Source: Spirosoma foliorum (GTDB lineage: Bacteria; Bacteroidota; Bacteroidia; Cytophagales; Spirosomataceae). From it: 64,000 bases of DNA. A program made the position numbers and the translations under genes. Below, piece by piece: positions 1 through 64,000 of the stretch. Positions within the stretch are counted from its first letter, which is position 1. The number at the start of each line of letters is the position of its first letter. The notes under the pieces were generated by a model. That model was given only the letters and a program-made list of their open reading frames with translations, was not told the origin of the DNA and ran no database searches. Location: contig NZ_CP059732.1 in assembly GCF_014117325.1 (NCBI RefSeq), positions 6,151,001 through 6,215,000 on the forward strand, in the 5' to 3' direction.

Positions 1-177
1 TATTTTCCGAAAGAATACGCAACAGGCACAGCGGCTCCAGCTCTTCAGGATGGCTATGTACTGTACGAAGCAGCCGCCAAACGCACCTTTAACATAAGTC
101 GGGATTATTTGTGGCCGCTGCCCGTAAACGAGCTTGGCCTCAACCCGAATCTCGGCAAGAATAATCCAGGTTGGTAG
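1..177 (+). CDS. SusD/RagB-family outer-membrane lipoprotein, C-terminal end only
   Basis: The first 58 codons are open from the window edge to a TAG stop, so only the C-terminus is present. The visible end contains YLWPLPVNELGLNPNLGKN and finishes in NPGW. This is the usual closing signature of SusD-like glycan-binding lipoproteins (Y-L-W-P-I-P, NPxL, NPGW). Such proteins cap a SusC TonB-dependent porin and deliver oligosaccharides to it. The heparinase-like lyase that follows on the same strand suggests this pair belongs to a locus for a uronic-acid-containing polysaccharide. The family call rests on the terminal motif alone; the SusC partner would lie upstream, outside the window. Confidence 0.8.
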   Translation, partial: YFPKEYATGTAAPALQDGYVLYEAAAKRTFNISRDYLWPLPVNELGLNPNLGKNNPGW

Positions 178-250
178 TCAGATAATGGGTAGGGTAATTG
201 AAAGACTCTACCCATTTCTATGTTGGTCTGGACTGGTCGGCCAGACGTGT

Positions 251-365
251 TGTCGGTTACTTATAACCGACACGTGAGGTTTCTGGAACGCCAGCCCGGT
301 CAAAACCTCGTGAGCACCTATAGGTTTTAAGAAACCTCAGAGTGTCAGCTATAAGTAGCTGACAC
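251..365. repeat. Composite hairpin array (copy A)
   Basis: Three palindromic units in a row. First comes a 9-bp stem with loop CTTA (251-272). Then a long inverted repeat TGAGGTTTCT / AGAAACCTCA (275-284 with 330-339), whose right side contains its own hairpin GGTTT-TAAG-AAACC. Last is a 10-bp stem GTGTCAGCTA with loop TAAG (342-365). The same order of elements recurs at 10461-10567. It fills the gap between the SusD-like gene and the lyase and ends 20 bp before the lyase start, so it could act as terminator or 5' leader structure. Confidence 0.75.
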
Positions 366-385
366 CACCAAACTCCATTAACTCA

Positions 386-2344
386 ATGATAAGCTCCCGC
401 ATACATATCATTCTGATACTCCTTTTCGCTTCATCCATCACTCACGCCCAGCGGAAAGAACGCCATATTCTCAGTCGTTTTTCGGAAGCGGATGTAGCCA
501 GTTCGTTGATTCCTCGGGCAGACTGGAAGCCGTTTCCACAGACAGCGGCTGAGTGGCAGACCCGCTTACCGGACTCACTTCGGCAACAGCTTATTAAGAA
601 AGGTGAAAACTGGTTGGGGAAAGACTGGCCCGCAATTTCGGCCTCACTCCTGCTCACCTCCACGCGTACCGGCGACCGTACGGAGTACTCTAATTTTCAG
701 GCTAAACGGCGGGCACATTTAATGAGTCTGGTATGGGCTGAAGCCATTGAGGGAAAAGGGCGTTTTGCTGAAGACATCATGAATGGCGTCTGGTCAACCT
801 GCGAAGAAACTTATTGGGGTATTCCGGTGCATCTGTATTTGCAGAAAGCCAGGTTAGGATTGCCCGACGTCGAAGAACCCACCGTCGATCTGGTTTCAGC
901 GGAAACGGCCGTTATGCTATCGCTGACCGATTATCTGGTTGGCCCTGTGCTTGAGAGTAAGTCCAAATTGTTGCGTCCCCGAATCCAGTATGAACTGAAT
1001 CGCCGGGTGCTGAAGCCTATGGAAACCGCCCGATATGGCTACCTGGGCAATGTGGATGATAAGCCCGTTAACAACTGGAATCCCTGGATCATCTCGAACT
1101 GGCAGTTGACCAATCTGCTGATGGAGAAAGATGAAGCACGTCGGGTCAAAAACTTGCACTATTCCATGCTGTTGCTCGATAACTACCTCAACAGCCTGGG
1201 CGATGATGGTGGTTGCGACGAAGGCCCATCTTACTGGTTTGTGGCGGGTGGAAGCACATTCGATGCGTTGGAAGTCCTGAATCAGGCTACAAAAGGCAAA
1301 GTAAATGTGTATCAGGAACCGCTGATCAGAAATATGGCGGCCTACATTTACAAGACGCACATCGCGGGTAACTACTTCATCAACACCGCCGACGCCAGTC
1401 CCACCATCCAGGTCGACGCCCCTTTTTTATATCGGATTGGAAAAGCGGTCAATGACCCGCAACTGGTGCAACTGGCAACCTGGTTCTATTCACGTTCCAG
1501 CCAACCGATTTCGGGCGAAACCAATACCAAACAACGGGCGCTGTTTGACTGGTTGAGTCTGCCCGAAATGGCAAAAGTTGTTACATCCTCCAGCAATCTG
1601 AAAGCACCTGATCTGTCTAGCGTCTGGTTTGCTGATATTCAGCTGATGGGTGCCCGCACCAGCAACGACCGTTTGTATGTAGCCTCGCACGGGGGACATA
1701 ACAACGAAAGCCACAACCATAACGATGTTGGCGATTTCATTATCTACGCGAATAGTACACCCGTCATTATTGATGCGGGTTCTGGAACGTACACGGCCAA
1801 AACGTTCTCGGCCGAGCGCTACAATTCCTGGTACAACACCTCGCCTTACCACAATCTGCCAACCATCAACGGTATTCCACAGTCAGCCGGGCGGAAGTTT
1901 GAAGCTACGAACGTGGTCTATACGCATCCGGCCAACACAACCGATTTACGGATGGATATCGAAACCGCCTACCCGCCAACGACAACTCTCAAAAAATGGA
2001 CGCGGACAATAAAAACCACACCCAAAAATACGATTGAAATTGGGGACGAGTACACGGCGACTGCGCCCTTAAAAAGCCTCTCGCAAACGTTCATGACCAT
2101 CTGCACCGTCAATACCAGTCAACCCGGCAAACTTATTTTCGAGCAGGTTGGCGGCAAAAAAGTGAGTCTGGAGTATGATGCCACCAAATGGAAAGTCTCG
2201 GTTGAAAAGTTGCCACTAGATCAGTCCGACGACAAAATATTCCGGCAGAAATGGCAGGTGCAGGATATCTTCCGAATACTCCTGACCAACCAATCGCTGG
2301 CAGCCCAGGACAAATTCAGATATGTAGTATCAACAGTAAATTAA
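386..2344 (+). CDS. Heparinase II/III-family polysaccharide lyase, secreted
   Basis: A 652-residue protein with an N-terminal signal peptide (hydrophobic ILILLFASS, cleavage after THA-Q). The first ~370 residues have the character of an alpha/alpha toroid with NNWNPW and DDGGCDEGPSYW motifs. The C-terminal half has the beta-sandwich signature NNESHNHNDVGDF (His443, His445, Asp447), followed by DAGSGTY. That arrangement is typical of heparinase II/III-like lyases, which cleave uronic-acid glycans (heparinoids, alginate-like or oligo-uronides) by beta-elimination. It follows a SusD-like gene and precedes a hexuronate-type carrier, which fits uronate release. Exact substrate cannot be read from the sequence. 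Length and motif order look intact. Confidence 0.9.
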   Translation: MISSRIHIILILLFASSITHAQRKERHILSRFSEADVASSLIPRADWKPFPQTAAEWQTRLPDSLRQQLIKKGENWLGKDWPAISASLLLTSTRTGDRTEYSNFQAKRRAHLMSLVWAEAIEGKGRFAEDIMNGVWSTCEETYWGIPVHLYLQKARLGLPDVEEPTVDLVSAETAVMLSLTDYLVGPVLESKSKLLRPRIQYELNRRVLKPMETARYGYLGNVDDKPVNNWNPWIISNWQLTNLLMEKDEARRVKNLHYSMLLLDNYLNSLGDDGGCDEGPSYWFVAGGSTFDALEVLNQATKGKVNVYQEPLIRNMAAYIYKTHIAGNYFINTADASPTIQVDAPFLYRIGKAVNDPQLVQLATWFYSRSSQPISGETNTKQRALFDWLSLPEMAKVVTSSSNLKAPDLSSVWFADIQLMGARTSNDRLYVASHGGHNNESHNHNDVGDFIIYANSTPVIIDAGSGTYTAKTFSAERYNSWYNTSPYHNLPTINGIPQSAGRKFEATNVVYTHPANTTDLRMDIETAYPPTTTLKKWTRTIKTTPKNTIEIGDEYTATAPLKSLSQTFMTICTVNTSQPGKLIFEQVGGKKVSLEYDATKWKVSVEKLPLDQSDDKIFRQKWQVQDIFRILLTNQSLAAQDKFRYVVSTVN

Positions 2345-2373
2345 CGAGAACGGCGACAGCAAATCCTCCAGCG

Positions 2374-2498
2374 ATTGGCCCATAGGGCCTACACAGCGTA
2401 GCGTTGGTAGCCAACAGGTCTTGTACCTAACGGCACAGGATTCCATTCTGTTGACGCTACCTACCAACGCCTTTGGCTGTAAAGGCCCTATAGGCCAA
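2374..2498. repeat. Imperfect long inverted repeat between lyase and PQQ dehydrogenase
   Basis: The left arm reads TTGGCCCATAGGGCCT then GCGTTGGTAG; the right arm reads CTACCAACGC then AGGCCCTATAGGCCAA. The loop contains a second pair, CAACAG / CTGTTG. It occupies most of the 207-bp gap between codirectional genes and probably ends the upstream transcript, although no clean T-run follows. Confidence 0.65.
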
Positions 2499-2551
2499 AA
2501 TTAATCCCGACTTTACATTAAAAAAGCTGCTATTCTGTACTTTCCCATGTC

Positions 2552-4663
2552 ATGAAATACCTGCTGATCATAGCGTCGTTGCTCCTGATTGCCTTCCAGT
2601 TTGGGCACATTCCTGTCTTACCCGACACGAACTGGAGCGAATACAATGGCGACGGTGCCCGAAGCCATTTCTCGCCATTGACACAAATAAATCCGGAGAA
2701 TGTACAACAACTAAAAGTAGCCTGGACCTATTCATCGGGCGGAGCCGATACAACGGGCAACCGAACCCAGATGCAATGCAACCCTATTGTTGTTGATGGC
2801 GTTTTGTACGGCGTTTCAGCTAATACACAGACATTTGCGTTGAATGCCGCAACGGGTCAGGAAATCTGGCGAACGAAATTGACCGACAACGGCGGCACCA
2901 CCAGTCGGGGCGTAACGTACTGGGCGGATGGCTCGGATAAACGCATTTTGTTTGGTGCAGGCAAATGGCTTTACGCCTTCGAGGCAAAGACGGGTAAACC
3001 CGTTGACAGCTTTGGCCAACGTGGACGTATTGACCTGAAAGAAGGCATTGAACGACCCGGTGCCGATAATTACGTTCAGCCCAACACGCCCAACACCATT
3101 TACAAAAACCTGGTCATTGTGGGTGTGCGCGTCTCCGAGGGCGAAACGGCCTTGCTGGGAGATGTGCGTGCTTATGATGTTCGAACGGGCCAAAAGGTCT
3201 GGACATTTCACACCATCCCGCAACCCGGCGAATTTGGCTACGACACTTGGGCACCTGCCAATCCGCGCCAACGACTGGGCGGTGCCAATGCCTGGGCGGG
3301 TATGGCCATCGACCGGGATCGAGGTATTGTGTACATCCCAACGGGTTCCGCAGCTTATGATTTTTACGGCGGCAATCGAAAAGGCAATAACCTTTACGCC
3401 AATTGTTTGCTGGCATTAGATGCAACAACAGGCAAACGGCTCTGGCATTTTCAGTTTGTGCATCACGACATCTGGGATCGTGACCCACCCGCACCCCCAA
3501 GTTTGTTAACCGTTGTTCAAGCCGGAACCGACGGTCGGCCCCGAAAAATTGATGCCGTCGCACAAACGACCAAACAGGGCCACGTTTTCGTTTTTGATCG
3601 GGTTACGGGGAAGCCGTTGTTTCCGGTCATCGAGAAAGCGTTTCCAGCCGCTGCCGTTTCGGGAGAATACCCCAGCCGAACGCAACCTATCCCAACGAAA
3701 CCCGCGCCGTTTACGAAGCAATCATTCACCGAAAAAGACATTAACCCCTGGGCATCGAACCGGGATGAAATCGTAGCCACATTGCGAAAAGCTCATACGG
3801 GCAGTCCATATATTCCACTGACGTCAACAATGACCATCTTCTTCCCCGGTACCGATGGCGGTGCGCAATGGGGCGGCTCGGCGGTCGATCCAGAGGGAGT
3901 GATCTATATACCTGCCAAGCAAAATCCCTGCTTTTCCTCATTGGTGCTGAAAGAGCAACCTACCGGTAATGCGTCGGTAACGGGGGCACAATTGTACAGC
4001 TTGCGTTGTGCCGCTTGCCACGGTGCCGACCGACGGGGAAATCACGATGGTTCATATCCTTCGTTATTGGGACTGGAAGCACGACTGTCCTCCGATGCCG
4101 TTCATCAGGTGTTGTTGAAAGGTCGGGGGATGATGCCTTCTTTTTCACATCTTCCCGAAGCCGAACGCAAAGCTATCGTCGATTTTCTGTTTAACAAAGG
4201 CAATACGACGCAAACCGTGAGCGCTCAGAAAGCGGGGCTGCCTTATCAGCATACGGGCTACAATCGCTGGTACGACAGCAAGGGTTATCCCGTGAGCGCA
4301 CCGCCCTGGGGAACTTTAACAGCCATCGATCTTAATACGGGCGAGCATCGTTGGCAGGTACCGTTGGGTGAGTATAAAGAACTCACCGCGAGAGGTATTG
4401 CACCAACCGGAACCGATAACTATGGCGGACCGCTTGTAACGGGCAGCAATCTGTTGTTTATTGCCGCCAGTAAAGACGAGCAGCTACGGGCATTTGACAA
4501 AAAAACGGGTAAAATTCTGTGGCAGGTTCAACTGCCAGCCGCAGGATATGCATCGCCCAGTACCTATTCGGTAGGAGGCAAACAGTATGTGGTCATTGCT
4601 TGTGGTGGCGGAAAATTGAACACAAAATCAGGAGATAAGTACGTCGCTTTTGCTTTAGAGTAG
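2552..4663 (+). CDS. PQQ-dependent dehydrogenase with inserted cytochrome c domain
   Basis: A 703-residue quinoprotein oxidising an alcohol or sugar in the periplasm. After a hydrophobic N-terminus (YLLIIASLLLIAF) come propeller motifs typical of PQQ dehydrogenases: repeated W-like A-x-D-x-x-T-G-x-x-x-W blocks such as ALNAATGQEIW, AYDVRTGQKVW, ALDATTGKRLW and AFDKKTGKILW. At residues 486-490 there is a CAACH haem c site, followed by a candidate Met ligand in GRGMMPSF. The cytochrome domain (about 475-555) lies inside the propeller: typical propeller blades continue after it, including the GTDNYGGPLVT strand. This should allow direct electron transfer from PQQ to haem. Substrate is uncertain; the neighbours suggest a sugar or aldehyde from uronate or aromatic breakdown. 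Confidence 0.9.
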   Translation: MKYLLIIASLLLIAFQFGHIPVLPDTNWSEYNGDGARSHFSPLTQINPENVQQLKVAWTYSSGGADTTGNRTQMQCNPIVVDGVLYGVSANTQTFALNAATGQEIWRTKLTDNGGTTSRGVTYWADGSDKRILFGAGKWLYAFEAKTGKPVDSFGQRGRIDLKEGIERPGADNYVQPNTPNTIYKNLVIVGVRVSEGETALLGDVRAYDVRTGQKVWTFHTIPQPGEFGYDTWAPANPRQRLGGANAWAGMAIDRDRGIVYIPTGSAAYDFYGGNRKGNNLYANCLLALDATTGKRLWHFQFVHHDIWDRDPPAPPSLLTVVQAGTDGRPRKIDAVAQTTKQGHVFVFDRVTGKPLFPVIEKAFPAAAVSGEYPSRTQPIPTKPAPFTKQSFTEKDINPWASNRDEIVATLRKAHTGSPYIPLTSTMTIFFPGTDGGAQWGGSAVDPEGVIYIPAKQNPCFSSLVLKEQPTGNASVTGAQLYSLRCAACHGADRRGNHDGSYPSLLGLEARLSSDAVHQVLLKGRGMMPSFSHLPEAERKAIVDFLFNKGNTTQTVSAQKAGLPYQHTGYNRWYDSKGYPVSAPPWGTLTAIDLNTGEHRWQVPLGEYKELTARGIAPTGTDNYGGPLVTGSNLLFIAASKDEQLRAFDKKTGKILWQVQLPAAGYASPSTYSVGGKQYVVIACGGGKLNTKSGDKYVAFALE

Positions 4664-4672
4664 GTATCTGGG

Positions 4673-4749
4673 TTTACGGTTTGTGGTTTACGGTTGGCTG
4701 ACGCGTCAGCAAGACCTGCGTCAGCCAACCGTAAACCACAAACCGTAAA
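4673..4749. repeat. Long perfect inverted repeat after the PQQ dehydrogenase
   Basis: Arms TTTACGGTTTGTGGTTTACG.. and ..CGTAAACCACAAACCGTAAA pair over about 32 bp, with a short loop around AAGACC. Each arm is itself built from the word TTTACGG/TTTGTGG repeated. It fills the 101-bp gap before the next codirectional gene and ends 15 bp ahead of that start codon. It is probably a terminator or mRNA-stabilising hairpin. Confidence 0.75.
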
Positions 4750-4764
4750 TCGAATACCCCAAAT

Positions 4765-5802
4765 ATGTCTTCCGTAATTAACGTTGGTTTGGTTGGTTTT
4801 GGCTTGTCTGGGCGGTATTTCCATACGCCGTTTCTGTCTGTCAATCCGAAGTTTCATATAAAGAAAATCGCCAGTAGCCGTCCTGATGCGGTTCGTGAGT
4901 TTGATCCGTCGATTGAGTGGGTTGCTACACCGGAAGAGCTGTTCGCCGATCCGGCTATCGATCTCGTTTTCATTTGTTCGCCCAACGAAACACATGTCGA
5001 CTATGCGCGAAAGGCACTCGAACAAGGCAAAAACGTCGTGGTTGAAAAACCATTTGCGCTTTCGGAAGCCGAAGCCATTGAGTTATTGGCGTTAGCCAAA
5101 CAGAAGGGCAAAATCGCTACCGCTTACCAAAATCGGCGGTGGGATTCTGACTTTTTAACGATCAAACGTTTACTAGCCGAAGATGCCTTAGGGGAACTCG
5201 TTGATTATGAATGCCTGTATGATCGCTACTCGCCTGTTCCACCGAATTCCCAAAGTTGGAAAGAACAGGCCGGTCCAGGGCGGGGCAATCTGTACAACTT
5301 AGGGCCCCACTTGCTCGATCAGGCGCTGAACCTGTTTGGCAAACCCGACACCGTACAGGCTAGCATCCGAATCCTCCGTCCGAACAGCCATGTGCCTGAC
5401 TATTTCGACATAAAACTGGGCTATCCCGATAAGATCGTTCGGCTTGAATCCAATCTGCTGGTGTATCATAATCAGCTACGATTTAGTCTGCATGGCACCA
5501 AAGGCTCGTTTATCAAAGGCGGCTTAGATGTGCAGGAGGAACGCCAACGGCTCAACGAATTACCAAATCGGCCCGATTGGGGGGTTGAACCAGAGGATCG
5601 TTGGGGAACGCTTTACAGAGATGGGAAAGCCGAAGTCATTGAAAGTGAGCCCGGCAATTACACCCCTTTTTACGACAACCTCTACGATGCGATTGTGAAC
5701 GGAGCCGAACCCGCTATCACCCCCGCCGATATTCAACAACTTGCCCGTGTCATCGACCTAGCGCTGGAAAGTAGCCAAACTCAACGTACCATCGCTTATT
5801 AA
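4765..5802 (+). CDS. Gfo/Idh/MocA-family NAD(P)-dependent oxidoreductase
   Basis: A 345-residue cytoplasmic protein without a signal peptide. The N-terminal Rossmann fold starts GLVGFGLSGRYFHTPFL. The family hallmark EKPFALS is at about residues 94-100, with the NETHVDYA helix before it. The C-terminal alpha/beta domain has GRGNLYNLGPHLLDQ (catalytic His region). It most resembles the YdgJ-type subgroup that oxidises or reduces sugars and inositol-like polyols with NAD(P). It overlaps no neighbour, but the MFS carrier starts 2 bp after its stop, so the two are almost certainly cotranscribed: import followed by oxidation or reduction of the imported sugar acid. Confidence 0.9.
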   Translation: MSSVINVGLVGFGLSGRYFHTPFLSVNPKFHIKKIASSRPDAVREFDPSIEWVATPEELFADPAIDLVFICSPNETHVDYARKALEQGKNVVVEKPFALSEAEAIELLALAKQKGKIATAYQNRRWDSDFLTIKRLLAEDALGELVDYECLYDRYSPVPPNSQSWKEQAGPGRGNLYNLGPHLLDQALNLFGKPDTVQASIRILRPNSHVPDYFDIKLGYPDKIVRLESNLLVYHNQLRFSLHGTKGSFIKGGLDVQEERQRLNELPNRPDWGVEPEDRWGTLYRDGKAEVIESEPGNYTPFYDNLYDAIVNGAEPAITPADIQQLARVIDLALESSQTQRTIAY

Positions 5803-5804
5803 TC

Positions 5805-7076
5805 ATGACCACCTACCGCTGGCGAATTGTAGTGCTTCTGTTTGTAGCTACGACTATAAACTATCTGGACCGACAGGTAATCAGCCTGCTCAAACCCACG
5901 TTAGAAACCGTTTTCAACTGGACCGAAACCGATTACAGCCATATCGTGATGGCGTTTCAGGCCGCTTATGCCTTTAGCTATGTTGTCTTTGGTCGATTGA
6001 TCGATACCATCGGCACCAAAATGGGCTATGCGATTGCCGTTTCGGTGTGGAGCATAGCCGCGATGATGCATGGGTTGGCAACCAGCACGTTCGGCTTTGG
6101 CGTTTACCGCGCTCTGCTGGGTTTAGGCGAAGGCGGAAACTTCCCGGCGGCCATTAAAACCGTAGCCGAGTGGTTTCCCCGAAAGGAACGGGCACTGGCA
6201 ACAGGTATCTTTAACTCCGGCACAAACATCGGTGCAGTGGTTGCGCCTATTCTAGTCCCCTGGGTATTGGGGGCTTATGGCTGGCAAATGGCGTTCGTGC
6301 TGACGGGACTGGTTGGGTTCATCTGGCTTGTTTTCTGGTGGATGAGCTACGAAAATCCGCAACGGCATAAAAAGCTATCCTCAGAAGAACTGGTTTATAT
6401 CACCAGCGATGCCGAAAGCACTACCGGCGAATCGATTCCGTGGCTGAATCTCCTTAAGTATCGGCAAACCTGGGCCTTCGTGCTGGGCAAACTATTCACC
6501 GACCCGGTCTGGTGGTTTTTCCTGTTCTGGCTACCTTCTTATTTTGCCTCCTCATTTAATCTTGACCTGAAAAAGCCCAGCTTACCGCTCATTTTCGTAT
6601 ACACAGCCGCTACGCTGGGTAGCGTGGGTGGTGGGTATTTATCCGGTTATTTCATCCGCCGGGGCTGGACGATCAACCGCTCCCGTAAAACGGCCATGCT
6701 GCTCTACGCGCTCTGCATTGTGCCCATTGTACTGACCCGTTACGCAACCTCTATCTGGGAAGTGGTTGGGTTGCTGAGTCTGGCCGTTGCTGCTCACCAA
6801 GCCTGGAGTGCCAACCTGTTTACGCTCGTGTCGGATATGTTTCCCAAGAATGCCGTTAGTTCGGTTGTTGGGCTAGGTGGCATGGCTGGTTCGCTGGGTG
6901 GACTCGCCTTCCCCATTGTGGTGGGTGCGTTGCTGGATACGTATAAAGCACAGGGCGATATTACCATCGGCTATAACTACCTGTTTTTGCTCTGCGGCAG
7001 CGCCTATATACTGGCCTGGTTATGTATCCACTTCTTTGCGCCTAAGTTGAAACCAGTTGAGTCGATAGAACGCTGA
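5805..7076 (+). CDS. MFS transporter, hexuronate/anion:cation symporter (ExuT-like) type
   Basis: A 423-residue integral membrane protein with about 12 hydrophobic segments. The N-terminus TTINYLDRQVISLLKPTLE and the RALLGLGEGGNFPAAIKTV motif in helix 4 are typical of the anion:cation symporter branch of the major facilitator superfamily. That branch includes hexuronate and other sugar-acid carriers. It lies in the inner membrane. The start is 2 bp after the upstream oxidoreductase, which supports one operon. A galacturonate, glucuronate or aldonate substrate fits the surrounding lyase, but aromatic acids are also carried by this branch. Its stop codon lies inside the left arm of the downstream inverted repeat. 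Confidence 0.88.
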   Translation: MTTYRWRIVVLLFVATTINYLDRQVISLLKPTLETVFNWTETDYSHIVMAFQAAYAFSYVVFGRLIDTIGTKMGYAIAVSVWSIAAMMHGLATSTFGFGVYRALLGLGEGGNFPAAIKTVAEWFPRKERALATGIFNSGTNIGAVVAPILVPWVLGAYGWQMAFVLTGLVGFIWLVFWWMSYENPQRHKKLSSEELVYITSDAESTTGESIPWLNLLKYRQTWAFVLGKLFTDPVWWFFLFWLPSYFASSFNLDLKKPSLPLIFVYTAATLGSVGGGYLSGYFIRRGWTINRSRKTAMLLYALCIVPIVLTRYATSIWEVVGLLSLAVAAHQAWSANLFTLVSDMFPKNAVSSVVGLGGMAGSLGGLAFPIVVGALLDTYKAQGDITIGYNYLFLLCGSAYILAWLCIHFFAPKLKPVESIER

Positions 7077-7144
7077 TTTTTATGATCTATATGATGGATT
7101 AAGATCATTTTTAACCATAGTAATCATAAAAATCAGCGTTCTAT
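7065..7144. repeat. Start-codon-abutting inverted repeat, family TAGAACGCTGATTTT (copy 1)
   Basis: Perfect 22-bp arms ATAGAACGCTGATTTTTATGAT (7065-7086) and their complement (7123-7144) enclose 36 bp that contain a further ATGAT/ATCAT pair. The left arm contains the stop codon of the carrier gene. The right arm ends exactly one base before the next ATG, leaving no room for a separate ribosome-binding site. A second copy lies at 11203-11323. Confidence 0.85.
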
Positions 7145-8674
7145 ATGTATCCCCTTACCATCAACCACTGGCTGACGCAGCACGCTCAATTCCGGCCTAA
7201 CCATCTGGCGTTCGTCTTTGACGATACACGCCTGACGTTTGCGGAACTGAACCGGAGTGTCAACCGGATGGCCAATGCATTGCGTGCAGTTGGCATTGGT
7301 AAAGGGGACAAAGTAGCCACCGTGCTGCCCAATAGCCGCGAGTTGTACGAAGCGTTTTGGGCGGTAGCGAAGCTGGGCGCAGTGCTGGTACCGATGAGTC
7401 CGATGGTGCGTGGACGAGGTCTAATAAACTTGCTCAATGATGCCGATTCGGGGTTGGTTCTGACCGACTCTGCCCATGCTTCTTTTCTGGATGAAGTTCG
7501 CAATGAGCTGATTATTCCGGCTACAAACTACTGGTTAACCGATGGCGAGCAATCCAACTGGCAATCGTATGCGGCTTTGGGGGAGGCCGCTTCGCCAGAG
7601 GAACCGCCTACGCTTGACCTAAGTGGTGACGATCTGTACAACATTATGTACAGCAGTGGCACAACTGGATTGCCCAAGGGCATCATGCATTCTCATTTCG
7701 TCCGATCCATGTACGGAACGTTGTTTGCCAACGCCTACCGTATTCGGCCCGAAAGCGTCATTATGCACTCCGGCTCCATTGTATTCAACGGCGCCATGCT
7801 GACGTTTATGCCCGCCATGTTCATCGGCTGCACCTATGTGTTAATGAAAGAATTTTCGGTACAGCCCGTCTTACAAACACTGGCCAGTGAGGGCGTTACG
7901 CACACGATTCTGGTACCAACTCAAATTGCATCCTGTTTGCGCTACCCGGAATTTACGATCAGTAAAATGCCGGCCATCGAATACATTTTGTCGGTGGGAG
8001 CGCCGTTGCTGAGCGAGCAGAAAGAAGAGTTGATCCGACGATTTCCGAATACGTTCTACGAGCTATACGGCCTAACAGAAGGTTTCATGACCGTTTTGGA
8101 CAAGACTGTTTCGGCCGAGAAAACGGGTTCGGTTGGGCGACCGATCTGGTTTTCGGAGATGAAAATTGTCGACGATGAGGGCCTGGAACTACCAACGGGC
8201 GAAGTCGGGGAAATCATTGGCCGGGCACCTTTTCTAACCTCGGGTTACTACAAAAAACCAGCGTTAACCGCCGATGCGCTTCGGAATGGCTGGCTTTACA
8301 CCGGCGACCTGGGTTACATTGACAATGATGGCTATCTGTTTCTGGCAGGCCGGAAGAAAGACCTGATTATTTCGGGTGGTGTGAATGTGTACCCCAAAGA
8401 CATTGAAGAGATTATCATTCGCCATCCGTCAGTAGCCGAAGTAGCCGTATTTGGCGTACCTCACCCCGACTGGGGCGAAACTCCCGTTGCCGCCGTCCGA
8501 TTGGTTGCAGAAGTTTCTATTAGGGAGCTTAAAGACTGGACGAATCAACACATTGAAGCCCGTTATCAGAAGATTTCAGCCATGATGTTACTTGATGAAT
8601 TTCCGAAGAATGTAGCCGGGAAAGTCCTAAAGAATGAACTGCAGGAGCGCTATAGCGCTATGAGAAAATGGTGA
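7145..8674 (+). CDS. Acyl-CoA synthetase (AMP-forming), fatty/aryl acid-CoA ligase family
   Basis: A 509-residue cytoplasmic ANL-superfamily enzyme activating a carboxylic acid as acyl-AMP and then acyl-CoA. Visible signatures are the P-loop YSSGTTGLPKG at about residues 169-179, the A5 motif ELYGLTEG, the A7/A8 stretch YTGDLGYIDNDGYLFLAGRKKD, and the terminal catalytic lysine in KNVAGKVLKNE. Length is full. The next gene is a tannase/feruloyl-esterase homologue, so a phenylpropanoid or benzoate-type acid released by that esterase is an attractive substrate; a fatty acid is equally possible from sequence alone. Translation must initiate from an ATG abutting a stable hairpin arm. Confidence 0.88.
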   Translation: MYPLTINHWLTQHAQFRPNHLAFVFDDTRLTFAELNRSVNRMANALRAVGIGKGDKVATVLPNSRELYEAFWAVAKLGAVLVPMSPMVRGRGLINLLNDADSGLVLTDSAHASFLDEVRNELIIPATNYWLTDGEQSNWQSYAALGEAASPEEPPTLDLSGDDLYNIMYSSGTTGLPKGIMHSHFVRSMYGTLFANAYRIRPESVIMHSGSIVFNGAMLTFMPAMFIGCTYVLMKEFSVQPVLQTLASEGVTHTILVPTQIASCLRYPEFTISKMPAIEYILSVGAPLLSEQKEELIRRFPNTFYELYGLTEGFMTVLDKTVSAEKTGSVGRPIWFSEMKIVDDEGLELPTGEVGEIIGRAPFLTSGYYKKPALTADALRNGWLYTGDLGYIDNDGYLFLAGRKKDLIISGGVNVYPKDIEEIIIRHPSVAEVAVFGVPHPDWGETPVAAVRLVAEVSIRELKDWTNQHIEARYQKISAMMLLDEFPKNVAGKVLKNELQERYSAMRKW

Positions 8675-8694
8675 AATAGGTAATCAGTTTTTTC

Positions 8695-8767
8695 ATTCTC
8701 ACCGGGTTAAAACCCAGTGCAGTTCATTTATCCTATGTTTTGCACCGGATTTCAACCCGGTGAGAAT
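8695..8767. repeat. ACCGGGTT-family inverted repeat (copy 1)
   Basis: Arms ATTCTCACCGGGTTAAAACC.. (8695-8721) and ..GGTTTCAACCCGGTGAGAAT-like complement (8741-8767) match with three mismatches over 27 bp. Related copies are at 30832-30899 and 43303-43336. It fills the gap between the CoA ligase and the esterase. A GTG inside the right arm could extend the esterase frame, but is more likely fortuitous. Confidence 0.8.
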
Positions 8768-8792
8768 AAAGAAATCAACACGAATACTCAAC

Positions 8793-10433
8793 ATGATTCA
8801 TAAAAACTACACTTCCACCCTTACGCTGTTCTTCATGTTGGCGGTCACCATTTTAAATGCCCAAAATAACGCTCCCTCTTCCGATTGCCCTTGTCGACAA
8901 CTCGCCCAAAAAACATTTCCGGAAGCAACCATCACACTGGCCGACTGTGTGCCTGCGGGATCATTTACGCCACCTGGAAGTAGTCAGCCTATAGCCGACT
9001 TACCCGCTTTTTGTCGGGTCGCAGCTACATTGAAACCCACGCCTGAGTCCATGATTCGCATAGAAGTTTGGCTACCCGAAACGAACTGGAATGGCCGTTT
9101 TCTGGGAACGGGTACGGGCGGAGGTGCAGGAAGCGTTTCGTATGGTGCTTTGGTCAATGGACTAAAGCGGGGATTTGCCACGACGAATACCGACATGGGA
9201 ACCTCACCCAACGCCAACGAAGCTGTCGGCCATCCCGAACGCTGGGTGGATTTCGGCCATCGGGCTACCCATGAAATGACGGTAACCGCGAAAGCCATCA
9301 CGCAAGCCTATTACCAGAAACCATTTCACCACGCCTACTTCGCGGGCTGTTCGACGGGTGGTCAGCAGGCATTGATGGAAGCCCAACGTTACCCCGACGA
9401 TTACAATGGGATTCTGGCGGGTGCTCCGGCGAACAACCGCACCCATTTACACACGGGTTTTGTCTGGAATTACAAGGTTACCAACCAGATACCGGGCAGC
9501 GCATTTCTCCCGAAGGAGAAGATCGCATTCATAACCAACGCCGTGGTCAAAGCTTGCGCGGGTAAAGATGGTGGTGCACCGAACGATAACTTCCTGACCG
9601 ACGCAAGTGCCTGTAAATTTGACCCAGAAACATTGCCCAAATGTCCAGACGGCACTGATGATGGCACCTGCCTCACCGGTCCTCAATTGGCCGCCCTAAA
9701 AAAAATATACGCTGGCCCCGTCAATCCCCGAACCGGCGAACGCATTTACACGCCCATTCCGCTCGGAAGCGAGAATTCAGGTGCGGGCATCGAGTATCAA
9801 CAAAACCCGAAACAGTCCCCACCCGCTTTATTCTACCAATACAAATGGGCGTTCGGCAACGATTTCGATTACACCACGTTCGACTTTGATCGTGATCAGG
9901 ATAAGATGGATTCCTTATTAGCGCCGATCCTCAACGCCAATAATCCCGATCTCGCTCCCCTGAAAAAGAAGGGCGGAAAAATTCTGATGTACTCCGGAAC
10001 CTCCGATCCGCTTGTTCCCTATCAGGATGCTGTCAGCTATTACGAGCGGGTTATCAAAGCGCAGGGTGGTCTGAAGCCAACAGGTGATTTCTTCCGGTTC
10101 TACCTGATACCGGGCATGGCGCATTGTAGCGGAGGGCCAGGCTTAAACGACTGCGGCCAAAATCTGGCACTCACCGTTCCGCAGGATCGCAACCACGATA
10201 TGTTAACGGCACTCATCAACTGGGTCGAACAGGGTGTTGCTCCCGATAAACTAATTGCTACAGCTTATACAGGTGGCGTTTCCACCAATGCCGTCCGATT
10301 CCAACGCCCCGTCTTCCCCTACCCCAAACTACCGAAATACACCAGCGGTGATCCGAACGCTCCTGACAGTTATCGGGGAGTCGATTCTCCGAGGAACGCG
10401 GTGTTAACGCCTGCTGAACGGTATTTGAAGTAA
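8793..10433 (+). CDS. Tannase/feruloyl esterase-family alpha/beta hydrolase, secreted
   Basis: A 546-residue exported esterase. The ATG at 8793 gives a clean signal peptide (LTLFFMLAVTILNAQ); an upstream GTG at 8760 lies in a repeat arm and is rejected. Family marks are GCSTGG with nucleophile Ser187, SGTSDPLVPY with the catalytic Asp region, and GMAHCSGG with the catalytic His. A Cys directly before the serine and another next to the His are as expected for the disulfide-linked tannase fold. Members hydrolyse gallate, ferulate or other phenolic esters, including those decorating plant cell-wall glycans. The upstream CoA ligase could process the released acid. Specificity is inferred only at family level. 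Confidence 0.92.
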   Translation: MIHKNYTSTLTLFFMLAVTILNAQNNAPSSDCPCRQLAQKTFPEATITLADCVPAGSFTPPGSSQPIADLPAFCRVAATLKPTPESMIRIEVWLPETNWNGRFLGTGTGGGAGSVSYGALVNGLKRGFATTNTDMGTSPNANEAVGHPERWVDFGHRATHEMTVTAKAITQAYYQKPFHHAYFAGCSTGGQQALMEAQRYPDDYNGILAGAPANNRTHLHTGFVWNYKVTNQIPGSAFLPKEKIAFITNAVVKACAGKDGGAPNDNFLTDASACKFDPETLPKCPDGTDDGTCLTGPQLAALKKIYAGPVNPRTGERIYTPIPLGSENSGAGIEYQQNPKQSPPALFYQYKWAFGNDFDYTTFDFDRDQDKMDSLLAPILNANNPDLAPLKKKGGKILMYSGTSDPLVPYQDAVSYYERVIKAQGGLKPTGDFFRFYLIPGMAHCSGGPGLNDCGQNLALTVPQDRNHDMLTALINWVEQGVAPDKLIATAYTGGVSTNAVRFQRPVFPYPKLPKYTSGDPNAPDSYRGVDSPRNAVLTPAERYLK

Positions 10434-10460
10434 GGATCGAAAGTAGTGAGTGTCTGTGAA

Positions 10461-10567
10461 GGCAGGTTCTTAAACCTGCCTTAGTGAGGTTTCTCAAAAC
10501 CGAACGGTTCGTTCATACAATTCGGTTTTGAGAAACCTCATTAGGGTCAGATTTGAGAATCTGACCC
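10461..10567. repeat. Composite hairpin array (copy B), convergent-gene boundary
   Basis: Hairpin GGCAGGTT-CTTA-AACCTGCC (10461-10480). Then a perfect 20-bp inverted repeat starting TGAGGTTTCTC (10485-10504 with 10521-10540), whose arms each fold alone (GGTTT-CTCA-AAACC; GGTTT-TGAG-AAACC). Then GGGTCAGATT-TGAG-AATCTGACCC (10544-10567). It has the same layout as 251-365. It separates the convergent esterase and quinone reductase genes and overlaps the last codons of the latter. Confidence 0.85.
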
Positions 10568-11185
10568 CACGAGAACATCCGCAACAGCCTGACCCAAAAA
10601 CACTTTCTCCAAGTGCGCCCTGTACAAATCTTTGTCGCGGCTAATGTTAACGTTCTTTTCGACATCGTGAAAGTGAATGCTTTCCAGGGGCTGCACGCCC
10701 GTGAAGGCCATCATCCGGTGAAATCCAAACATCACGCCTTCATCGACGCTTTTTTGACCGAAAAACTCACCTGGTAAGGTAAAGGCTTCTTCGGGTGCAT
10801 TCCAGCTTGTCGTCAGCATATAGTGTCGACCGTGCAACGAGCCGCCTGTGCCGTAGTTGATAGCTGGATTTTTCCGCGAACGGCCATCGCTGGTATACAT
10901 ACCCTGCTGATGGCCAGCGGTGAAGACCCGATCAATGTATTCCTTCAATCGGTGTGGTAATTGAAACCACCAGATAGGCGTGTGGTAAATGATCACATCG
11001 GCCCATTTGTATTTTTCTACTTCGTCGGCTGGATCATAGTCGTCGTTAACGTGGGTTACCTGTACGGCAAACTCATCGGGGTGTTGCCGTAAAAAATCAA
11101 GTGTCCAGTTAGTCAGTGTTTCATTAAAAGCACCGCCCGAATGAGCGAATTTCTGCCCGCCGTTGATAACAAATATATTCTTCAT
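10547..11185 (-). CDS. mdaB: NAD(P)H-dependent quinone reductase, MdaB-like flavoprotein
   Basis: A 212-residue flavodoxin-fold oxidoreductase. The ATG at 11185 (MKNIFVINGGQKFAHSGG) is chosen because it begins at the first beta strand; an upstream in-frame start would lie in the repeat leader. The motifs YHTPIWWFQLPHRLKEYIDRVF and YGTGGSLHGRHYMLTTSWN match the MdaB/NAD(P)H dehydrogenase (quinone) family, which reduces quinones by two electrons using FAD. It is divergent from a LysR regulator, which may control it. The last seven residues (GSDSQI and neighbours) are encoded inside a repeat hairpin, so the C-terminal tail appears to have been supplied or replaced by the repeat. Confidence 0.85.
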   Translation of the reverse strand: MKNIFVINGGQKFAHSGGAFNETLTNWTLDFLRQHPDEFAVQVTHVNDDYDPADEVEKYKWADVIIYHTPIWWFQLPHRLKEYIDRVFTAGHQQGMYTSDGRSRKNPAINYGTGGSLHGRHYMLTTSWNAPEEAFTLPGEFFGQKSVDEGVMFGFHRMMAFTGVQPLESIHFHDVEKNVNISRDKDLYRAHLEKVFLGQAVADVLVGSDSQI

Positions 11186-11202
11186 GGATGTGTTCGATTT
11201 AA

Positions 11203-11323
11203 ATAGAACGCTGATTTTCAGGGCCAATATGATTGGTTTATGATTTAAATCTGACCATCAGAGATAAACAGAAATTATATAAATCATAGATCATCTTGCT
11301 AATCATAAAAATCCGCGTTCTAT
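11203..11323. repeat. TAGAACGCTGATTTT-family inverted repeat (copy 2)
   Basis: Left arm ATAGAACGCTGATTTT (11203-11218); right arm AAAATCCGCGTTCTAT (11308-11323), one mismatch in 16. Just inside the right arm is AATCATAA, as in copy 1. It lies 18 bp upstream of the mdaB-like start codon and inside its predicted 5' leader. Confidence 0.8.
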
Positions 11324-11342
11324 CTCGTCTTTTATTGTTATG

Positions 11343-11350
11343 CAAAATTA
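11343..11350 (-). promoter_or_regulatory. Putative -7 element for the mdaB-like gene
   Basis: TAATTTTG read on the minus strand matches the Bacteroidetes -7 consensus TAnnTTTG. It would start transcription about 150 bp upstream of the mdaB-like ATG, so the mRNA leader would contain the whole 11203-11323 inverted repeat. No convincing -33 TTTG is seen. Confidence 0.4.
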
Positions 11351-11386
11351 GCGCAGCCTATATTATCATAAAAATAAGTTAACTAG

Positions 11387-11394
11387 TAGATTTG
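11387..11394 (+). promoter_or_regulatory. Putative -7 element for the LysR regulator
   Basis: TAGATTTG matches TAnnTTTG, 20 bp before the LysR start codon. An imperfect palindrome ATCATAA..TTATGAT spans 11396-11420 and includes the start codon; it could be an autoregulatory site. The divergent promoter at 11343 is about 40 bp away. Confidence 0.45.
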
Positions 11395-11414
11395 CATCAT
11401 AAAACTGATAGATT

Positions 11415-12314
11415 ATGATTGTTAATCTGGAATGGTTTCGAACGTTTAAAGCCATCTACGAAACCGGCTCGCTAACGGCAGCGGCTCAGACGTTATACAT
11501 TTCTCAGCCTGGCGTTAGTCTCCATCTGAATTCACTGGAAGCGCACACGGGTTATAAATTATTCGATCGGGCCGCCCGGAAAATGGTACCTACCGAACGG
11601 GGCAAGTTGATGTACAATTACATCCTGGAGCCAATCAGCAAACTCGAAGCCGCCGAACAGCAGTTCAACAAAAGTTCGAAAACCGACAAGGCAACCATCA
11701 GCATCGGGATGTGTTTTGAGACCTTTCAGTTTACGCTGGAGCCACACATGAGTACACTCCCGTTCAACGTCATTATCAAGTTTGGCGAGTATGTTCAAAT
11801 GCAACAGGATCTTGATAAGGGGCTTCTGGACTTAATCATTACCCCACAAAAAGGCACCCAGACGAACCTGGAGTATCAGCCATTTTCGAAAGAGCGAATT
11901 GTGCTTATTGGTGGGGCTAAATCGGATAGCAATGTCTTCAACAACCTTGTGACAGAAGGAAAAAGCAGCGACGCTGAAGCGTGGTTAAAGCAGCAAATTT
12001 GGTACAGTACAGCCGCCGATATGGAGCACTTGAAGAAATTCTGGTACCTGAATTTCAACACTCACCCCGACTTCAAGCCCAACTACATCGTACCGAACAT
12101 TTGCTCCATCGTGCGTTGCCTGAGCGACGGAATAGGATTCTCGGTCATTCCTGATTTTCTATGCCGGAATGAGCTTGAGCAAGGCAAAGTGAAGCTGGTT
12201 TGGGAAGGCAAGAAGGTCATGGAAAATACACTCTATTTCGGTACCCGTAAGAAGACAATCTATACAAACGAGATTAACCGCATTAAGCAGATTTTCGAGA
12301 GCCAGAATGGTTAG
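11415..12314 (+). CDS. LysR-family transcriptional regulator
   Basis: A 299-residue DNA-binding regulator. The N-terminal winged helix (residues 1-60) contains FRTFKAIYETGSLTAAAQ and ISQPGVSLHLNSLE, the standard LysR helix-turn-helix. It is followed by a coiled linker and a periplasmic-binding-like effector domain to residue ~295. It is divergently transcribed from the mdaB-like quinone reductase with a shared control region. LysR proteins commonly regulate the divergent neighbour, so quinone or electrophile stress is a plausible signal; the effector is unknown. It ends just before a convergent hairpin. Confidence 0.92.
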   Translation: MIVNLEWFRTFKAIYETGSLTAAAQTLYISQPGVSLHLNSLEAHTGYKLFDRAARKMVPTERGKLMYNYILEPISKLEAAEQQFNKSSKTDKATISIGMCFETFQFTLEPHMSTLPFNVIIKFGEYVQMQQDLDKGLLDLIITPQKGTQTNLEYQPFSKERIVLIGGAKSDSNVFNNLVTEGKSSDAEAWLKQQIWYSTAADMEHLKKFWYLNFNTHPDFKPNYIVPNICSIVRCLSDGIGFSVIPDFLCRNELEQGKVKLVWEGKKVMENTLYFGTRKKTIYTNEINRIKQIFESQNG

Positions 12315-12324
12315 GTTCCATGCC

Positions 12325-12413
12325 TTTTTTTGTCATTCCGACGTCAGGAGGAATCTCGAGTTTGACTAATACGCAACGTTGAGATTCCTCCTGACGTCGG
12401 AATGACAAAAAAA
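12325..12413. repeat. TGTCATTCCGAC-family hairpin (copy 1), bidirectional terminator position
   Basis: Perfect 33-bp arms: T7 then GTCATTCCGACGTCAGGAGG.. (12325-12357) and its complement ending A7 (12381-12413), with a 23-nt loop. It sits between two convergent genes, and the terminal T/A runs fit bidirectional rho-independent termination. Other copies are at 32877, 39267, 51048 and 58409. Confidence 0.9.
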
Positions 12414-12442
12414 GCCAAGTTTTTCATAAAAATCGAACTCCC

Positions 12443-14245
12443 CTACACCGCCAAAGGCTCTTGCACTACTAGTTGAAGACGTTCATGAGCCTGATCCAGA
12501 CCCACTAAAAACGCGTTTTCTGCAGCAGGTGTGCTAAACAGACTCGGTGTTAATTGGCGGTAATAGTTGATTCCTTCCTCTAAATTCCGGCCGAAATTCC
12601 GTAAATAGGTCTGGCGTTTGGCATCAGCAGGGTCAGCCTCAGCCAGTTGTTCTTCCAGATAATTCAGGTACTGTGTAAGTTCATTTAGGAACATGTGTGG
12701 ACGTATTGGCCCACTGAGCAGATTGGCGCGACCGTAGATGTGATCGGTCATTTCCTGAAGAGAAACGATCTTGGAAAAGTAAGCAATGTTTGGACCGGGG
12801 CAGATGGTTACGGCATGAAGCTTTTTCAGGAAAGGCACGTTGTACACATGCGAAATGGCGTTACTCAATCCAATGCACAAACACTCTTTCCCTTGCAGTT
12901 CAGCAACCTGTTTTGTGTACTCCTCGACGGAGAGATTGAGCAATTGGAGCTGCGCCAGCTTTAACTTCTGGTATTGCTGTGAAGCCGTACAGATCGGCTC
13001 TTTAGTAAATTCGGTATTGGTGACCAAATGCTTTTCGGTACAGGGGCTTCCAGGTATTCCTCGATTAATCCGGCGGAGTCTTTCCAGTTCTGAACTGGTT
13101 CCTTTCAGGTAATAAAAACGAACGCCCAGCGGAGAAGCTTTACTTAGAACAACGTCGTTCTGCCCTGCTTTTTGAAGTTTCGCCAATGTGTCATCATCTA
13201 CCGTTGTCGCTTCGGGAACCAGCAGAAAAGGGGTACCCCAGCCAGTGCTTTCGGCTCCATAGTACTGATGCAGAAACTGGTCTTCCTCATGCGTACCAAT
13301 ACCACCCTGAACCGTCAGTTTAATCGGGTGCGGCTCGGCAAAAACTTGCTTTCCTTTCTGTTGTAACGCATTGATATAAAGACCAAAAAGTGAATCGACC
13401 AATTCCGCTTTCTTCTGTTTGAACTCTTCCAGAATCGGCCCCATCAAATACCCGTCGGTGGCAAAGGCGTGTCCACCGCAATTGAGTCCCGATTCGACCC
13501 GAAACTCACTGACCCAAACGCCTTTCTTGGCCAGATATTTCCCCTGAATCAGCGCAGAGCGGTAATCGCTCACTTTAATCACAATCTTCTTGTCAAACTC
13601 ACCCAACCCTTTGGCGTCGAATTCAGGACAGTTTTCCAGGTAGTTGAACAGCCGTGGATTTAGTCCTGCCGAGAAAATAATCGAGGAGTTTGTAAGGGTG
13701 CTCCTGGCGTATCCCTGCAAGGCGGTTAGGGCATCGGAGCCATTCTCACGTATCAGCCCATTCCGGTCAAGGTTGTTTTTGTCAACTTTTGTCATGATGT
13801 TGACATCAATACTCCCAGGCTGAATATGGCTTCTCAGGCTTTGTTGCAGACTAGCCTTTTCCAACGCATTGTCCGACTGTACCATCTTTTGATAAATAGC
13901 TTTCAAGGTGCTATCGTCGGGTAGCATCTCAAAATACTTAACCAACTCAGAACCGGCTTCAAAAGCAGCATTTTTCAGCGTTTCCATCTGCGCCTGAATC
14001 GTTCGATTCATCAGGTCGAGGTAGTCTGTAATCCGCCGGGCGCGATAGTCTTTTTCGTTAGCCGTTATCGGCACGTAGGGTTCATTGACCTGCTGATAAT
14101 AGTAATTCCGCATGGACTCAATCAGCCGATCTTCCACAATAGACAGCACGGAATTGATACCAAAACGCGCCACTTTGAGCGGAGAATCGATGGTATAAGC
14201 CAGGCCCATGACCGGAATATGAAAGCTATGGATGGGTGTACTCAT
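12443..14245 (-). CDS. Conserved-looking large cytoplasmic protein of unknown function, possible flavin TIM barrel
   Basis: A 600-residue protein without signal peptide or membrane segment. The ATG at 14245 (MSTPIHSFHIPVMGLAY) is preferred over one 39 bp upstream because the first strand starts there; neither has a clear ribosome-binding site. I do not recognise it. N-terminal IPVMGLAYTIDSPLKVARFG, GLNCGGHAFATDG near residue 255 and VQGGIGTHEEDQF then GWGTPFLLVPEAT near 310-345 resemble the first strand, GGH loop and phosphate-binding GGIG strand of nitronate-monooxygenase-like FMN barrels. That likeness is weak and the remaining 250 residues are unlike it. It is monocistronic, bounded by a hairpin and the divergent hemJ. 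Confidence 0.75.
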   Translation of the reverse strand: MSTPIHSFHIPVMGLAYTIDSPLKVARFGINSVLSIVEDRLIESMRNYYYQQVNEPYVPITANEKDYRARRITDYLDLMNRTIQAQMETLKNAAFEAGSELVKYFEMLPDDSTLKAIYQKMVQSDNALEKASLQQSLRSHIQPGSIDVNIMTKVDKNNLDRNGLIRENGSDALTALQGYARSTLTNSSIIFSAGLNPRLFNYLENCPEFDAKGLGEFDKKIVIKVSDYRSALIQGKYLAKKGVWVSEFRVESGLNCGGHAFATDGYLMGPILEEFKQKKAELVDSLFGLYINALQQKGKQVFAEPHPIKLTVQGGIGTHEEDQFLHQYYGAESTGWGTPFLLVPEATTVDDDTLAKLQKAGQNDVVLSKASPLGVRFYYLKGTSSELERLRRINRGIPGSPCTEKHLVTNTEFTKEPICTASQQYQKLKLAQLQLLNLSVEEYTKQVAELQGKECLCIGLSNAISHVYNVPFLKKLHAVTICPGPNIAYFSKIVSLQEMTDHIYGRANLLSGPIRPHMFLNELTQYLNYLEEQLAEADPADAKRQTYLRNFGRNLEEGINYYRQLTPSLFSTPAAENAFLVGLDQAHERLQLVVQEPLAV

Positions 14246-14411
14246 AAAAAAGCGAGGGGAGAAATACAGGCAGTTTGCCTTCAAATTCAGCGATAAAGAT
14301 ACCGGAGTGCCCTCGGGCAGAAATTGATAATGATAGGATGGTCAACTGATTTTTATCAGGATACGCTCTGGGTTGTATCTTTACCCGTCAATATCCTCTC
14401 TGCGCTGAATC

Positions 14412-14939
14412 ATGACGTTTTTCTACAGTAAAGCCCTCCACATTATTTTTGTCGTGACCTGGTTTGCGGGCTTGTTTTACATACCCAGGCTATTCATCTA
14501 CGCCACCGAAGCCGAATCGCAGGAGGAGCCGGGACGCAGCGTTCTGCAGAAACAATTATTGCTCATGCAACGCCGACTCTGGTTTGGCATTACCTGGCCC
14601 TCGGCAGTAATGACGCTATTGCTGGGGCTAAATACCTGGTATAACTACGGAGCAACGCCCACCTGGTTGATTTACAAACTGATACTCGTCTTAGGCTTAT
14701 ACGTATATCATGGTTTGTGTCATGCCATTTTTCGGCAGGAGCAACGGGGAGAGTTTCGTTATACGTCTACCCAGCTCCGTATCTGGAACGAAGTAGCCAC
14801 GTTATTTTTGTTCGCTATTGTGTTTCTGGTCGTCCTTAAAGATGCCCTGAATATGCTCTGGGGTATGCTTGGACTGTTGGCTTTACTTGTCGTTTTGATG
14901 GTGGCCATTCGGGTGTATAAGCGCCTAAGAAAAGACTAG
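14412..14939 (+). CDS. hemJ: Protoporphyrinogen IX oxidase, HemJ (UPF0093/CopD-like membrane protein)
   Basis: A 175-residue inner-membrane protein with four to five hydrophobic helices. The N-terminus YSKALHIIFVVTWFAGLFYIPRLFIY is nearly diagnostic of HemJ, with the conserved His in helix 1. Later RRLWFGITWPSAVMTLLLG and a KLILVLGLYVYHG helix carry further conserved charged and His positions. HemJ oxidises protoporphyrinogen IX to protoporphyrin IX, the penultimate step of haem synthesis. It is divergent from the unknown 600-residue gene; TATCTTTA at 14376 is a near match to a -7 element about 30 bp before the start. Confidence 0.92.
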   Translation: MTFFYSKALHIIFVVTWFAGLFYIPRLFIYATEAESQEEPGRSVLQKQLLLMQRRLWFGITWPSAVMTLLLGLNTWYNYGATPTWLIYKLILVLGLYVYHGLCHAIFRQEQRGEFRYTSTQLRIWNEVATLFLFAIVFLVVLKDALNMLWGMLGLLALLVVLMVAIRVYKRLRKD

Positions 14940-15785
14940 CTTTCCGCAGTAGATTAACTGACTATCAGCGTAAACTTACCTTCCTGAAAACTACCTCCCA
15001 TCGACGTAGCAAACTCATTCGAAAATGCGACGAATGGTAAACTCTGTTGTGCACGTATCCCGGTCGGCGTTCAGCATAAAATCCTATCATTAATCGTAAC
15101 ACTTCAGTCGTTTTAAGGCATACCTATCAAGGGGTTACGGGCTCAATTCGATGCGAATTTATACGACCATACAAACAGGGTTGGCATACAATTAGGCCAA
15201 TAAACAATTGCCAAATCAAAATACATTTAGTGTATTCGTGTTATTTACTACCGTAATCACGAGACTTTTACTTCTATACATTTAGTTTGGCACGCAATTA
15301 GTGGGAGCTTCGCCCCTCGTAAAAATCGACCTGCAAGGCAAAAAGGGTAGTCTTTTCGTGCCTGATTCAAGGAATATATCGACAAAGATCGTGGGGGAAT
15401 TTTCAACCCATTTCGCCTACGCTATATATATATTGTACAATTTTTACATACTTAAAGAACATCTTTCGACTTCGACTCAATTAATCCGTTTTTTATTTAA
15501 ATCATTGATTATAAATCATTTGATTATTTATAATTACACCTGCGTCTACATATAAATATACTGTTTTATCAATACAAATATACATATACTATTAAGTTAC
15601 CAATAAGCATATAAATACACTTTACGTAGCTATAAATAAACACTAAAGCCTAGTTCCTACCAAAGTGGCACTCCATTTGTCTAACAAGGTAATCACCATT
15701 CCGACTTAAGGGAAAGTTATCGTTTTCATCTTCGACAGAGCGGATTCACAATTATTTTTTCAGTAACTGCTCAACTGATAGTACT
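14940..15785. other. Long AT-rich intergenic region upstream of the giant Ig-repeat gene
   Basis: About 850 bp without a convincing gene. An 84-codon open stretch near 15301 has no coding character or start signal. The sequence is increasingly A/T-rich from 15400, with many TATA-like words. A short direct repeat TTGGCAtACAATTAG / TTGGCAcGCAATTAG occurs near 15181 and 15288. This is probably the promoter and leader region of the surface-protein gene; no clear TAnnTTTG element was found. Confidence 0.5.
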
Positions 15786-18700
15786 ATGAAAAAAAACCTT
15801 TACACAAAAAAGGGTGATCTGAATCGTTCCATTTGGGCAAAATCATCCCATTTGTACCAAATTGTCTGTCTCTTATTTTTTTTCGTAGCCTTATCACAAA
15901 CGGCTAGGGCCCAAATCTCAGGTGCAGTTTATCGGGATTTTAACGAAGATGGTGTCCGGAGCTTCACGGCTGCCACACCGCTGGAAGGTGAAATCGGGGT
16001 TGGGGGCGTAACCGTCAACGTGTATAATGCTGCAGGCGCATTAGCAGGCACTACTGTTACCAGTTCTGCCACGGCTACAGCAGGGTCCTACACGGTTACG
16101 GTATCCGGAACAGCCCCCTATCGGGTTGAGTTTGTCAATTTACCCTCTGGTTACTACGACGGTCAACGAGGTACTGCAAGTGGAACGTCGGTTCAGTTTG
16201 TTACCACTTCGCCAGCTACGGGAATCAACTTAGGGATTAACTACCCTTTCGATTATTGCCAGGCTGCTCCCAACTTCATTGTCCCCTGTTATGTAAACGG
16301 TGACCCCGCCGGCGGAGGAAACGCTGGTACACAGCCCGTCTTAGTCTCCTTACCTTATAGTAGTACTGGTAACACGCCAACGGAAACTGCCGTTGCAACC
16401 AACGTTCAGATAGGAACGGTATTTGGCGTTGCCTACAACCGAACCTCTAAAAATATATACACAGCCGCTTTTGTAAAACGGCACTCTGGGCTTGGAACAG
16501 GCGGTGCCGGTGCTATTTATATTACAAAACCGGGTTCAGGCACAACCTATACAAGCACAGTGTTTGCTACGCTGCCCACCGCTGTTTCAGCGGTTTCGCC
16601 GGCTGCTATAGGCGGAACAACCGTTGTTGGTACCAACTCAGCCAGAGGATTACCGACTGCTACAACGACGACAAACTATGATGTTTCTACGTTTGATCAG
16701 GTAGGTAAAGCGGGCTTAGGCGATATTGAACTTTCGGAAGATGGCACAGAGCTCTACGCGATTAACCTCGGCGATCGACGGTTATACCAAATTCCGATCA
16801 CGAATGCGAATACAACGAATCCAACGGCAGCCACTGCTTCTATCACCAGTTTTACGTTACCTGCTCCTACGCAGACAACAGGTAGTGTTTTGCGACCGTT
16901 TGCCCTTAAAGTCTATCGAGGGCGCGTTTACGTAGGGGCCGTTACCACCAATGAAGCGGTATCGACAACGGTAAACTTAGGGACAGGTTCAACTGGTGGA
17001 ACGACTTCGTTGGTAACCCGAGACCCATCGACAATGGTCGCCTATGTCTTTGAGTTCAACCCGGTTAACTCTAGCTTTACAACGGTTTTGTCGTTTCCAC
17101 TTAGCTATACAAAAGGAGCTACTGACAATGACCAAACCGGCGTGAGCCGTTCTGACCGCTGGTTTCCCTGGGTTAGCGTACAACCCTCTTACCCGACCCC
17201 AACAGCCGGGCAACTCCCGAACCGATATAGTCGAAATGACCTTGCCAATGCCAGTTACCCGCAACCGATGCTGTCGGGTATCGAATTCGACGTGGATGGG
17301 TCGATGATCCTTAGTATACGCGACCGTTTCGGCGATCAATACGGGAACAATAACTTGGGAGCAGATCCAGCCGGAACCAATACGCAATTGTACCGGGCCA
17401 TTGCTCCGGGCGATATTTTGCGAGCGGGGCAATGTACGCCTGGGGTAAACCTCTGGACGCTTGAAAGCAATGCTCGCGTCTGTGGTGGTCCAGCCACTGC
17501 GGGGGCCAACACAAATCAGGGGCCCGGTGGAGGTGAATATTATTATAGTGATGCTATAGCCATACCTAATACAACCAACCCTTATCACCTCGAAATGAGT
17601 GAAGGTGGACTAGCCTTATTTCCGGGAACTGGCGAGGTAGCCTCTATTGTACTTGACCCAACCAACGCTGTTGATGCGGGGGGTGTTCGGCGATTCAAAA
17701 ATTCGGATGGCTCTGGTAGCCCTTCAACTAGTGTACAGATTTACGTGAGTAGTGGCGTATCAACCTTTGGGAAAGCCAATGGTCTGGGCGATCTTGAACT
17801 TAATTGCGACCTGCCACCGATTCAGATTGGTAACCGTGTTTTCCGGGATGTGAACAACAATGGGGTTCAGGACCCAGGTGAACCGGGTTTAGCTGGCGTA
17901 CAGGTTGTTCTGCGTGGGCCTGGCAATACTACGATTGCAACGGCAGTTACTGACGCCAATGGGGAGTATTATTTTTCCAGTGCCACTGGAACCAGTACCG
18001 CTAGTTCCATAGAAAACTTAACATTGACGGCGGGTGGCAGCTATACACTGAGTTTCCCAACCAGTGTCAGCGCCTTCACCATAAGTGCATTTCCGAACTC
18101 AGCTACAGGTACAAATGGTGGAGCGATTGACTCCGATGCTGATGCTACCGGAGCTATTTCCATAACGCTTGGAACTGCGGGACAAAACAACTTTACTTAT
18201 GATGTCGGTTATGCCTGTACTCCGCTGGCTTTAACGTTAACCTCTGGAACCATTTGCGCGGGTCAAACCGTCAGTCTAACCGCCACATCAGGTTTTAGCA
18301 GCTATACATTCTCGTCGGGATTAACCCAGGTTGGTACGACCAACGTGGCGAGTGGTAGTGTAAATGGAACATACTCCGTAACGGCCGTAAATTCGTTCGG
18401 CTGCACAGGCACAGCTAGTGGTAGTATTACGGTGAATGCATTACCTGTAGTGACGCTCTCCTCAGCCACGATTTGTACGGGCCAATCCGCAACCCTGACC
18501 GCAACGTCGGGCTTCACCAACTATACCTTCTCGTCAGGTCTAACGCGGATAGGCACCACAAACCAGGCGACGGGTTCCGCAGCTAGCACTTATTCAGTCA
18601 CAGTTGTCAATAGCAATGGTTGTGTTGGAGTATCGTCTACTACTGGCGGAGCAGGAACCATCACCGTTAATACGCCACCTACGGTAACGCTTTCGTCGGC

Positions 18701-21700
18701 CACGATTTGTGCGGGTCAAACGGCAACCTTAACTGCAACAGCAGGCCTTGCTTCTTATACCTTCTCATCGGGTTTAACACAACTAGGGGCCACGAATCAG
18801 GCAACAGGTACTGCCGCAAATATCTATTCGGTAACAGCAACGAATTCGGTCGGTTGTTCGGCTTCGGCAGTAGGCTCGATCACAGTTAATCCAATACCTA
18901 CTCTGACCCTGTCTTCCGCCACCATTTGTGCGGGCCAGACAGCGACATTAGTAGCAGGTGGAACGGGTTTTGCTTCTTATACCTTCTCATCAGGTTTAAC
19001 ACAAATAGGCTCGACCAGCCAGGCCACCGGTACAACCGGTGGAATCTATAGCGTAACGGCTACTACGGCCTTAGGTTGTTCAACTACGGCAACAGGTACT
19101 ATCACTGTCAATCCGCTACCTGCTTTGACCCTGTCATCTGCAACGATTTGTGCTGGCCAAACCGCGACACTAACGGCCTCAACGGGTTTTGCGACCTATG
19201 TCTTCTCGACAAGTCTAACCCAGGGAAGTCCAACTAACGTAGCCAGCAGCACAGCGGCTGGAGTTTACAGTGTAACCGCTACTACAGCCCAGGGCTGTTC
19301 AGCTACCGCAACGGGCAGCATCACCGTCAACCCACTACCTGCTCTGACGCTCTCGTCAGCGACCATCTGCGCCGGACAGTCTGCAACGCTAACGGCCTCA
19401 AGTGGTTTTGCAACTTATGTCTTCTCGTCGGGGCTAACCCAAGTAGGTGCTACCAACCAGGCCACCGGTACCACAGCAAATACCTACTCGGTAACGGCCA
19501 CCACGGCCTTAGGCTGTTCAACCACCGCGACGGGTAGCATCACCGTCAATCCACTACCGGCTCTGACCCTCTCATCAGCCACGATCTGTGCCGGACAATC
19601 AGCAACACTGACGGCGACGGCTGGTTTTGCCAATTATGTTTTCTCAACTGGATTAACCCGAATCGGCACGACAAACCAGGCCACGGGTACTACCACAAAT
19701 ATCTACTCGGTAACGGCCACCACAGCCTTAGGCTGTTCAACCACCGCAACGGGTTCTATCACGGTGAACCCACTACCAACGGTCACGTTATCCTCAGCGA
19801 CAATCTGCGCGGGTCAAACGGCGACATTAGTAGCAGGCGGAACGGGCTTTGCGACCTATGCTTTTTCGGCTGGACTTACTCAAATAGGTTCGACCAGCCA
19901 GGCTACCGGTACAACCGGTGGAATCTATAGCGTAACGGCCACTACGGCACTAGGTTGTTCAACTACGGCAACGGGTACCATCACGGTGAACCCACTGCCT
20001 GCACTAACGCTGTCATCTGCAACGATTTGTGCTGGACAGTCGGCAACGCTAACGGCCTCAACGGGTTTTGCAACCTATGTCTTCTCGTCGAGTCTAACCC
20101 AGGGAAGTCCAACTAACGTAGCTAGCGGCACGGCGGCTGGAGTTTACAGTGTAACCGCCACCACAGCACTAGGTTGTTCAACTACGGCAACGGGCACTAT
20201 TACCGTGAACCCGCTGCCTGCTTTGACGCTCTCGTCGGCCACCATTTGCGCGGGTCAGTCAGCAACACTAACGGCGACAACAGGTTTTGCCAATTATGTA
20301 TTCTCAACCGGATTAACCCGAATCGGCACCACAAACCAGGCAACTGGTACTATCGCAACTATTTACTCGGTAACGGCAACGACCGCACTAGGTTGTTCAA
20401 CTACGGCAACGGGTAGCATCATAGTTAATCCGGTACCTGCTCTGACGCTCTCTTCGGCAACCATCTGTGCGGGTCAAACGGCAACTCTGACTGCAACAAG
20501 TGGTTTTGCAACCTACGTCTTCTCAACTAGTTTAACTCACCTCGGCACCACGAACCAGGCAACTGGTACCACCGCTGGCATTTATAGTGTAACCGCTACT
20601 ACAGCATTAGGCTGTTCCACAACGGCAACCGGTACCATCACCGTGAATCCATTACCGGTTGTAAACCTGACTTCAGCTACCGTATGTGCTAGCCAGACAG
20701 CCAGCTTGGCGGCCACTGCGGGTTATGCCTCGTACGTCTTCTCGTCGGGTTTGACTCAGATCGGCACCTCCAATGTAGCCGTTGGCACAGTGGGTGGAAC
20801 GTACTCGGTAACAGCCATCAGCACCGCAGGGTGTTCAGCTTCAGCGACGGGTAGCATCATCATCAACGCTAACCCAGTAGTCGCGCTGTCCTCGGCAACC
20901 ATTTGCGCCGGACAAACAGCGGTGCTATCAGCTAGCACGGGTTATGACACGTATATCTTCTCAGCCGGACTGACGCAATCAGGCAGCTCGAATGTGGCTA
21001 CGGGCACAACAGCAGGTATCTACTCGGTAACGGCCATCAGTAATGCAGGTTGTTCGGCAACGGCTACAGGCTCCATCACAGTGAACCCATTGCCAGTGGT
21101 TACTCTCTCGTCGGCAACGGTCTGCGCAGGTCAATCGGCAACGCTGGTGGCCACAGCAGGTTATGCTAGTTATGCTTTCTCAGCTGGATTAACACCGGTA
21201 ACGGGTCAGCCCAATATAGCCACAGGTTTAGTAGGCAGTACGTATTCGGTAACGGCCACCAGCACGGAAGGTTGTGTTGGAACGGGAACAGGTTCTATCA
21301 CAGTGAATCCGCTACCAGTAGTAAACTTGACCTCGGCCACGGTGTGTGATGGGCAGACGGCTAGTCTGACGGCTACGGCAGGTTATGCCTCGTACGTCTT
21401 CTCATCTGGTCTGACTCAGATTGGTAGTTCCAATGTGGCTATTGGTACAGCCAGTGGTATCTATTCGGTAACGGCCATCAGTACCGAAGGCTGCTCGGCG
21501 ACGGCAACTGGTAGTATCACAATTAATCCGCTACCGATTGTTACGCTGTCCTCAGCCACCATTTGCGCTGGACAAACAGCAGTGCTATCCGCTACATCAG
21601 GATATACCTCGTATATCTTCTCAACGGGATTAACTCAGGTAGGTAGCTCCAATGTGGCTACAGGTACAGTAGGTGCCACCTACTCGGTAACAGCCATTAG

Positions 21701-23855
21701 CAGTGCAGGTTGTTCGGCGACAGCAGCAGGCTCCATTACGGTGAACCCGCTGCCAGTTGTTACCCTCTCATCAGCGACGGTCTGCGCGGGTCAATCAGCA
21801 ACGCTGGTAGCCACTACGGGATATGCCAGCTATGCTTTCTCAGCCGGGTTAACACCGATGCCGGGTCAACCTAACATGGCGACAGGTTCGGTAGGCGGTA
21901 CGTATTCAGTAACGGCAACCAGCACGGAAGGTTGCGTCGGAACGGGCTCAGGTTCTATCACGGTGAACCCGTTACCAGTGGTAACCCTGACTTCAGCTAC
22001 GGTGTGTGATGGTCAGACAGCAAGTCTGACGGCCACTGCGGGGTACGCGTCCTATGTCTTCTCGGCAGGCTTGACCCAGATCGGTAGCTCTAATGTAGCT
22101 GTTGGCACAGTGGGCGGAACATACTCCGTAACGGCCATCAGCACTGAAGGGTGTTCGGCTTCGGCGACAGGCTCGATCACTATCAACGCCAACCCAGTCG
22201 TTACCCTGTCTTCGGCCACGATTTGTGCTGGACAAACAGCAGTGCTATCAGCTACTACGGGTTATGATACCTACCTCTTCTCAGCTGGGCTCACTCAGGT
22301 TGGTAACTCTAATGTGGCCACAGGCACAACCGCAGGAACCTACTCAGTAACCGCAATCACTACAGAAGGCTGTTCGGCAACGACGGCAGGCTCCATCACG
22401 GTGAACCCACTGCCAGTCGTCACGCTCTCGTCGGCAACAGTTTGTGCAGGCCAATCGGCAACGCTGGTGGCCACAGCAGGTTATGCTAGTTATGCTTTCT
22501 CAGCTGGATTAACACAAGTAGCTGGCCAACCCAATATGGCCACAGGTTCGGTAGGTGGAACTTACTCGGTAACGGCAACCAGCACGGAAGGTTGTGTTGG
22601 AACGGGGACAGGCACCATCACAGTGAACCCGCTGCCAGTCGTTGACCTATCATCAGCTATCGTTTGTAATGGTCAAACGGCCAGTCTAACGGCTACGGCG
22701 GGTTATGATACGTATATTTTCTCGGCGGGCCTGACTCAGATCGGTAGCTCGAATGTGGCTATTGGTACTGCCAATGGTACCTATTCCGTGACGGCCATTA
22801 GCACTGAAGGGTGTTCAGCTTCAGCGACGGGTAGTATCACCATCAACGCTAACCCAGTCGTTACCCTGTCTTCAGCTACGATTTGTGCGGGGCAAACCGC
22901 AACACTGACGGCAACCGCGGGTTATGACACCTACATTTTCTCGGCAGGCTTGACTCAATCAGGTACGTCGAATGTGGCCACGGGCACAGTAGCGGGAATC
23001 TATTCAGTAACGGCCATCAGCAACACAGGTTGTTCGGCGACGACAACGGGCTCCATTACGGTGAACCCAGTACCTGTGGTTGATCTGTCATCAGCGACAG
23101 TTTGCGCGGGCCAATCGGCTACGCTGGTAGCCACGGCGGGTTATGCTAGTTATGCTTTCTCAGCCGGATTAACACCAGTACCGGGTCAGCCTAACATGGC
23201 GACAGGTTCAGTAGGTGGTACGTATTCGGTAACGGCAACCAGCACGGAAGGCTGTGTCGGAACAGGAACAGGCACCATCACAGTGAATCCATTACCAGTG
23301 GTAACCCTGACTTCAGCTACGGTGTGTGATGGTCAGACGGCCAGTCTGACGGCCACTTCGGGTTATGACACTTATGTCTTCTCAGCGGGCTTGACTCAAG
23401 TTGGAACGTCCAATGTAGCCATTGGCACAACGACAGGAAACTATTCGGTGACGGCCATCAGCACCGAAGGCTGCTCGGCGACGGCAACGGGTAGCATTAC
23501 AGTGAATCCGAACCCAGTAGTCACGCTTTCCTCAGCGACCATCTGCGCGGGTCAATCGGCAACCTTAACCGCTACCACAGGTTACGACACTTACCTCTTC
23601 TCGGCAGGGCTCACTCAGGTCGGCACATCGAATGTAGCTACGGGCACAACAGCGGGCGTCTACTCGGTAACGGCCATCAGTACGGAAGGTTGCTCGGCGA
23701 CGGCAACGGGTAGTATCACAGTGAATCCGAATCCAGTTGTAACCTTAACGTCCATGAGTGTTTGCGATGGTCAGACGGCAAGCCTAACGGCAACAACAGG
23801 TTATGACACGTATATCTTCTCGGCAGGATTAACACCAGAACGTCAACGTGCCTAA
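15786..23855 (+). CDS. Giant secreted Ig-repeat surface protein, N-terminal 2,689 residues (frame then breaks)
   Basis: It begins with a positively charged signal peptide ending ARAQ. Residues ~43-150 form an SdrD-B/Cna-like domain (GAVYRDFNEDGVRSF). Residues ~160-670 form a long region with propeller-like character. A second SdrD-B-like domain follows at ~679-805 (IGNRVFRDVNNNGVQDPGE). From ~815 on there are about 25 tandem Ig-like modules of 72-75 residues, each of the type TLSSATICAGQxATL..GYxxYxFSxGLTQ..YSVTA..GC..TGSITVNPLP, with one Cys pair. Such arrays serve as stalks or adhesins on the Bacteroidetes surface. The frame ends within a module at GLTPERQRA, and the missing half continues in another frame from 23848, so the two parts are one gene. 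Confidence 0.85.
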   Translation: MKKNLYTKKGDLNRSIWAKSSHLYQIVCLLFFFVALSQTARAQISGAVYRDFNEDGVRSFTAATPLEGEIGVGGVTVNVYNAAGALAGTTVTSSATATAGSYTVTVSGTAPYRVEFVNLPSGYYDGQRGTASGTSVQFVTTSPATGINLGINYPFDYCQAAPNFIVPCYVNGDPAGGGNAGTQPVLVSLPYSSTGNTPTETAVATNVQIGTVFGVAYNRTSKNIYTAAFVKRHSGLGTGGAGAIYITKPGSGTTYTSTVFATLPTAVSAVSPAAIGGTTVVGTNSARGLPTATTTTNYDVSTFDQVGKAGLGDIELSEDGTELYAINLGDRRLYQIPITNANTTNPTAATASITSFTLPAPTQTTGSVLRPFALKVYRGRVYVGAVTTNEAVSTTVNLGTGSTGGTTSLVTRDPSTMVAYVFEFNPVNSSFTTVLSFPLSYTKGATDNDQTGVSRSDRWFPWVSVQPSYPTPTAGQLPNRYSRNDLANASYPQPMLSGIEFDVDGSMILSIRDRFGDQYGNNNLGADPAGTNTQLYRAIAPGDILRAGQCTPGVNLWTLESNARVCGGPATAGANTNQGPGGGEYYYSDAIAIPNTTNPYHLEMSEGGLALFPGTGEVASIVLDPTNAVDAGGVRRFKNSDGSGSPSTSVQIYVSSGVSTFGKANGLGDLELNCDLPPIQIGNRVFRDVNNNGVQDPGEPGLAGVQVVLRGPGNTTIATAVTDANGEYYFSSATGTSTASSIENLTLTAGGSYTLSFPTSVSAFTISAFPNSATGTNGGAIDSDADATGAISITLGTAGQNNFTYDVGYACTPLALTLTSGTICAGQTVSLTATSGFSSYTFSSGLTQVGTTNVASGSVNGTYSVTAVNSFGCTGTASGSITVNALPVVTLSSATICTGQSATLTATSGFTNYTFSSGLTRIGTTNQATGSAASTYSVTVVNSNGCVGVSSTTGGAGTITVNTPPTVTLSSATICAGQTATLTATAGLASYTFSSGLTQLGATNQATGTAANIYSVTATNSVGCSASAVGSITVNPIPTLTLSSATICAGQTATLVAGGTGFASYTFSSGLTQIGSTSQATGTTGGIYSVTATTALGCSTTATGTITVNPLPALTLSSATICAGQTATLTASTGFATYVFSTSLTQGSPTNVASSTAAGVYSVTATTAQGCSATATGSITVNPLPALTLSSATICAGQSATLTASSGFATYVFSSGLTQVGATNQATGTTANTYSVTATTALGCSTTATGSITVNPLPALTLSSATICAGQSATLTATAGFANYVFSTGLTRIGTTNQATGTTTNIYSVTATTALGCSTTATGSITVNPLPTVTLSSATICAGQTATLVAGGTGFATYAFSAGLTQIGSTSQATGTTGGIYSVTATTALGCSTTATGTITVNPLPALTLSSATICAGQSATLTASTGFATYVFSSSLTQGSPTNVASGTAAGVYSVTATTALGCSTTATGTITVNPLPALTLSSATICAGQSATLTATTGFANYVFSTGLTRIGTTNQATGTIATIYSVTATTALGCSTTATGSIIVNPVPALTLSSATICAGQTATLTATSGFATYVFSTSLTHLGTTNQATGTTAGIYSVTATTALGCSTTATGTITVNPLPVVNLTSATVCASQTASLAATAGYASYVFSSGLTQIGTSNVAVGTVGGTYSVTAISTAGCSASATGSIIINANPVVALSSATICAGQTAVLSASTGYDTYIFSAGLTQSGSSNVATGTTAGIYSVTAISNAGCSATATGSITVNPLPVVTLSSATVCAGQSATLVATAGYASYAFSAGLTPVTGQPNIATGLVGSTYSVTATSTEGCVGTGTGSITVNPLPVVNLTSATVCDGQTASLTATAGYASYVFSSGLTQIGSSNVAIGTASGIYSVTAISTEGCSATATGSITINPLPIVTLSSATICAGQTAVLSATSGYTSYIFSTGLTQVGSSNVATGTVGATYSVTAISSAGCSATAAGSITVNPLPVVTLSSATVCAGQSATLVATTGYASYAFSAGLTPMPGQPNMATGSVGGTYSVTATSTEGCVGTGSGSITVNPLPVVTLTSATVCDGQTASLTATAGYASYVFSAGLTQIGSSNVAVGTVGGTYSVTAISTEGCSASATGSITINANPVVTLSSATICAGQTAVLSATTGYDTYLFSAGLTQVGNSNVATGTTAGTYSVTAITTEGCSATTAGSITVNPLPVVTLSSATVCAGQSATLVATAGYASYAFSAGLTQVAGQPNMATGSVGGTYSVTATSTEGCVGTGTGTITVNPLPVVDLSSAIVCNGQTASLTATAGYDTYIFSAGLTQIGSSNVAIGTANGTYSVTAISTEGCSASATGSITINANPVVTLSSATICAGQTATLTATAGYDTYIFSAGLTQSGTSNVATGTVAGIYSVTAISNTGCSATTTGSITVNPVPVVDLSSATVCAGQSATLVATAGYASYAFSAGLTPVPGQPNMATGSVGGTYSVTATSTEGCVGTGTGTITVNPLPVVTLTSATVCDGQTASLTATSGYDTYVFSAGLTQVGTSNVAIGTTTGNYSVTAISTEGCSATATGSITVNPNPVVTLSSATICAGQSATLTATTGYDTYLFSAGLTQVGTSNVATGTTAGVYSVTAISTEGCSATATGSITVNPNPVVTLTSMSVCDGQTASLTATTGYDTYIFSAGLTPERQRA

Positions 23856-24820
23856 TGTGGCTACGGGAACCGCAAACGGTGTTTACTCAGTAACGGCCAT
23901 TAGCACCGAAGGCTGTTCGGGTACCGCAACGGGTAGCATTACCATTAATCCAGCCGTGACTGTAACACTTACATCGGCAACGATTTGCACAGGTCAGGTA
24001 GGTGAGTTGGTAGCAACGCCGGGTTACGACACATATATTTTCTCGACGGGACTAGCGCAGGTTGGAACGTCCAATGTAGCGAGTGGCACCCTGGCAGGCA
24101 CTTACTCAGTAACGGCGATCAGTAATGCAGGTTGCGTAGGTACCGCTACCGGAAGCATCACGACAAATCCAACGGCAGTCGTTACACTCAGCTCAGCAAC
24201 GATCTGTGCCGGTCAGTCGGCAACGTTAACCGCTACTGCTGGCTTTACGAACTATATTTTCTCGGCTGGTTTGACACCTGTTCCGGGCACACCGAATGAA
24301 GTAGTTGGAACAGTGGCTGGCGTTTACTCGGTAACCGCCAGCACCAGTGCCGGTTGCGCAGGTTCGGCTACGGGTGGCATCACAGTGAACCCATTGCCAA
24401 CGGCACTCATTACGGTCACCAGCGCAACACTTTGCCAGGGCCAAAGCGCGACCTTAACCGCGAGCGGTGGCGATCTGTATACCTGGTCGACCGGTGAACA
24501 AAGTGCTTCGATCGTGGTGAACACCAGCAACGTTTACTCGGTAACCGTAAGCACCGTAAATGGATGTTCGGATATAGCCAGCATCACCATCACGGTCAAT
24601 CCATTGCCAGTGATCACGGTCAATTCGGCAACGGTCTGTTCGGGTCAATCGGCAACGTTAACGGTAACGGGTTGTACAGGTGGTTCGGTTCTCTGGTCAA
24701 CTACAGAAACGACCGCCAGTATTCTGGTGTCGCCATCGATCACCACAATCTATTCGGCAACCTGTACACTTTCGACGGGCTGTTCGTCCACAACGGCAAC
24801 AAGCGTAACGGTTAACGACG
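18230..24820. repeat. Tandem Ig-module DNA array with 3-module higher-order period
   Basis: About 30 repeats of roughly 216-225 bp coding for Ig-like modules. Modules 12 to 23 form a larger period of about 660 bp. Type A (VCDGQTASL), type B (ICAGQTAVL/ATL) and type C (VCAGQSATLVATAGYASYAF..GQPN) recur in order four times, starting near 20660, 21318, 21978 and 22637. Earlier modules 4, 5 and 7 are echoed by 8, 9 and 10 (VAGGTG, SPTNVAS, TRIGTTNQ). The last two modules differ most. Confidence 0.85.
23832..23852 (+). other. Probable one-base frameshift inside the Ig-repeat gene
   Basis: Reading straight through gives GLTPERQRA then stop. Skipping one base near 23838 gives GLTPNVNVPNVATG, the same length as GLTPVPGQPNMATG in sister modules, and the frame then continues to 25191. 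The fit is too exact for two separate genes. A sequencing or assembly error, a real inactivating mutation, or slippage are all possible. Confidence 0.85.
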
Positions 24821-25191
24821 TGCCATCTTATACTGCAGCACCTCAGGCAGTAACAGCTACCTGTACTGGTGCGGCAGCGAACAACGATGCTCGAATTGTG
24901 TTGACAACGCTGGTGAATACCGAACGGGCCGACATTGTTGTAGGCAGCACGTATGGCAGTGGCCCGGCTTATGGAGCACCAACCAACCTGACGGTAACGG
25001 CCGGAACGGTGAGCTTCACCAACCTGCCAAATCCAGGAACGAGCCAGCCTTACACCATTCGATTGTATAACCCAGGTGGAAGCTGCTATACCGATGTGAC
25101 CGTCATCCTGGAACCAGCCTACTGCAATTGCCCCGATCCGAAATGTGTACCGATCGTTATTCAGAAGACAAAAAGCGGAACCGTTCGGTAA
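23848..25191 (+). CDS. C-terminal part of the giant Ig-repeat protein
   Basis: About 447 codons in a frame shifted from the upstream part; the apparent GTG start at 23848 lies within a module and is not a real start. It contains the second half of module 26, then modules 27-28 of the same family. Two divergent modules with W-S-T in place of the F-S-x-G-L-T strand follow (DLYTWSTGEQSASI and GSVLWSTTETTASI). A terminal domain ends CNCPDPKCVPIVIQKTKSG. The Cys-rich, basic tail may anchor or sort the protein; I do not recognise a classical type IX secretion domain. A hairpin terminator follows within 30 bp. Confidence 0.75.
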   Translation: MPNVATGTANGVYSVTAISTEGCSGTATGSITINPAVTVTLTSATICTGQVGELVATPGYDTYIFSTGLAQVGTSNVASGTLAGTYSVTAISNAGCVGTATGSITTNPTAVVTLSSATICAGQSATLTATAGFTNYIFSAGLTPVPGTPNEVVGTVAGVYSVTASTSAGCAGSATGGITVNPLPTALITVTSATLCQGQSATLTASGGDLYTWSTGEQSASIVVNTSNVYSVTVSTVNGCSDIASITITVNPLPVITVNSATVCSGQSATLTVTGCTGGSVLWSTTETTASILVSPSITTIYSATCTLSTGCSSTTATSVTVNDVPSYTAAPQAVTATCTGAAANNDARIVLTTLVNTERADIVVGSTYGSGPAYGAPTNLTVTAGTVSFTNLPNPGTSQPYTIRLYNPGGSCYTDVTVILEPAYCNCPDPKCVPIVIQKTKSGTVR

Positions 25192-25216
25192 GCGATAAAA
25201 ACAATCCCGTTCATGT

Positions 25217-25252
25217 AAAAGCCCAGGCAATTTGTTTGTCTGGGCTTTTTAG
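25217..25252 (+). terminator. Rho-independent terminator of the Ig-repeat gene
   Basis: AAAAGCCCAG / CTGGGCTTTT, 10-bp stem with a 13-nt loop, ending in a T run, 25 bp after the stop codon. Confidence 0.85.
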
Positions 25253-25263
25253 TTGTCGGCGGT

Positions 25264-25402
25264 GCATAAGTATCACGGTATTTTACCCCCCCCCGTCCCC
25301 TCCACTGAAAACAGGAGAGGGGTGAAGACTCGGTATTTTTTAGTCCCTCCCCTTGAACTAAGGGGAGGGGTTGGGGTGGGGTAAAATATCGTAATGCTTA
25401 TG
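25264..25402. repeat. Imperfect inverted repeat with C-rich and G-rich arms
   Basis: Left arm GCATAAGTATCACGGTATTTTACC followed by a C9 tract; right arm GGGGTGGGGTAAAATATCG then TAATGCTTA. Inside are CTCCACTG.. AGGAGAGG and CCCCTTgaactAAGGGG pairs. The C9 run at 25287-25295 is a likely site of sequencing or replication slippage. Confidence 0.65.
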
Positions 25403-25680
25403 ATTACTTACTTAGTTGTCGGCTGTGGTTACGCACCATCTGTCAAATTAAATCCTCCGCTTTCCACTCAGATTGCCCCGCATACCAAGTCAACCGGTTC
25501 ACTCATAAACAAATGCATTAGTTTAAACGCATTATTCATTAGCTTGTCTAAAAAAATCGATGACATTGTTGATTCGTATCCTCGGTCTGTGTCCTCATCT
25601 AGAGTATACACACTTTTTTTTGAGCATGTTCAAAACTCCGTTAGGAGTGGCCTGTTAATAGAAAACAGAGGATTGAGCAT

Positions 25681-25778
25681 AACCTGAAGCGCCGTAGCCG
25701 GGCCGCCGGAGCGGTGCGACCTAATTCTGTTCCTATCGATCGCACCGCTCCGGCGGCCCGGCTACGGCGCTTCAGGTT
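25681..25778. repeat. GC-rich perfect 39-bp inverted repeat
   Basis: Arms AACCTGAAGCGCCGTAGCCG.. (25681-25719) and exact complement (25740-25778) with a 20-nt loop. The arms contain GCCGGGCCGCCGG and are much more GC-rich than the A/T-rich flanks. They do not match the other repeat families here. No T run follows, so a simple terminator is unlikely. Confidence 0.9.
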
Positions 25779-25946
25779 TCTAATAAACAACAATAACTAT
25801 TGACCGGACGCCCTTACAGGGCTGATTAGACTATATCAGAGATATGTATATATCCTCACAGACCGAGGATACCAAACAGACCCAATTCGGCGACTAATCC
25901 GCTCAACTCAATTACAATCAAACCCAGCCTACTTACTCTTTAATCA

Positions 25947-28900
25947 ATGCGTTGTTTTCTGTTCGGTTTGCTGGTTGTTCTGCTTCGTTGGTCCGCATCG
26001 GCCCAAATGCCTGCCTTGAAGCTTGAACACCTGACAACGCGTGAAGGGCTGCCTTCCAATGATGTCTGGTGCCTGAACAAAGACCGGCATGGCTTTTTGT
26101 GGATTGGTACGGGTCGAAACATCTGCCGCTATGATGGCTATAATTTCCTGCGACTGGATAGCCTCAAACTGGGCTATTGTTCCGGCGTTTCCACCGACTC
26201 CAAAGGGGACATCTACACCTCGAACGACACGCGGGGGCTTTGCAAAATCGACGCCAAAACACTGGCCGTAACCACCGTTGCCCGAAACAACTACGACGAT
26301 ACCGACCCGAGCAACGATCTCCACGAACAGGGCATGGTCGACTCCCACGATCAGGTGTGGGTGTGCGACTACACGTCCGTTAAACGCTACGACCCCACTA
26401 CCCAAAAGCTCCATCGGTACAAATTTTCACAGACCGCTTCGGGGGGCGATGTGTATCAATATGCCAGCTTTTACGAAGATGCCCATCATCAATTATGGGT
26501 CGTTTCGGAGATCGGGCTTTATCGCTACGATCGTCAGCGCGACAAACTTATTTGCATGTTAGGTAAAGACGCGGTTTTAGCCCGTAACCGCATTTCGATT
26601 CGCTTATGCAAAGCCTCGGCCGATGCCGCCGGGAATCTCTGGATTGGCGGCTACGAATATGGTTTGGTCTGGTTTTCACCCGAAACGCAGTCGTTCAGCA
26701 TTCGGAAAGAAGGGTTCGACCATACGAATGTGGTGTGCGTCAGAGAGTCGCAGGATGAAAATGGGCAAAAAATCCTGTTCGTTGGTACCGACGACGGTAT
26801 CAGCATTTTTTATCCCGACCGAAACGAACTGTATCATTTACCCGAATTCTACAACAATGGCACGCAGGTAAAAGATATGTGCGACGATACTGCCAATGGA
26901 ATTTTATGGATTGGCACTACCGAAGGCGTTTATAAATACCGGTACCGCAATGCGGGTATTCACACGGTCAACATTCCGCCTACGATTGTCCGGCTTCCGG
27001 TGAAGGTCAGCAGTATTTTACCCATTCCCACTGGCGACTACCTGCTCGGCTTATCGCATTCAGGTGCACTTGTCTGGACCTCTGGCACCAATCATTTCCA
27101 GCGGTTGTCTTACCCTGTCAACGCACTCACGCAACAACTTCGGTGGATTCAGGGTCGTCCCTTTGCGTTTACCGACAAAGGCGTTTTTGTGGGCGATCTC
27201 CAGAAGGGCCGTTTCTCTAGCTGGGAACCCGCTACCCGCTTATTCAAAAACACCGACTTCCGTGATGGGTTGCTCGACCGAAAAGGACGACTCTGGATTG
27301 CCAATCTGAACGATGGGGTAAAAGTCATTGCGCCGACTACCGGTCAGGAAATCAAACTCTGGCCCGAGAAAGAGAACAAAAAATTATTGACTCTGACCTA
27401 CATAAAAGGCATCCTGGAAGGTGTCGACGGACGTATCTGGGTGGCGACCTGCTCCCGTGGGCTATTCTTTTTCGATGAAAAACGAGCCGAGTTCATCAAC
27501 ATAGAGAGTCTCCCTATCAACAAAGGAAAAATCATTGGCGGGGAATGCATCATCGGCATGAATCTGACGCCCGACGGCTCCATTCTGATTTCCGGCTGGG
27601 GTGGTGTGTCGAAGCTGTCAAGCACCGGGCAGATTCTGACGACCTTCGAGTTCAAAACCGACCCACTCATCGACACCTATTGTTCCAACATTGCCGAATC
27701 GCCCAATAAAAATCTATGGTTTAGTACCAACGAGGGCATCAACATTGCGAACCCCAAAAATCACACGATTCGCTACATAACCACCATTGAAGGGCTACAT
27801 AGTAACTCGCCAGTGGGTTTCTATTACAGCCCAGCCAACGAACTGTTCCTGGGCCATACGAACACCATCAATATTTTAAATGTCAATCAGTTAAATAACC
27901 AGATCACTAAACCACATATCGCCCTTAGCTCGCTTGAAATAAAAGGAAAACCTGTTCAGTTGGATGTATCGAAAGAGCTTACCCTCCAACCCGACGAGAA
28001 TGCCATTACACTCAGTTTCTCGGCGCTGAACTACGAACCAGCCTCCAAAAACCAGTACAAATATCAGTTGCTGGGGCTTGACACCAGTTGGGTCGATCTG
28101 GGCGACCGACACATGCTGTCGTTTACCAACTTGGCTCCGGAAACTTATCAACTCAACATTAAAAGCGGCAACGGGAGTGGCGTCTGGACCGACAAGCCCT
28201 TAGTCGTTCGATTTACTGTAAAGCCGCATTTTACGGCCACCTGGTGGTTTCGGTCGCTCATTGGCTTATTGATAGGCGGTCTTGTGGTAGGTATGATGCG
28301 TTGGCGGGTAAATGCGCTGGCAGAGCGAAATCAGACCATTGCCGAGCGCAATCGCATGGATCTACAAATCGCTGAATTGAAACTCAGGGCCCTGCAATCC
28401 CAAATGAATCCCCACTTTCTGTTCAATTCACTCAATTCCGTTCAGAACTATCTGCTTACTGATCGGGGTATCGAAGGGGCCAAATACCTGTCGAAATTTT
28501 CGAGGCTGGTTCGGCGCATCATGGAAAACTCGAATCATCAGTACCTGCGTTTCGAGCAGATTATTGAAACCCTTCGGATGTATATCGAGATGGAGTCGTT
28601 CCGTTTCAATCATGAATTTCACTACGAGTTCGACATCGAAGAAAACGAAACGCTACTGGATGCCCTGCTGCCGCCTATGTTACTCCAGCCCTATGTCGAG
28701 AATGCCATCTGGCACGGTCTGATGCCGAAAGAAGGGGAGAAAAACCTCAAAATCTCAGCCCGCATTGACCGACACCATATTTATTGCACAATTGAAGACA
28801 ACGGCGTTGGTCGAAAACTAACTCCACAGCGTGAGGGCCACATCTCGCGCGGACAGGAGATGACGAAAGGGCTTTTCGAATCGCTCAGCCGGAAAGACAG

Positions 28901-28994
28901 CGACGCCCGGCTGGAGATAATCGACCTTTTCGATGAAAACAATAACCCATCTGGCACCCGCGTAGAAATGATCATTCCCGTCGAAAAAGGATAA
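25947..28994 (+). CDS. Propeller-type sensor histidine kinase (LytS/HisKA_7TM-less, His_kinase PF06580 type)
   Basis: A 1,015-residue membrane sensor. After a signal (LLVVLLRWSASAQ) come periplasmic two-component-regulator propeller repeats to ~660, such as LPSNDVWCLNKDRHGFLWIGT and WIGTTEGVYKYRYR. A Y_Y_Y domain follows (~665-765: YKYQLLGLDTSWVDLG). One transmembrane helix is near 768-790 and a coiled linker follows. The dimerisation motif is MNPHFLFNSLNSVQNYLL with phospho-His823. The ATPase has QPYVENAIWHGL and EDNGVGRK. There is no receiver or AraC domain, so it is not a hybrid, and no LytTR response regulator is adjacent. It precedes GH28 and pectinesterase genes and may sense pectin oligosaccharides. 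Confidence 0.9.
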   Translation: MRCFLFGLLVVLLRWSASAQMPALKLEHLTTREGLPSNDVWCLNKDRHGFLWIGTGRNICRYDGYNFLRLDSLKLGYCSGVSTDSKGDIYTSNDTRGLCKIDAKTLAVTTVARNNYDDTDPSNDLHEQGMVDSHDQVWVCDYTSVKRYDPTTQKLHRYKFSQTASGGDVYQYASFYEDAHHQLWVVSEIGLYRYDRQRDKLICMLGKDAVLARNRISIRLCKASADAAGNLWIGGYEYGLVWFSPETQSFSIRKEGFDHTNVVCVRESQDENGQKILFVGTDDGISIFYPDRNELYHLPEFYNNGTQVKDMCDDTANGILWIGTTEGVYKYRYRNAGIHTVNIPPTIVRLPVKVSSILPIPTGDYLLGLSHSGALVWTSGTNHFQRLSYPVNALTQQLRWIQGRPFAFTDKGVFVGDLQKGRFSSWEPATRLFKNTDFRDGLLDRKGRLWIANLNDGVKVIAPTTGQEIKLWPEKENKKLLTLTYIKGILEGVDGRIWVATCSRGLFFFDEKRAEFINIESLPINKGKIIGGECIIGMNLTPDGSILISGWGGVSKLSSTGQILTTFEFKTDPLIDTYCSNIAESPNKNLWFSTNEGINIANPKNHTIRYITTIEGLHSNSPVGFYYSPANELFLGHTNTINILNVNQLNNQITKPHIALSSLEIKGKPVQLDVSKELTLQPDENAITLSFSALNYEPASKNQYKYQLLGLDTSWVDLGDRHMLSFTNLAPETYQLNIKSGNGSGVWTDKPLVVRFTVKPHFTATWWFRSLIGLLIGGLVVGMMRWRVNALAERNQTIAERNRMDLQIAELKLRALQSQMNPHFLFNSLNSVQNYLLTDRGIEGAKYLSKFSRLVRRIMENSNHQYLRFEQIIETLRMYIEMESFRFNHEFHYEFDIEENETLLDALLPPMLLQPYVENAIWHGLMPKEGEKNLKISARIDRHHIYCTIEDNGVGRKLTPQREGHISRGQEMTKGLFESLSRKDSDARLEIIDLFDENNNPSGTRVEMIIPVEKG

Positions 28995-28999
28995 CTCTA

Positions 29000-29110
29000 G
29001 CGCGAGCGTTTGCTCGTGCCGTTTCATATTGTCAGCATTCGCTGACCTTCCGGCTGGATATGCGCCAGTGAATACTGGCTAAATTAAACGGCATGAGCAA
29101 ATGCTCGCGC
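29000..29110. repeat. Composite hairpin array (copy C)
   Basis: Outer arms GCGCGAGCGTTTGCTCGTGC.. (29000-29024) and complement (29086-29110) differ at two wobble-compatible positions over 25 bp. Between them are two small hairpins with complementary loops: GTCAGC-ATTC-GCTGAC (29031-29046) and GCCAGT-GAAT-ACTGGC (29064-29079). It lies between two codirectional genes. Confidence 0.8.
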
Positions 29111-29210
29111 CAGTGTGCCACTTTACCTCACTCATTAATTACTTAGTAGTCATTAGAATACTCCCAAGCAGACTTTTTTAGGCAGACCGAACATAACGGC
29201 TAACCAACCT

Positions 29211-30749
29211 ATGAAAAGCCTAAACCAAACGCTTCTGATTTATTTAGCCAATCTCCTATTGTTGGCAAGCTCATCCGCTCTGGCACAGAAGCAGAACCTG
29301 GGAGTTTTTGAGGGAAATACTGACATCGGCGCCGTATTGAAACCCGGTTCTGCGCAGTATAATCCCAAAACGCACCAGTACGAACTTTCGGGTTCCGGCT
29401 ATAATATCTGGTTCGATCACGACGAGTTTCATTACTTGTGGAAACGAATAAAAGGCGACTTCATTCTGTACACGCGGGCCAATCTGGTAGGCAAAGGCGT
29501 TGACCCACATCGTAAAGTTGGCTGGATGGTTCGGAGCAGTCTCGACGGCAAATCGGCCCATATCAACGCAGCCGAGCATGGCGATGGCCTTACGTCGTTA
29601 CAATTCCGGCGGACTACCGGTGCCAATACCGAAGAGGTACGCTCGAAACTAACCCATGCCGACGTCATTCAACTGGAACGGAAAGGCAATACCTATACCA
29701 TGCGAGTAGCCAAGTTTGGCGAACCCTTTGTAACTGAGCAGGTAACCGATCTGGATCTGGGCGAAGAAGTCTACGTCGGCTTATTTATTGGATCGCATAA
29801 TAAAGATGTACTCGAACGAGGCACCTTTCGCGATGTGCGCATTAGCGTCCCCGCTCATGACGGACTCGTGCCGTACCGAGAATATCTGGCCAGCAACCTG
29901 GAAATACTGGACGTAGCGTCGGGGAATCGGAAGGTGATTTTCAATGCACCCAAGTCGATTCAGGCTCCTAACTGGATGCCCGATGGAAAAACGCTACTCT
30001 ATAATGGTGACGGCCAGATGTACAGCTTCAATCTGGCAACAGGGCAGCCGTCTGTGTTGAACACAGGCGATGTAAAAAATAATAACAACGACCACGTGCT
30101 ATCTTTTGACGGCAAAATGCTGGGGCTGAGCAGTGGTGTAAAAGAACTGGGCGGTTCAATTATCTACACAGTTCCATCAAAGGGCGGGTCGCCGAAACAG
30201 ATTACGCCCAAAGGCCCCTCCTACTTACACGGTTGGTCGCCGGATAAGAAAACGCTGGTATTCACCGGTTCGCGCAATAACGAGTTCGACATTTACAGCG
30301 TCCCTTCCAACGGTGGCTCAGAAACCCGCCTGACAGAAGCAAAAGGACTTGATGACGGTCCAGAATATACGCCCGATGGCAAACACATCTATTTTAACTC
30401 CAGCCGTACCGGAACCATGCAACTCTACCGCATGAAAGCCGATGGAAGTGAACAGGTAGCCATCACAAACGGTGAGTTTCACGACTGGTTCCCGCATATT
30501 TCGCCTGATGGCAAATGGATCGTTTTTCTATCGTTTTTGAAAGACGAAGTGAAGTCCGACGACCATCCATTTTACAAACATGTTTACCTGCGTTTGCTGC
30601 CTATTTCGGGCGTTGGCCAACCGAAAGTGATTGCCTACATCTATGGTGGGCAGGGCACGATTAACACCCCATCGTGGTCGCCAGACAGCAAACGGGTCGC
30701 CTTCATCAGCAATACAGCCGAGAGTAGCATTAGTCCGGTTGAAAAATAG
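29211..30749 (+). CDS. Secreted TolB-like WD40/propeller protein with N-terminal lectin-like domain
   Basis: A 512-residue exported protein (signal ending SSALAQ). Residues ~25-215 resemble a DUF1349/concanavalin-like beta sandwich (YNIWFDHDEFHYLWKRIKGDF, KVGWMVRSSLDGKSAH). Residues ~225-505 carry TolB-type PD40 repeats (PNWMPDGKTLLYNGDG, GWSPDKKTLVFTGSRN, EYTPDGKHIYFNSSR, PSWSPDSKRVAFIS), giving a five- to six-bladed propeller. Proteins of this pair of domains are commonly found near glycan-use genes in Bacteroidetes; a role in binding or hydrolysing sugar polymers has not been shown here. It sits between the pectin-region sensor and GH28 and is followed by its own terminator. Confidence 0.8.
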   Translation: MKSLNQTLLIYLANLLLLASSSALAQKQNLGVFEGNTDIGAVLKPGSAQYNPKTHQYELSGSGYNIWFDHDEFHYLWKRIKGDFILYTRANLVGKGVDPHRKVGWMVRSSLDGKSAHINAAEHGDGLTSLQFRRTTGANTEEVRSKLTHADVIQLERKGNTYTMRVAKFGEPFVTEQVTDLDLGEEVYVGLFIGSHNKDVLERGTFRDVRISVPAHDGLVPYREYLASNLEILDVASGNRKVIFNAPKSIQAPNWMPDGKTLLYNGDGQMYSFNLATGQPSVLNTGDVKNNNNDHVLSFDGKMLGLSSGVKELGGSIIYTVPSKGGSPKQITPKGPSYLHGWSPDKKTLVFTGSRNNEFDIYSVPSNGGSETRLTEAKGLDDGPEYTPDGKHIYFNSSRTGTMQLYRMKADGSEQVAITNGEFHDWFPHISPDGKWIVFLSFLKDEVKSDDHPFYKHVYLRLLPISGVGQPKVIAYIYGGQGTINTPSWSPDSKRVAFISNTAESSISPVEK

Positions 30750-30783
30750 ACCCTTTGTTCCCTCAATTCTAGATGAAGCAAGA

Positions 30784-30815
30784 AACGTTGACTCCCATAG
30801 GGTCAGCGTTTTTTT
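30784..30815 (+). terminator. Rho-independent terminator after the TolB-like gene
   Basis: AACGTTGAC / GTCAGCGTT stem (one wobble pair) with a 9-nt loop, then a run of T to 30816. Confidence 0.75.
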
Positions 30816-30831
30816 GTGTTTGATGGAAAAA

Positions 30832-30899
30832 CTCGCCGGGTTAAAACCCGGCGCAAAAACACAGAATGGATGAACTACGCCGGGTTTTAACCCGGCGAG
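30832..30899. repeat. ACCGGGTT-family inverted repeat (copy 2), self-palindromic arms
   Basis: Perfect 22-bp arms beginning CTCGCCGGGTTAAAACCC (30832-30853) and complement (30878-30899). Each arm is also a palindrome (GCCGGGTT-AA-AACCCGGC), so it can fold as one long or two short hairpins. Right edge GGCGAGAATGA matches copy 1. Confidence 0.9.
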
Positions 30900-31141
30900 A
30901 ATGAAAAATAGGACCGACTACATCTCCCAAAATCACATAGTACTATTTTAATAATTATCGACCAATAACACTTATTTAATTATACTATTAAAAGAATCAA
31001 TAAAACTATTTGCGGCAATACACTCTGTTCCTTGTCCTAGCTAGTATAAATCCACAGCTACCTGATCTTAAGACGCAACCTGGATATCCGATCCAGAAAA
31101 GCGCCAAAAATTCTCTTTTCGGCAAGTCATACAGTACGTAG
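30900..31141. other. AT-rich leader region of the pectin-degradation genes
   Basis: 240 bp without coding sequence, strongly A/T-rich around 30930-31010. This is the likely promoter region for GH28 and perhaps the following pectinesterase. No confident -7/-33 pair was identified. Confidence 0.45.
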
Positions 31142-32791
31142 ATGAATAAAACTCAGTTCGTAGTACGTGTTGCTTTAGCAACGCTGGCCAGTTTCCCGAC
31201 CTTGGCTCAATCGCCCGTAGCGTATAGCTGGACTAACCTTCCCAAGATCGCTCAGCCCGTTTTTCGGAAGGATACAATCAGCGTTTTAGCGTATGGTGCC
31301 AAGCCCGATGGGGTTACTCTGAACACGAAATCGATTAATGCTGCGATTTCGGCCTGTAGCCAGAAAGGTGGTGGCGTGGTACTGGTGCCGAGTGGTATCT
31401 GGATGACCGGGCCAATTGAGCTGAAAAGCAACGTCAACCTACACCTGAAAAAATCGGCTACGCTGCTGTTCACCACCGACAAAAATCAGTATGCGTTGGT
31501 AGAAGGCGTATACGAAGGCAAACGAGCCGCCCGAAATCAGTCGCCTATATCGGGCATAAATCTGACCAATGTAGCCATTACCGGTCAGGGCATTGTGGAT
31601 GGAAACGGTGATGTTTGGCGGGCTGTTAACAAAGGCCAATTAACTGATAGTCAGTGGCAGGAGAAAGTAGCTTCGGGTGGTGTTTTGAAAGACGACGGCA
31701 AGGTATGGTACCCAAGCGAGCAGTTTAAGCGGGCCACTACCGAAAACCGGAGCATGTTGCTGGCAGCGGGCAAAGCTCCTCAGGATTTTGCCGATATGAA
31801 AGACTTCCTTCGCCCAAACCTGCTGGTGCTGACGGGTTGCAAAAAAGTACTGCTGGAGGGCGTCACGTTTCAGAATTCACCAGCCTGGTGCCTGCATCCA
31901 CTCATGTGTCAGGATTTGACCATCCGAAACGTTACGACGAAGAATCCTGAATATGCCCACAACGGCGACGGCATGGACATTGAGTCCTGCAAAAACTTCC
32001 TGATCGAAGGGTGTACACTCGACGTAGGCGACGATGCCATTTGTATTAAATCGGGAAAAGACGAGGAAGGACGTAAACGCGGCATGCCAACCGAAAATGG
32101 CATTATTCGGAATAATATCGTCTACAACGGACATGGAGGATTTGTGGTGGGCAGCGAAATGAGCGGAGGAGCCCGGTATATTTTCGTCTCGAACTGTACG
32201 TTTATGGGAACCGATAAAGGGCTACGTTTCAAATCGGTACGAGGGCGGGGTGGCGTAGTCGAGCATATTTACGCGAAGGATATTTTCATGAAGGACATCG
32301 CGCAGGAAGCCATTTTCTTCGATATGTATTACTTCGTGAAGTTCGCGACAGATGGCGAGCGCGACGAACGCCCAGTCATTAATGAAGGCACGCCTGTCTT
32401 CCGAAATATGAAGTTTGAGAATATCGTCTGTAATGGTGCCACCAAAGGCGTTTTCATCCGTGGCTTGCCTGAAATGCCTATCAAAAATATCGAGATGGAC
32501 AATCTGGTGCTACAGGCCGACAAAGGTGTAGAGCTAATCGACGCAAGTGACATTCGGCTGACGCATACTCAGTTGATTACCAAAGAAACGAAGCCCGTCA
32601 TTCTGGTCGACAATAGCCATAACCTGACCTTCGATGCTGTTCAGTACGATGCGAATACGAATTTATTGTTTTCAATAACAGGCGAACGGAGTCAGGCAAT
32701 TCGCGTATCCCATACCGATCTTACGAAAGCGAAAACCAAAGCTGAATTCACCAAAGGTGCCGCTGAAAAGCAATTGATTATTAGCCAATAG
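31142..32791 (+). CDS. Glycoside hydrolase family 28, polygalacturonase-like, secreted
   Basis: A 549-residue right-handed beta-helix enzyme with a signal peptide (ATLASFPTLAQ). The N-terminal FRKDTISVLAYGAKPDG..NTKSINAAI is the usual GH28 opening. Catalytic motifs are present as variants: NGDGMD at 274-279 (standard NTDGxD), GDDAICIKSG with Asp297/298, GHGG at 330-333 (His331), and RFK at 362-364 (standard RIK). These hydrolyse alpha-1,4-galacturonosyl bonds in pectin. The long insert near 150-210 suggests an exo-acting form, an inference. It is followed by pectinesterase and GH43 genes on the same strand. Confidence 0.93.
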   Translation: MNKTQFVVRVALATLASFPTLAQSPVAYSWTNLPKIAQPVFRKDTISVLAYGAKPDGVTLNTKSINAAISACSQKGGGVVLVPSGIWMTGPIELKSNVNLHLKKSATLLFTTDKNQYALVEGVYEGKRAARNQSPISGINLTNVAITGQGIVDGNGDVWRAVNKGQLTDSQWQEKVASGGVLKDDGKVWYPSEQFKRATTENRSMLLAAGKAPQDFADMKDFLRPNLLVLTGCKKVLLEGVTFQNSPAWCLHPLMCQDLTIRNVTTKNPEYAHNGDGMDIESCKNFLIEGCTLDVGDDAICIKSGKDEEGRKRGMPTENGIIRNNIVYNGHGGFVVGSEMSGGARYIFVSNCTFMGTDKGLRFKSVRGRGGVVEHIYAKDIFMKDIAQEAIFFDMYYFVKFATDGERDERPVINEGTPVFRNMKFENIVCNGATKGVFIRGLPEMPIKNIEMDNLVLQADKGVELIDASDIRLTHTQLITKETKPVILVDNSHNLTFDAVQYDANTNLLFSITGERSQAIRVSHTDLTKAKTKAEFTKGAAEKQLIISQ

Positions 32792-32876
32792 TCGTATAAA
32801 TCTATTAACAACAGAGGCACGGAGATATAGCTTAAACGGGTTATTTTGACTTCCTCAAGTGAAGTTAAAATCGATG

Positions 32877-32965
32877 TTTTTTGTCATTCCGACCGTAGGG
32901 AGGAATCTTAAAGTCCCTTGATAGGAAGGTTTGAGATTCCTCCCTACGGTCGGAATGACAAAAAA
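32877..32965. repeat. TGTCATTCCGAC-family hairpin (copy 2)
   Basis: Perfect 32-bp arms: T6 GTCATTCCGACCGTAG.. (32877-32908) and complement ending A6 (32934-32965). The core is CCGTAGGG/CCCTACGG where copy 1 has CGTCAGG/CCTGACG. It lies between GH28 and pectinesterase. Confidence 0.9.
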
Positions 32966-33065
32966 GGCTCGCTTGTCAATGAAATATTAAAGTTTAAACA
33001 GCTTCAATATTTAGCCCCTTTGTTCTCTGTTTTGAACTCCCCCTGACCGCTCTAACTATAGCCCA

Positions 33066-34070
33066 ATGATTCGCCCCTTATTACTACTTTTCTTATTAAT
33101 CTGGACAACAAGTTCATTTGCCCAGACTCCCCCACCAGCTTCACCCACAGTTTCAGTAACCGTTACGGTGGCGCAGGATGGTAGCGGTAACTACAAAACC
33201 ATTCAGGAAGCCGTCAACAACTTCCGCGATCATATGCAGGTGCGGGTAACGCTGTATATTAAAAATGGCGTTTATGCTGAAAAACTCGTCATCCCATCCT
33301 GGAAACCCAATATTCATGTCATTGGCGAGAGTAAAGAGGGCGTCATTATTACGGGGAATGACTATTCGGGGAAAGATTATCCGGGGGGGAAAGACTGGAC
33401 TGGGAAAGACAAATACAGTACCTATACTTCCTACGTCGTTCTGGTCGATGCGCCAGATATAATCCTAGAAAATCTGACCATTCGGAACACCGCTGGTCGA
33501 GTCGGTCAGGCGGTGGCGCTGCATGTAGAAGGTGATCGGTTCGTGTGCAAAAACTGCGTGTTGCTGGGCAATCAGGATACGCTTTATGCAGCCGCCGAAG
33601 GAAGTCGGCAGTACTACGAAAATTGCTACATCGAAGGAACGACCGACTTCATTTTCGGGAAATCAATCGCCGTTTTTCAGTCCTGCACCATCAAAAATCT
33701 TTCTGATTCGTTTATTACCGCAGCCGCTACGCCCGAGTATCAACGCTATGGTTTCGTATTTTTTGATTGCAAACTCATTGCCGATCCTGCTGCCCAAAAA
33801 GTCTATTTGGGACGCCCCTGGCGGCTTTATGCCAAAACAATTTTCATCCGAATCGATATGGGCGATCACATTTTACCCGTAGGTTGGGATAACTGGGGCA
33901 ACGCCGACAACGAAAAAACGGTTCTCTACGCCGAATACGGCAGCACTGGCCCCGGTGGTAATTCATCGAAACGAGCTGGCTGGTCGAAACAGCTGTCTAC
34001 TAAGGAGGCCAATCAATATACCCTGACGACCATCTTTTCTGCACAATCGGCCTGGAATCCGAAGAAGTGA
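33066..34070 (+). CDS. Pectinesterase (carbohydrate esterase family 8), secreted
   Basis: A 334-residue beta-helix enzyme with a signal peptide (LLFLLIWTTSSFAQ). Family motifs in order: VAQDGSGNYKTIQEA, GNQDTLYA with Gln170 and catalytic Asp171, EGTTDFIFG with Asp194, and LGRPWR with Arg250/Trp252. It removes methyl esters from galacturonan in pectin, preparing it for the polygalacturonase encoded just upstream. Length matches the family and all catalytic residues are present. A T-poor hairpin and then the GH43 fragment follow on the same strand, so these genes may be one transcript. Confidence 0.95.
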   Translation: MIRPLLLLFLLIWTTSSFAQTPPPASPTVSVTVTVAQDGSGNYKTIQEAVNNFRDHMQVRVTLYIKNGVYAEKLVIPSWKPNIHVIGESKEGVIITGNDYSGKDYPGGKDWTGKDKYSTYTSYVVLVDAPDIILENLTIRNTAGRVGQAVALHVEGDRFVCKNCVLLGNQDTLYAAAEGSRQYYENCYIEGTTDFIFGKSIAVFQSCTIKNLSDSFITAAATPEYQRYGFVFFDCKLIADPAAQKVYLGRPWRLYAKTIFIRIDMGDHILPVGWDNWGNADNEKTVLYAEYGSTGPGGNSSKRAGWSKQLSTKEANQYTLTTIFSAQSAWNPKK

Positions 34071-34081
34071 AATGGCTCGCT

Positions 34082-34106
34082 CCCCTCTCCCAAAACAGGA
34101 GAGGGG
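34082..34106 (+). terminator. Hairpin after the pectinesterase gene
   Basis: CCCCTCTCC-caaaaca-GGAGAGGGG, 9-bp GC-rich stem, followed only by CTAAAAAAG, so termination may be weak or incomplete. Confidence 0.55.
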
Positions 34107-34145
34107 CTAAAAAAGAGATCCAGAAAAACTTACAGAAAGTTTCTC

Positions 34146-34904
34146 ATGAAAATTTTACCCCTAATTGGTTTAGTTTGTCTGCCAATAGTGTCAGTCATTG
34201 CACAAACGGTTAAACCGAAATCCGCGACTACGGAATCAGAAACGCCTTATGTTTCAAAAGTTTGGGTGTCGGATTTAGGCAATGGGAGTTACAAAAATCC
34301 CGTTTTGAATGCCGATTATTCCGACCCTGACGCTTGTCGGGCTGGTGATGATTATTATCTGGTAGCCTCCAGTTTCGATGCGATACCTGGCCTTCCCATT
34401 CTGCAGTCAAAAGACCTGGTTAACTGGACACTCATTGGCCATGCTCTGAAACGTCAACCACCTTTCGATCATTTTGAGAAGACGCAGCACGGTAATGGTG
34501 TTTGGGCACCCGCTATTCGTTACCACAACAATGAATTTTACATCTACTACCCCGACCCGGATTTTGGAATCTATTTGACCAAAGCTAAAAATCCAGCGGG
34601 TCCCTGGTCAGAACCGATATTGGTTGAAGGCGGCAAAGGATTGATCGACCCCTGTCCGCTTTGGGACGATAATGGGCAGGTGTATCTGGTACACGGTTGG
34701 GCTGGTAGCCGGGCAGGTATCAAAAGCGTTATTACGGTGAAAAAGCTGAGCCCCGACGGCGCGAAAGTGATCGACGAAGGAGCCATTGTTTACGACGGTC
34801 ACGAAACCGATCCCACCATCGAAGGCCCCAAAATCTATAAGCGGAATGGCTATTACTACATTTTTGCTCCGGCCGGTGGTGTTCCGCAGGATTATAATAA
34901 GTAG
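34146..34904 (+). pseudogene. Truncated GH43 (beta-xylosidase/alpha-L-arabinofuranosidase family)
   Basis: A 252-residue product with a signal peptide (VSVIAQ). It starts like GH43: YKNPVLNADYSDPDACRAGDD holds catalytic base Asp60; LIDPCPLW holds the pKa modulator Asp168; TIEGPKIYK holds the acid Glu226. It stops shortly after YYYIFAPAGG, where normal members continue for another 250-300 residues (remaining blades plus a beta-sandwich). The replacement tail VPQDYNK has no resemblance to the family. A palindromic repeat starts 25 bp beyond the stop, so the 3' part was probably lost by deletion associated with that repeat. All three catalytic residues remain, but the incomplete propeller is unlikely to fold. 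Confidence 0.8.
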
Positions 34905-34928
34905 GCCGACTAAAATACATTAGATTAT

Positions 34929-35015
34929 TTTTTGTCCTGCTGACGAAGGAAGCATCTTTGGTAGCCGGATAAATAGCCTCACCCGAAGATGCTTCCTTCG
35001 TCAGCAGGACAAAAA
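34929..35015. repeat. Divergent TTTTTGTC..GACGAAGGA..ATCTT hairpin next to the truncated GH43
   Basis: Perfect 30-bp arms, T5 GTCCTGCTGACGAAG.. (34929-34958) and complement (34986-35015), with a 27-nt loop. The layout matches the TGTCATTCCGAC family (T-run, GTC, GAC, GGA, ATCT), with CTGCT replacing ATTCC, so it looks like a sister subfamily. Confidence 0.85.
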
Positions 35016-35064
35016 CGCCTTTCCAAAATAACCTAAGCTATTTATGCTTAATTACTTATAAAAA

Positions 35065-35092
35065 AATCCTGTTTTATCCTGTTAATCCTGTC
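35065..35092. repeat. ATCCTGTT direct-repeat element
   Basis: Three copies of ATCCTGTT/C in 28 bp. The complementary word GACAGGATTAACAGGATTT occurs at 42726. This is a small dispersed intergenic repeat. Confidence 0.55.
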
Positions 35093-35120
35093 AAAAAACA
35101 AAACTACGGTTCAGTCAACA

Positions 35121-36125
35121 CTAACGTGCCAACACCTTGTGCAAAAAATTAGTGATGTACGTCAGCGTTGGCGTAAACCAGGGATTGAAAAACATGAACG
35201 TGTGGGGCGCATCGGCAAACGTGTGCACTTCCGAATACGTACCAAACGGCTTGAGTTTAGCCAGTAAATCATCCCGTCCGGCATGCATTCGATCCACTGA
35301 ACTGTTCAAAAAGAGGATAGGTGGAGTATACTTGTCAAGGTGATTCAACGCCGACGCTTCCTGCCATAATTCAGGCTTCTGCTCTTTCGAATACCCGAAC
35401 CAATAAGTCCCGGCAGATATTGACTTTGTATCATTTCCTTCGGCCGATTCGGGGTGAATAAACGCCAGCACGCCATCAATATCAACAATAGCCTGTACAT
35501 CACTCGACTGCTTAGCATTGCCGCCTGTTCCTTCTAAAACTTTATTTCCGTTAGTCGTGCCAACAAGCGCGGCCAATTGTCCACCCGCCGAAAAGCCCAA
35601 TACGGCAATCCGATTGGGGTCAATGGCGTACTTCTTGGCATTGGCCCGCACCCAGCGAATAGCCGCTTTCACATCATGAACACCCGCCGGATACAATGCT
35701 TCGGGCGATAGACGATACTCGACCGGAATAGCTACAAACCCTTTACCGGCCAGTTGCCCCGCCAGTGTGTTATTATGCGACCGATCGCCCGAACGCCAGC
35801 CACCGCCATGAATCATGAGCACAGCCGGGTTCGTTTTCCCGGAAGCTACTGGTGAATACACATCCAGTAGCAATTTCCGATTGGCTACCGGATTGCTATA
35901 CGCAATAGCCCGCGCAACACGGACCCCAGCCGGTAAGGTCGAATCGACTATAGTTATTTCGGGATGGTATTTTTTCTCCTGAATGTATGACTTCCGTACC
36001 GTGAATGATGTATCCCGTCCGCCCGTCGGACCTAGCTGAGCCCAAGCCGAAGTGGTTATCAGGCAGCGTATTGCTACGATAACAAATGCGTATTTCTTAT
36101 CGAGTTGTAGGAGTCTAACTGCCAT
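35121..36125 (-). CDS. Secreted alpha/beta-hydrolase esterase (BD-FAE/acetylesterase-like)
   Basis: A 334-residue exported hydrolase; signal region ends TSAWAQ. The oxyanion-hole motif HGGGW is at 106-110 and nucleophile Ser179 sits in GFSAGG. YRLSPEALYPAGVHDVKAAIRWVR is characteristic of the carboxylesterase/HSL-like group, with SSVDRMHAG (Asp) and DAPHTFMFF (His) completing the triad. Such enzymes remove acetyl or feruloyl groups from plant glycans. It lies opposite in direction to the adjacent pectinase genes but borders them, which suggests pectin de-esterification. It is divergent from nothing: upstream is the 3' end of the AraC gene. Confidence 0.85.
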   Translation of the reverse strand: MAVRLLQLDKKYAFVIVAIRCLITTSAWAQLGPTGGRDTSFTVRKSYIQEKKYHPEITIVDSTLPAGVRVARAIAYSNPVANRKLLLDVYSPVASGKTNPAVLMIHGGGWRSGDRSHNNTLAGQLAGKGFVAIPVEYRLSPEALYPAGVHDVKAAIRWVRANAKKYAIDPNRIAVLGFSAGGQLAALVGTTNGNKVLEGTGGNAKQSSDVQAIVDIDGVLAFIHPESAEGNDTKSISAGTYWFGYSKEQKPELWQEASALNHLDKYTPPILFLNSSVDRMHAGRDDLLAKLKPFGTYSEVHTFADAPHTFMFFNPWFTPTLTYITNFLHKVLAR

Positions 36126-36221
36126 TATTGGAATGATTTTCAGAAACGGTTTAGTTTTTTAACAACCGCGGAGTACGCAAAGGCGATGCGCAAAGATTGC
36201 TAAAGAAGTTCTCTCGTTGAG

Positions 36222-36237
36222 TGTAGTATTCACTACG
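36222..36237. repeat. Small GTAGT-ATTC-ACTAC hairpin
   Basis: A 5-6-bp stem with a 4-nt loop, followed by GCCGAA. Similar GCGTAGT..ACTACGC hairpins lie at 37182 and 57791-57899. It sits between the AraC and esterase genes, both on the minus strand. Confidence 0.45.
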
Positions 36238-36275
36238 CCGAATGAGGAGTTTATCCGTTCACCAACCAACGCTTT

Positions 36276-37169
36276 CTAATTCAGGTTTCGAAACTGCCTG
36301 GGCGATAGGCCGGTTTTGTTTTTAAACACCTTCGTAAAGTGCGATGGATGCTCAAAACCAAGATCATAGGCAATTTCGCTGATTGAGTTTTCGGTGCTCC
36401 ACAATAAGGACTTCGCTTTCTCCACGAGCTTTAGGTGAATATGCTCGTACGTTGATTTACCCGTGTATTTGCCCAATAAATCGGACAGGTAGTTGGCAGA
36501 CAGATTCAGGCGCGACGCAAAATAACCTACGTCTGGCACGCCGGATTCGATCAGCGAATGTTGGGCAAAATAATTCGTTAGCAGTCTGTCAAATTTTTCA
36601 ACAATGTCGTTGCTTACGTTAGTCCTTGTTAAAAACTGCCGATCGTAAAACCGAGAGCAATACCCTAAAATCATCTCCAGATTCATCAGAATAAGATTGG
36701 CCGAGTGCTTATCTAAATTGTTCGACAGCTCTCGTTCGATATTTTGACGGCAGTCGTCTAATACCTTTTTCTCGGCTTCTGACGTATGCAAAGCCTCATT
36801 CATGTCGTACCCAAAGAAGGAGTATTCCATTAACGCATGTCCTTTGGGACTTGCATTCAAAAAATCGGGATGGATGTAAATTCCCCAACCCGTAACCCTG
36901 TTTTCGGCAGCAGGCGATAAAATCTGATTAGGAGCCGTGAACATCAGTGTCCCTTCCGAAAAGTCGTAGGTTGTCCGACCATACATAAACTTACCCTGTA
37001 TTTCCTTGCAGGCAATCGAATACAAATCGATTCGGTAAGCAACACCCGGTTTCCGATGCGAACGATCTACCTTAGCCAGATCGACAACGGATAGTAAGGG
37101 GTGGATTGGTTTGCCGTAATGAAAAAAATCGTGCAGCTCCGCAATCGATTTGATATCTACAAATTCCAT
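36276..37169 (-). CDS. AraC-family transcriptional regulator
   Basis: A 297-residue regulator. The N-terminal ~180 residues form a cupin-like sensing domain (GKFMYGRTTYDFSEGTLMFTAPNQ). The C-terminal ~100 residues carry the two AraC helix-turn-helices (DVGYFASRLNLSANYLSDLLGKYTG and SISEIAYDLGFEHPSHFTKVFKNKTGLSPRQFR, here quoted in part by motif). It is encoded 83 bp downstream of, and on the same strand as, an SDR reductase, which is its most likely target and operon partner. The effector is not evident from sequence. Confidence 0.93.
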   Translation of the reverse strand: MEFVDIKSIAELHDFFHYGKPIHPLLSVVDLAKVDRSHRKPGVAYRIDLYSIACKEIQGKFMYGRTTYDFSEGTLMFTAPNQILSPAAENRVTGWGIYIHPDFLNASPKGHALMEYSFFGYDMNEALHTSEAEKKVLDDCRQNIERELSNNLDKHSANLILMNLEMILGYCSRFYDRQFLTRTNVSNDIVEKFDRLLTNYFAQHSLIESGVPDVGYFASRLNLSANYLSDLLGKYTGKSTYEHIHLKLVEKAKSLLWSTENSISEIAYDLGFEHPSHFTKVFKNKTGLSPRQFRNLN

Positions 37170-37181
37170 AACGTGCGTTGA

Positions 37182-37199
37182 GCGTAGTATGGACTACGC
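37182..37199. repeat. Small GCGTAGT-ATGG-ACTACGC hairpin
   Basis: A 7-bp perfect stem with a 4-nt loop, 12 bp upstream of the AraC start codon. Same core as hairpins at 36222 and 57791-57899. Confidence 0.55.
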
Positions 37200-37252
37200 C
37201 GAACAAATAAAGTTAACAAAACAGGGCAAATACTGAATTTGCCCTGCACCTA

Positions 37253-38020
37253 TCAGAAAAAACTGCCTCCGCCAACTTCAATCCGTTGTGCATTGACAAA
37301 GCGGCTGTCGTCGGAGAGCAGTGAGGCTACAAATAGGCCAACGTCTTCGGCTTCACCAAGGCGACCCAGTGCGGTCATACCGGCAATTTGCTTGCGCTGA
37401 TTTTCATCGCCCTTTCCTCCACCAAACTCCGTGTCGATCGCACCGGGTGCAACAGTGTTGACCCGGATTTTCCGATCAGCATACTCTCGGGCGAAATACC
37501 GTGTCAACCCTTCCAGTGCTGCTTTGAGAGAACCATAAACAGCAACTCCCGGAAAAACGGCTCGGGCCAGCGCCGATGAGATATTGATGATATGTCCCCC
37601 ATCAACGATCAACGGAATCAACGTCTGGGTCAGAAAAAAGACTCCCTTAAAATTTACAGTAACGAGTTGATCGAAAATAGCTTCGGTTGTATCCTGAATG
37701 CGTGTCCGCTGGGCTATTCCGGCATTATTAACAAGATAATCGAAGTTCTCTCGATTCCATTCGTTTTTCAACACTTGAAGGAGTTGTTCGCTGAACTCAG
37801 CGAATGATCCCACCTTCGCCGAATCCAATTTTAACGCAACGGCTTTACCCCCATTCCGGTTGATTTCAGCCACTACGGATTCTCCCTCTTCAGCGTGCGT
37901 GTTGTATGTAAGAATAACGCCAATGCCACGCTTTGCTGCATTCAACGCGATACTTCGCCCGATACCCCGGCTACCGCCAGTCACCAGGGCGACTTTCGAT
38001 GTTTGATTTTCTGTGTTCAT
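37253..38020 (-). CDS. Short-chain dehydrogenase/reductase (FabG-like SDR)
   Basis: A 255-residue classical SDR. The ATG at 38020 is preferred over one 33 bp upstream because AAAAAGGAT precedes it as a plausible ribosome-binding site and the Rossmann strand follows at once. TGGSRGIG (residues 14-21) binds NAD(P)H; NNAG, the ISS serine and YGSLK (Tyr/Lys of YxxxK) form the active site; the end INAQRIEVGGG-like motif is standard. It reduces a carbonyl or oxidises an alcohol, substrate unknown. The AraC regulator follows in the same direction. Confidence 0.92.
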   Translation of the reverse strand: MNTENQTSKVALVTGGSRGIGRSIALNAAKRGIGVILTYNTHAEEGESVVAEINRNGGKAVALKLDSAKVGSFAEFSEQLLQVLKNEWNRENFDYLVNNAGIAQRTRIQDTTEAIFDQLVTVNFKGVFFLTQTLIPLIVDGGHIINISSALARAVFPGVAVYGSLKAALEGLTRYFAREYADRKIRVNTVAPGAIDTEFGGGKGDENQRKQIAGMTALGRLGEAEDVGLFVASLLSDDSRFVNAQRIEVGGGSFF

Positions 38021-38230
38021 AACTATCCTTTTTATGACACAAAATTCCCGCATCTCATTGCCAATAAATTAAACATTTGAAGGCGTGACTTATACATTTC
38101 ACGGTATTTCATCCGAAAAGTAACTCTCCCCTCACCCAGCGAGTGAAAGTAATCCGCCCGTCCAGCGTAAGTTGGCCTAAATGAGGTAGTTTATGGCCCA
38201 AATGGAATAGCTCCTCTGGGTTCAGTTCTT

Positions 38231-38238
38231 TACTTTTG
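38231..38238 (+). promoter_or_regulatory. Putative -7 element for the lipoprotein hydrolase
   Basis: TACTTTTG matches TAnnTTTG and lies 30 bp before the start codon. No clear -33 element. Confidence 0.45.
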
Positions 38239-38267
38239 ACTATTCTGTATATCCTCTTCTTATAACC

Positions 38268-39239
38268 ATGAAAATCAACCTCTTTCTAGTCATCATCGTG
38301 CTTGTGGCTGCCTTTTCCGGCTGCTCATTGTCCAAAACCAAAACGACGTTGACTACCCATAAAACCCAACTTATACCCGTAGCCGACAGCGTCAGGCTTG
38401 AAGTACTCGACTGGAGTGGCGAAGGCCAGCCGCTGGTGTTCCTGACGGGCTTTGGTAACACGGCCCACGTCTTCGATGAGTTTGCGCCCAAATTCACCAA
38501 TCAGTACCACGTCTATGCCATTACGCGTCGGGGTTTCGGCCAGTCATCCAAACCTAAAACGGGCTACGACATGGGTACGCTGGCGCATGATATTCTGATT
38601 GTGCTGGATTCCTTACACGTTTCGAAAGCCCTGCTGGTGGGCCATTCCATTGCCGGCGATGAGATGAGCAAATTCGCGTCATCGTATCCAGATCGGGTGA
38701 GTAAATTGGTTTACCTCGATGCCGCCTACGATCGCTCCAATCTCCTGCAACTATTCGCCAAACTTCCTCCTCAACCAACTCCAACCGCAAAAGACTCTGC
38801 ATCAGTGGCTAACTTCAGCCGGGGTATAGAAGAAGTTATGGGTGTACCGATGCCAGCCGAAGAAATCCGAGAAACGGCTGTTTTCTCAAAAGAAGGCAAA
38901 TACCTACGAGACGTAACGCCTGAATTTGTTTTCCCGGCTACCTTATCGAAGTTAGAGCGCCCTGATTACCGACATATTTACTGTCCGGCGCTGGCGATTT
39001 ATGCTCGACACAGCACTGTTCGCAGTGACTTTCCTTGCTATGATCGCTTTGATTCTACTGATCGTAAGAAGGCCATAGCCGCCTTTCCCATGATGACGAA
39101 ATTTACTGCCGACCAGGAAAATCTCTTCCGAAAAGAAGTCGCCAAAGGTACGGTTACAGGTATTAAAGACGCGAACCACTACGTGTTTATCTCGCATCCT
39201 GCCGAAACAGAAAAGCTGATCCGGGATTTCCTGAAGTAG
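38268..39239 (+). CDS. Alpha/beta-hydrolase lipoprotein
   Basis: A 323-residue hydrolase with a lipoprotein signal (LVAAFSGC, acylated Cys19). Motifs: LTGFGNTAHVFDEFA (oxyanion region), RRGFGQSS, nucleophile Ser127 in GHSIAG, and DANHYVFISHP with the catalytic His at the end. It is similar to carboxyl-ester or epoxide-type hydrolases of the alpha/beta superfamily. It is expected to be membrane-anchored and to act on a small ester or lactone, substrate unknown. It is monocistronic: a -7 element precedes it and a hairpin of the TGTCATTCCGAC family follows 28 bp after the stop. Confidence 0.88.
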   Translation: MKINLFLVIIVLVAAFSGCSLSKTKTTLTTHKTQLIPVADSVRLEVLDWSGEGQPLVFLTGFGNTAHVFDEFAPKFTNQYHVYAITRRGFGQSSKPKTGYDMGTLAHDILIVLDSLHVSKALLVGHSIAGDEMSKFASSYPDRVSKLVYLDAAYDRSNLLQLFAKLPPQPTPTAKDSASVANFSRGIEEVMGVPMPAEEIRETAVFSKEGKYLRDVTPEFVFPATLSKLERPDYRHIYCPALAIYARHSTVRSDFPCYDRFDSTDRKKAIAAFPMMTKFTADQENLFRKEVAKGTVTGIKDANHYVFISHPAETEKLIRDFLK

Positions 39240-39266
39240 CTTTCCTGTTTAGCCCAAAATGGTAAG

Positions 39267-39351
39267 TTTTTGTCATTCCGACGCCAGGAGGAATCTCAAC
39301 GTTGTGTATTGATCAAGCTTAAGATTCCTCCTGGCGTCGGAATGACAAAAA
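39267..39351. repeat. TGTCATTCCGAC-family hairpin (copy 3)
   Basis: Perfect 30-bp arms (39267-39296 and 39322-39351), T5 and A5 at the ends. The core is CGCCAGG/CCTGGCG. It lies downstream of the lipoprotein hydrolase and probably terminates it. Confidence 0.9.
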
Positions 39352-39512
39352 ACCAGTTAATCAAAGTCATTATTAGAAAGTTAAAAACAGGCTCGTTATT
39401 TTAGGGCTATCACAAAAAACTGTACCACGGTTTACTACTACACGTAAACAAACCGTAGCGCAGCTTTTGGCGAAAGTCCTGTATTCCATAAGCAACCTGT
39501 TCCTCTTTCTGC

Positions 39513-41213
39513 ATGAAAACCCGATTTCTCATTTGGCTTGGCCTTGCCTTCTCTTTGAACTGTTTGGGGCAAAGCCGCCCGGCCTCATCAACCACCTACG
39601 ACGTACTCATTCGCAACGGTCTTATCTACGATGGGTCGGGTCAGAAACCTTACCGGGGCGATGTGGCCATTCGCGCTGATCGCGTTGTCGCTGTTGGCAA
39701 GCTAACGAGCGCGAAAGCCACCACCGTTATCGACGCAAACGGCATGGCGGTAGCACCGGGTTTTATCAATGTTCTCTCGCACGCGGGGAGCCATCTGCTT
39801 AAAGATGGGCATTCCATGAGCGATCTAAAACAAGGCATAACCACCGAAGTGTTCGGCGAGCTTTCCTGGGGGCCCGTCAACCCCGATAAATTACCCTTCT
39901 TACAGAGCAGTTGGTTAAAAGCACAAGGCCAAACCTACGACTGGACGACTCTGGAAGGATTCATGCAAAAACTTGAACGAAAAGGGGTTACCCCAAATTT
40001 TGCCTCCTATGTAGGGGCGGGCGAAATACGGATGATGGTGCTGGGTGAAAACGACGTAAAACCGACCCCTACGCAACTCGCGCAGATGCAAACGCTGGTT
40101 CGGCAAGCTATGGAAGGTGGAGCCTTGGGCGTAACCACGATGCTTATTTATCCACCCAATACGTTTGCCAATACCGATGAGCTAATTGCCCTCTGCCGTG
40201 AAGCGGCCCGCTACAAAGGCCGGTACATCGTGCACATGCGAAGTGAGGCCGATCGACTTGAAGAGGGCATTCAGGAACTGATCCGCATCGGGAAAGAAGC
40301 TAAAGTGCCCGTTGAACTCTATCATTTCAAAGCCAGTGGAGTACGCAACTGGCCCAAAGTCGACAAAGCCATTGCCCTGATTAATAACGCCCGACAACAA
40401 GGACAGGACGTTACCGCCAATATGTACACCTACACGGCCGGCGGAACCGGCCTAACCAGTTGTCTGCCACCTTATGTCTTCAACGGTGGATTTCTGGCGG
40501 GCTGGAAACGCTTACAAGACCCCGACGAACGGCGCAAAATTGCGCAGGAGGTGCATCAGCAAACCCAGCCCTGGGAGAATCTGTTTCAGTTGGCTGGTTC
40601 GATGGATAATATTGTGCTGGCTGGTTTTGAACAGGACTCGCTCAAAAAATACGAAGGAAAAACACTGGGGCAAGTAGCGGCCATACGCGCTAAAGATCCG
40701 CTCGAAACGGCAATGGACTTGATTGTACAGGACAAAAGTCGAGTCGGGACGCTTTACTTTCTAATGTCGGAAGAGAACGTTAAAAAAGAAATCCGTCAGC
40801 CTTGGGTTAGCTTTGGGTCTGATGCGGGTTCGGCTACGATTGCCGATACACTGGCGGGAAAGGGGCATCCTCGCGAGTTTGGCAACTTCGCCCGGTTGCT
40901 GGGCAAGTACGTCCGGGAAGAAAAAGTCATCTCGCTCGAAGAGGCCGTCCGACGACTGACCAGTTTACCAGCCAGCAACCACAAGCTCATCAGTCGGGGC
41001 TTCCTCAAACCTGGTTACTTCGCCGATGTCGTGATCTTCGACCCTGCCACCATTGCCGACAAGGCCACTTACGAAAAACCCTTTCAGTATGCCGTCGGAG
41101 TCGAACACGTTTGGGTCAATGGCAAACAGGTTTTGCGGAACGGCGAGCATACTGGAGTGTTACCAGGCCGTGCGTTGTGGGGGCCGGGTAAGAAAAATCC
41201 CGTTGGCCAATAA
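39513..41213 (+). CDS. Secreted amidohydrolase, D-aminoacylase (N-acyl-D-amino-acid deacylase)-like
   Basis: A 566-residue exported protein (signal ending NCLGQ). TYDVLIRNGLIYDGSGQKPYRGDVAI and the closing YFADVVIFDP..PFQYAVGVEHVWVNGK are typical of the D-aminoacylase/dihydroorotase-like amidohydrolases. The usual GFIDxHxH metal site reads GFINVLSH (Leu88 replaces the first His; His90 kept), and the GNC cysteine ligand reads GEL (116-117). His in ELYHFKASG and Asp in SFGSDAG are retained. This variant metal site is shared, as far as I recall, by a secreted Bacteroidetes subgroup, so activity may differ from true deacylases. A G-rich terminator follows. Confidence 0.85.
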   Translation: MKTRFLIWLGLAFSLNCLGQSRPASSTTYDVLIRNGLIYDGSGQKPYRGDVAIRADRVVAVGKLTSAKATTVIDANGMAVAPGFINVLSHAGSHLLKDGHSMSDLKQGITTEVFGELSWGPVNPDKLPFLQSSWLKAQGQTYDWTTLEGFMQKLERKGVTPNFASYVGAGEIRMMVLGENDVKPTPTQLAQMQTLVRQAMEGGALGVTTMLIYPPNTFANTDELIALCREAARYKGRYIVHMRSEADRLEEGIQELIRIGKEAKVPVELYHFKASGVRNWPKVDKAIALINNARQQGQDVTANMYTYTAGGTGLTSCLPPYVFNGGFLAGWKRLQDPDERRKIAQEVHQQTQPWENLFQLAGSMDNIVLAGFEQDSLKKYEGKTLGQVAAIRAKDPLETAMDLIVQDKSRVGTLYFLMSEENVKKEIRQPWVSFGSDAGSATIADTLAGKGHPREFGNFARLLGKYVREEKVISLEEAVRRLTSLPASNHKLISRGFLKPGYFADVVIFDPATIADKATYEKPFQYAVGVEHVWVNGKQVLRNGEHTGVLPGRALWGPGKKNPVGQ

Positions 41214-41242
41214 TACCTGGCAATTCTCCCGCTCGTCAGGCT

Positions 41243-41276
41243 CCCCACCCCAATCGACGCTTCGGTTGGGGTGGGG
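41243..41276. terminator. Bidirectional terminator hairpin between convergent genes
   Basis: CCCCACCCCAA / TTGGGGTGGGG, 11-bp stem, 12-nt loop, flanked by TAAAATT. It lies between the convergent amidohydrolase and oxidoreductase genes. Confidence 0.75.
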
Positions 41277-41291
41277 TAAAATTCTGAAAAC

Positions 41292-42638
41292 TTAAACAAC
41301 CGGCAACTTCCAGCCATTATGATAATGAGCTGCTATCAGCGCGTTGGCCTGTGCATCATTCTTAAATCCTTTTGCTGCCGTATCCCAGTACACTTTTCGG
41401 CCCGTTTTGTACGCAATGTTGCCCATGTGGGCGTTAATGGCGGCAATACTGCCGGTTTCAATGCCGCACTTAAGCAGACTGGCATCGTTCGCTTTGATGG
41501 CATTGACGAAGTTTTTCGTGTGCTCGTTCAGGTAATCGCCATTTCGGGCCTGATTAGGGATGCTGTCTACTTTATAAACCTTGATCCCGTTCTTGGTTTG
41601 GGTTTCGGGCAACAGCGACCAGCCATCCCGGTTTAGCACCAACGTTGCATTATTGCCAATGAAGGCAATGCCTTCGGTACGGCCATAGTTACCACCATCA
41701 ATACCCGTTGCATGTTCCCAGAGCATATTGAAGCCATCGTATTCATAAACAGCCTGTAGGGTGTCCGGCGTTTCAGAGGCATCGTCGGGATAGGCGAGTT
41801 TACCGCCCGAGGCCATCACCGATTTGGGTGCTTTCGCATTCATGGCATAGAGCGCGATGTCAATTTCATGAACGCCCCAATCGGTCATCAGGCCGCCCGC
41901 ATAATCCCAGAACCAGCGAAAATTGAAATGGAAGCGGTTCGGATTGAAAGGTCGTTTGGGAGCTGGGCCCAGCCACATGTCGTAGTCGACACCAGCGGGG
42001 GGCGCACTATCGGGGAGAACCGGTACGGGATTCATCCAGCCCTGATAGGCCCATACTTTCACCAGACGAATATTGCCCAGCTTCCCCGACCGGATATATT
42101 CAATGGCTTTTTCGTAGTGCGAACCGCTGCGTTGCCACTGGCCAACCTGCACAATTTTGTTGTACTTCTTCGCGGCTGCTAGCATCAGATTACATTCTTC
42201 AATGCTGTTGGCTAATGGCTTCTCCACGTACACGTGTTTGCCCGCCGATACTGAGTCAATCATGGCCATGCAGTGCCAGTGGTCGGGCGTACCAATGATG
42301 ACGGCATCGATATCCTTATGTTCCAGCAGCTTCCGATAGTCTTTAAAGAGTAGCGGTTTATTTTTTTGCATCACCTGCACATCGGCAGCACGTTTGTCCA
42401 GCACACTCTGATCGACATCGGCCAGCGCAACACACTCGACATCGCTCATGAGCAAATGCGAGCGCAGGTCCGACCAGCCCATGCCGTTGCAGCCAATAAG
42501 GCCAACCTGAAGCTTATCGTTTGGGGAAATCGTTTTGCGCTGACTGGCAATGGCCTCCAGACTAGGCAAACTAATCAATCCCGCTCCAGTAGCGGTCATG
42601 GCTGAGTTTCGTAAAAAATTCCTGCGTGAAGTTTTCAT
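41292..42638 (-). CDS. Tat-exported Gfo/Idh/MocA-family oxidoreductase
   Basis: A 448-residue protein. The ATG at 42638 gives a twin-arginine signal (MKTSRRNFLRNSAMTATGAG), so export should be in folded form with NAD(P) bound; an in-frame start 60 bp upstream would bury the signal. The Rossmann motif GLIGCNGMGWSDLRSHL, VYVEKPLANSIEECN (EKP motif) and MTDWGVHEIDIALYAMNA are hallmarks of the secreted Gfo/Idh subgroup common in Bacteroidetes and Planctomycetes. Some members use bound NAD to open glycosidic bonds (GH109-like). Activity here is inferred only to family level. Confidence 0.92.
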   Translation of the reverse strand: MKTSRRNFLRNSAMTATGAGLISLPSLEAIASQRKTISPNDKLQVGLIGCNGMGWSDLRSHLLMSDVECVALADVDQSVLDKRAADVQVMQKNKPLLFKDYRKLLEHKDIDAVIIGTPDHWHCMAMIDSVSAGKHVYVEKPLANSIEECNLMLAAAKKYNKIVQVGQWQRSGSHYEKAIEYIRSGKLGNIRLVKVWAYQGWMNPVPVLPDSAPPAGVDYDMWLGPAPKRPFNPNRFHFNFRWFWDYAGGLMTDWGVHEIDIALYAMNAKAPKSVMASGGKLAYPDDASETPDTLQAVYEYDGFNMLWEHATGIDGGNYGRTEGIAFIGNNATLVLNRDGWSLLPETQTKNGIKVYKVDSIPNQARNGDYLNEHTKNFVNAIKANDASLLKCGIETGSIAAINAHMGNIAYKTGRKVYWDTAAKGFKNDAQANALIAAHYHNGWKLPVV

Positions 42639-42725
42639 ACTGTTTCGGGGTTTAGAACGGGCTTGACGATGCCTATCTACGAAAGCACAGCAGGTCATTT
42701 ACCTAATAGTTTCTGAAGGATTTCT

Positions 42726-42800
42726 GACAGGATTAACAGGATTTTTAATAGCAAAACCAATCCTGTTCATCCGAACGTCGGCCCGGCTGTAAATCCTGTC
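42726..42800. repeat. GACAGGATT / AATCCTGTC inverted-repeat element
   Basis: GACAGGATTAACAGGATTT at the left; TCCTGTTCATCC and AATCCTGTC at the right. It shares its word with 35065-35092 and lies in the gap upstream of the oxidoreductase gene. Confidence 0.6.
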
Positions 42801-42900
42801 GAAAAACGTAGCAAACTCAGTTTAACTACCGTTCAATAAGTAACCATAAAGTCCTTATAGCGAAAGAATTACATTCGATAAGGATCAAAACAGATGTGGT

Positions 42901-43266
42901 ATGAGCGCTCCTCAACCTTCTTTCCATCCGCCTTACGACATCCACCTGCTCCGGGGGCCCACCGAAGCGAAAATTCGGTACCTGCTGGGTACCAGCGCTC
43001 CCTACAACTGGATTCCGTTTATTCCGGTCCACATAACCGGCAGCAACTAGGATGTCCAACTACAACACGCCCGAATGCCTGAACAGGCGACCCTATTCAA
43101 AGGTAAAATTCTGGATGAACCCGCGCCTTATTTCGTCAACGAAGAAGAAGTCCCCCAATCAGGCAAACTCATTACGCGCATCTACCAGCGGTTCTGGCCA
43201 ATCATCATTCACCTACTAACTTCTGCGGTTTACCTACACCCTATCCTCCTTCGCAACTTTCTCTAA
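42901..43266 (+). pseudogene. Decayed gene fragment with in-frame amber stop
   Basis: From ATG 42901 the frame reads MSAPQPSFHPPYDIHLLRGP.. to ..WIPFIPVHITGSN, then TAG at 43048-43050. It then continues in the same frame with DVQLQHARMPEQATLFKGKI.. YFVNEEEVPQSGKLITRIYQRFW before hydrophobic low-quality sequence and a stop. Composition on both sides of the TAG looks like protein, and the downstream part begins with no separate start signal, so it is probably a broken and 3'-truncated gene. I do not recognise the family. Confidence 0.45.
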
Positions 43267-43302
43267 AATAGCGGCTTGGCTTACGGTATTTTTAACTGAC
43301 TT

Positions 43303-43336
43303 AGATTCTCGCCGGGTTTTAATCCGGCGAGAATCT
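43303..43336. repeat. ACCGGGTT-family hairpin (copy 3, minimal form)
   Basis: AGATTCTCGCCGG-gttttaat-CCGGCGAGAATCT, perfect 13-bp stem. It corresponds to one arm of copies 1 and 2 plus the GAGAAT edge. Confidence 0.85.
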
Positions 43337-43386
43337 AATAACTGGTGCTTATCGACAATCTTGTAGGCCTCAAACGTAATCGAAGT

Positions 43387-43599
43387 ATGAACCCAACCAT
43401 CCTCCAAATGCAAGCTGATCTTAGGTCGTTGATCGAACAGCAGCACCGGGTAGAGGCTTTGGTGAAGATTCTGGCGCATAGCACCCAAACTAAACGGTCC
43501 TCGCCAGAATCAGCCTCTGTGGCTGAGCCAACCACCGATAGCCCATCGACAGAGTCAGTCAATACGCGTTCCATTTCCCCTCTACAATCCCAACCCTGA
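43387..43599 (+). CDS. Small hypothetical protein (70 aa)
   Basis: An open frame from ATG 43387: MNPTILQMQADLRSLIEQQH.., a predicted amphipathic helix or coiled coil for 30 residues. A Ser/Thr/Pro-rich tail ending in SQP follows. There is no recognised domain, signal or ribosome-binding site. The phosphopantetheinyl transferase gene starts 47 bp downstream on the same strand. It could be real, or a remnant connected with the broken gene just upstream. Confidence 0.35.
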   Translation: MNPTILQMQADLRSLIEQQHRVEALVKILAHSTQTKRSSPESASVAEPTTDSPSTESVNTRSISPLQSQP

Positions 43600-43646
43600 G
43601 CATCAAAAATGACTCTACTGATTAGCCATAGCTCCCTAAAATCTCT

Positions 43647-44273
43647 ATGAATTATGAGTTAATCATTAAAGAGCAGGAAGAGATTACCCCTGATCTAACC
43701 CTGCTCGACGACAGCGAACTAGACCGATACCAACGACTGATTAGCCCGCAGAAGAAATTGTCGTTCCTGACGGGCCAAACGGTTCTGAAACAAGTACTGG
43801 CCAACTGTTTAGGCATATCACCCGCTTCTATTTCATTTGCGCTAACACCTATGGGCAAACCATATCTGCCTGCGCTGGCCGAAACGACTATGCCCTTTTT
43901 CAACCTATCCCATTCCGAAGGCCATTACCTGATTGGCCTCTCCAGTTGTCCTATTGGGGTCGATATTGAACTACCGAAAGCCATTGACCTGACGAACGTC
44001 CGGCACTTTCTGACGCCCCACGAGTATGAACAGATAAAGGTCTTTCCCAAATCGCTTCACTCGTCCATATTCTACCGGCTTTTTACGACGAAGGAAGCCT
44101 TTTTGAAAGCAACCGATAAATGGTGGGCGCTGGATACAGTTCGTTTTCAACTGGAAAATCACCACTGGGCACTCACATCGCCCGGTGAGTCATTTCAGTT
44201 TTATCAACGTGATTATAAGGGCCATTACATAGCCGTTTGTCTGGACATGACCGTGATTACGACACAGCGATAA
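43647..44273 (+). CDS. 4'-phosphopantetheinyl transferase superfamily protein
   Basis: A 208-residue enzyme of the Sfp/Gsp type. PYLPALAETTMPFFNLSHSEG provides the N-terminal P-x-F/N-L-S-H block, GVDIE (Asp106, Glu108) binds Mg2+, and the WxxKEA block is represented by TTKEAFLK (Lys149, Glu150, Lys154). It transfers phosphopantetheine from CoA to a carrier-protein serine. Length is typical. A FAA1-like acyl-CoA/AMP ligase begins 85 bp downstream on the same strand, hinting that both supply an acyl-carrier or lipid pathway whose carrier protein is encoded elsewhere. Confidence 0.9.
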   Translation: MNYELIIKEQEEITPDLTLLDDSELDRYQRLISPQKKLSFLTGQTVLKQVLANCLGISPASISFALTPMGKPYLPALAETTMPFFNLSHSEGHYLIGLSSCPIGVDIELPKAIDLTNVRHFLTPHEYEQIKVFPKSLHSSIFYRLFTTKEAFLKATDKWWALDTVRFQLENHHWALTSPGESFQFYQRDYKGHYIAVCLDMTVITTQR

Positions 44274-44358
44274 ATGACTTAGCGCCAGTCAGTAGAATAA
44301 GCGCCTATTCGTTTTTTTGATGGTGATCGGCTGTTATAATCGCCTTTCTATCACGCTC

Positions 44359-46038
44359 ATGTCCAGTAGCAATACAACCCAGTCGACGAGTAAGCCTTTC
44401 ATTGACTACTTCTACAAATGGGAGCGCGAGAAAGCCAATCAGGTGTACCTCCGGCAACCTGTTGGCGATACATACATTGACTATACCTGGGCCGAAGTAG
44501 GGCGACAGGCCCGTTCGATGGCGAGCTATCTTCGTTCACTCGATCTACCGCCCCAAAGCCCAATCGGTCTGGTTTCTAAAAACTGTCCGCATTGGCTCAT
44601 TGCCGACATTGCCATTCTCATCAGCGGCCATATATCGGTCCCGTTATACCCAACCCTAACCGCCGAACAACTCCATTCGGTACTGGAACATAGCCAGTGT
44701 TCCGTGCTATTTGCCGGGAAACTGGATAACTGGAGCACCATGCGAGCCGGTGTGCCGACGGATGTCCTCTGCATCACGTTCCCAGAAAATCAATCTGATT
44801 CTGAGGCCCGTTCGTGGGATGACATTGTGGCCAGTTACCCACCCATGATCGAAAGTCCTAAACCGAGTCCCGACGACCTGTTCACCATTATTTATACCTC
44901 TGGCACCACTGGTCGACCCAAAGGCGTTATGATCGATTACCGGGCAGCCGCCGAAATCGCCGAATCGACTCGTACCCAAACCTTTCAGGATTTAGCGGGA
45001 TCCCGTTTTTTTTCATACTTACCGCTTTGCCACGTAGCTGAACGGAACATTGTCGAAGCGCTCGGTTTAATCACGGGCGGCACCATTTATTTTGTTGAGT
45101 CGCTTGCCACGTTTGCCAAAAATCTGGCGGCTGCCCGACCCACACACTTTTTGGCCGTGCCGCGTATCTGGACGAAGTTTCAGCAGAGTATTCAGGCAAA
45201 CCTGCCCGAATCCAGGCTACAGATGCTGCTCCGTATTCCGGTCGTCTCTAGCTTAGTTAAACGCAAAATCCGTCAGCGCCTTGGATTGAATGATACGGTC
45301 ATGATTCTGACTGGTGCAGCGCCCATGCCCATTCCGCTACTTCAGTGGTTTCGTCGACTGGGCATCTGCATTCAGGATAGTTACGGGATGACGGAGAATC
45401 TGGGCGCGGTTTCGATGATGCCTCCCGATCGGATTAAGGATGGCACGGTGGGCCGAATTAACGACGGTATGAACGTTCGAATTGATCCGGATACGGGCGA
45501 AATTCTCACGCAGGCACCCTGGAACATGCGGGGCTATTACCGTGATCCAGAACTGACTGCCAAAACGCTCACGGCTGATAACTGGCTGCATACGGGAGAC
45601 ATTGGCGAACTTGATGCCGACGGCTATCTCCGAATTACGGGGCGACTGAACGACCTCTATAAAAGCCCCAAAGGTGAATTTATCAGTCCCGCAAAACTGG
45701 AATTCGGATTTAGTGAAAACCCACTCATCGATCAGATTTGCGTGATGGGAATGCACTTACCCCAACCCATTGCCTTGCTGGTTCTGTCGGAAGTTGGCCA
45801 GAAAACGCTTCCGGTCGATGTGGCCAAAAGCCTGACCGATACACTGGCTGTGTCCAATAACCAGTTACAAGCCTACGAACGCATAAAGAAAGTTATCCTT
45901 GTTAAAGACGCCTGGACAGTAGATAACAACCTAATGACGCCTACGCTAAAAATCAAGCGAAAAGAACTCGAAAAACGATACCAGTCAGCCATTAATGGCT
46001 GGTACAATCAGGAAGAACTTGTTGTGTGGGAGGTTTGA
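44359..46038 (+). CDS. Long-chain acyl-CoA synthetase, FAA1-like AMP-binding enzyme
   Basis: A 559-residue ANL enzyme. ATG 44359 (MSSSNTTQSTSKPFIDYFYK) is preferred; an in-frame ATG at 44317 would add 14 residues. P-loop IIYTSGTTGRPKGVMIDY, then CHVAERN, IQDSYGMTENLGAVS (A5) and TGDIGELDADGYLRITGRLNDLYK follow. The last block has KSPKGEFISPAKLE where the small ligases have SGGxNVYPxxIE; this is characteristic of FAA1-type long-chain enzymes. It lacks the ordinary C-terminal PxTxxGK lysine form but ends with LTPTLKIKRKELEKRY, the FAA1 version. It activates fatty acids, probably at the membrane. Confidence 0.9.
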   Translation: MSSSNTTQSTSKPFIDYFYKWEREKANQVYLRQPVGDTYIDYTWAEVGRQARSMASYLRSLDLPPQSPIGLVSKNCPHWLIADIAILISGHISVPLYPTLTAEQLHSVLEHSQCSVLFAGKLDNWSTMRAGVPTDVLCITFPENQSDSEARSWDDIVASYPPMIESPKPSPDDLFTIIYTSGTTGRPKGVMIDYRAAAEIAESTRTQTFQDLAGSRFFSYLPLCHVAERNIVEALGLITGGTIYFVESLATFAKNLAAARPTHFLAVPRIWTKFQQSIQANLPESRLQMLLRIPVVSSLVKRKIRQRLGLNDTVMILTGAAPMPIPLLQWFRRLGICIQDSYGMTENLGAVSMMPPDRIKDGTVGRINDGMNVRIDPDTGEILTQAPWNMRGYYRDPELTAKTLTADNWLHTGDIGELDADGYLRITGRLNDLYKSPKGEFISPAKLEFGFSENPLIDQICVMGMHLPQPIALLVLSEVGQKTLPVDVAKSLTDTLAVSNNQLQAYERIKKVILVKDAWTVDNNLMTPTLKIKRKELEKRYQSAINGWYNQEELVVWEV

Positions 46039-46041
46039 TTT

Positions 46042-46109
46042 TAATGAATAATGGACAATGAATAATGAGATAGGGTTTACTTATACCTCATTATTCATTA
46101 TTCATTAAA
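46042..46109. repeat. AATGAATAATG word-repeat inverted repeat (convergent terminator position)
   Basis: Left TAATGAATAATG-gac-AATGAATAATGAG; right CCTCATTATTCATTATTCATTA. The arms consist of one short word iterated, similar in style to 55109-55198 and 63195-63290. It lies between convergent genes, ending 8 bp from the stop of the mosaic protein. Confidence 0.75.
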
Positions 46110-46117
46110 TACATCAA

Positions 46118-49100
46118 TTAATTTGACTCTATTCCGCTGATAATACGGGCATAGACGTTGTTGGCTGGGTTACCATCATAGGATTGTGCCGAATCATCTT
46201 TGACGTTAACCGTGATGCTGGCAACACTGCCAGAGTTCGCTGTGGTTCGGCTAATGGTAAATCCTACTGCGGTCTTGCCATTAGCCGACACAACTTGCCC
46301 CGGATTAATAGTCAGCGTTAGTTGCCGGTTAGCAATGTTTTCGGTAACAACCCAATTCGTATTATTCACAGCTGTAGGATTTGTTAAGCTACCCGACACA
46401 TCGATGGTTGTCAACGAATTAGCAAACGAGACCGTATAGCCAATAGGCGCAGTAACAGTAATCACAACGGCACCGCTGGGGGTTGATACACCCGCAACTT
46501 CGGCCAGTTCGACAACGAAATTCCGCGAAGCATCGGGACCACTGCTTGCAAAATTCGCCTGAGGCAACGTTAGGATTGGTGTCAGGTCGGTTTTGATGGC
46601 TGCTCCCAGTGTAGCCATATCACTACGGAATTTCTTGAAGTTGTTCTGCGTCAAGTCTTTCGCAACGATAGCGTCATTGTAGTAAACAGCATCGCCATTA
46701 TCGACCAGCAACTGAATCTGGCTGTTATCGGCCAGCGTTGTGGGCACTTCCACAATTGACTCAAAACTACCATTCGCTGACAACGTTGCCAGATTATCCG
46801 ACCGAAGTATAGGCGCATCAGTTGGTAAACCCGTCCAAGTATACAGTCGGAAATCGTTTGGTGGGGTATTCGTCGTACTACCCGCTGCGCCAGCAATGAG
46901 TATATACTGGTTAGATGCATTTTTCCGAATCTCCCGAATACCACGACCGCCTAAATCAAGCTCGATCGGTGCGCCAAACGTAGCCGAGCCTTGTGTGCCA
47001 CCGTTGGCATTCAGAATACTCGTCAGATTAGTAACCGGGATAACTAGTGCCTTTGCACGACCAGGCAAGGGCACTTGTGGCGCACGGAAACCAATGTAGA
47101 CGGTGCTACCATCTGGCGCAAATTCAGCCCCTTCGATGTTATACCCGTTCGTCACTTTCGAGCCAACAGCCGCATCGGCACTAGCTTGCAATCCATAATA
47201 GTTAGCCCCTTTTCCGTGACCGTTATTTACGTCCCAGGCAATAATGTCTTCGCGAAGATAATCATACCGACCTGTGTACGTCAGGGTTGTACTAGCGCCA
47301 TTCAGCGCGACATCGGTGGCAAACACCCGATCGCGGTTAGGCCGTGCTCCCCCCCCATCTTTATTACTTTGTGAGCCGATCCAGTAAATACGATTACCCG
47401 AAATGACCGACGCTTCGATATCGACTTCACGCGGCACTCCACCCGACATATCGGTCAGTCCCAACGACGATGTATAGTCAAATCCGTTAACGGGCAATCC
47501 TGAGTTCTGGCGATTGTAAAGCCGCAGCACCTGGTTTTCGTCATCGCCAACAAGCATGTAGTTAGCATCGACCAGAATAGCCGTTGATGCATCGCTCGTG
47601 CCTGCGTGGAAACGTGTCGATGCGGCCGTAGTCGAAGCGGCCGAAGCCGCGTAATTAATCACATAGGAAGCCGAAGTCGTACCATTGCTAACCGTGATCG
47701 TAATGGTCGCATAGCCTACACCAGTTGGGGTAATTTTGAGGTTTCGCGTAGCGTCCGTTCCTGTCAGATTCAGGTTGGCATCAGGCACCACACTGGCATT
47801 GTTGCTCGTGGCCGTAACAGTCAGGCCCGTGGCAGCACTCAACGTAAAGTTCACGCCAATCGTACTGGCCGGATCAGTCGGGTCGTTGATCACACCACTT
47901 ACGAAAGCTGGGCCAACTGCTGGTGCATTCAGATAAACCGAGTTTGTAGCTGCACTGATACTGACCGGAGTGGCCGCTGCTCCATCGACAATCGTTACCG
48001 ATATCGGGTTAACCGTGATGCCGTTGTAGGCAGGATCTGTACTACTCGCGCTCTGGGTAATGGTAACCGAACGAGTACCTTGTACAATCCCATCGTTCGT
48101 GGCTGATACCGTTACCGTTTGAACCGTGCTATAGTTCGATGGTGTAAATACCAGCGAAGGTACATTGGTAGTCAATGGACTGCCGGGGCTGGTAATCGTG
48201 ATTGTAACATCCGCAGTTGGCTGGCTATTCAACGCTACGGTATAGGTATCCGTTGCGCCACCTTCCGTAACGGTTGTATTATTGAGCGTTTCGCGAACCA
48301 GAACACGGTTGAGTGGTACATAATAACCACCCGGATTTCCTACGTTACCCGCCACCGATGAATACGAGTTTTGCACATCATTGATAGCCGATAACGTCCA
48401 GGTGTTGATTGTGTTAGCGCCCAGGTTAGCCTGTGTTGTCCAGGCACTCACGCCGTTTGTAAATACGGTAGCACCTCCTGCGCTGCTGCTTGGGTAGGTA
48501 AGCCGATCAACCAGGTTATTCGACGCATCGTAAATATTCATTTCATCGCCGTTACCCAGATTCTGGTTATTACTTCCGACCACTTTTACCGTTGCTGGAA
48601 GATACCAGGCAGCCCGGAAAACAGCTTCTGACGCTTCGGCAATAACCACCGATTCGCCGGGTTGTACCACTCCGAAACCACTGATGGTGAACGACCCCGG
48701 TACGCGACTGTTATCATCGAAACTCCATCCCGTCATGTCGATGGGCGCATTGCCTACGTTTGTCAGCTCGATAAATTCATTAGCGGCCCCTGCCCCATTG
48801 TAAGCAAATTCGGTAATCCGAATTACACCCGTTGGAGCGGCATTGACCGAAATTGAAAAGATGGCACTAATGGTGTTGCTAGCCGGGTCAGTAGCAACCA
48901 CCGTAACGGTTTGCACACCTGAGGTCGTTGGGTTACCACTAATCACGCGAGAACTATTGTCGGCTGATAGCCCATTGCTCAACCCCGTGATTGCATAGGT
49001 GAGCGTTTGGTTTTCCGTATCGGAAAAGGCAGGCACCGTGAAACTAAACGCCGTACCGATGGTGGCTACCTGATTGGCGATCACGGGTGCCGTGGGTGCC

Positions 49101-50872
49101 TGATTGGCATTGATCGTGATGGTAAATGTGCCCGTAGTAGACAGAGAACCCGGATCACTCGCCACAACCGTTACGGTCGATGTGCCAGTGCTTGTGGGCG
49201 TTCCACTAATGGTTAGCGTGCTATTGTCGGCGGTCAAGCCAGCCGGAACGCCTGTAATTGTATAGGTAAGTGTCTGACTTTCGGGATCGGTAAACGCCGG
49301 AACCACATAGCTAAATGGAACGGCAACCACACCCGTTTGATTGGTGAAGGCCGGCGCTACTGGCGGGAAATTACCCGCACCAACCGTAGTTGTAACGGCA
49401 GCAGCGGAGTTGTTCGTTTCATTACTTTCTGCAATGCTATTCGATGGGTCGACCAGAGCTGTACCGCTTTGTAATGCCCCCGTTACAGTTGGTGTAACAT
49501 TGACCGTTAGTGTCGTGCTGGCACCCGCAGCAAGCGTTCCACCCGAGAACGAAACAATTCCACCCGATTGATTGCCCGTAAACCCAGCGGCATCAACCGT
49601 CGAGTTGAACGTTGCGCTAGTAGAAGTAGGCAATGCAAACTGAGCCGAAATACTCGACGCACTTGCATTTCCCGAATTACTAACCACCAGCGAATAATTG
49701 AAAGGTTGATTGAGCGTAGCCGACGTTGGGGCCGACAGCGTAATGGTGAGATCAGGCTGTGGGTTTGTAGGCGCAAAAGCAATGCCCCGGAAGACTGTGT
49801 TGGCTGCAGCTGTTGCCACTAAAGTTCCTGAGGTAACAGCGCCCGTAATGGTTGCATCGTAGGCCCCCGCGTCGGTTACCTTGTAAATTGAATTACCTGC
49901 CGTGCTACCTGTTGTGACGTACAGATCAATGGCACTACCGTTTACAGCGCCAGTTATTCCCGTCACTCCGCCTGTTACACTACCCTTTGCCGTCCAGGTA
50001 GTTCCGTCATAACTATATTTAAGAATCCCGCCTGTTTGATCAGCAACGTAGAGTAGATCGACCCCGGCAACAGCAGAGCTACGATCAAAGAAAACAAATG
50101 AATACGGATTGGATGAGGGACTTCCCGAAGTCGTTGGCAAACCGGGCAGTATCGTTGTTGTTTGACTAGCTGTTGTTGGCAAGCCGCTCCCTACCTGGGC
50201 TACCGACTGGAACGCTCCGGATGCCGATGTTACGTATAATTGTCCATTAAAAATTTTGACAACACGGGTATTGGTTGGGCTCGAACTTAACAGGGTTCCT
50301 CCAGTAGTAGCGCCCAGCGCCATGTAGCGAACCCCGCCGGTAGAACCGCTTCCAGTACCAGCGGTCCATATCTGAGTCCCATCATTCGAAACAGCTGACC
50401 GAATATTGTTTCCGCCGTAGGCCACACTTTGCGATAAAACGGTTGTTGTATTAACCGTTTGCGCATTATCAATCAACGCAACAACTCGATCAATGGACCC
50501 GGCACTGGCTACGCTAGCCGTACCCGTATTTGCATCATAACCTGCCAGGGTCAAATAACGCCCATCACTCGACAGGTTTAGCCCTCCATCGCCAGTTGCT
50601 GAGCCACTAAAGACTAATCGTCGATTCCCACTCGCTACAGTTGTTGGTAAGGCTACAGTACTAACCGGCGCTCCGCCCGAAGGGCTGTATTCGACCAGAA
50701 AACCGGCTGTTCCTGCGCTACTTAATGCCGCACTTCCATCGCCTATGCGTAGTACCACCAAATTCCCGGCAGTGTACTGGGCCAGTGCTTTATTGGCCAG
50801 GCCCGTTCCGAGCAATAGAGTCCCGCTCCAAAGCAATAAGTTGAAAAGTTGTGTACGTAGAGTTTGTCTCAT
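46118..50872 (-). CDS. Very large secreted mosaic protein (propeller, CARDB, putative-Ig, lamin-tail, Calx-beta-like)
   Basis: A 1,584-residue exported protein (signal region ANKALAQ). In order: a propeller-like region to ~365; a CARDB-type domain ~370-495 (PDLTITLSAPTSATLNQPFNYS, in part); two putative-Ig/He_PIG modules ~500-680 (FTDPESQTLTYTITGVPAGL, FSDTENQTLTYAITGL); a lamin-tail domain ~681-820 (RITEFAYNGAGAANEFIELT); a Calx-beta-like region ~850-960 (VTEGGATDTYTVALNSQP); an unassigned segment; then a second propeller-like region ~1110-1470 (IEGAEFAPDGSTVYIGFRAP) and a beta-rich end. No type IX sorting domain or lipobox seen. It may be an extracellular phosphoesterase-like or surface protein; function is unknown. 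Confidence 0.85.
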   Translation of the reverse strand: MRQTLRTQLFNLLLWSGTLLLGTGLANKALAQYTAGNLVVLRIGDGSAALSSAGTAGFLVEYSPSGGAPVSTVALPTTVASGNRRLVFSGSATGDGGLNLSSDGRYLTLAGYDANTGTASVASAGSIDRVVALIDNAQTVNTTTVLSQSVAYGGNNIRSAVSNDGTQIWTAGTGSGSTGGVRYMALGATTGGTLLSSSPTNTRVVKIFNGQLYVTSASGAFQSVAQVGSGLPTTASQTTTILPGLPTTSGSPSSNPYSFVFFDRSSAVAGVDLLYVADQTGGILKYSYDGTTWTAKGSVTGGVTGITGAVNGSAIDLYVTTGSTAGNSIYKVTDAGAYDATITGAVTSGTLVATAAANTVFRGIAFAPTNPQPDLTITLSAPTSATLNQPFNYSLVVSNSGNASASSISAQFALPTSTSATFNSTVDAAGFTGNQSGGIVSFSGGTLAAGASTTLTVNVTPTVTGALQSGTALVDPSNSIAESNETNNSAAAVTTTVGAGNFPPVAPAFTNQTGVVAVPFSYVVPAFTDPESQTLTYTITGVPAGLTADNSTLTISGTPTSTGTSTVTVVASDPGSLSTTGTFTITINANQAPTAPVIANQVATIGTAFSFTVPAFSDTENQTLTYAITGLSNGLSADNSSRVISGNPTTSGVQTVTVVATDPASNTISAIFSISVNAAPTGVIRITEFAYNGAGAANEFIELTNVGNAPIDMTGWSFDDNSRVPGSFTISGFGVVQPGESVVIAEASEAVFRAAWYLPATVKVVGSNNQNLGNGDEMNIYDASNNLVDRLTYPSSSAGGATVFTNGVSAWTTQANLGANTINTWTLSAINDVQNSYSSVAGNVGNPGGYYVPLNRVLVRETLNNTTVTEGGATDTYTVALNSQPTADVTITITSPGSPLTTNVPSLVFTPSNYSTVQTVTVSATNDGIVQGTRSVTITQSASSTDPAYNGITVNPISVTIVDGAAATPVSISAATNSVYLNAPAVGPAFVSGVINDPTDPASTIGVNFTLSAATGLTVTATSNNASVVPDANLNLTGTDATRNLKITPTGVGYATITITVSNGTTSASYVINYAASAASTTAASTRFHAGTSDASTAILVDANYMLVGDDENQVLRLYNRQNSGLPVNGFDYTSSLGLTDMSGGVPREVDIEASVISGNRIYWIGSQSNKDGGGARPNRDRVFATDVALNGASTTLTYTGRYDYLREDIIAWDVNNGHGKGANYYGLQASADAAVGSKVTNGYNIEGAEFAPDGSTVYIGFRAPQVPLPGRAKALVIPVTNLTSILNANGGTQGSATFGAPIELDLGGRGIREIRKNASNQYILIAGAAGSTTNTPPNDFRLYTWTGLPTDAPILRSDNLATLSANGSFESIVEVPTTLADNSQIQLLVDNGDAVYYNDAIVAKDLTQNNFKKFRSDMATLGAAIKTDLTPILTLPQANFASSGPDASRNFVVELAEVAGVSTPSGAVVITVTAPIGYTVSFANSLTTIDVSGSLTNPTAVNNTNWVVTENIANRQLTLTINPGQVVSANGKTAVGFTISRTTANSGSVASITVNVKDDSAQSYDGNPANNVYARIISGIESN

Positions 50873-50895
50873 AAGAGGTTATAGTTTCTGGTTTG

Positions 50896-50903
50896 CAAAA
50901 CTA
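50896..50903 (-). promoter_or_regulatory. Putative -7 element for the mosaic protein
   Basis: TAGTTTTG on the minus strand, 24 bp ahead of the start codon, matches TAnnTTTG. No -33 TTTG at the usual spacing. Confidence 0.5.
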
Positions 50904-51047
50904 CGCCCCCCTTTTTGGCTCCATGTTACCAATACATTATGATATAAGACCACATGGATAACTATCGCATAATACAAAGGGCGCGGTTCACTAGTCAGTT
51001 AGTATTTTTCCTAAACCTGCGGTTAGCATATATAAAATTGATGATTA

Positions 51048-51133
51048 TTTTTTATCATTCCGACGCCAGGAGGAATCTCAACGTTTCTTAGTAACCAAGG
51101 TCAAGATTCCTCTTGACCTTGGAATGACAAAAA
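51048..51133. repeat. TGTCATTCCGAC-family hairpin (copy 4), degenerate right arm
   Basis: Left arm T6 ATCATTCCGACGCCAGG.. (one change in GTC); right arm AGATTCCTCTTGACCTTGG.. no longer matches in the core. Instead, the right arm pairs with the adjacent loop, CCAAGGTCAAGA-TTCC-TCTTGACCTTGG (51095-51122), a new 12-bp hairpin. Confidence 0.8.
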
Positions 51134-51134
51134 G

Positions 51135-51167
51135 AAAAAAATGAGACCAATGTTGGTCTCATTTTTT
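51135..51167. terminator. Terminator-like hairpin beside copy 4
   Basis: AAAAAATGAGACCAA-tg-TTGGTCTCATTTTTTT, with A and T runs on both sides. It lies between divergent genes, so it would not terminate either neighbour in the ordinary sense. Confidence 0.7.
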
Positions 51168-51631
51168 TGCACTCATTCTTAACCTAATCTACAATAAATT
51201 CTTCTAGCTATTTCTAAAAAAAATAGGAATTATAGTAAGTAAAATAATAAAATAGGAATTGATAAAAACAGAAATATAAATACCATAAATATAATTTTCC
51301 AGCGCCGTCGATACGTAATATATCGGCTATTACCAGCGACCAGATTCATTAATTCGTTTACCCAATGGCCAAACATTCGGCAACTAGTTTATCAGTGATG
51401 GCACAAAAGTAGGCAATGAATAAAAAGGGCAATATTATATAATCATTATCAGATACAATACACTGAAAATCAAATAATTACCATTAATACAACAACGATA
51501 AATATATAATCTCAGGAATAAATGCTCTGTTTAAAAGGGTTAAAGCAAAAACATTATCGCCAGTTTATGCACCGTATAATTTCATAATTTATTGGTGATA
51601 CTGACTTCTCATCTAGTTAATACTACCCTTC

Positions 51632-51639
51632 TACTTTTG
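51632..51639 (+). promoter_or_regulatory. Putative -7 element for the SusC gene
   Basis: TACTTTTG matches TAnnTTTG and is identical to the element at 38231. It would give a leader of about 130 nt before the SusC start. Confidence 0.4.
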
Positions 51640-51778
51640 CAACAGAATAGAAATACGCTGTAGCGTCAATCAGCTTTTTACCGAGTCAATTCTTCCAGAC
51701 AGCGAAGCTTATCTGCTGTATTACTGTGTCTTTTTTTGTGCTTACCATTTTCACTTTCTTACTAATTAATTCAATCTA

Positions 51779-54700
51779 ATGAAACAACGATTTACGCGAT
51801 CAACTTACCGATTGCTTTTCTATGGTCTATGGATCATGGGAACCCTCGCGAGTTATGGCGCTTATGCGCAAAGCAGGTCTGTTAAAGGGAAAGTAACGGA
51901 TGCCAAAGGCAGTGGATTGCCAGGTGTTAACGTGATTGTTAAAGGAACCAGCGCAGGTGCATCGACAGATGCCAACGGTGATTACTCACTCAATGTTTCC
52001 TCTGCCAATGCGGTCCTGACTTATTCGTTTATTGGGTTCGATCCGCAGGAAAAAACGGTGGGCAATCAATCGATCATCGATGTATCGCTGGTCGAAAATA
52101 CGGCGCAATTAAATGAAGTTATCGTAACGGCGCTGGGTATCAAAAAAGAAGCCCGAACCATTGGGTACACCGCACAGGAAATTGCTGGTGATCAGTTGGT
52201 GAAGGCTCGCGAACCAAACCCGATCAATTCATTGACGGGTAAAATTGCCGGTCTGACGGTGGCCTCAAGTGCCGAATTATTAGGTCGCCCGCAGTTGATT
52301 CTGCGCGGCAACAGTGATCTGCTTTTTGTCGTCGATGGTGTCCCTATTAACTCGGATACCTGGAACGTATCGGCCGATGATATTGAAACGTATACTGTTT
52401 TGAAAGGCCCCAACGCAGCGGCTCTGTATGGTTTCCGTGGGCAGAACGGGGCTATTCTGGTTACGACCAAAAAGGGTACTAAAGACAAGCGTAAGGTGTC
52501 GGTTGATTTCAACACCAGCACAATGTTCGAGCCTAGCTTTCTGGCTATTCCAGAGCGTCAGAGTGAGTATGGCTTCGGATCAAACTACCAGTATGCCTAT
52601 GCCAATAACCTATACGACGTAGGTAACCCAAACCGCCGGGCTAACATCTGGGGGCCTCGTTTTGAAGGACAACCTGTGCCACAATACGATAGCCCGGTCG
52701 ATGCAACAACGGGTGTTCGGCAAGGGACTCCCTGGGTTGCGCGTGGTGCCAACAACTTCCGCGATTTCATGCAGACGGGTATGTTATCGACCAACAACCT
52801 GGCCATTTCGTCGAGTGGAGAGAAGTACGATCTTCGGATGTCGATCTCGAATAACTACCAGAAAGGTATGGTGCCAAACACACGGTTGAACATCACCAAT
52901 TTCAACCTGAGTGCGGGTATCAACTTCACGGATCGCCTTAAATTCGATGGTGGTTTGAACATGAGCCTGCAAAACTCGCCGAACATTCCTCAGTCAAGCT
53001 CAGGCCCCGAAAGCGAAACCTATATTTTCCAGGTTTACGGATCAAGCAGCTGGTCGGTGAAGGACATGCGCGATTATTGGAAAGGCCCTCAGGGTGTGCC
53101 AGGCGTTCAGCAATATTATGCGGAATACGGCCGGGGTAACAACCCTTATTTTGTGGCTTATGAGTGGCTTTACGAACACCGCAAAACAGACGTTTACGGC
53201 TACGCCCGCTTAAACTATAAGATCAACGATTTCCTGAATTTATCGGCCCGTACGCAGGTTACGACCTGGAATCAGCTTCGTACGGAGAAAGTACCTTACT
53301 CGGCCATTACGTACAAAACGCCTGACCTTCGTCTGGGCGATTACCGCGAAGATCGCCGGAATCTGTTCGAGAATAACACCGACCTGTTGCTGAGCTTCAA
53401 CAAGAATGTCTCGAAAGATTTACACGTTAGCGCGGTACTTGGCGGTAACGCCCGGACGTTCAACTACAACTCAAGCTGGGCTACCACCGACTTCCTGATC
53501 GTGCCGGGTGTGTATGATTTCAGTAACTCAAAAAACCCGGTTCAGGCCTACAACTGGCGTTCGGATATGTCGGTATTGAGCGCTTACGCAACCACCGATT
53601 TAACGTATAAGAATTACCTGACGCTGGGTCTGACGGGGCGTTTCGATAAACTATCAACGCTGCCAGCCGCCAACCGGACAATCTTCTATCCATCGGCAGC
53701 TTTGAGTACGGTTATTACCGATTACGTACAATTGCCCCAGGCTATTTCCTTCCTCAAACTGCGTGGTTCGTATGCTGACGTGAAGGGTGGAAACACGATG
53801 TCGAGCATTGGCTCGGCTTACCAACAGGTAACGGGTAACTCAACTTCTGCGCTCCTTGGCTATGGCAACGAAGTGATGACCGCTTATGACGGTCCGAGCT
53901 ACATTAACCAAAACACGTATACGATCAGCAAGCCGTATAACAACCTGCCTTCTGCGAGTTATACCAGCAGTCTGGCCAACCCGAACTTACAGAGTTTCAA
54001 CGTAGAGTCGTATGAATTCGGTTTCGATGCCAAGTTCCTGCACAACCGATTGGGCCTGGATGTAACGCACTTTACTTCGATCAACGGTCCTCAGATTTTC
54101 CCGCTTCCTGTAGCGTCATCGTCGGGCTATAGCACCCAGGTTGCCAACGCCGTAACCACTCAGAAGCAAGGCTGGGAAGTATCGTTGACGGGATCGGTGC
54201 TCAAAAATCCAGCAGGTTTGAACTGGGACGTATTGGCGAACTGGTCTACCTACAAAGAGACGCTAAAGTCGATTTATGGCAATGAGCAAAGCATCTACCT
54301 GTCGGGACCAAACCATGTGTTCAACATTGGCGACCGGCTGGATGGTTACTACAGCTACAACTACCTGCGTAGCCCCGATGGCCAGATCATTCAGTCGTCA
54401 ACAGGTACGCCGTTGACTCGCCCTTCAGGAACGAATACCCTTCAGTTCATGGGCAATACCAACCCCGATTATGTTTGGGCATTGAACAACAAATTCTCGT
54501 ACAAGAACATCAACTTCAGCTTCCAGTTCGACGGTCGTGTGGGTGGTGTCATCCGCGATCAGGTATATGCTTACGCGCTGAATTCGGGTAACCAGGTTGA
54601 AACAGTTCAGGGTGATCTGGGTGCTGCTCGTCTGAAAGAATGGCAAAGCACAGCCCTGGGTACTAAATCGCCAACGGCGGCTTATGTAGGTCCTGGTGTG

Positions 54701-55108
54701 GTTATTGCCAACGGCGGCACGGCTAAGTTCGATGCCAACGGAAATATCAGCAACATGAGCGAATTGCAGTTTGCGCCGAATACGAAAGCCGTTACGGTGC
54801 AGACTTATGTTCAGGGTATTTACAACAGCGGTATCGAAGAGCCTTACATGGTGAGCAAAACCTATGGTAAACTGCGTGAGGTGATTCTGGGCTATACGTT
54901 CACAGGCGCTATGCTGCCCCGCTTTATCAAGTCGGCAAACATCTCGTTCGTAGGTCGTAACCTGTTGTACTTCGCTCAGCGCAAAGACTTCGACCTTGAC
55001 CAGTATGCACAGGGCTACAGTGCGTCGAGCCAAACTACGCTGAAAAACCCAAGCTTACAATCGGCCACCACGCGCCGGTTCGGTGTAAACATCAATCTGA
55101 CATTTTAA
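51779..55108 (+). CDS. SusC/RagA-family TonB-linked outer-membrane receptor
   Basis: A 1,109-residue outer-membrane porin. Signal to YGAYAQ. Residues ~35-110 form a CarboxypepD-reg-like domain (VKGKVTDAKGSGLPGVNVIV). The TonB-interacting stretch is LNEVIVTALGIKKEARTIGY, then the plug (~125-225: LRGNSDLLFVVDGVPI, GPNAAALYGFRGQNGAILVTTKKG). The 22-strand barrel closes with GRNLLYFAQRKDFDLDQY and terminal VNINLTF. No STN domain is present, so it should not signal to an anti-sigma factor. It imports oligosaccharides or other large nutrients with the SusD-like lipoprotein encoded just downstream. Confidence 0.95.
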   Translation: MKQRFTRSTYRLLFYGLWIMGTLASYGAYAQSRSVKGKVTDAKGSGLPGVNVIVKGTSAGASTDANGDYSLNVSSANAVLTYSFIGFDPQEKTVGNQSIIDVSLVENTAQLNEVIVTALGIKKEARTIGYTAQEIAGDQLVKAREPNPINSLTGKIAGLTVASSAELLGRPQLILRGNSDLLFVVDGVPINSDTWNVSADDIETYTVLKGPNAAALYGFRGQNGAILVTTKKGTKDKRKVSVDFNTSTMFEPSFLAIPERQSEYGFGSNYQYAYANNLYDVGNPNRRANIWGPRFEGQPVPQYDSPVDATTGVRQGTPWVARGANNFRDFMQTGMLSTNNLAISSSGEKYDLRMSISNNYQKGMVPNTRLNITNFNLSAGINFTDRLKFDGGLNMSLQNSPNIPQSSSGPESETYIFQVYGSSSWSVKDMRDYWKGPQGVPGVQQYYAEYGRGNNPYFVAYEWLYEHRKTDVYGYARLNYKINDFLNLSARTQVTTWNQLRTEKVPYSAITYKTPDLRLGDYREDRRNLFENNTDLLLSFNKNVSKDLHVSAVLGGNARTFNYNSSWATTDFLIVPGVYDFSNSKNPVQAYNWRSDMSVLSAYATTDLTYKNYLTLGLTGRFDKLSTLPAANRTIFYPSAALSTVITDYVQLPQAISFLKLRGSYADVKGGNTMSSIGSAYQQVTGNSTSALLGYGNEVMTAYDGPSYINQNTYTISKPYNNLPSASYTSSLANPNLQSFNVESYEFGFDAKFLHNRLGLDVTHFTSINGPQIFPLPVASSSGYSTQVANAVTTQKQGWEVSLTGSVLKNPAGLNWDVLANWSTYKETLKSIYGNEQSIYLSGPNHVFNIGDRLDGYYSYNYLRSPDGQIIQSSTGTPLTRPSGTNTLQFMGNTNPDYVWALNNKFSYKNINFSFQFDGRVGGVIRDQVYAYALNSGNQVETVQGDLGAARLKEWQSTALGTKSPTAAYVGPGVVIANGGTAKFDANGNISNMSELQFAPNTKAVTVQTYVQGIYNSGIEEPYMVSKTYGKLREVILGYTFTGAMLPRFIKSANISFVGRNLLYFAQRKDFDLDQYAQGYSASSQTTLKNPSLQSATTRRFGVNINLTF

Positions 55109-55198
55109 TGATGTAGGATGTATGATGTAGAATATATGATGTGCAGCCCACAACTAATAGGTCAGCATACATCATATATCCTACATCATACATCATCA
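55109..55198. repeat. GATGTATGATGTAG word-repeat inverted repeat between SusC and SusD genes
   Basis: Left arm GATGTATGATGTAG-aATATATGATGT, right arm ACATCATATATCCTACATCATACATC. It starts directly after the SusC stop codon. It is long enough to create an artificial N-terminal extension of the SusD frame. Confidence 0.75.
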
Positions 55199-55216
55199 CT
55201 CTTCTTCAAGAAAACG

Positions 55217-56812
55217 ATGAAAACAAGACTTCAATCTCTAGTTATAGCACTGACCCTCATCGTGGCAGTCAGTGCCTGCAAATCCTTTGACCAGCTGTTG
55301 CCGAACCCCAACGTAGCGGGTGAAGACAAAGCGGTTCCCCCTTCGTTGATTTTGCCTCAGATACAGTTCGATATGTACAACATCGGCGATGGCGGACCAT
55401 TCAGCCAGGTACACCGTTGGAACCAGTTCTCAATTTCCAATAACCTGTATTATGGTGGTCAGAACCAATATAACTGGACCAACACGACTACCTTATACGG
55501 CGTCCTGAAGAACGTCAACCAGATGGATGTCCAGGCCGTCAAATCGTTGGGAACAGCAGCGAATGCTTATTCAGCTTTAGCCAAATTTTTTCGGGCTTAT
55601 GTATTTGTGTGGCAGGCTAACCGGGTAGGCGATACACCCGCTTCGCAGGCTGGACAGGGCCTGACCGACCTGGACCCTACTTATGATACCCAGAAGGCGG
55701 TTTATGCCCGAAGCCTGGCCATGTTGGATACGGCGAATACGGTGCTAAGCACGCTGGCAGGCTCTACGGCATTACCGGCGTCAATCACTGGCGATAACTA
55801 TTACGGCAACGACCTCACCAAGTGGCGTAAAGCAATTAACACGTTCAAACTTCGGGTGTTGATTAGTCTCAGCAAGCGGGCTACCGATAATGCAGACCTG
55901 AACATTCCAGCTCAGTTTGCGGCTATCGTGAACAACCCAACGAAGTACCCGATCATGACCAGCAATGCCGACAACCTGAATTTTGTGTTCAACTCGGCCT
56001 ACAACACTTATCCGCACACACCGAACGATGCCAATAACCAGTATCAGTTCGAAGGTGCGCCTTATCTGAGTATCACAACCGCCACGCAGGACCCACGTAC
56101 GTTTGTGTTTGCAACGCCCGCACCCGCACAAATTACCTCGGGCAAGAACGTAAGCGATTTCACGGCTTATGTAGGCGCCGATATCTCGAAAGCCATTGGT
56201 GATTTGTATACCGAAGGAGCCAGCGCTGGCCCGACGGGCAAGTATTCGTATACAAACGATATACGCTACTACGGATCAGTGGCTGGGCCAGAGCCGTATA
56301 TCATTATGGGTTACTCGGAAATGAACTTCAACATTGCCGAAGCCATTAACCGGGGTTGGGTATCGGGTGCATCGGCGGAGAGCTATTACCTGAAAGGCAT
56401 CAACGCATCGCTATCGTTCTATGGTCTGACCGAAGGACAAACGTACACCATTGGCGATCAGGGTGGCAAAATACTGGGCACAACAACCATTTCGATCAGC
56501 AGCTTCCTGTCGAACGCGGGTGTAGCCTACAAGGGTGATAATGCCGATGGGCTAGAGCAGATTCTGAACCAGAAGTACGTAGCCTTCCACCAGAATTCAG
56601 GTTATGAAGCCTTCTACAACTGGCGTCGGACGGGCTTGCCTAAATCATTCGTAGCAACGGGTGGTGGCATTAGCTCAAACGGCAAAATCCCACGTCGGTG
56701 GCAGTATCCAGTCGATGAACAGACCTACAATACAGCCAATTATAAGGCCGCTGTGATGAGCCAGTTCAATGGTACCGACGATTTGAATATGGATACTTGG
56801 TTAACGAAGTAA
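55217..56812 (+). CDS. SusD-like (SusD/RagB or SusD_2 group) outer-membrane lipoprotein
   Basis: A 531-residue lipoprotein. ATG 55217 gives a proper lipobox (LTLIVAVSAC); the frame is open upstream only through an inverted repeat. The TPR-like helices are typical (AYSALAKFFRAYVFVWQANRVGDTPAS, ITGDNYYGNDLTKWRKAINTFKLRVL, in part), with the EAFYNWRRTGLP and IPRRWQYPVDEQ closing blocks. The pattern matches the SusD_2 group, which lacks the NPGW end. It pairs with the SusC upstream. No glycoside hydrolase or lyase is adjacent, so the ligand may be a peptide or oligosaccharide rather than a long glycan. Confidence 0.92.
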   Translation: MKTRLQSLVIALTLIVAVSACKSFDQLLPNPNVAGEDKAVPPSLILPQIQFDMYNIGDGGPFSQVHRWNQFSISNNLYYGGQNQYNWTNTTTLYGVLKNVNQMDVQAVKSLGTAANAYSALAKFFRAYVFVWQANRVGDTPASQAGQGLTDLDPTYDTQKAVYARSLAMLDTANTVLSTLAGSTALPASITGDNYYGNDLTKWRKAINTFKLRVLISLSKRATDNADLNIPAQFAAIVNNPTKYPIMTSNADNLNFVFNSAYNTYPHTPNDANNQYQFEGAPYLSITTATQDPRTFVFATPAPAQITSGKNVSDFTAYVGADISKAIGDLYTEGASAGPTGKYSYTNDIRYYGSVAGPEPYIIMGYSEMNFNIAEAINRGWVSGASAESYYLKGINASLSFYGLTEGQTYTIGDQGGKILGTTTISISSFLSNAGVAYKGDNADGLEQILNQKYVAFHQNSGYEAFYNWRRTGLPKSFVATGGGISSNGKIPRRWQYPVDEQTYNTANYKAAVMSQFNGTDDLNMDTWLTK

Positions 56813-56831
56813 GTTTTACAATGCAGCTCCC

Positions 56832-56866
56832 AACCTATAAGGTCTCGAAGACCTTATAGGTTTTTT
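56832..56866 (+). terminator. Rho-independent terminator after the SusD gene
   Basis: AACCTATAAGGTCT-CGA-AGACCTTATAGGTT, 14-bp perfect stem, then a T run. It ends 15 bp before the phosphatase start codon, so some read-through into that gene is possible. Confidence 0.85.
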
Positions 56867-56880
56867 ACAATCACATTCTC

Positions 56881-57708
56881 ATGAAAAAACTCACTCTTCT
56901 TCTCTCAATATTCGTTACGTCTGTCTCTTTCGGGCAGACTAACGATACGCTGGTGTATAACTCAAGACGGGCCGTTACCCTCGAAGGGGCCAGCAATTTT
57001 CGTGACCTCGGCGGCTATCCAACGCAGGATGGTCATCATGTAAAATGGGGACACATCTACCGTTCTGCCGATATCGGTAAACTAACCGATGCCGATCTAC
57101 AGGTCTTAAGTGCACGTCACATTGCCACCGTCTGCGATTTACGCGGCCCCGACGAAATCAAAACTAGTCCTGACCGGCTACCCGCTGGAGCCAACTGGTA
57201 TAACATGCCTGCTGGTAGCGAAAACACCCGTGCCACATCGGCCGCGTTGATGGGTGCCAAGCCTGCCAACCGCGATTCCATGATGATTTCCTTTTATGGC
57301 CGCACCGACCATCTGAAAGCCAAATACAAACCCATGTTCGACCAGTTACTGGCTCTCGATAATGACAAAGCGTTGTTGTTTCACTGCACCGCTGGTAAGG
57401 ATCGGACGGGTATTGGCGCGGCACTAATTCTATCGGCGCTGGGCGTTGACCGGAGCATTATTCTGAAAGATTACGCAGCTACCAATGAGTATTGGAAAGG
57501 CGGTCAGGCTCAGGCAATTCAGTCGATGATTAAGCAGGGTATGGATGAGAAAACGGTAAAAAGCATGTTAGCGGCTAATCCCGTTTATCTCCAAAGTGCT
57601 TTCGACGCGATTGATCGGCAATATGGTTCGATGGACAAGTTTCTGGCTCAGGCGATGGAATTAACGCCGGCAAAACTGGCGCAATTACGAACGAAGTACG
57701 TCCAGTAA
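56881..57708 (+). CDS. Exported tyrosine/serine protein phosphatase (Y_phosphatase3 type)
   Basis: A 275-residue protein with a signal peptide (LSIFVTSVSFGQ). NFRDLGGYPTQDGHHVKWGHIYRS and DLRGPDEI are the opening blocks of this atypical dual-specificity phosphatase family, and HCTAGKDRTG provides the CX5R loop with nucleophile Cys169 and Arg175. Such proteins dephosphorylate phosphotyrosine or small phosphorylated compounds; here activity would be periplasmic. It follows the SusC/SusD pair on the same strand after a terminator, so association with that system is only suggestive. Confidence 0.9.
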   Translation: MKKLTLLLSIFVTSVSFGQTNDTLVYNSRRAVTLEGASNFRDLGGYPTQDGHHVKWGHIYRSADIGKLTDADLQVLSARHIATVCDLRGPDEIKTSPDRLPAGANWYNMPAGSENTRATSAALMGAKPANRDSMMISFYGRTDHLKAKYKPMFDQLLALDNDKALLFHCTAGKDRTGIGAALILSALGVDRSIILKDYAATNEYWKGGQAQAIQSMIKQGMDEKTVKSMLAANPVYLQSAFDAIDRQYGSMDKFLAQAMELTPAKLAQLRTKYVQ

Positions 57709-57728
57709 CAGGGGGTTGCCTTAATGAC

Positions 57729-57774
57729 AAAACAGCGCGGGACGTACAACGATTTGTACGCTCCGCGCTGTTTT
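57729..57774 (+). terminator. Long bulged terminator hairpin after the phosphatase
   Basis: AAAACAGCGCGG and CGTACAA on the left, TTGTACG and CCGCGCTGTTTT on the right, loop CGAT, with small bulges. It closes with a T4 run. Confidence 0.8.
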
Positions 57775-57790
57775 ATGTGGCTATCTGGTT

Positions 57791-57899
57791 GAGCGTAGTC
57801 TAAGACTACGCTCAGGTGTTATCCGGTCTTTGACCGGAATAAAAGCAAGATAAAAACCGGTCAAAGACCGGATAACACACCGACGTAGTAAACACTACG
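57791..57899. repeat. Composite hairpin array (copy D), CGTAGT/ACTACG type
   Basis: GAGCGTAGTC-TAA-GACTACGCTC (57791-57813). Then perfect 22-bp arms GTGTTATCCGGTCTTTGACC.. (57816-57837 with 57857-57878), each containing its own palindrome CCGGTC-nnn-GACCGG. Then CGTAGT-AAAC-ACTACG (57884-57899). It lies between convergent genes and ends 18 bp from the stop of the small secreted protein. Confidence 0.85.
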
Positions 57900-57916
57900 C
57901 CGAACGATGGCTGTTA

Positions 57917-58294
57917 TTATTTAACCCGTACGCCAACTGATTCAAACATATTCATCAGCGATCCTTTCAGGTGATCGTCGTCCACTTTGGCCAACTCAAC
58001 AGGAATCTCACCCGCCTGAGCAGTGTCGAAGTAAATGGTTAATTTGTCTTTTTCTTCGATCGTTTTTGTGATGGGCGTAGCCGGTCTAACACCAGCCGGA
58101 TCTTTTAATTCGCCGGTCAGTTTGCCATCTTTCCGAACCAGCTCTGTTACAAACTTGGCATCGCCCTCTGGGGTACCTTTGATAGTAATTTCCCATTTAC
58201 CCGCAAAAAAGTCGGTTGGAGGAGTTGTTTGAGAAAAGCCTTTGACACAAACGCCCAGGAAGAAAATGAATAGGAATAGACTTACTTTTTTCAT
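57917..58294 (-). CDS. Small secreted beta-rich protein (125 aa), function unknown
   Basis: A signal peptide (LFIFFLGVCVKGFSQ) is followed by about 100 residues of lipocalin-like or DUF-type beta strands: GKWEITIKGTPEGDAKFVTEL, KLTGELKDPAGVRPATPI and KLTIYFDTAQAGEIPVEL (each in part). The alternating strand pattern resembles the C-terminal ~80 residues of the sugar dehydrogenase fusion encoded next to it (YAGKYKMTGMPFEYIEITPKDG). They may be distant relatives, but this is only visual. It is on the minus strand, downstream of that gene and separated from it by a hairpin. Confidence 0.75.
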   Translation of the reverse strand: MKKVSLFLFIFFLGVCVKGFSQTTPPTDFFAGKWEITIKGTPEGDAKFVTELVRKDGKLTGELKDPAGVRPATPITKTIEEKDKLTIYFDTAQAGEIPVELAKVDDDHLKGSLMNMFESVGVRVK

Positions 58295-58408
58295 TGGTAT
58301 ACTTGGTTTAAATTGTGAAATTTTGAATGTGACACTTAGTTAACATGAGGCATGTACTACACACCGACCAAATCATTTATTAACAATGCATTACAGGACC
58401 TTTCTTTT

Positions 58409-58490
58409 GTCATTCCGACAAAGGAGGAATCTTAAGGTTTCTTTATGCTCTACTAAGGATGCTTTAAGATCCCTCCTTTGTCGGGATGAC
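58409..58490. repeat. TGTCATTCCGAC-family hairpin (copy 5)
   Basis: Left GTCATTCCGACAAAGGAGG.. (58409-58435), right TTAAGATCCCTCCTTTGTCGGG-type complement (58464-58490), two wobble-compatible mismatches in 27. The core is CAAAGG/CCTTTG. It is downstream of the fusion gene and probably its terminator. Confidence 0.85.
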
Positions 58491-58513
58491 TAAAAAGGCT
58501 ACCATGACTCCAT

Positions 58514-61500
58514 TTATTTAGCACCCTTGAACGACATGCCCTGAACCTTGAGGGTTAATGAGGTAACCTTTTTGTCCGTGCCCCGATCAAATTGGAATAC
58601 CGTTCCATTATCGCCTTTAAATTCATCGGGTTCAGCGCCTGATGCGAGGTCGCCTTCATTCGTTCCCGCCTTGATGTGCAATTTGCCATCTTTAGGAGTG
58701 ATCTCAATGTACTCAAAAGGCATACCCGTCATTTTGTATTTCCCGGCATAAGCGTCCAAATCCTGGGCAGATGACCCTGCTGATTTTGCAGGCTGAGCCG
58801 AGGCTGATTTTTCACTGGCACTCGCTGATTGGCTGGTTTGAAATTCCAGATCCATCAGCACAAACAACGCCTGACCCGCTGGAGCCTTATCATTTTTAAA
58901 AACCAGATACACATCGTGAACGCCCTTCACCTCCGTCAGTTTGGCAACGACCGGCGGTGGCAGATTCGTCATGCTGGCTCCATCAGTAGGCGACATAAAA
59001 GCTGTTTCGCCAATTAGTTTACCGGTCGGTTCATCTAACCGCACTTCAATACTGCCACCAGCCGCATTCAACTGAGATTTGGGTGCCGAAGCGGTAAATT
59101 TAATCTGGGCAATATTTGTCAGGTCGATACCACTGAATCCAATATTCCCACCTTTTACGGAGGCAATGATAATGGTACCGTATTTCATGACCCCATCCGT
59201 TTTATCGGCTTTTCCGGCAGGCATCTTGGCATTACGGAGTAACAGTGTTTTTTCGGCCGTAATGGGTGGAATGCCTGCACTACCTTTATCCTGATACGCA
59301 GCTCGAACCAGATAACGCCCCTCTCCTTTGTCGCCTGATGGCAAACTCATGGTATAGCTCCCTTTAACGGGCAGCGATGGTGCCGCTTGTTTCTTTTCGG
59401 CCAGGCTTAGAATATAGGAAACCATAACCCCAGCGTCGGCTGCCGATAACTGTGGGTGAGCACTCATCGCAACATCGCCCCATACGCCACTCCCTCCCGA
59501 AATAACCTTCTTGGTTAAGCGGTCGGCAGCACTGGCATCGCCCTTGTATTTAAGCGCCACTTGTTGGTACGCTGGCCCAATCGACTTTTTCTCCATGCTA
59601 TGGCAAGCCTTGCAGTCATTGGCTTCAATCAGGCTGAGTCCCTTTCCTACCTGAGCAGTGGCATCGGCACTGCGGTGGCCCTGCGCAATTGTGACCAGAT
59701 CGTATCCTTCGGCCAGATAATCGATGTTAACCGCAACCTGACTGGGTTTGATTTTTCCGTTGGCTAAACTACCATCTTCCTTATCCTCAACCTTTACATC
59801 ATACACAAAGGATTGGCCGGGAAAGAAAAATGTCTGGTTGCTATTCTGGGTTTCGAACGTAAGCACGGGTTCTTCATTCCCCGCCATAATCTCGATAGTC
59901 CGACTCGTGCTGCCCCCTTTTGGATCGGAAACTGTCAGCGTGGCTTTATATATACCAGCTTTGTCGAAAGAGACCGTTGGATTGGCTTCCCGGAAGGTCC
60001 GGGCAGTGCCGCCTGCTGCGGGTTTTACGGTCCAGACGTAGGTCAATGCATCGTTGTCGAAGTCCTTGGTTCCAGCCGACGAAAGTCTGGCTTTGAAAGG
60101 AATGGCACCGCCTTTTTTGGAGGTAGCTACCTGAACAACAGGCTTGCGGTTACCGCCGTTGTATTCAATGCGAACCAGTCGAGCATCATCATTCTGAGTA
60201 AACCAGCCGCTACCATACTCCAGCATGTACAGGTCGCCTTCTGGCCCAAACTCCATGTCCATTGGGTTGGAGAATTTATAGCTCGGCATCACCCGCTCCA
60301 TCGACTTATAATTACCGGAAGCATCCATAGTAACGGCCATCAACCAGCCCCGCATCCATTCGTAGGTCAGGAGTTTGCCATCGTAATAATCCGGGAAAGG
60401 GCGCTTCGCTCCGCTGAATTGATCTTTGTAATAAACCGGGCCCGCCATAGCCGAACGACCACCGGAACCTACCAACGGAAACTCTTTCGATTCGGCATAT
60501 GGGTACCAAATAAAGGCTTTTTGCGCTGGGGGCAATTGGTTCAATCCGGTATTATTGACGGATTTATTGATCGGTTGGGCTGGGTCATACAAAGGACCCG
60601 ACTCACCCGTGGCAAAATCGTATTGGTGGTAAGGTTTGTTGTCGCCAACAAAATAAGGCCAGCCGTAATTACCAGCTTTTCGGGCCTGCCCTACTTCATC
60701 CTGGCCAGCAGGGCCACGTTTATCATTGGGCTGCGAGGCATCAGGACCGATGTCACCCCAGTACAGGAAACCCGTTTTTGGATCTACCGAGATACGAAAC
60801 GGATTCCGGTGGCCCATCGTATAGATTTCGGGACGAGCTTTAGTAGTGCCCTTTGGAAACAGGTTGCCTTCGGGAATGGTGTACGTTCCATCCGCTTCAG
60901 GATGAATACGAATGATTTTGCCGCGTAGATCATTCGTGTTAGCCGACGTCATCTGCGCATCAAAAGGTGAACGCCCCGGCCGTTCGTCCGACGGGCTATA
61001 GCCGTTGGATTGTTGTGGGTTGATATTATCACCCGTGGAGAGGTAAAGATTCCCCTTTGAATCGAAAGTGAGCGATCCCCCTGCGTGACCACTGATTTCG
61101 CGTTGCGTATCGACTTCCAGAATGACTTTTTTCGAGGACAGCACCAGTTCATCGCCTTTCAGCTCGTAGCGAGTCAGGATATTCTTAGCCTCTTTTCCTT
61201 CGGGCGAGTAATACAGGTACAACCAATGGTTTTGCGAAAAATGCGGGTCTTTGTTTATGCCTAGAAGCCCACCTTCATCTTCCCCAACTTTACCTTCCTT
61301 GTCCGTCACCTTGGTATTGACCGGAATGTGAGCAATAGTAGTTAATTTGCTGGTAGAGGGGCTATAAAGTTTCACCGCACCTTTCCGTTCCACAAGCAAT
61401 ACCCGGCTATCAGGCAGCACGACTAACTCCATCGGCTCGTCGAGTTTCTCGGCCAGCACAACTTTCGAAAACCGATTCTCGTCGGGCAGTAGTTTCGATT

Positions 61501-62290
61501 TTGCTTTGCTATAATCCAGTGGTTTAGGCGAATCACCCCCCATCACGTACTGTAATCCAGCGCCCAGATGCCGCAAAAAGAGTGGCTCCGAGAAGGTGGC
61601 GTCGGTGTGACCACCCGCCGTATAGAATGAACGGCCACCATCAAACTCCTGATACCAGGCCATCGGGTGGTTATCACCATTAGTACCACCCTTGTAGGTT
61701 TTTTCGTCAATGGTTAGTAGTACATGCAGTGCCGGACTGATGTTTTTAAAGGAATAGAATTCGTCTTCCCGCTCCCAGCGCTCTGGGAGGAAACTAGTGG
61801 CAGGATTGTTTTTATCGACCACGACAAAAGTGCCTTTCTGGACGTTGTCGGGCATGGGGTGATTGGAAAACCAGGCTCCCGCCAGTTGATTGTACCAGGG
61901 CCAGTCGTATTCAGTATCGGTAGCGGCATGAATGCCTAAATACCCACCTCCAGCCTGAATATAACGCTCAAACGCATTTTGCTGCTGTGCGTTTAGGACA
62001 TCGCCAGTAGTACTCAGAAAGACCACAGCCCGGTATCGTTTCAGGTTTTCTTCGGTAAAGCGGGCTGCGTTTTCAGTAGTATCTACCGCAAAGCCTTTCT
62101 CTTTACCCAATTGGAACAACGCTTTCTGCCCTGCCCCAATAGAAGCATGACGAAAAGCGGCTGTTTTGCTGAACACCAGAATACGCGGTGGGTCAACAAT
62201 ACCCACATACGACCATAGACCTGTGGATACCAGCCCAATCAGTAGCGTTCCGAATAGCCATTTAAGCGGATTAGGGATACGTTGTAACAT
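58514..62290 (-). CDS. ThuA / PQQ-type sugar dehydrogenase / PKD / cytochrome c fusion protein
   Basis: A 1,258-residue secreted multidomain protein. An N-terminal hydrophobic anchor or signal (LFGTLLIGLVSTGLWSYVG) is followed by a ThuA domain (~35-245: LGIHAATDTEYDWPWYNQLAGAWF, NHPMAWYQ). Next is a GSDH-like propeller (~275-700: DEGGLLGINKDPHF, HRNPFRISVDPKTGFLYWGDIGPD, AGNYGWPYFVGDN), a PKD domain (~710-810), a cytochrome c with CKACH (Cys893, Cys896, His897) at ~880-975, a carbohydrate-binding-like beta sandwich (~980-1140), and a small beta barrel at the end (~1175-1258). It probably oxidises a sugar and passes electrons to haem. It is divergent from the Nudix-type regulator. Confidence 0.92.
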   Translation of the reverse strand: MLQRIPNPLKWLFGTLLIGLVSTGLWSYVGIVDPPRILVFSKTAAFRHASIGAGQKALFQLGKEKGFAVDTTENAARFTEENLKRYRAVVFLSTTGDVLNAQQQNAFERYIQAGGGYLGIHAATDTEYDWPWYNQLAGAWFSNHPMPDNVQKGTFVVVDKNNPATSFLPERWEREDEFYSFKNISPALHVLLTIDEKTYKGGTNGDNHPMAWYQEFDGGRSFYTAGGHTDATFSEPLFLRHLGAGLQYVMGGDSPKPLDYSKAKSKLLPDENRFSKVVLAEKLDEPMELVVLPDSRVLLVERKGAVKLYSPSTSKLTTIAHIPVNTKVTDKEGKVGEDEGGLLGINKDPHFSQNHWLYLYYSPEGKEAKNILTRYELKGDELVLSSKKVILEVDTQREISGHAGGSLTFDSKGNLYLSTGDNINPQQSNGYSPSDERPGRSPFDAQMTSANTNDLRGKIIRIHPEADGTYTIPEGNLFPKGTTKARPEIYTMGHRNPFRISVDPKTGFLYWGDIGPDASQPNDKRGPAGQDEVGQARKAGNYGWPYFVGDNKPYHQYDFATGESGPLYDPAQPINKSVNNTGLNQLPPAQKAFIWYPYAESKEFPLVGSGGRSAMAGPVYYKDQFSGAKRPFPDYYDGKLLTYEWMRGWLMAVTMDASGNYKSMERVMPSYKFSNPMDMEFGPEGDLYMLEYGSGWFTQNDDARLVRIEYNGGNRKPVVQVATSKKGGAIPFKARLSSAGTKDFDNDALTYVWTVKPAAGGTARTFREANPTVSFDKAGIYKATLTVSDPKGGSTSRTIEIMAGNEEPVLTFETQNSNQTFFFPGQSFVYDVKVEDKEDGSLANGKIKPSQVAVNIDYLAEGYDLVTIAQGHRSADATAQVGKGLSLIEANDCKACHSMEKKSIGPAYQQVALKYKGDASAADRLTKKVISGGSGVWGDVAMSAHPQLSAADAGVMVSYILSLAEKKQAAPSLPVKGSYTMSLPSGDKGEGRYLVRAAYQDKGSAGIPPITAEKTLLLRNAKMPAGKADKTDGVMKYGTIIIASVKGGNIGFSGIDLTNIAQIKFTASAPKSQLNAAGGSIEVRLDEPTGKLIGETAFMSPTDGASMTNLPPPVVAKLTEVKGVHDVYLVFKNDKAPAGQALFVLMDLEFQTSQSASASEKSASAQPAKSAGSSAQDLDAYAGKYKMTGMPFEYIEITPKDGKLHIKAGTNEGDLASGAEPDEFKGDNGTVFQFDRGTDKKVTSLTLKVQGMSFKGAK

Positions 62291-62338
62291 CGAAAAGTGC
62301 TCGATTATTTAGTGAAAAAATTGAAGGATTCTCAAAAG

Positions 62339-62351
62339 CGTAATTTTTACG
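62339..62351. promoter_or_regulatory. Operator-like palindrome, site 1
   Basis: CGTAA-TTT-TTACG, perfect 5-bp half-sites with a 3-bp spacer. It lies 49 bp upstream of the fusion-protein start codon and matches site 2. Confidence 0.6.
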
Positions 62352-62381
62352 AAATAAAGGTAAGGCGTTTTTCTTCTAATT

Positions 62382-62394
62382 CGTAAATTTTACG
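62382..62394. promoter_or_regulatory. Operator-like palindrome, site 2
   Basis: CGTAA-ATT-TTACG, same half-sites and spacing as site 1, centre-to-centre 43 bp (about four helical turns). It lies just upstream of the TAGTTTTG element of the Nudix-type gene, a standard place for repression. Confidence 0.6.
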
Positions 62395-62406
62395 GAATGT
62401 TTTTTT

Positions 62407-62414
62407 TAGTTTTG
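62407..62414 (+). promoter_or_regulatory. Putative -7 element for the Nudix-type regulator
   Basis: TAGTTTTG matches TAnnTTTG but ends only 4 bp before the ATG at 62419. If used, the mRNA would be leaderless or nearly so. Confidence 0.45.
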
Positions 62415-62418
62415 ATGT

Positions 62419-63290
<872 letters not shown>

Positions 63291-63301
63291 TATCCATTAA
63301 A

Positions 63302-63655
63302 TCACTGAACCACAAAGCTTTCGTTTGGATTAGCCTGCACCACGAATGTTTTGGTCAAAGTTTCGGTGTCGGTCATAACCGTTAGGTGGTAGGTACCCGT
63401 TTCAAGATTCGAGAAGTCAAATTGCTGACTCAGTCCTTTTTTCAGATTCACGGTTGATTTATAAACAACCTGTCCGTTGGCATCCCAAATAGCTAATTTC
63501 CCTTTGGTCTGAATCGGCTGAACGTATAGTTTGATTTTCTGCCCGGCGGTCATCACAACACGAGTCTGGGTAGAAGAAGGTTGTATAGTTGAATTGTTTG
63601 CAAATGATGCGGTACTAGCTACCAGGCCCAACATCAGAATCAGTACATTTTTCAT
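63302..63655 (-). CDS. Small secreted beta-sandwich protein (T9SS-C-terminal/DUF3244-like)
   Basis: A 117-residue protein; ATG 63655 gives a signal peptide (LILMLGLVASTASFA). The mature part has the strand pattern IKLYVQPIQTKGKLAIWDANGQ..VYKS..FDFSNLETGTYHLTVMTDTETLTKTFVV. This resembles the Por-secretion C-terminal or DUF3244 fold, which binds or displays proteins at the surface. As a stand-alone small protein it is probably periplasmic or extracellular. Function unknown. It is convergent with the Nudix-type regulator. Confidence 0.8.
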   Translation of the reverse strand: MKNVLILMLGLVASTASFANNSTIQPSSTQTRVVMTAGQKIKLYVQPIQTKGKLAIWDANGQVVYKSTVNLKKGLSQQFDFSNLETGTYHLTVMTDTETLTKTFVVQANPNESFVVQ

Positions 63656-63896
63656 GGCTTTTGTTAGTAAATGTTTGTTTGTCTCGTTTGAGTAGGACAA
63701 AGTTGCCACTGAACAATCGGGCCAGAAACTAAAAGGCGATGAGCCTTCAAATCAGGAAGATGAGTATGGATTTTTCCGGGATGAGCGAAAAGTCACTCCT
63801 GTGCCTTAAGGCTAAAAACACAGATAGTACATGTGTCGTACTACGTCTTAATCGGTTTAATAATCTTCCCTTAACACGCAACAAAAACCGGGGCTT

Positions 63897-63904
63897 TACC
63901 TTTG
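63897..63904 (+). promoter_or_regulatory. Putative -7 element for the gene running off the window end
   Basis: TACCTTTG matches TAnnTTTG, 24 bp before the ATG at 63929. Upstream to 63656 there is no other convincing gene. Confidence 0.4.
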
Positions 63905-63928
63905 TGGTGGTCAATATGAATCATCGTT

Positions 63929-64000
63929 ATGCGCTTTATCGCTGTTTTCAATCAATTTCAAACGTCTTATGGATTAGGGTTTGATAGCTTACTCGATGCT
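63929..64000 (+). CDS. Start of an unidentified gene, cut by the window edge
   Basis: Twenty-four codons open to the end of the window from ATG 63929, reading MRFIAVFNQFQTSYG.. The frame is supported by the -7-like element just upstream and by the competing frame from 63919 stopping within 75 bp. It is too short for a functional call. Confidence 0.35.
   Translation, partial: MRFIAVFNQFQTSYGLGFDSLLDA

Follow-up and report, generated by a model that had tools for sequence, protein, structure and literature searches.

The four hairpin arrays described here from Spirosoma foliorum are very probably non-autonomous REP tetramers of the BIME/REPIN type, most likely spread on single-stranded DNA by a RAYT/TnpAREP transposase (HuH-tyrosine, Y1). 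This reading rests on repeat families, nested inversion, compensatory stems, mostly extragenic placement, a patchy presence in the genus and arrays that flank RAYT genes, and it is from these features of the sequence that we infer the movement of the arrays. The window, i.e., the whole stretch of 64,000 nucleotides that was analysed, covers positions 6,151,001-6,215,000 of a genome made of a single 8.85 Mb contig. For one protein of the window, the closest named matches come from Spirosoma species (81-83% identity), in a search that may omit records of the genome itself. All four arrays are present where an earlier note had placed them, and each folds more stably than every one of 200 dinucleotide shuffles (fold z of -6.65 for A, -11.0 for B, -8.59 for D, and -13.86 for C). 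An Rfam scan of the window gave no match. The features are as follows.

246..369, no strand assigned: array A, family 1 (the A/B family), with a GTG foot and a CAC end; covariance-model match with E 6.6e-16
251-272 and 342-365: outer hairpins of array A, G-type and A-type, respectively, read from the sequence
275-284 and 330-339: inner arms of array A, read from the sequence
285..300, no strand assigned: GC-rich 16-nt insert GGAACGCCAGCCCGGT on the loop side of the left inner hairpin of array A
10455..10571, no strand assigned: array B, family 1; covariance-model match with E 2.8e-21
10459-10482 and 10544-10567: outer hairpins of array B, with the inner arms within 10485-10540
28999..29111, no strand assigned: array D, family 2, to which the arrays flanking a RAYT gene at G000:C1:8617246-8618033 also belong; long outer arms GCGCGAG..TTTGCTCGTGCC and their inverse, and two unlike inner hairpins with loops ATTC and GAAT
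57789..57902, no strand assigned: array C, family 3, with other places at about 0.341, 1.133, and 4.126 Mb; outer hairpins GAGCGTAGT..ACTACGCTC and CGTAGT..ACTACG, inner arms TATCCGGTC..GACCGGATA

Repeat Families and Copy Number

The four arrays fall into three repeat families, in which A and B form one, D the second, and C the third. As the earlier note had observed, A and B share TGAGGTTTCT/AGAAACCTCA; the loops ATTC and GAAT, which it had assigned to C (57790), belong to the inner hairpins of D (29000), and the loops of C are TAA and AAAC. The insert GGAACGCCAGCCCGGT of array A recurs almost unchanged, at the same point, in another copy (L223).

Further copies, which the note had expected elsewhere in the genome, are abundant. 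A covariance model (R1), seeded with 24 full A/B arrays, gave 145 strand-wise matches at E<=0.01, which, given the symmetry of the element, correspond to at least 74 distinct places, and at least 68 of these places hold at E<=1e-8; since 150 of 2509 candidates were scored, 74 is a lower bound. The seeds were picked for a recognisable inner pair, so that conservation of the inner pair is partly due to selection. Independent of the model, a pattern for the A/B inner pair has eight exact inverted pairs genome-wide, each appearing on both strands, and the 16-nt A/B half-unit, with up to two mismatches, has 168 matches in the genome against 16 for its reversed control. For family D an exact pattern requiring both arms proved too strict (0 matches), and a half-unit pattern was used instead, which has 83 matches genome-wide against 0 in the control; these resolve into 55 places, with 28 head-to-head pairs, none in the opposite order, and 27 half-units unpaired. 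Family C occupies about four places in the genome, as judged from an outer-hairpin search with up to three mismatches. High-copy short palindromes, a mark of REP/BIME elements, are thus found in A/B and D, C having only its four or so places, and the inverted pairs (doublets) that are another such mark are found as well.

Architecture, Folding, and Covariation

The arrays share a common plan, in which hairpin 1 and hairpin 2 are followed by a spacer, an inverted hairpin 2, and an inverted hairpin 1, i.e., nested inverted REP doublets. The hierarchical palindrome design proposed in the earlier note is supported and recurs genome-wide. As RNA, array A folds into one long hairpin and not into three units. 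An A/B half opens with GTG and continues through an outer hairpin (8-bp core stem, CTTA-like loop) and a short link to AGGTTT-CTCA-AAACC, and the other half is its inverse, giving symmetric termini GTG...CAC. The GT[AG]G foot of REP/BIME hairpins is present, as GTGG, in a part of the A/B ends. Among 148 A/B ends, GTGG was counted 83 times, GTGA 49, GTGC 4, GTGT 4, and other forms 8, where GTG itself is part of the search model. Family D, whose arrays begin with CTGGCGCG and show no GTGG, swaps the roles of the two tiers relative to A/B; here it is the long outer arms that match and zip, enclosing a pair of small hairpins, and in 8 of 11 D arrays inspected by eye these two are unlike each other.

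With DNA energies the A/B outer hairpins are predicted to stand separate in 53 of 74 arrays and to have their arms mutually paired in 13; with RNA energies the corresponding numbers are 37 and 30. Among ten D arrays folded as DNA, the two inner hairpins stay apart in five (the window copy, both RAYT-flanking copies, L255, and L263), four zip throughout (L257, L258, L259, and L262), and one has a single inner hairpin (L261). In these predicted folds of A/B, and of about half of the D arrays folded, the matched pair of hairpins zips into a long stem and the unlike pair forms two separate hairpins.

Across 24 A/B arrays 97.7% of stem cells are paired, compared to 87.4% after shuffling and to 31-49% in controls in which the partner strand was slid, and stem cells with a double change number 92 as against 28.8 when shuffled. 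Judged by this covariation, the changes in A/B stems are compensatory.

Association with RAYT Genes

A search with one local RAYT as query, covering 13 genomes of the genus, led to an A/B-type RAYT. In the congener G011 the gene lies between two full A/B-type arrays, at the following positions of the locus (L108).

1250-1369 and 2020-2139: A/B-type arrays, both in the same orientation
1462-1998: RAYT gene

Related genes in G009, G020, and G032 have a strong array match on one side and a weak one on the other, that of G006 has a weak match on both sides, and that of G012 has a match on one side only, in a contig that ends inside the gene. A profile scan covering three of the A/B RAYTs placed all three above both cut-offs, with 105.9 (G011), 96.5 (G009), and 88.7 bits (G006) for NF047646 “REP-associated tyrosine transposase” of NCBIfam (cut-off 80), and 27.2, 25.3, and 24.3, respectively, for Pfam Y1_Tnp (cut-off 23). 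Read by eye, G011 has the motifs NHIH and YIHNNP, with WE instead of WQ, and G009 has YMHNNP.

Of 36 genus genomes, 6 contain a close A/B RAYT, with 66-100% identity to the G011 query, and 17 contain A/B arrays at E<=1e-8, where at most 105 candidates were scored per genome. The 17 include all six RAYT genomes (one-sided Fisher 0.0064, a value which, like our array shuffles, ignores shared descent). No close A/B RAYT was found in the other 11 array-bearing genomes, the window genome among them, which speaks against a simple dependence of the arrays on it, and more distant RAYTs (28-39%) are present in several genus genomes. Four local RAYTs obtained from a Y1_Tnp search of the genome were considered as partners of A/B and rejected, as they carry other palindromes (L006, L007, L008, and L010); R1 has no match at E<=1 in L006, L007, L107 (the gene of L008), or L115 (the gene of L010). 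No palindrome of the array type could be made out near four short IS200-like genes (L001-L004).

Family D has its own RAYT within the window genome, where two D arrays enclose the gene.

8,617,246-8,617,340: D array on one side of the RAYT gene
8,617,939-8,618,033: D array on the other side

This copy of the gene is split over two frames; by eye its pieces show the motifs NHLH, WQ, and YIHNNP, and the two pieces fall below the Pfam Y1_Tnp cut-off or are unmatched. A RAYT gene flanked by repeats, as in REP/BIME systems, is therefore present for A/B in G011 and for D in the window genome, and no RAYT was seen beside the C-family arrays on reading their loci.

The locus of the A/B RAYT lies beside a NUDIX gene that is present in 36 of 36 genus genomes, and 30 loci were examined. 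G007 and G010 have no array at this locus, where 30 bp lead up to the next gene; a single hairpin is present in G028, G041, and G004 and two in G034, and G031 combines an array with one hairpin, its flanks resembling those of G004. The single palindromes at the RAYT locus of G004 and G028 start with GTG and end with CAC. In the window genome the small gene adjoining NUDIX (a 142-aa ORF in G009) stops early in our reading of the sequence, and neither the further neighbour, within 1.5 kb, nor a RAYT was found at that locus. Of the 30 fetched loci, 8 lack the further neighbour, including one that is truncated by the end of its contig. The A/B RAYT was thus likely lost from the window genome by rearrangement, rather than never present. 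A clean empty site with conserved flanks was not obtained for A or B via the tannase gene, whose alignment ends at the gene end in the 7 Spirosoma/Larkinella loci compared (20 returned).

Placement and Alternative Explanations

With respect to heuristic ORFs, 70 of 74 A/B arrays lie outside (overlap <=40 nt), 49 of them between tandem genes, 14 between convergent and 7 between divergent ones, and four overlap an ORF; as a scale, ORF density is about 87% in a 400-kb sample. Extragenic placement is typical of REP/BIME repeats. It is also what would be expected if the arrays acted mainly as RNA, either as bidirectional terminators or as stabilisers of mRNA 3′-ends between genes, and their very stable folds are in keeping with such a role. 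Yet TTTT follows within 12 nt of only 2 of 148 A/B array ends, compared to a background of 4%, so that the GC-rich hairpin followed by a T-run of an intrinsic terminator is not what is found, the view of the earlier note that the arrays are not standard terminators holds, and termination is unlikely as a main role. Moreover, tandem and not convergent placement prevails, the arrays flank transposase genes, and the window has no Rfam match, which together make a main role in RNA improbable. The arrays may still have a secondary effect at the RNA level.

A second alternative, to which we give hardly any credence, is a kissing device, RNA or cruciform, in which the complementary loops of the small hairpins pair with each other. 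It was suggested by array A, where CTTA and TAAG are complementary, and CTTA-like loops indeed dominate both sides of the arrays; in a same-sense reading 46 of 104 loops are CTTA. Among the 43 A/B arrays with 4-nt loops on both sides, however, the two outer loops are exactly complementary in 11, as against a shuffled mean of 13.05, with 87% of shuffles as high; an earlier sample had 4 of 26, and C has the loops TAA and AAAC. The loop-loop contacts put forward in the earlier note are thus not supported, and the complementarity it expected to persist in other copies is no better within arrays than under shuffled pairing. That seen in A is accounted for by descent, because the left and right hairpins are inverted relatives. 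Equally far-fetched, finally, is a DDE-transposon MITE whose terminal inverted repeats are long. The symmetric GTG...CAC termini, the length of about 110 bp and the many copies could speak for it, but the associated transposase is Y1/RAYT and not DDE, and each of the palindromes, inner as well as outer, forms a hairpin.

Comparison with Known Systems

The earlier note knew no named element of this design, and here the identification of the arrays as REP/BIME-type repeats flanking RAYT genes supplies one. The BIME/REPIN of RAYT/TnpAREP systems are described as short extragenic palindromes in inverted head-to-head dimers, and the arrays resemble them in this, in GTG(G/A) at the A/B outer foot, in the repeat-flanked transposase gene, and in homodimer/heterodimer variation (PMC2817692, PMC3116915, PMC3733652). 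Inverted REP dimers, their joint or separate folding, and heterodimers have already been published (PMC3733652). Unlike the BIME/REPIN described there, each half here holds two different REP hairpins, resulting in a two-tiered tetramer with one tier matched and the other usually unlike.

RAYTs of Bacteroidetes with “atypical secondary structures” have also been reported, as TnpAREP subclass 2.6 (PMC6006769), and the present systems agree with that account in their Bacteroidota hosts, in YIH[QN]NP in several RAYTs, and in structures that adjoin the gene and recur at other places of the genome. On the contrary, the subclass 2.6 structures are described there as weaker and as lacking GT[AG]G, whereas the very stable arrays have GTGG or GTGA at 132 of 148 A/B ends. 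In the A/B RAYT the WQ of this subclass, the nearest published one, is replaced by WE/WT; with motifs read by eye, it thus does not carry the full set of NH[LIV]H, WQ, and YIH[QN]NP (PMC6006769), and it is not assigned to the subclass here. TIRtrons/TIRYT with double palindromic TIRs share long, partly self-complementary inverted repeats that flank a RAYT-like gene and are dispersed, but differ from the symmetric unit in the same orientation on each side of the gene seen in G011 and, for D, in the window genome (PMC3733652). The single GTG...CAC palindromes at the RAYT locus of G004 and G028 recall the double-foot REPs of subclass 2.4 (PMC6006769); unlike those, they coexist with a tetrameric array and may be its reduced forms. 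None of the papers listed by our searches of the open-licence PMC literature described Spirosoma REPs or a two-tier matched/mismatched array. What is unusual here is a two-level build of a known bacterial REP repeat, with one hairpin pair usually mismatched.

Heterodimer Excess and a Proposed Mechanism

The mismatch in A/B concerns position 4 of the core stem of the outer hairpin, where the base is G or A. Under lenient typing 63 of 74 arrays of the window genome could be classified (11 left out), of which 51 are G/A, 12 A/A, and none G/G, whereas shuffling gives a mean of 30.6 heterodimers and a maximum of 47 in 10,000; as probabilities, these shuffles are weakened by the shared descent of copies. 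Strict parsing, which leaves out 22 of 74, finds 40 heterodimers among 52 (shuffled mean 24.9, maximum 36). The pattern recurs in seven congeners, where 53 of 60 arrays, these being the best-scoring matches listed and not a random sample, were typed (7 left out) as 43 G/A, 10 A/A, and no G/G (shuffled mean 25.8, maximum 37). G/G homodimers are thus absent among 116 typed arrays, with 18 of 134 untyped. The pattern is not imposed by R1, which scores the two outer helices independently. Pairs that are identical over the whole 8-nt outer stem are no scarcer than under shuffling (7 of 52 vs. 5.3), and therefore the excess sits at one stem position; in an earlier sample (n=32) mean outer-stem similarity was below shuffled, at 5.69 compared to 6.02 of 8. 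Among the A/A arrays some, including B, carry a difference elsewhere in the stem, and a subgroup of five is homotypic, with GTCAGTTT on both sides. The G/A arrays show no orientation bias along the chromosome (27 G-left vs. 24 A-left).

Under the transposition reading each array, with its two REP hairpins followed by their inverted relatives, would be a symmetric tetramer, which a RAYT would recognise as a folded single strand and cut near the GTG foot, as the anatomy suggests. The precedent for single-strand recognition and cutting near a foot motif comes from the IS200/IS605 and TnpAREP enzymes (PMC8266576, PMC6006769). The separate, unlike hairpins would most likely be the ends that face the transposase, and the A/B copies of the window genome would be orphaned unless another RAYT acts on them. 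A more specific and tentative proposal, which we consider possible though doubtful, takes the two-tier array to be an asymmetric unit of single-strand transposition, in which the matched pair would zip the ends together and the G-/A-type pair would mark left and right for a RAYT dimer, the unlike hairpins serving as distinct ends in the manner of LE and RE of IS200/IS605.

The preference of REPs for heterodimers has “no obvious explanation” according to PMC3733652, and the families described here are a strong form of it that recurs in congeners. If true, the asymmetric unit would be a better explanation of this preference than an escape from hairpin nucleases, given that a long matched stem is retained in many of these arrays. 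The families further supply RAYT/array pairs in Bacteroidota with recognition rules that are open to direct assay, as well as an array-rich genome in which no close RAYT was found.

Other palindromes and RAYT genes

GC-rich inserts of about 15-23 nt are found within single REP hairpins in all three array families, as exemplified by GGAACGCCAGCCCGGT of array A (window 285-300), and a nearly identical insert is present in locus L223, with further inserts in L194, L198, L111, and L190. In two congeners, the RAYT gene is adjoined by a long perfect palindrome with arms of 25-26 bp and REP-type loops:

L111 1404-1457, beside the RAYT of genome G009
L112 1244-1299, beside the RAYT of genome G006

Besides the array families, the window carries an inverted REP-like family of the CACCGGGTTAAAACCCGG type and an additional dispersed inverted repeat of the form TTTTTGTCATTCCGAC..GGAGGAATCT:

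8688-8774 and 30832-30899, CACCGGGTTAAAACCCGG type
12321-12417, 32877-32965, 39267-39351, 51049-51133, and 58405-58494, TTTTTGTCATTCCGAC..GGAGGAATCT palindromes

A CACCGGGTTAAAACCCGG-type copy, 85-87% alike, adjoins the RAYT gene of L008, another locus of the same genome. Two further RAYT genes of this genome are each flanked on either side by their own inverted palindrome pairs:

L006 1349-1420 and 2083-2141
L007 1354-1428 and 2070-2150

These two genes with their own palindromes indicate that several RAYT/REP systems coexist in the genome.
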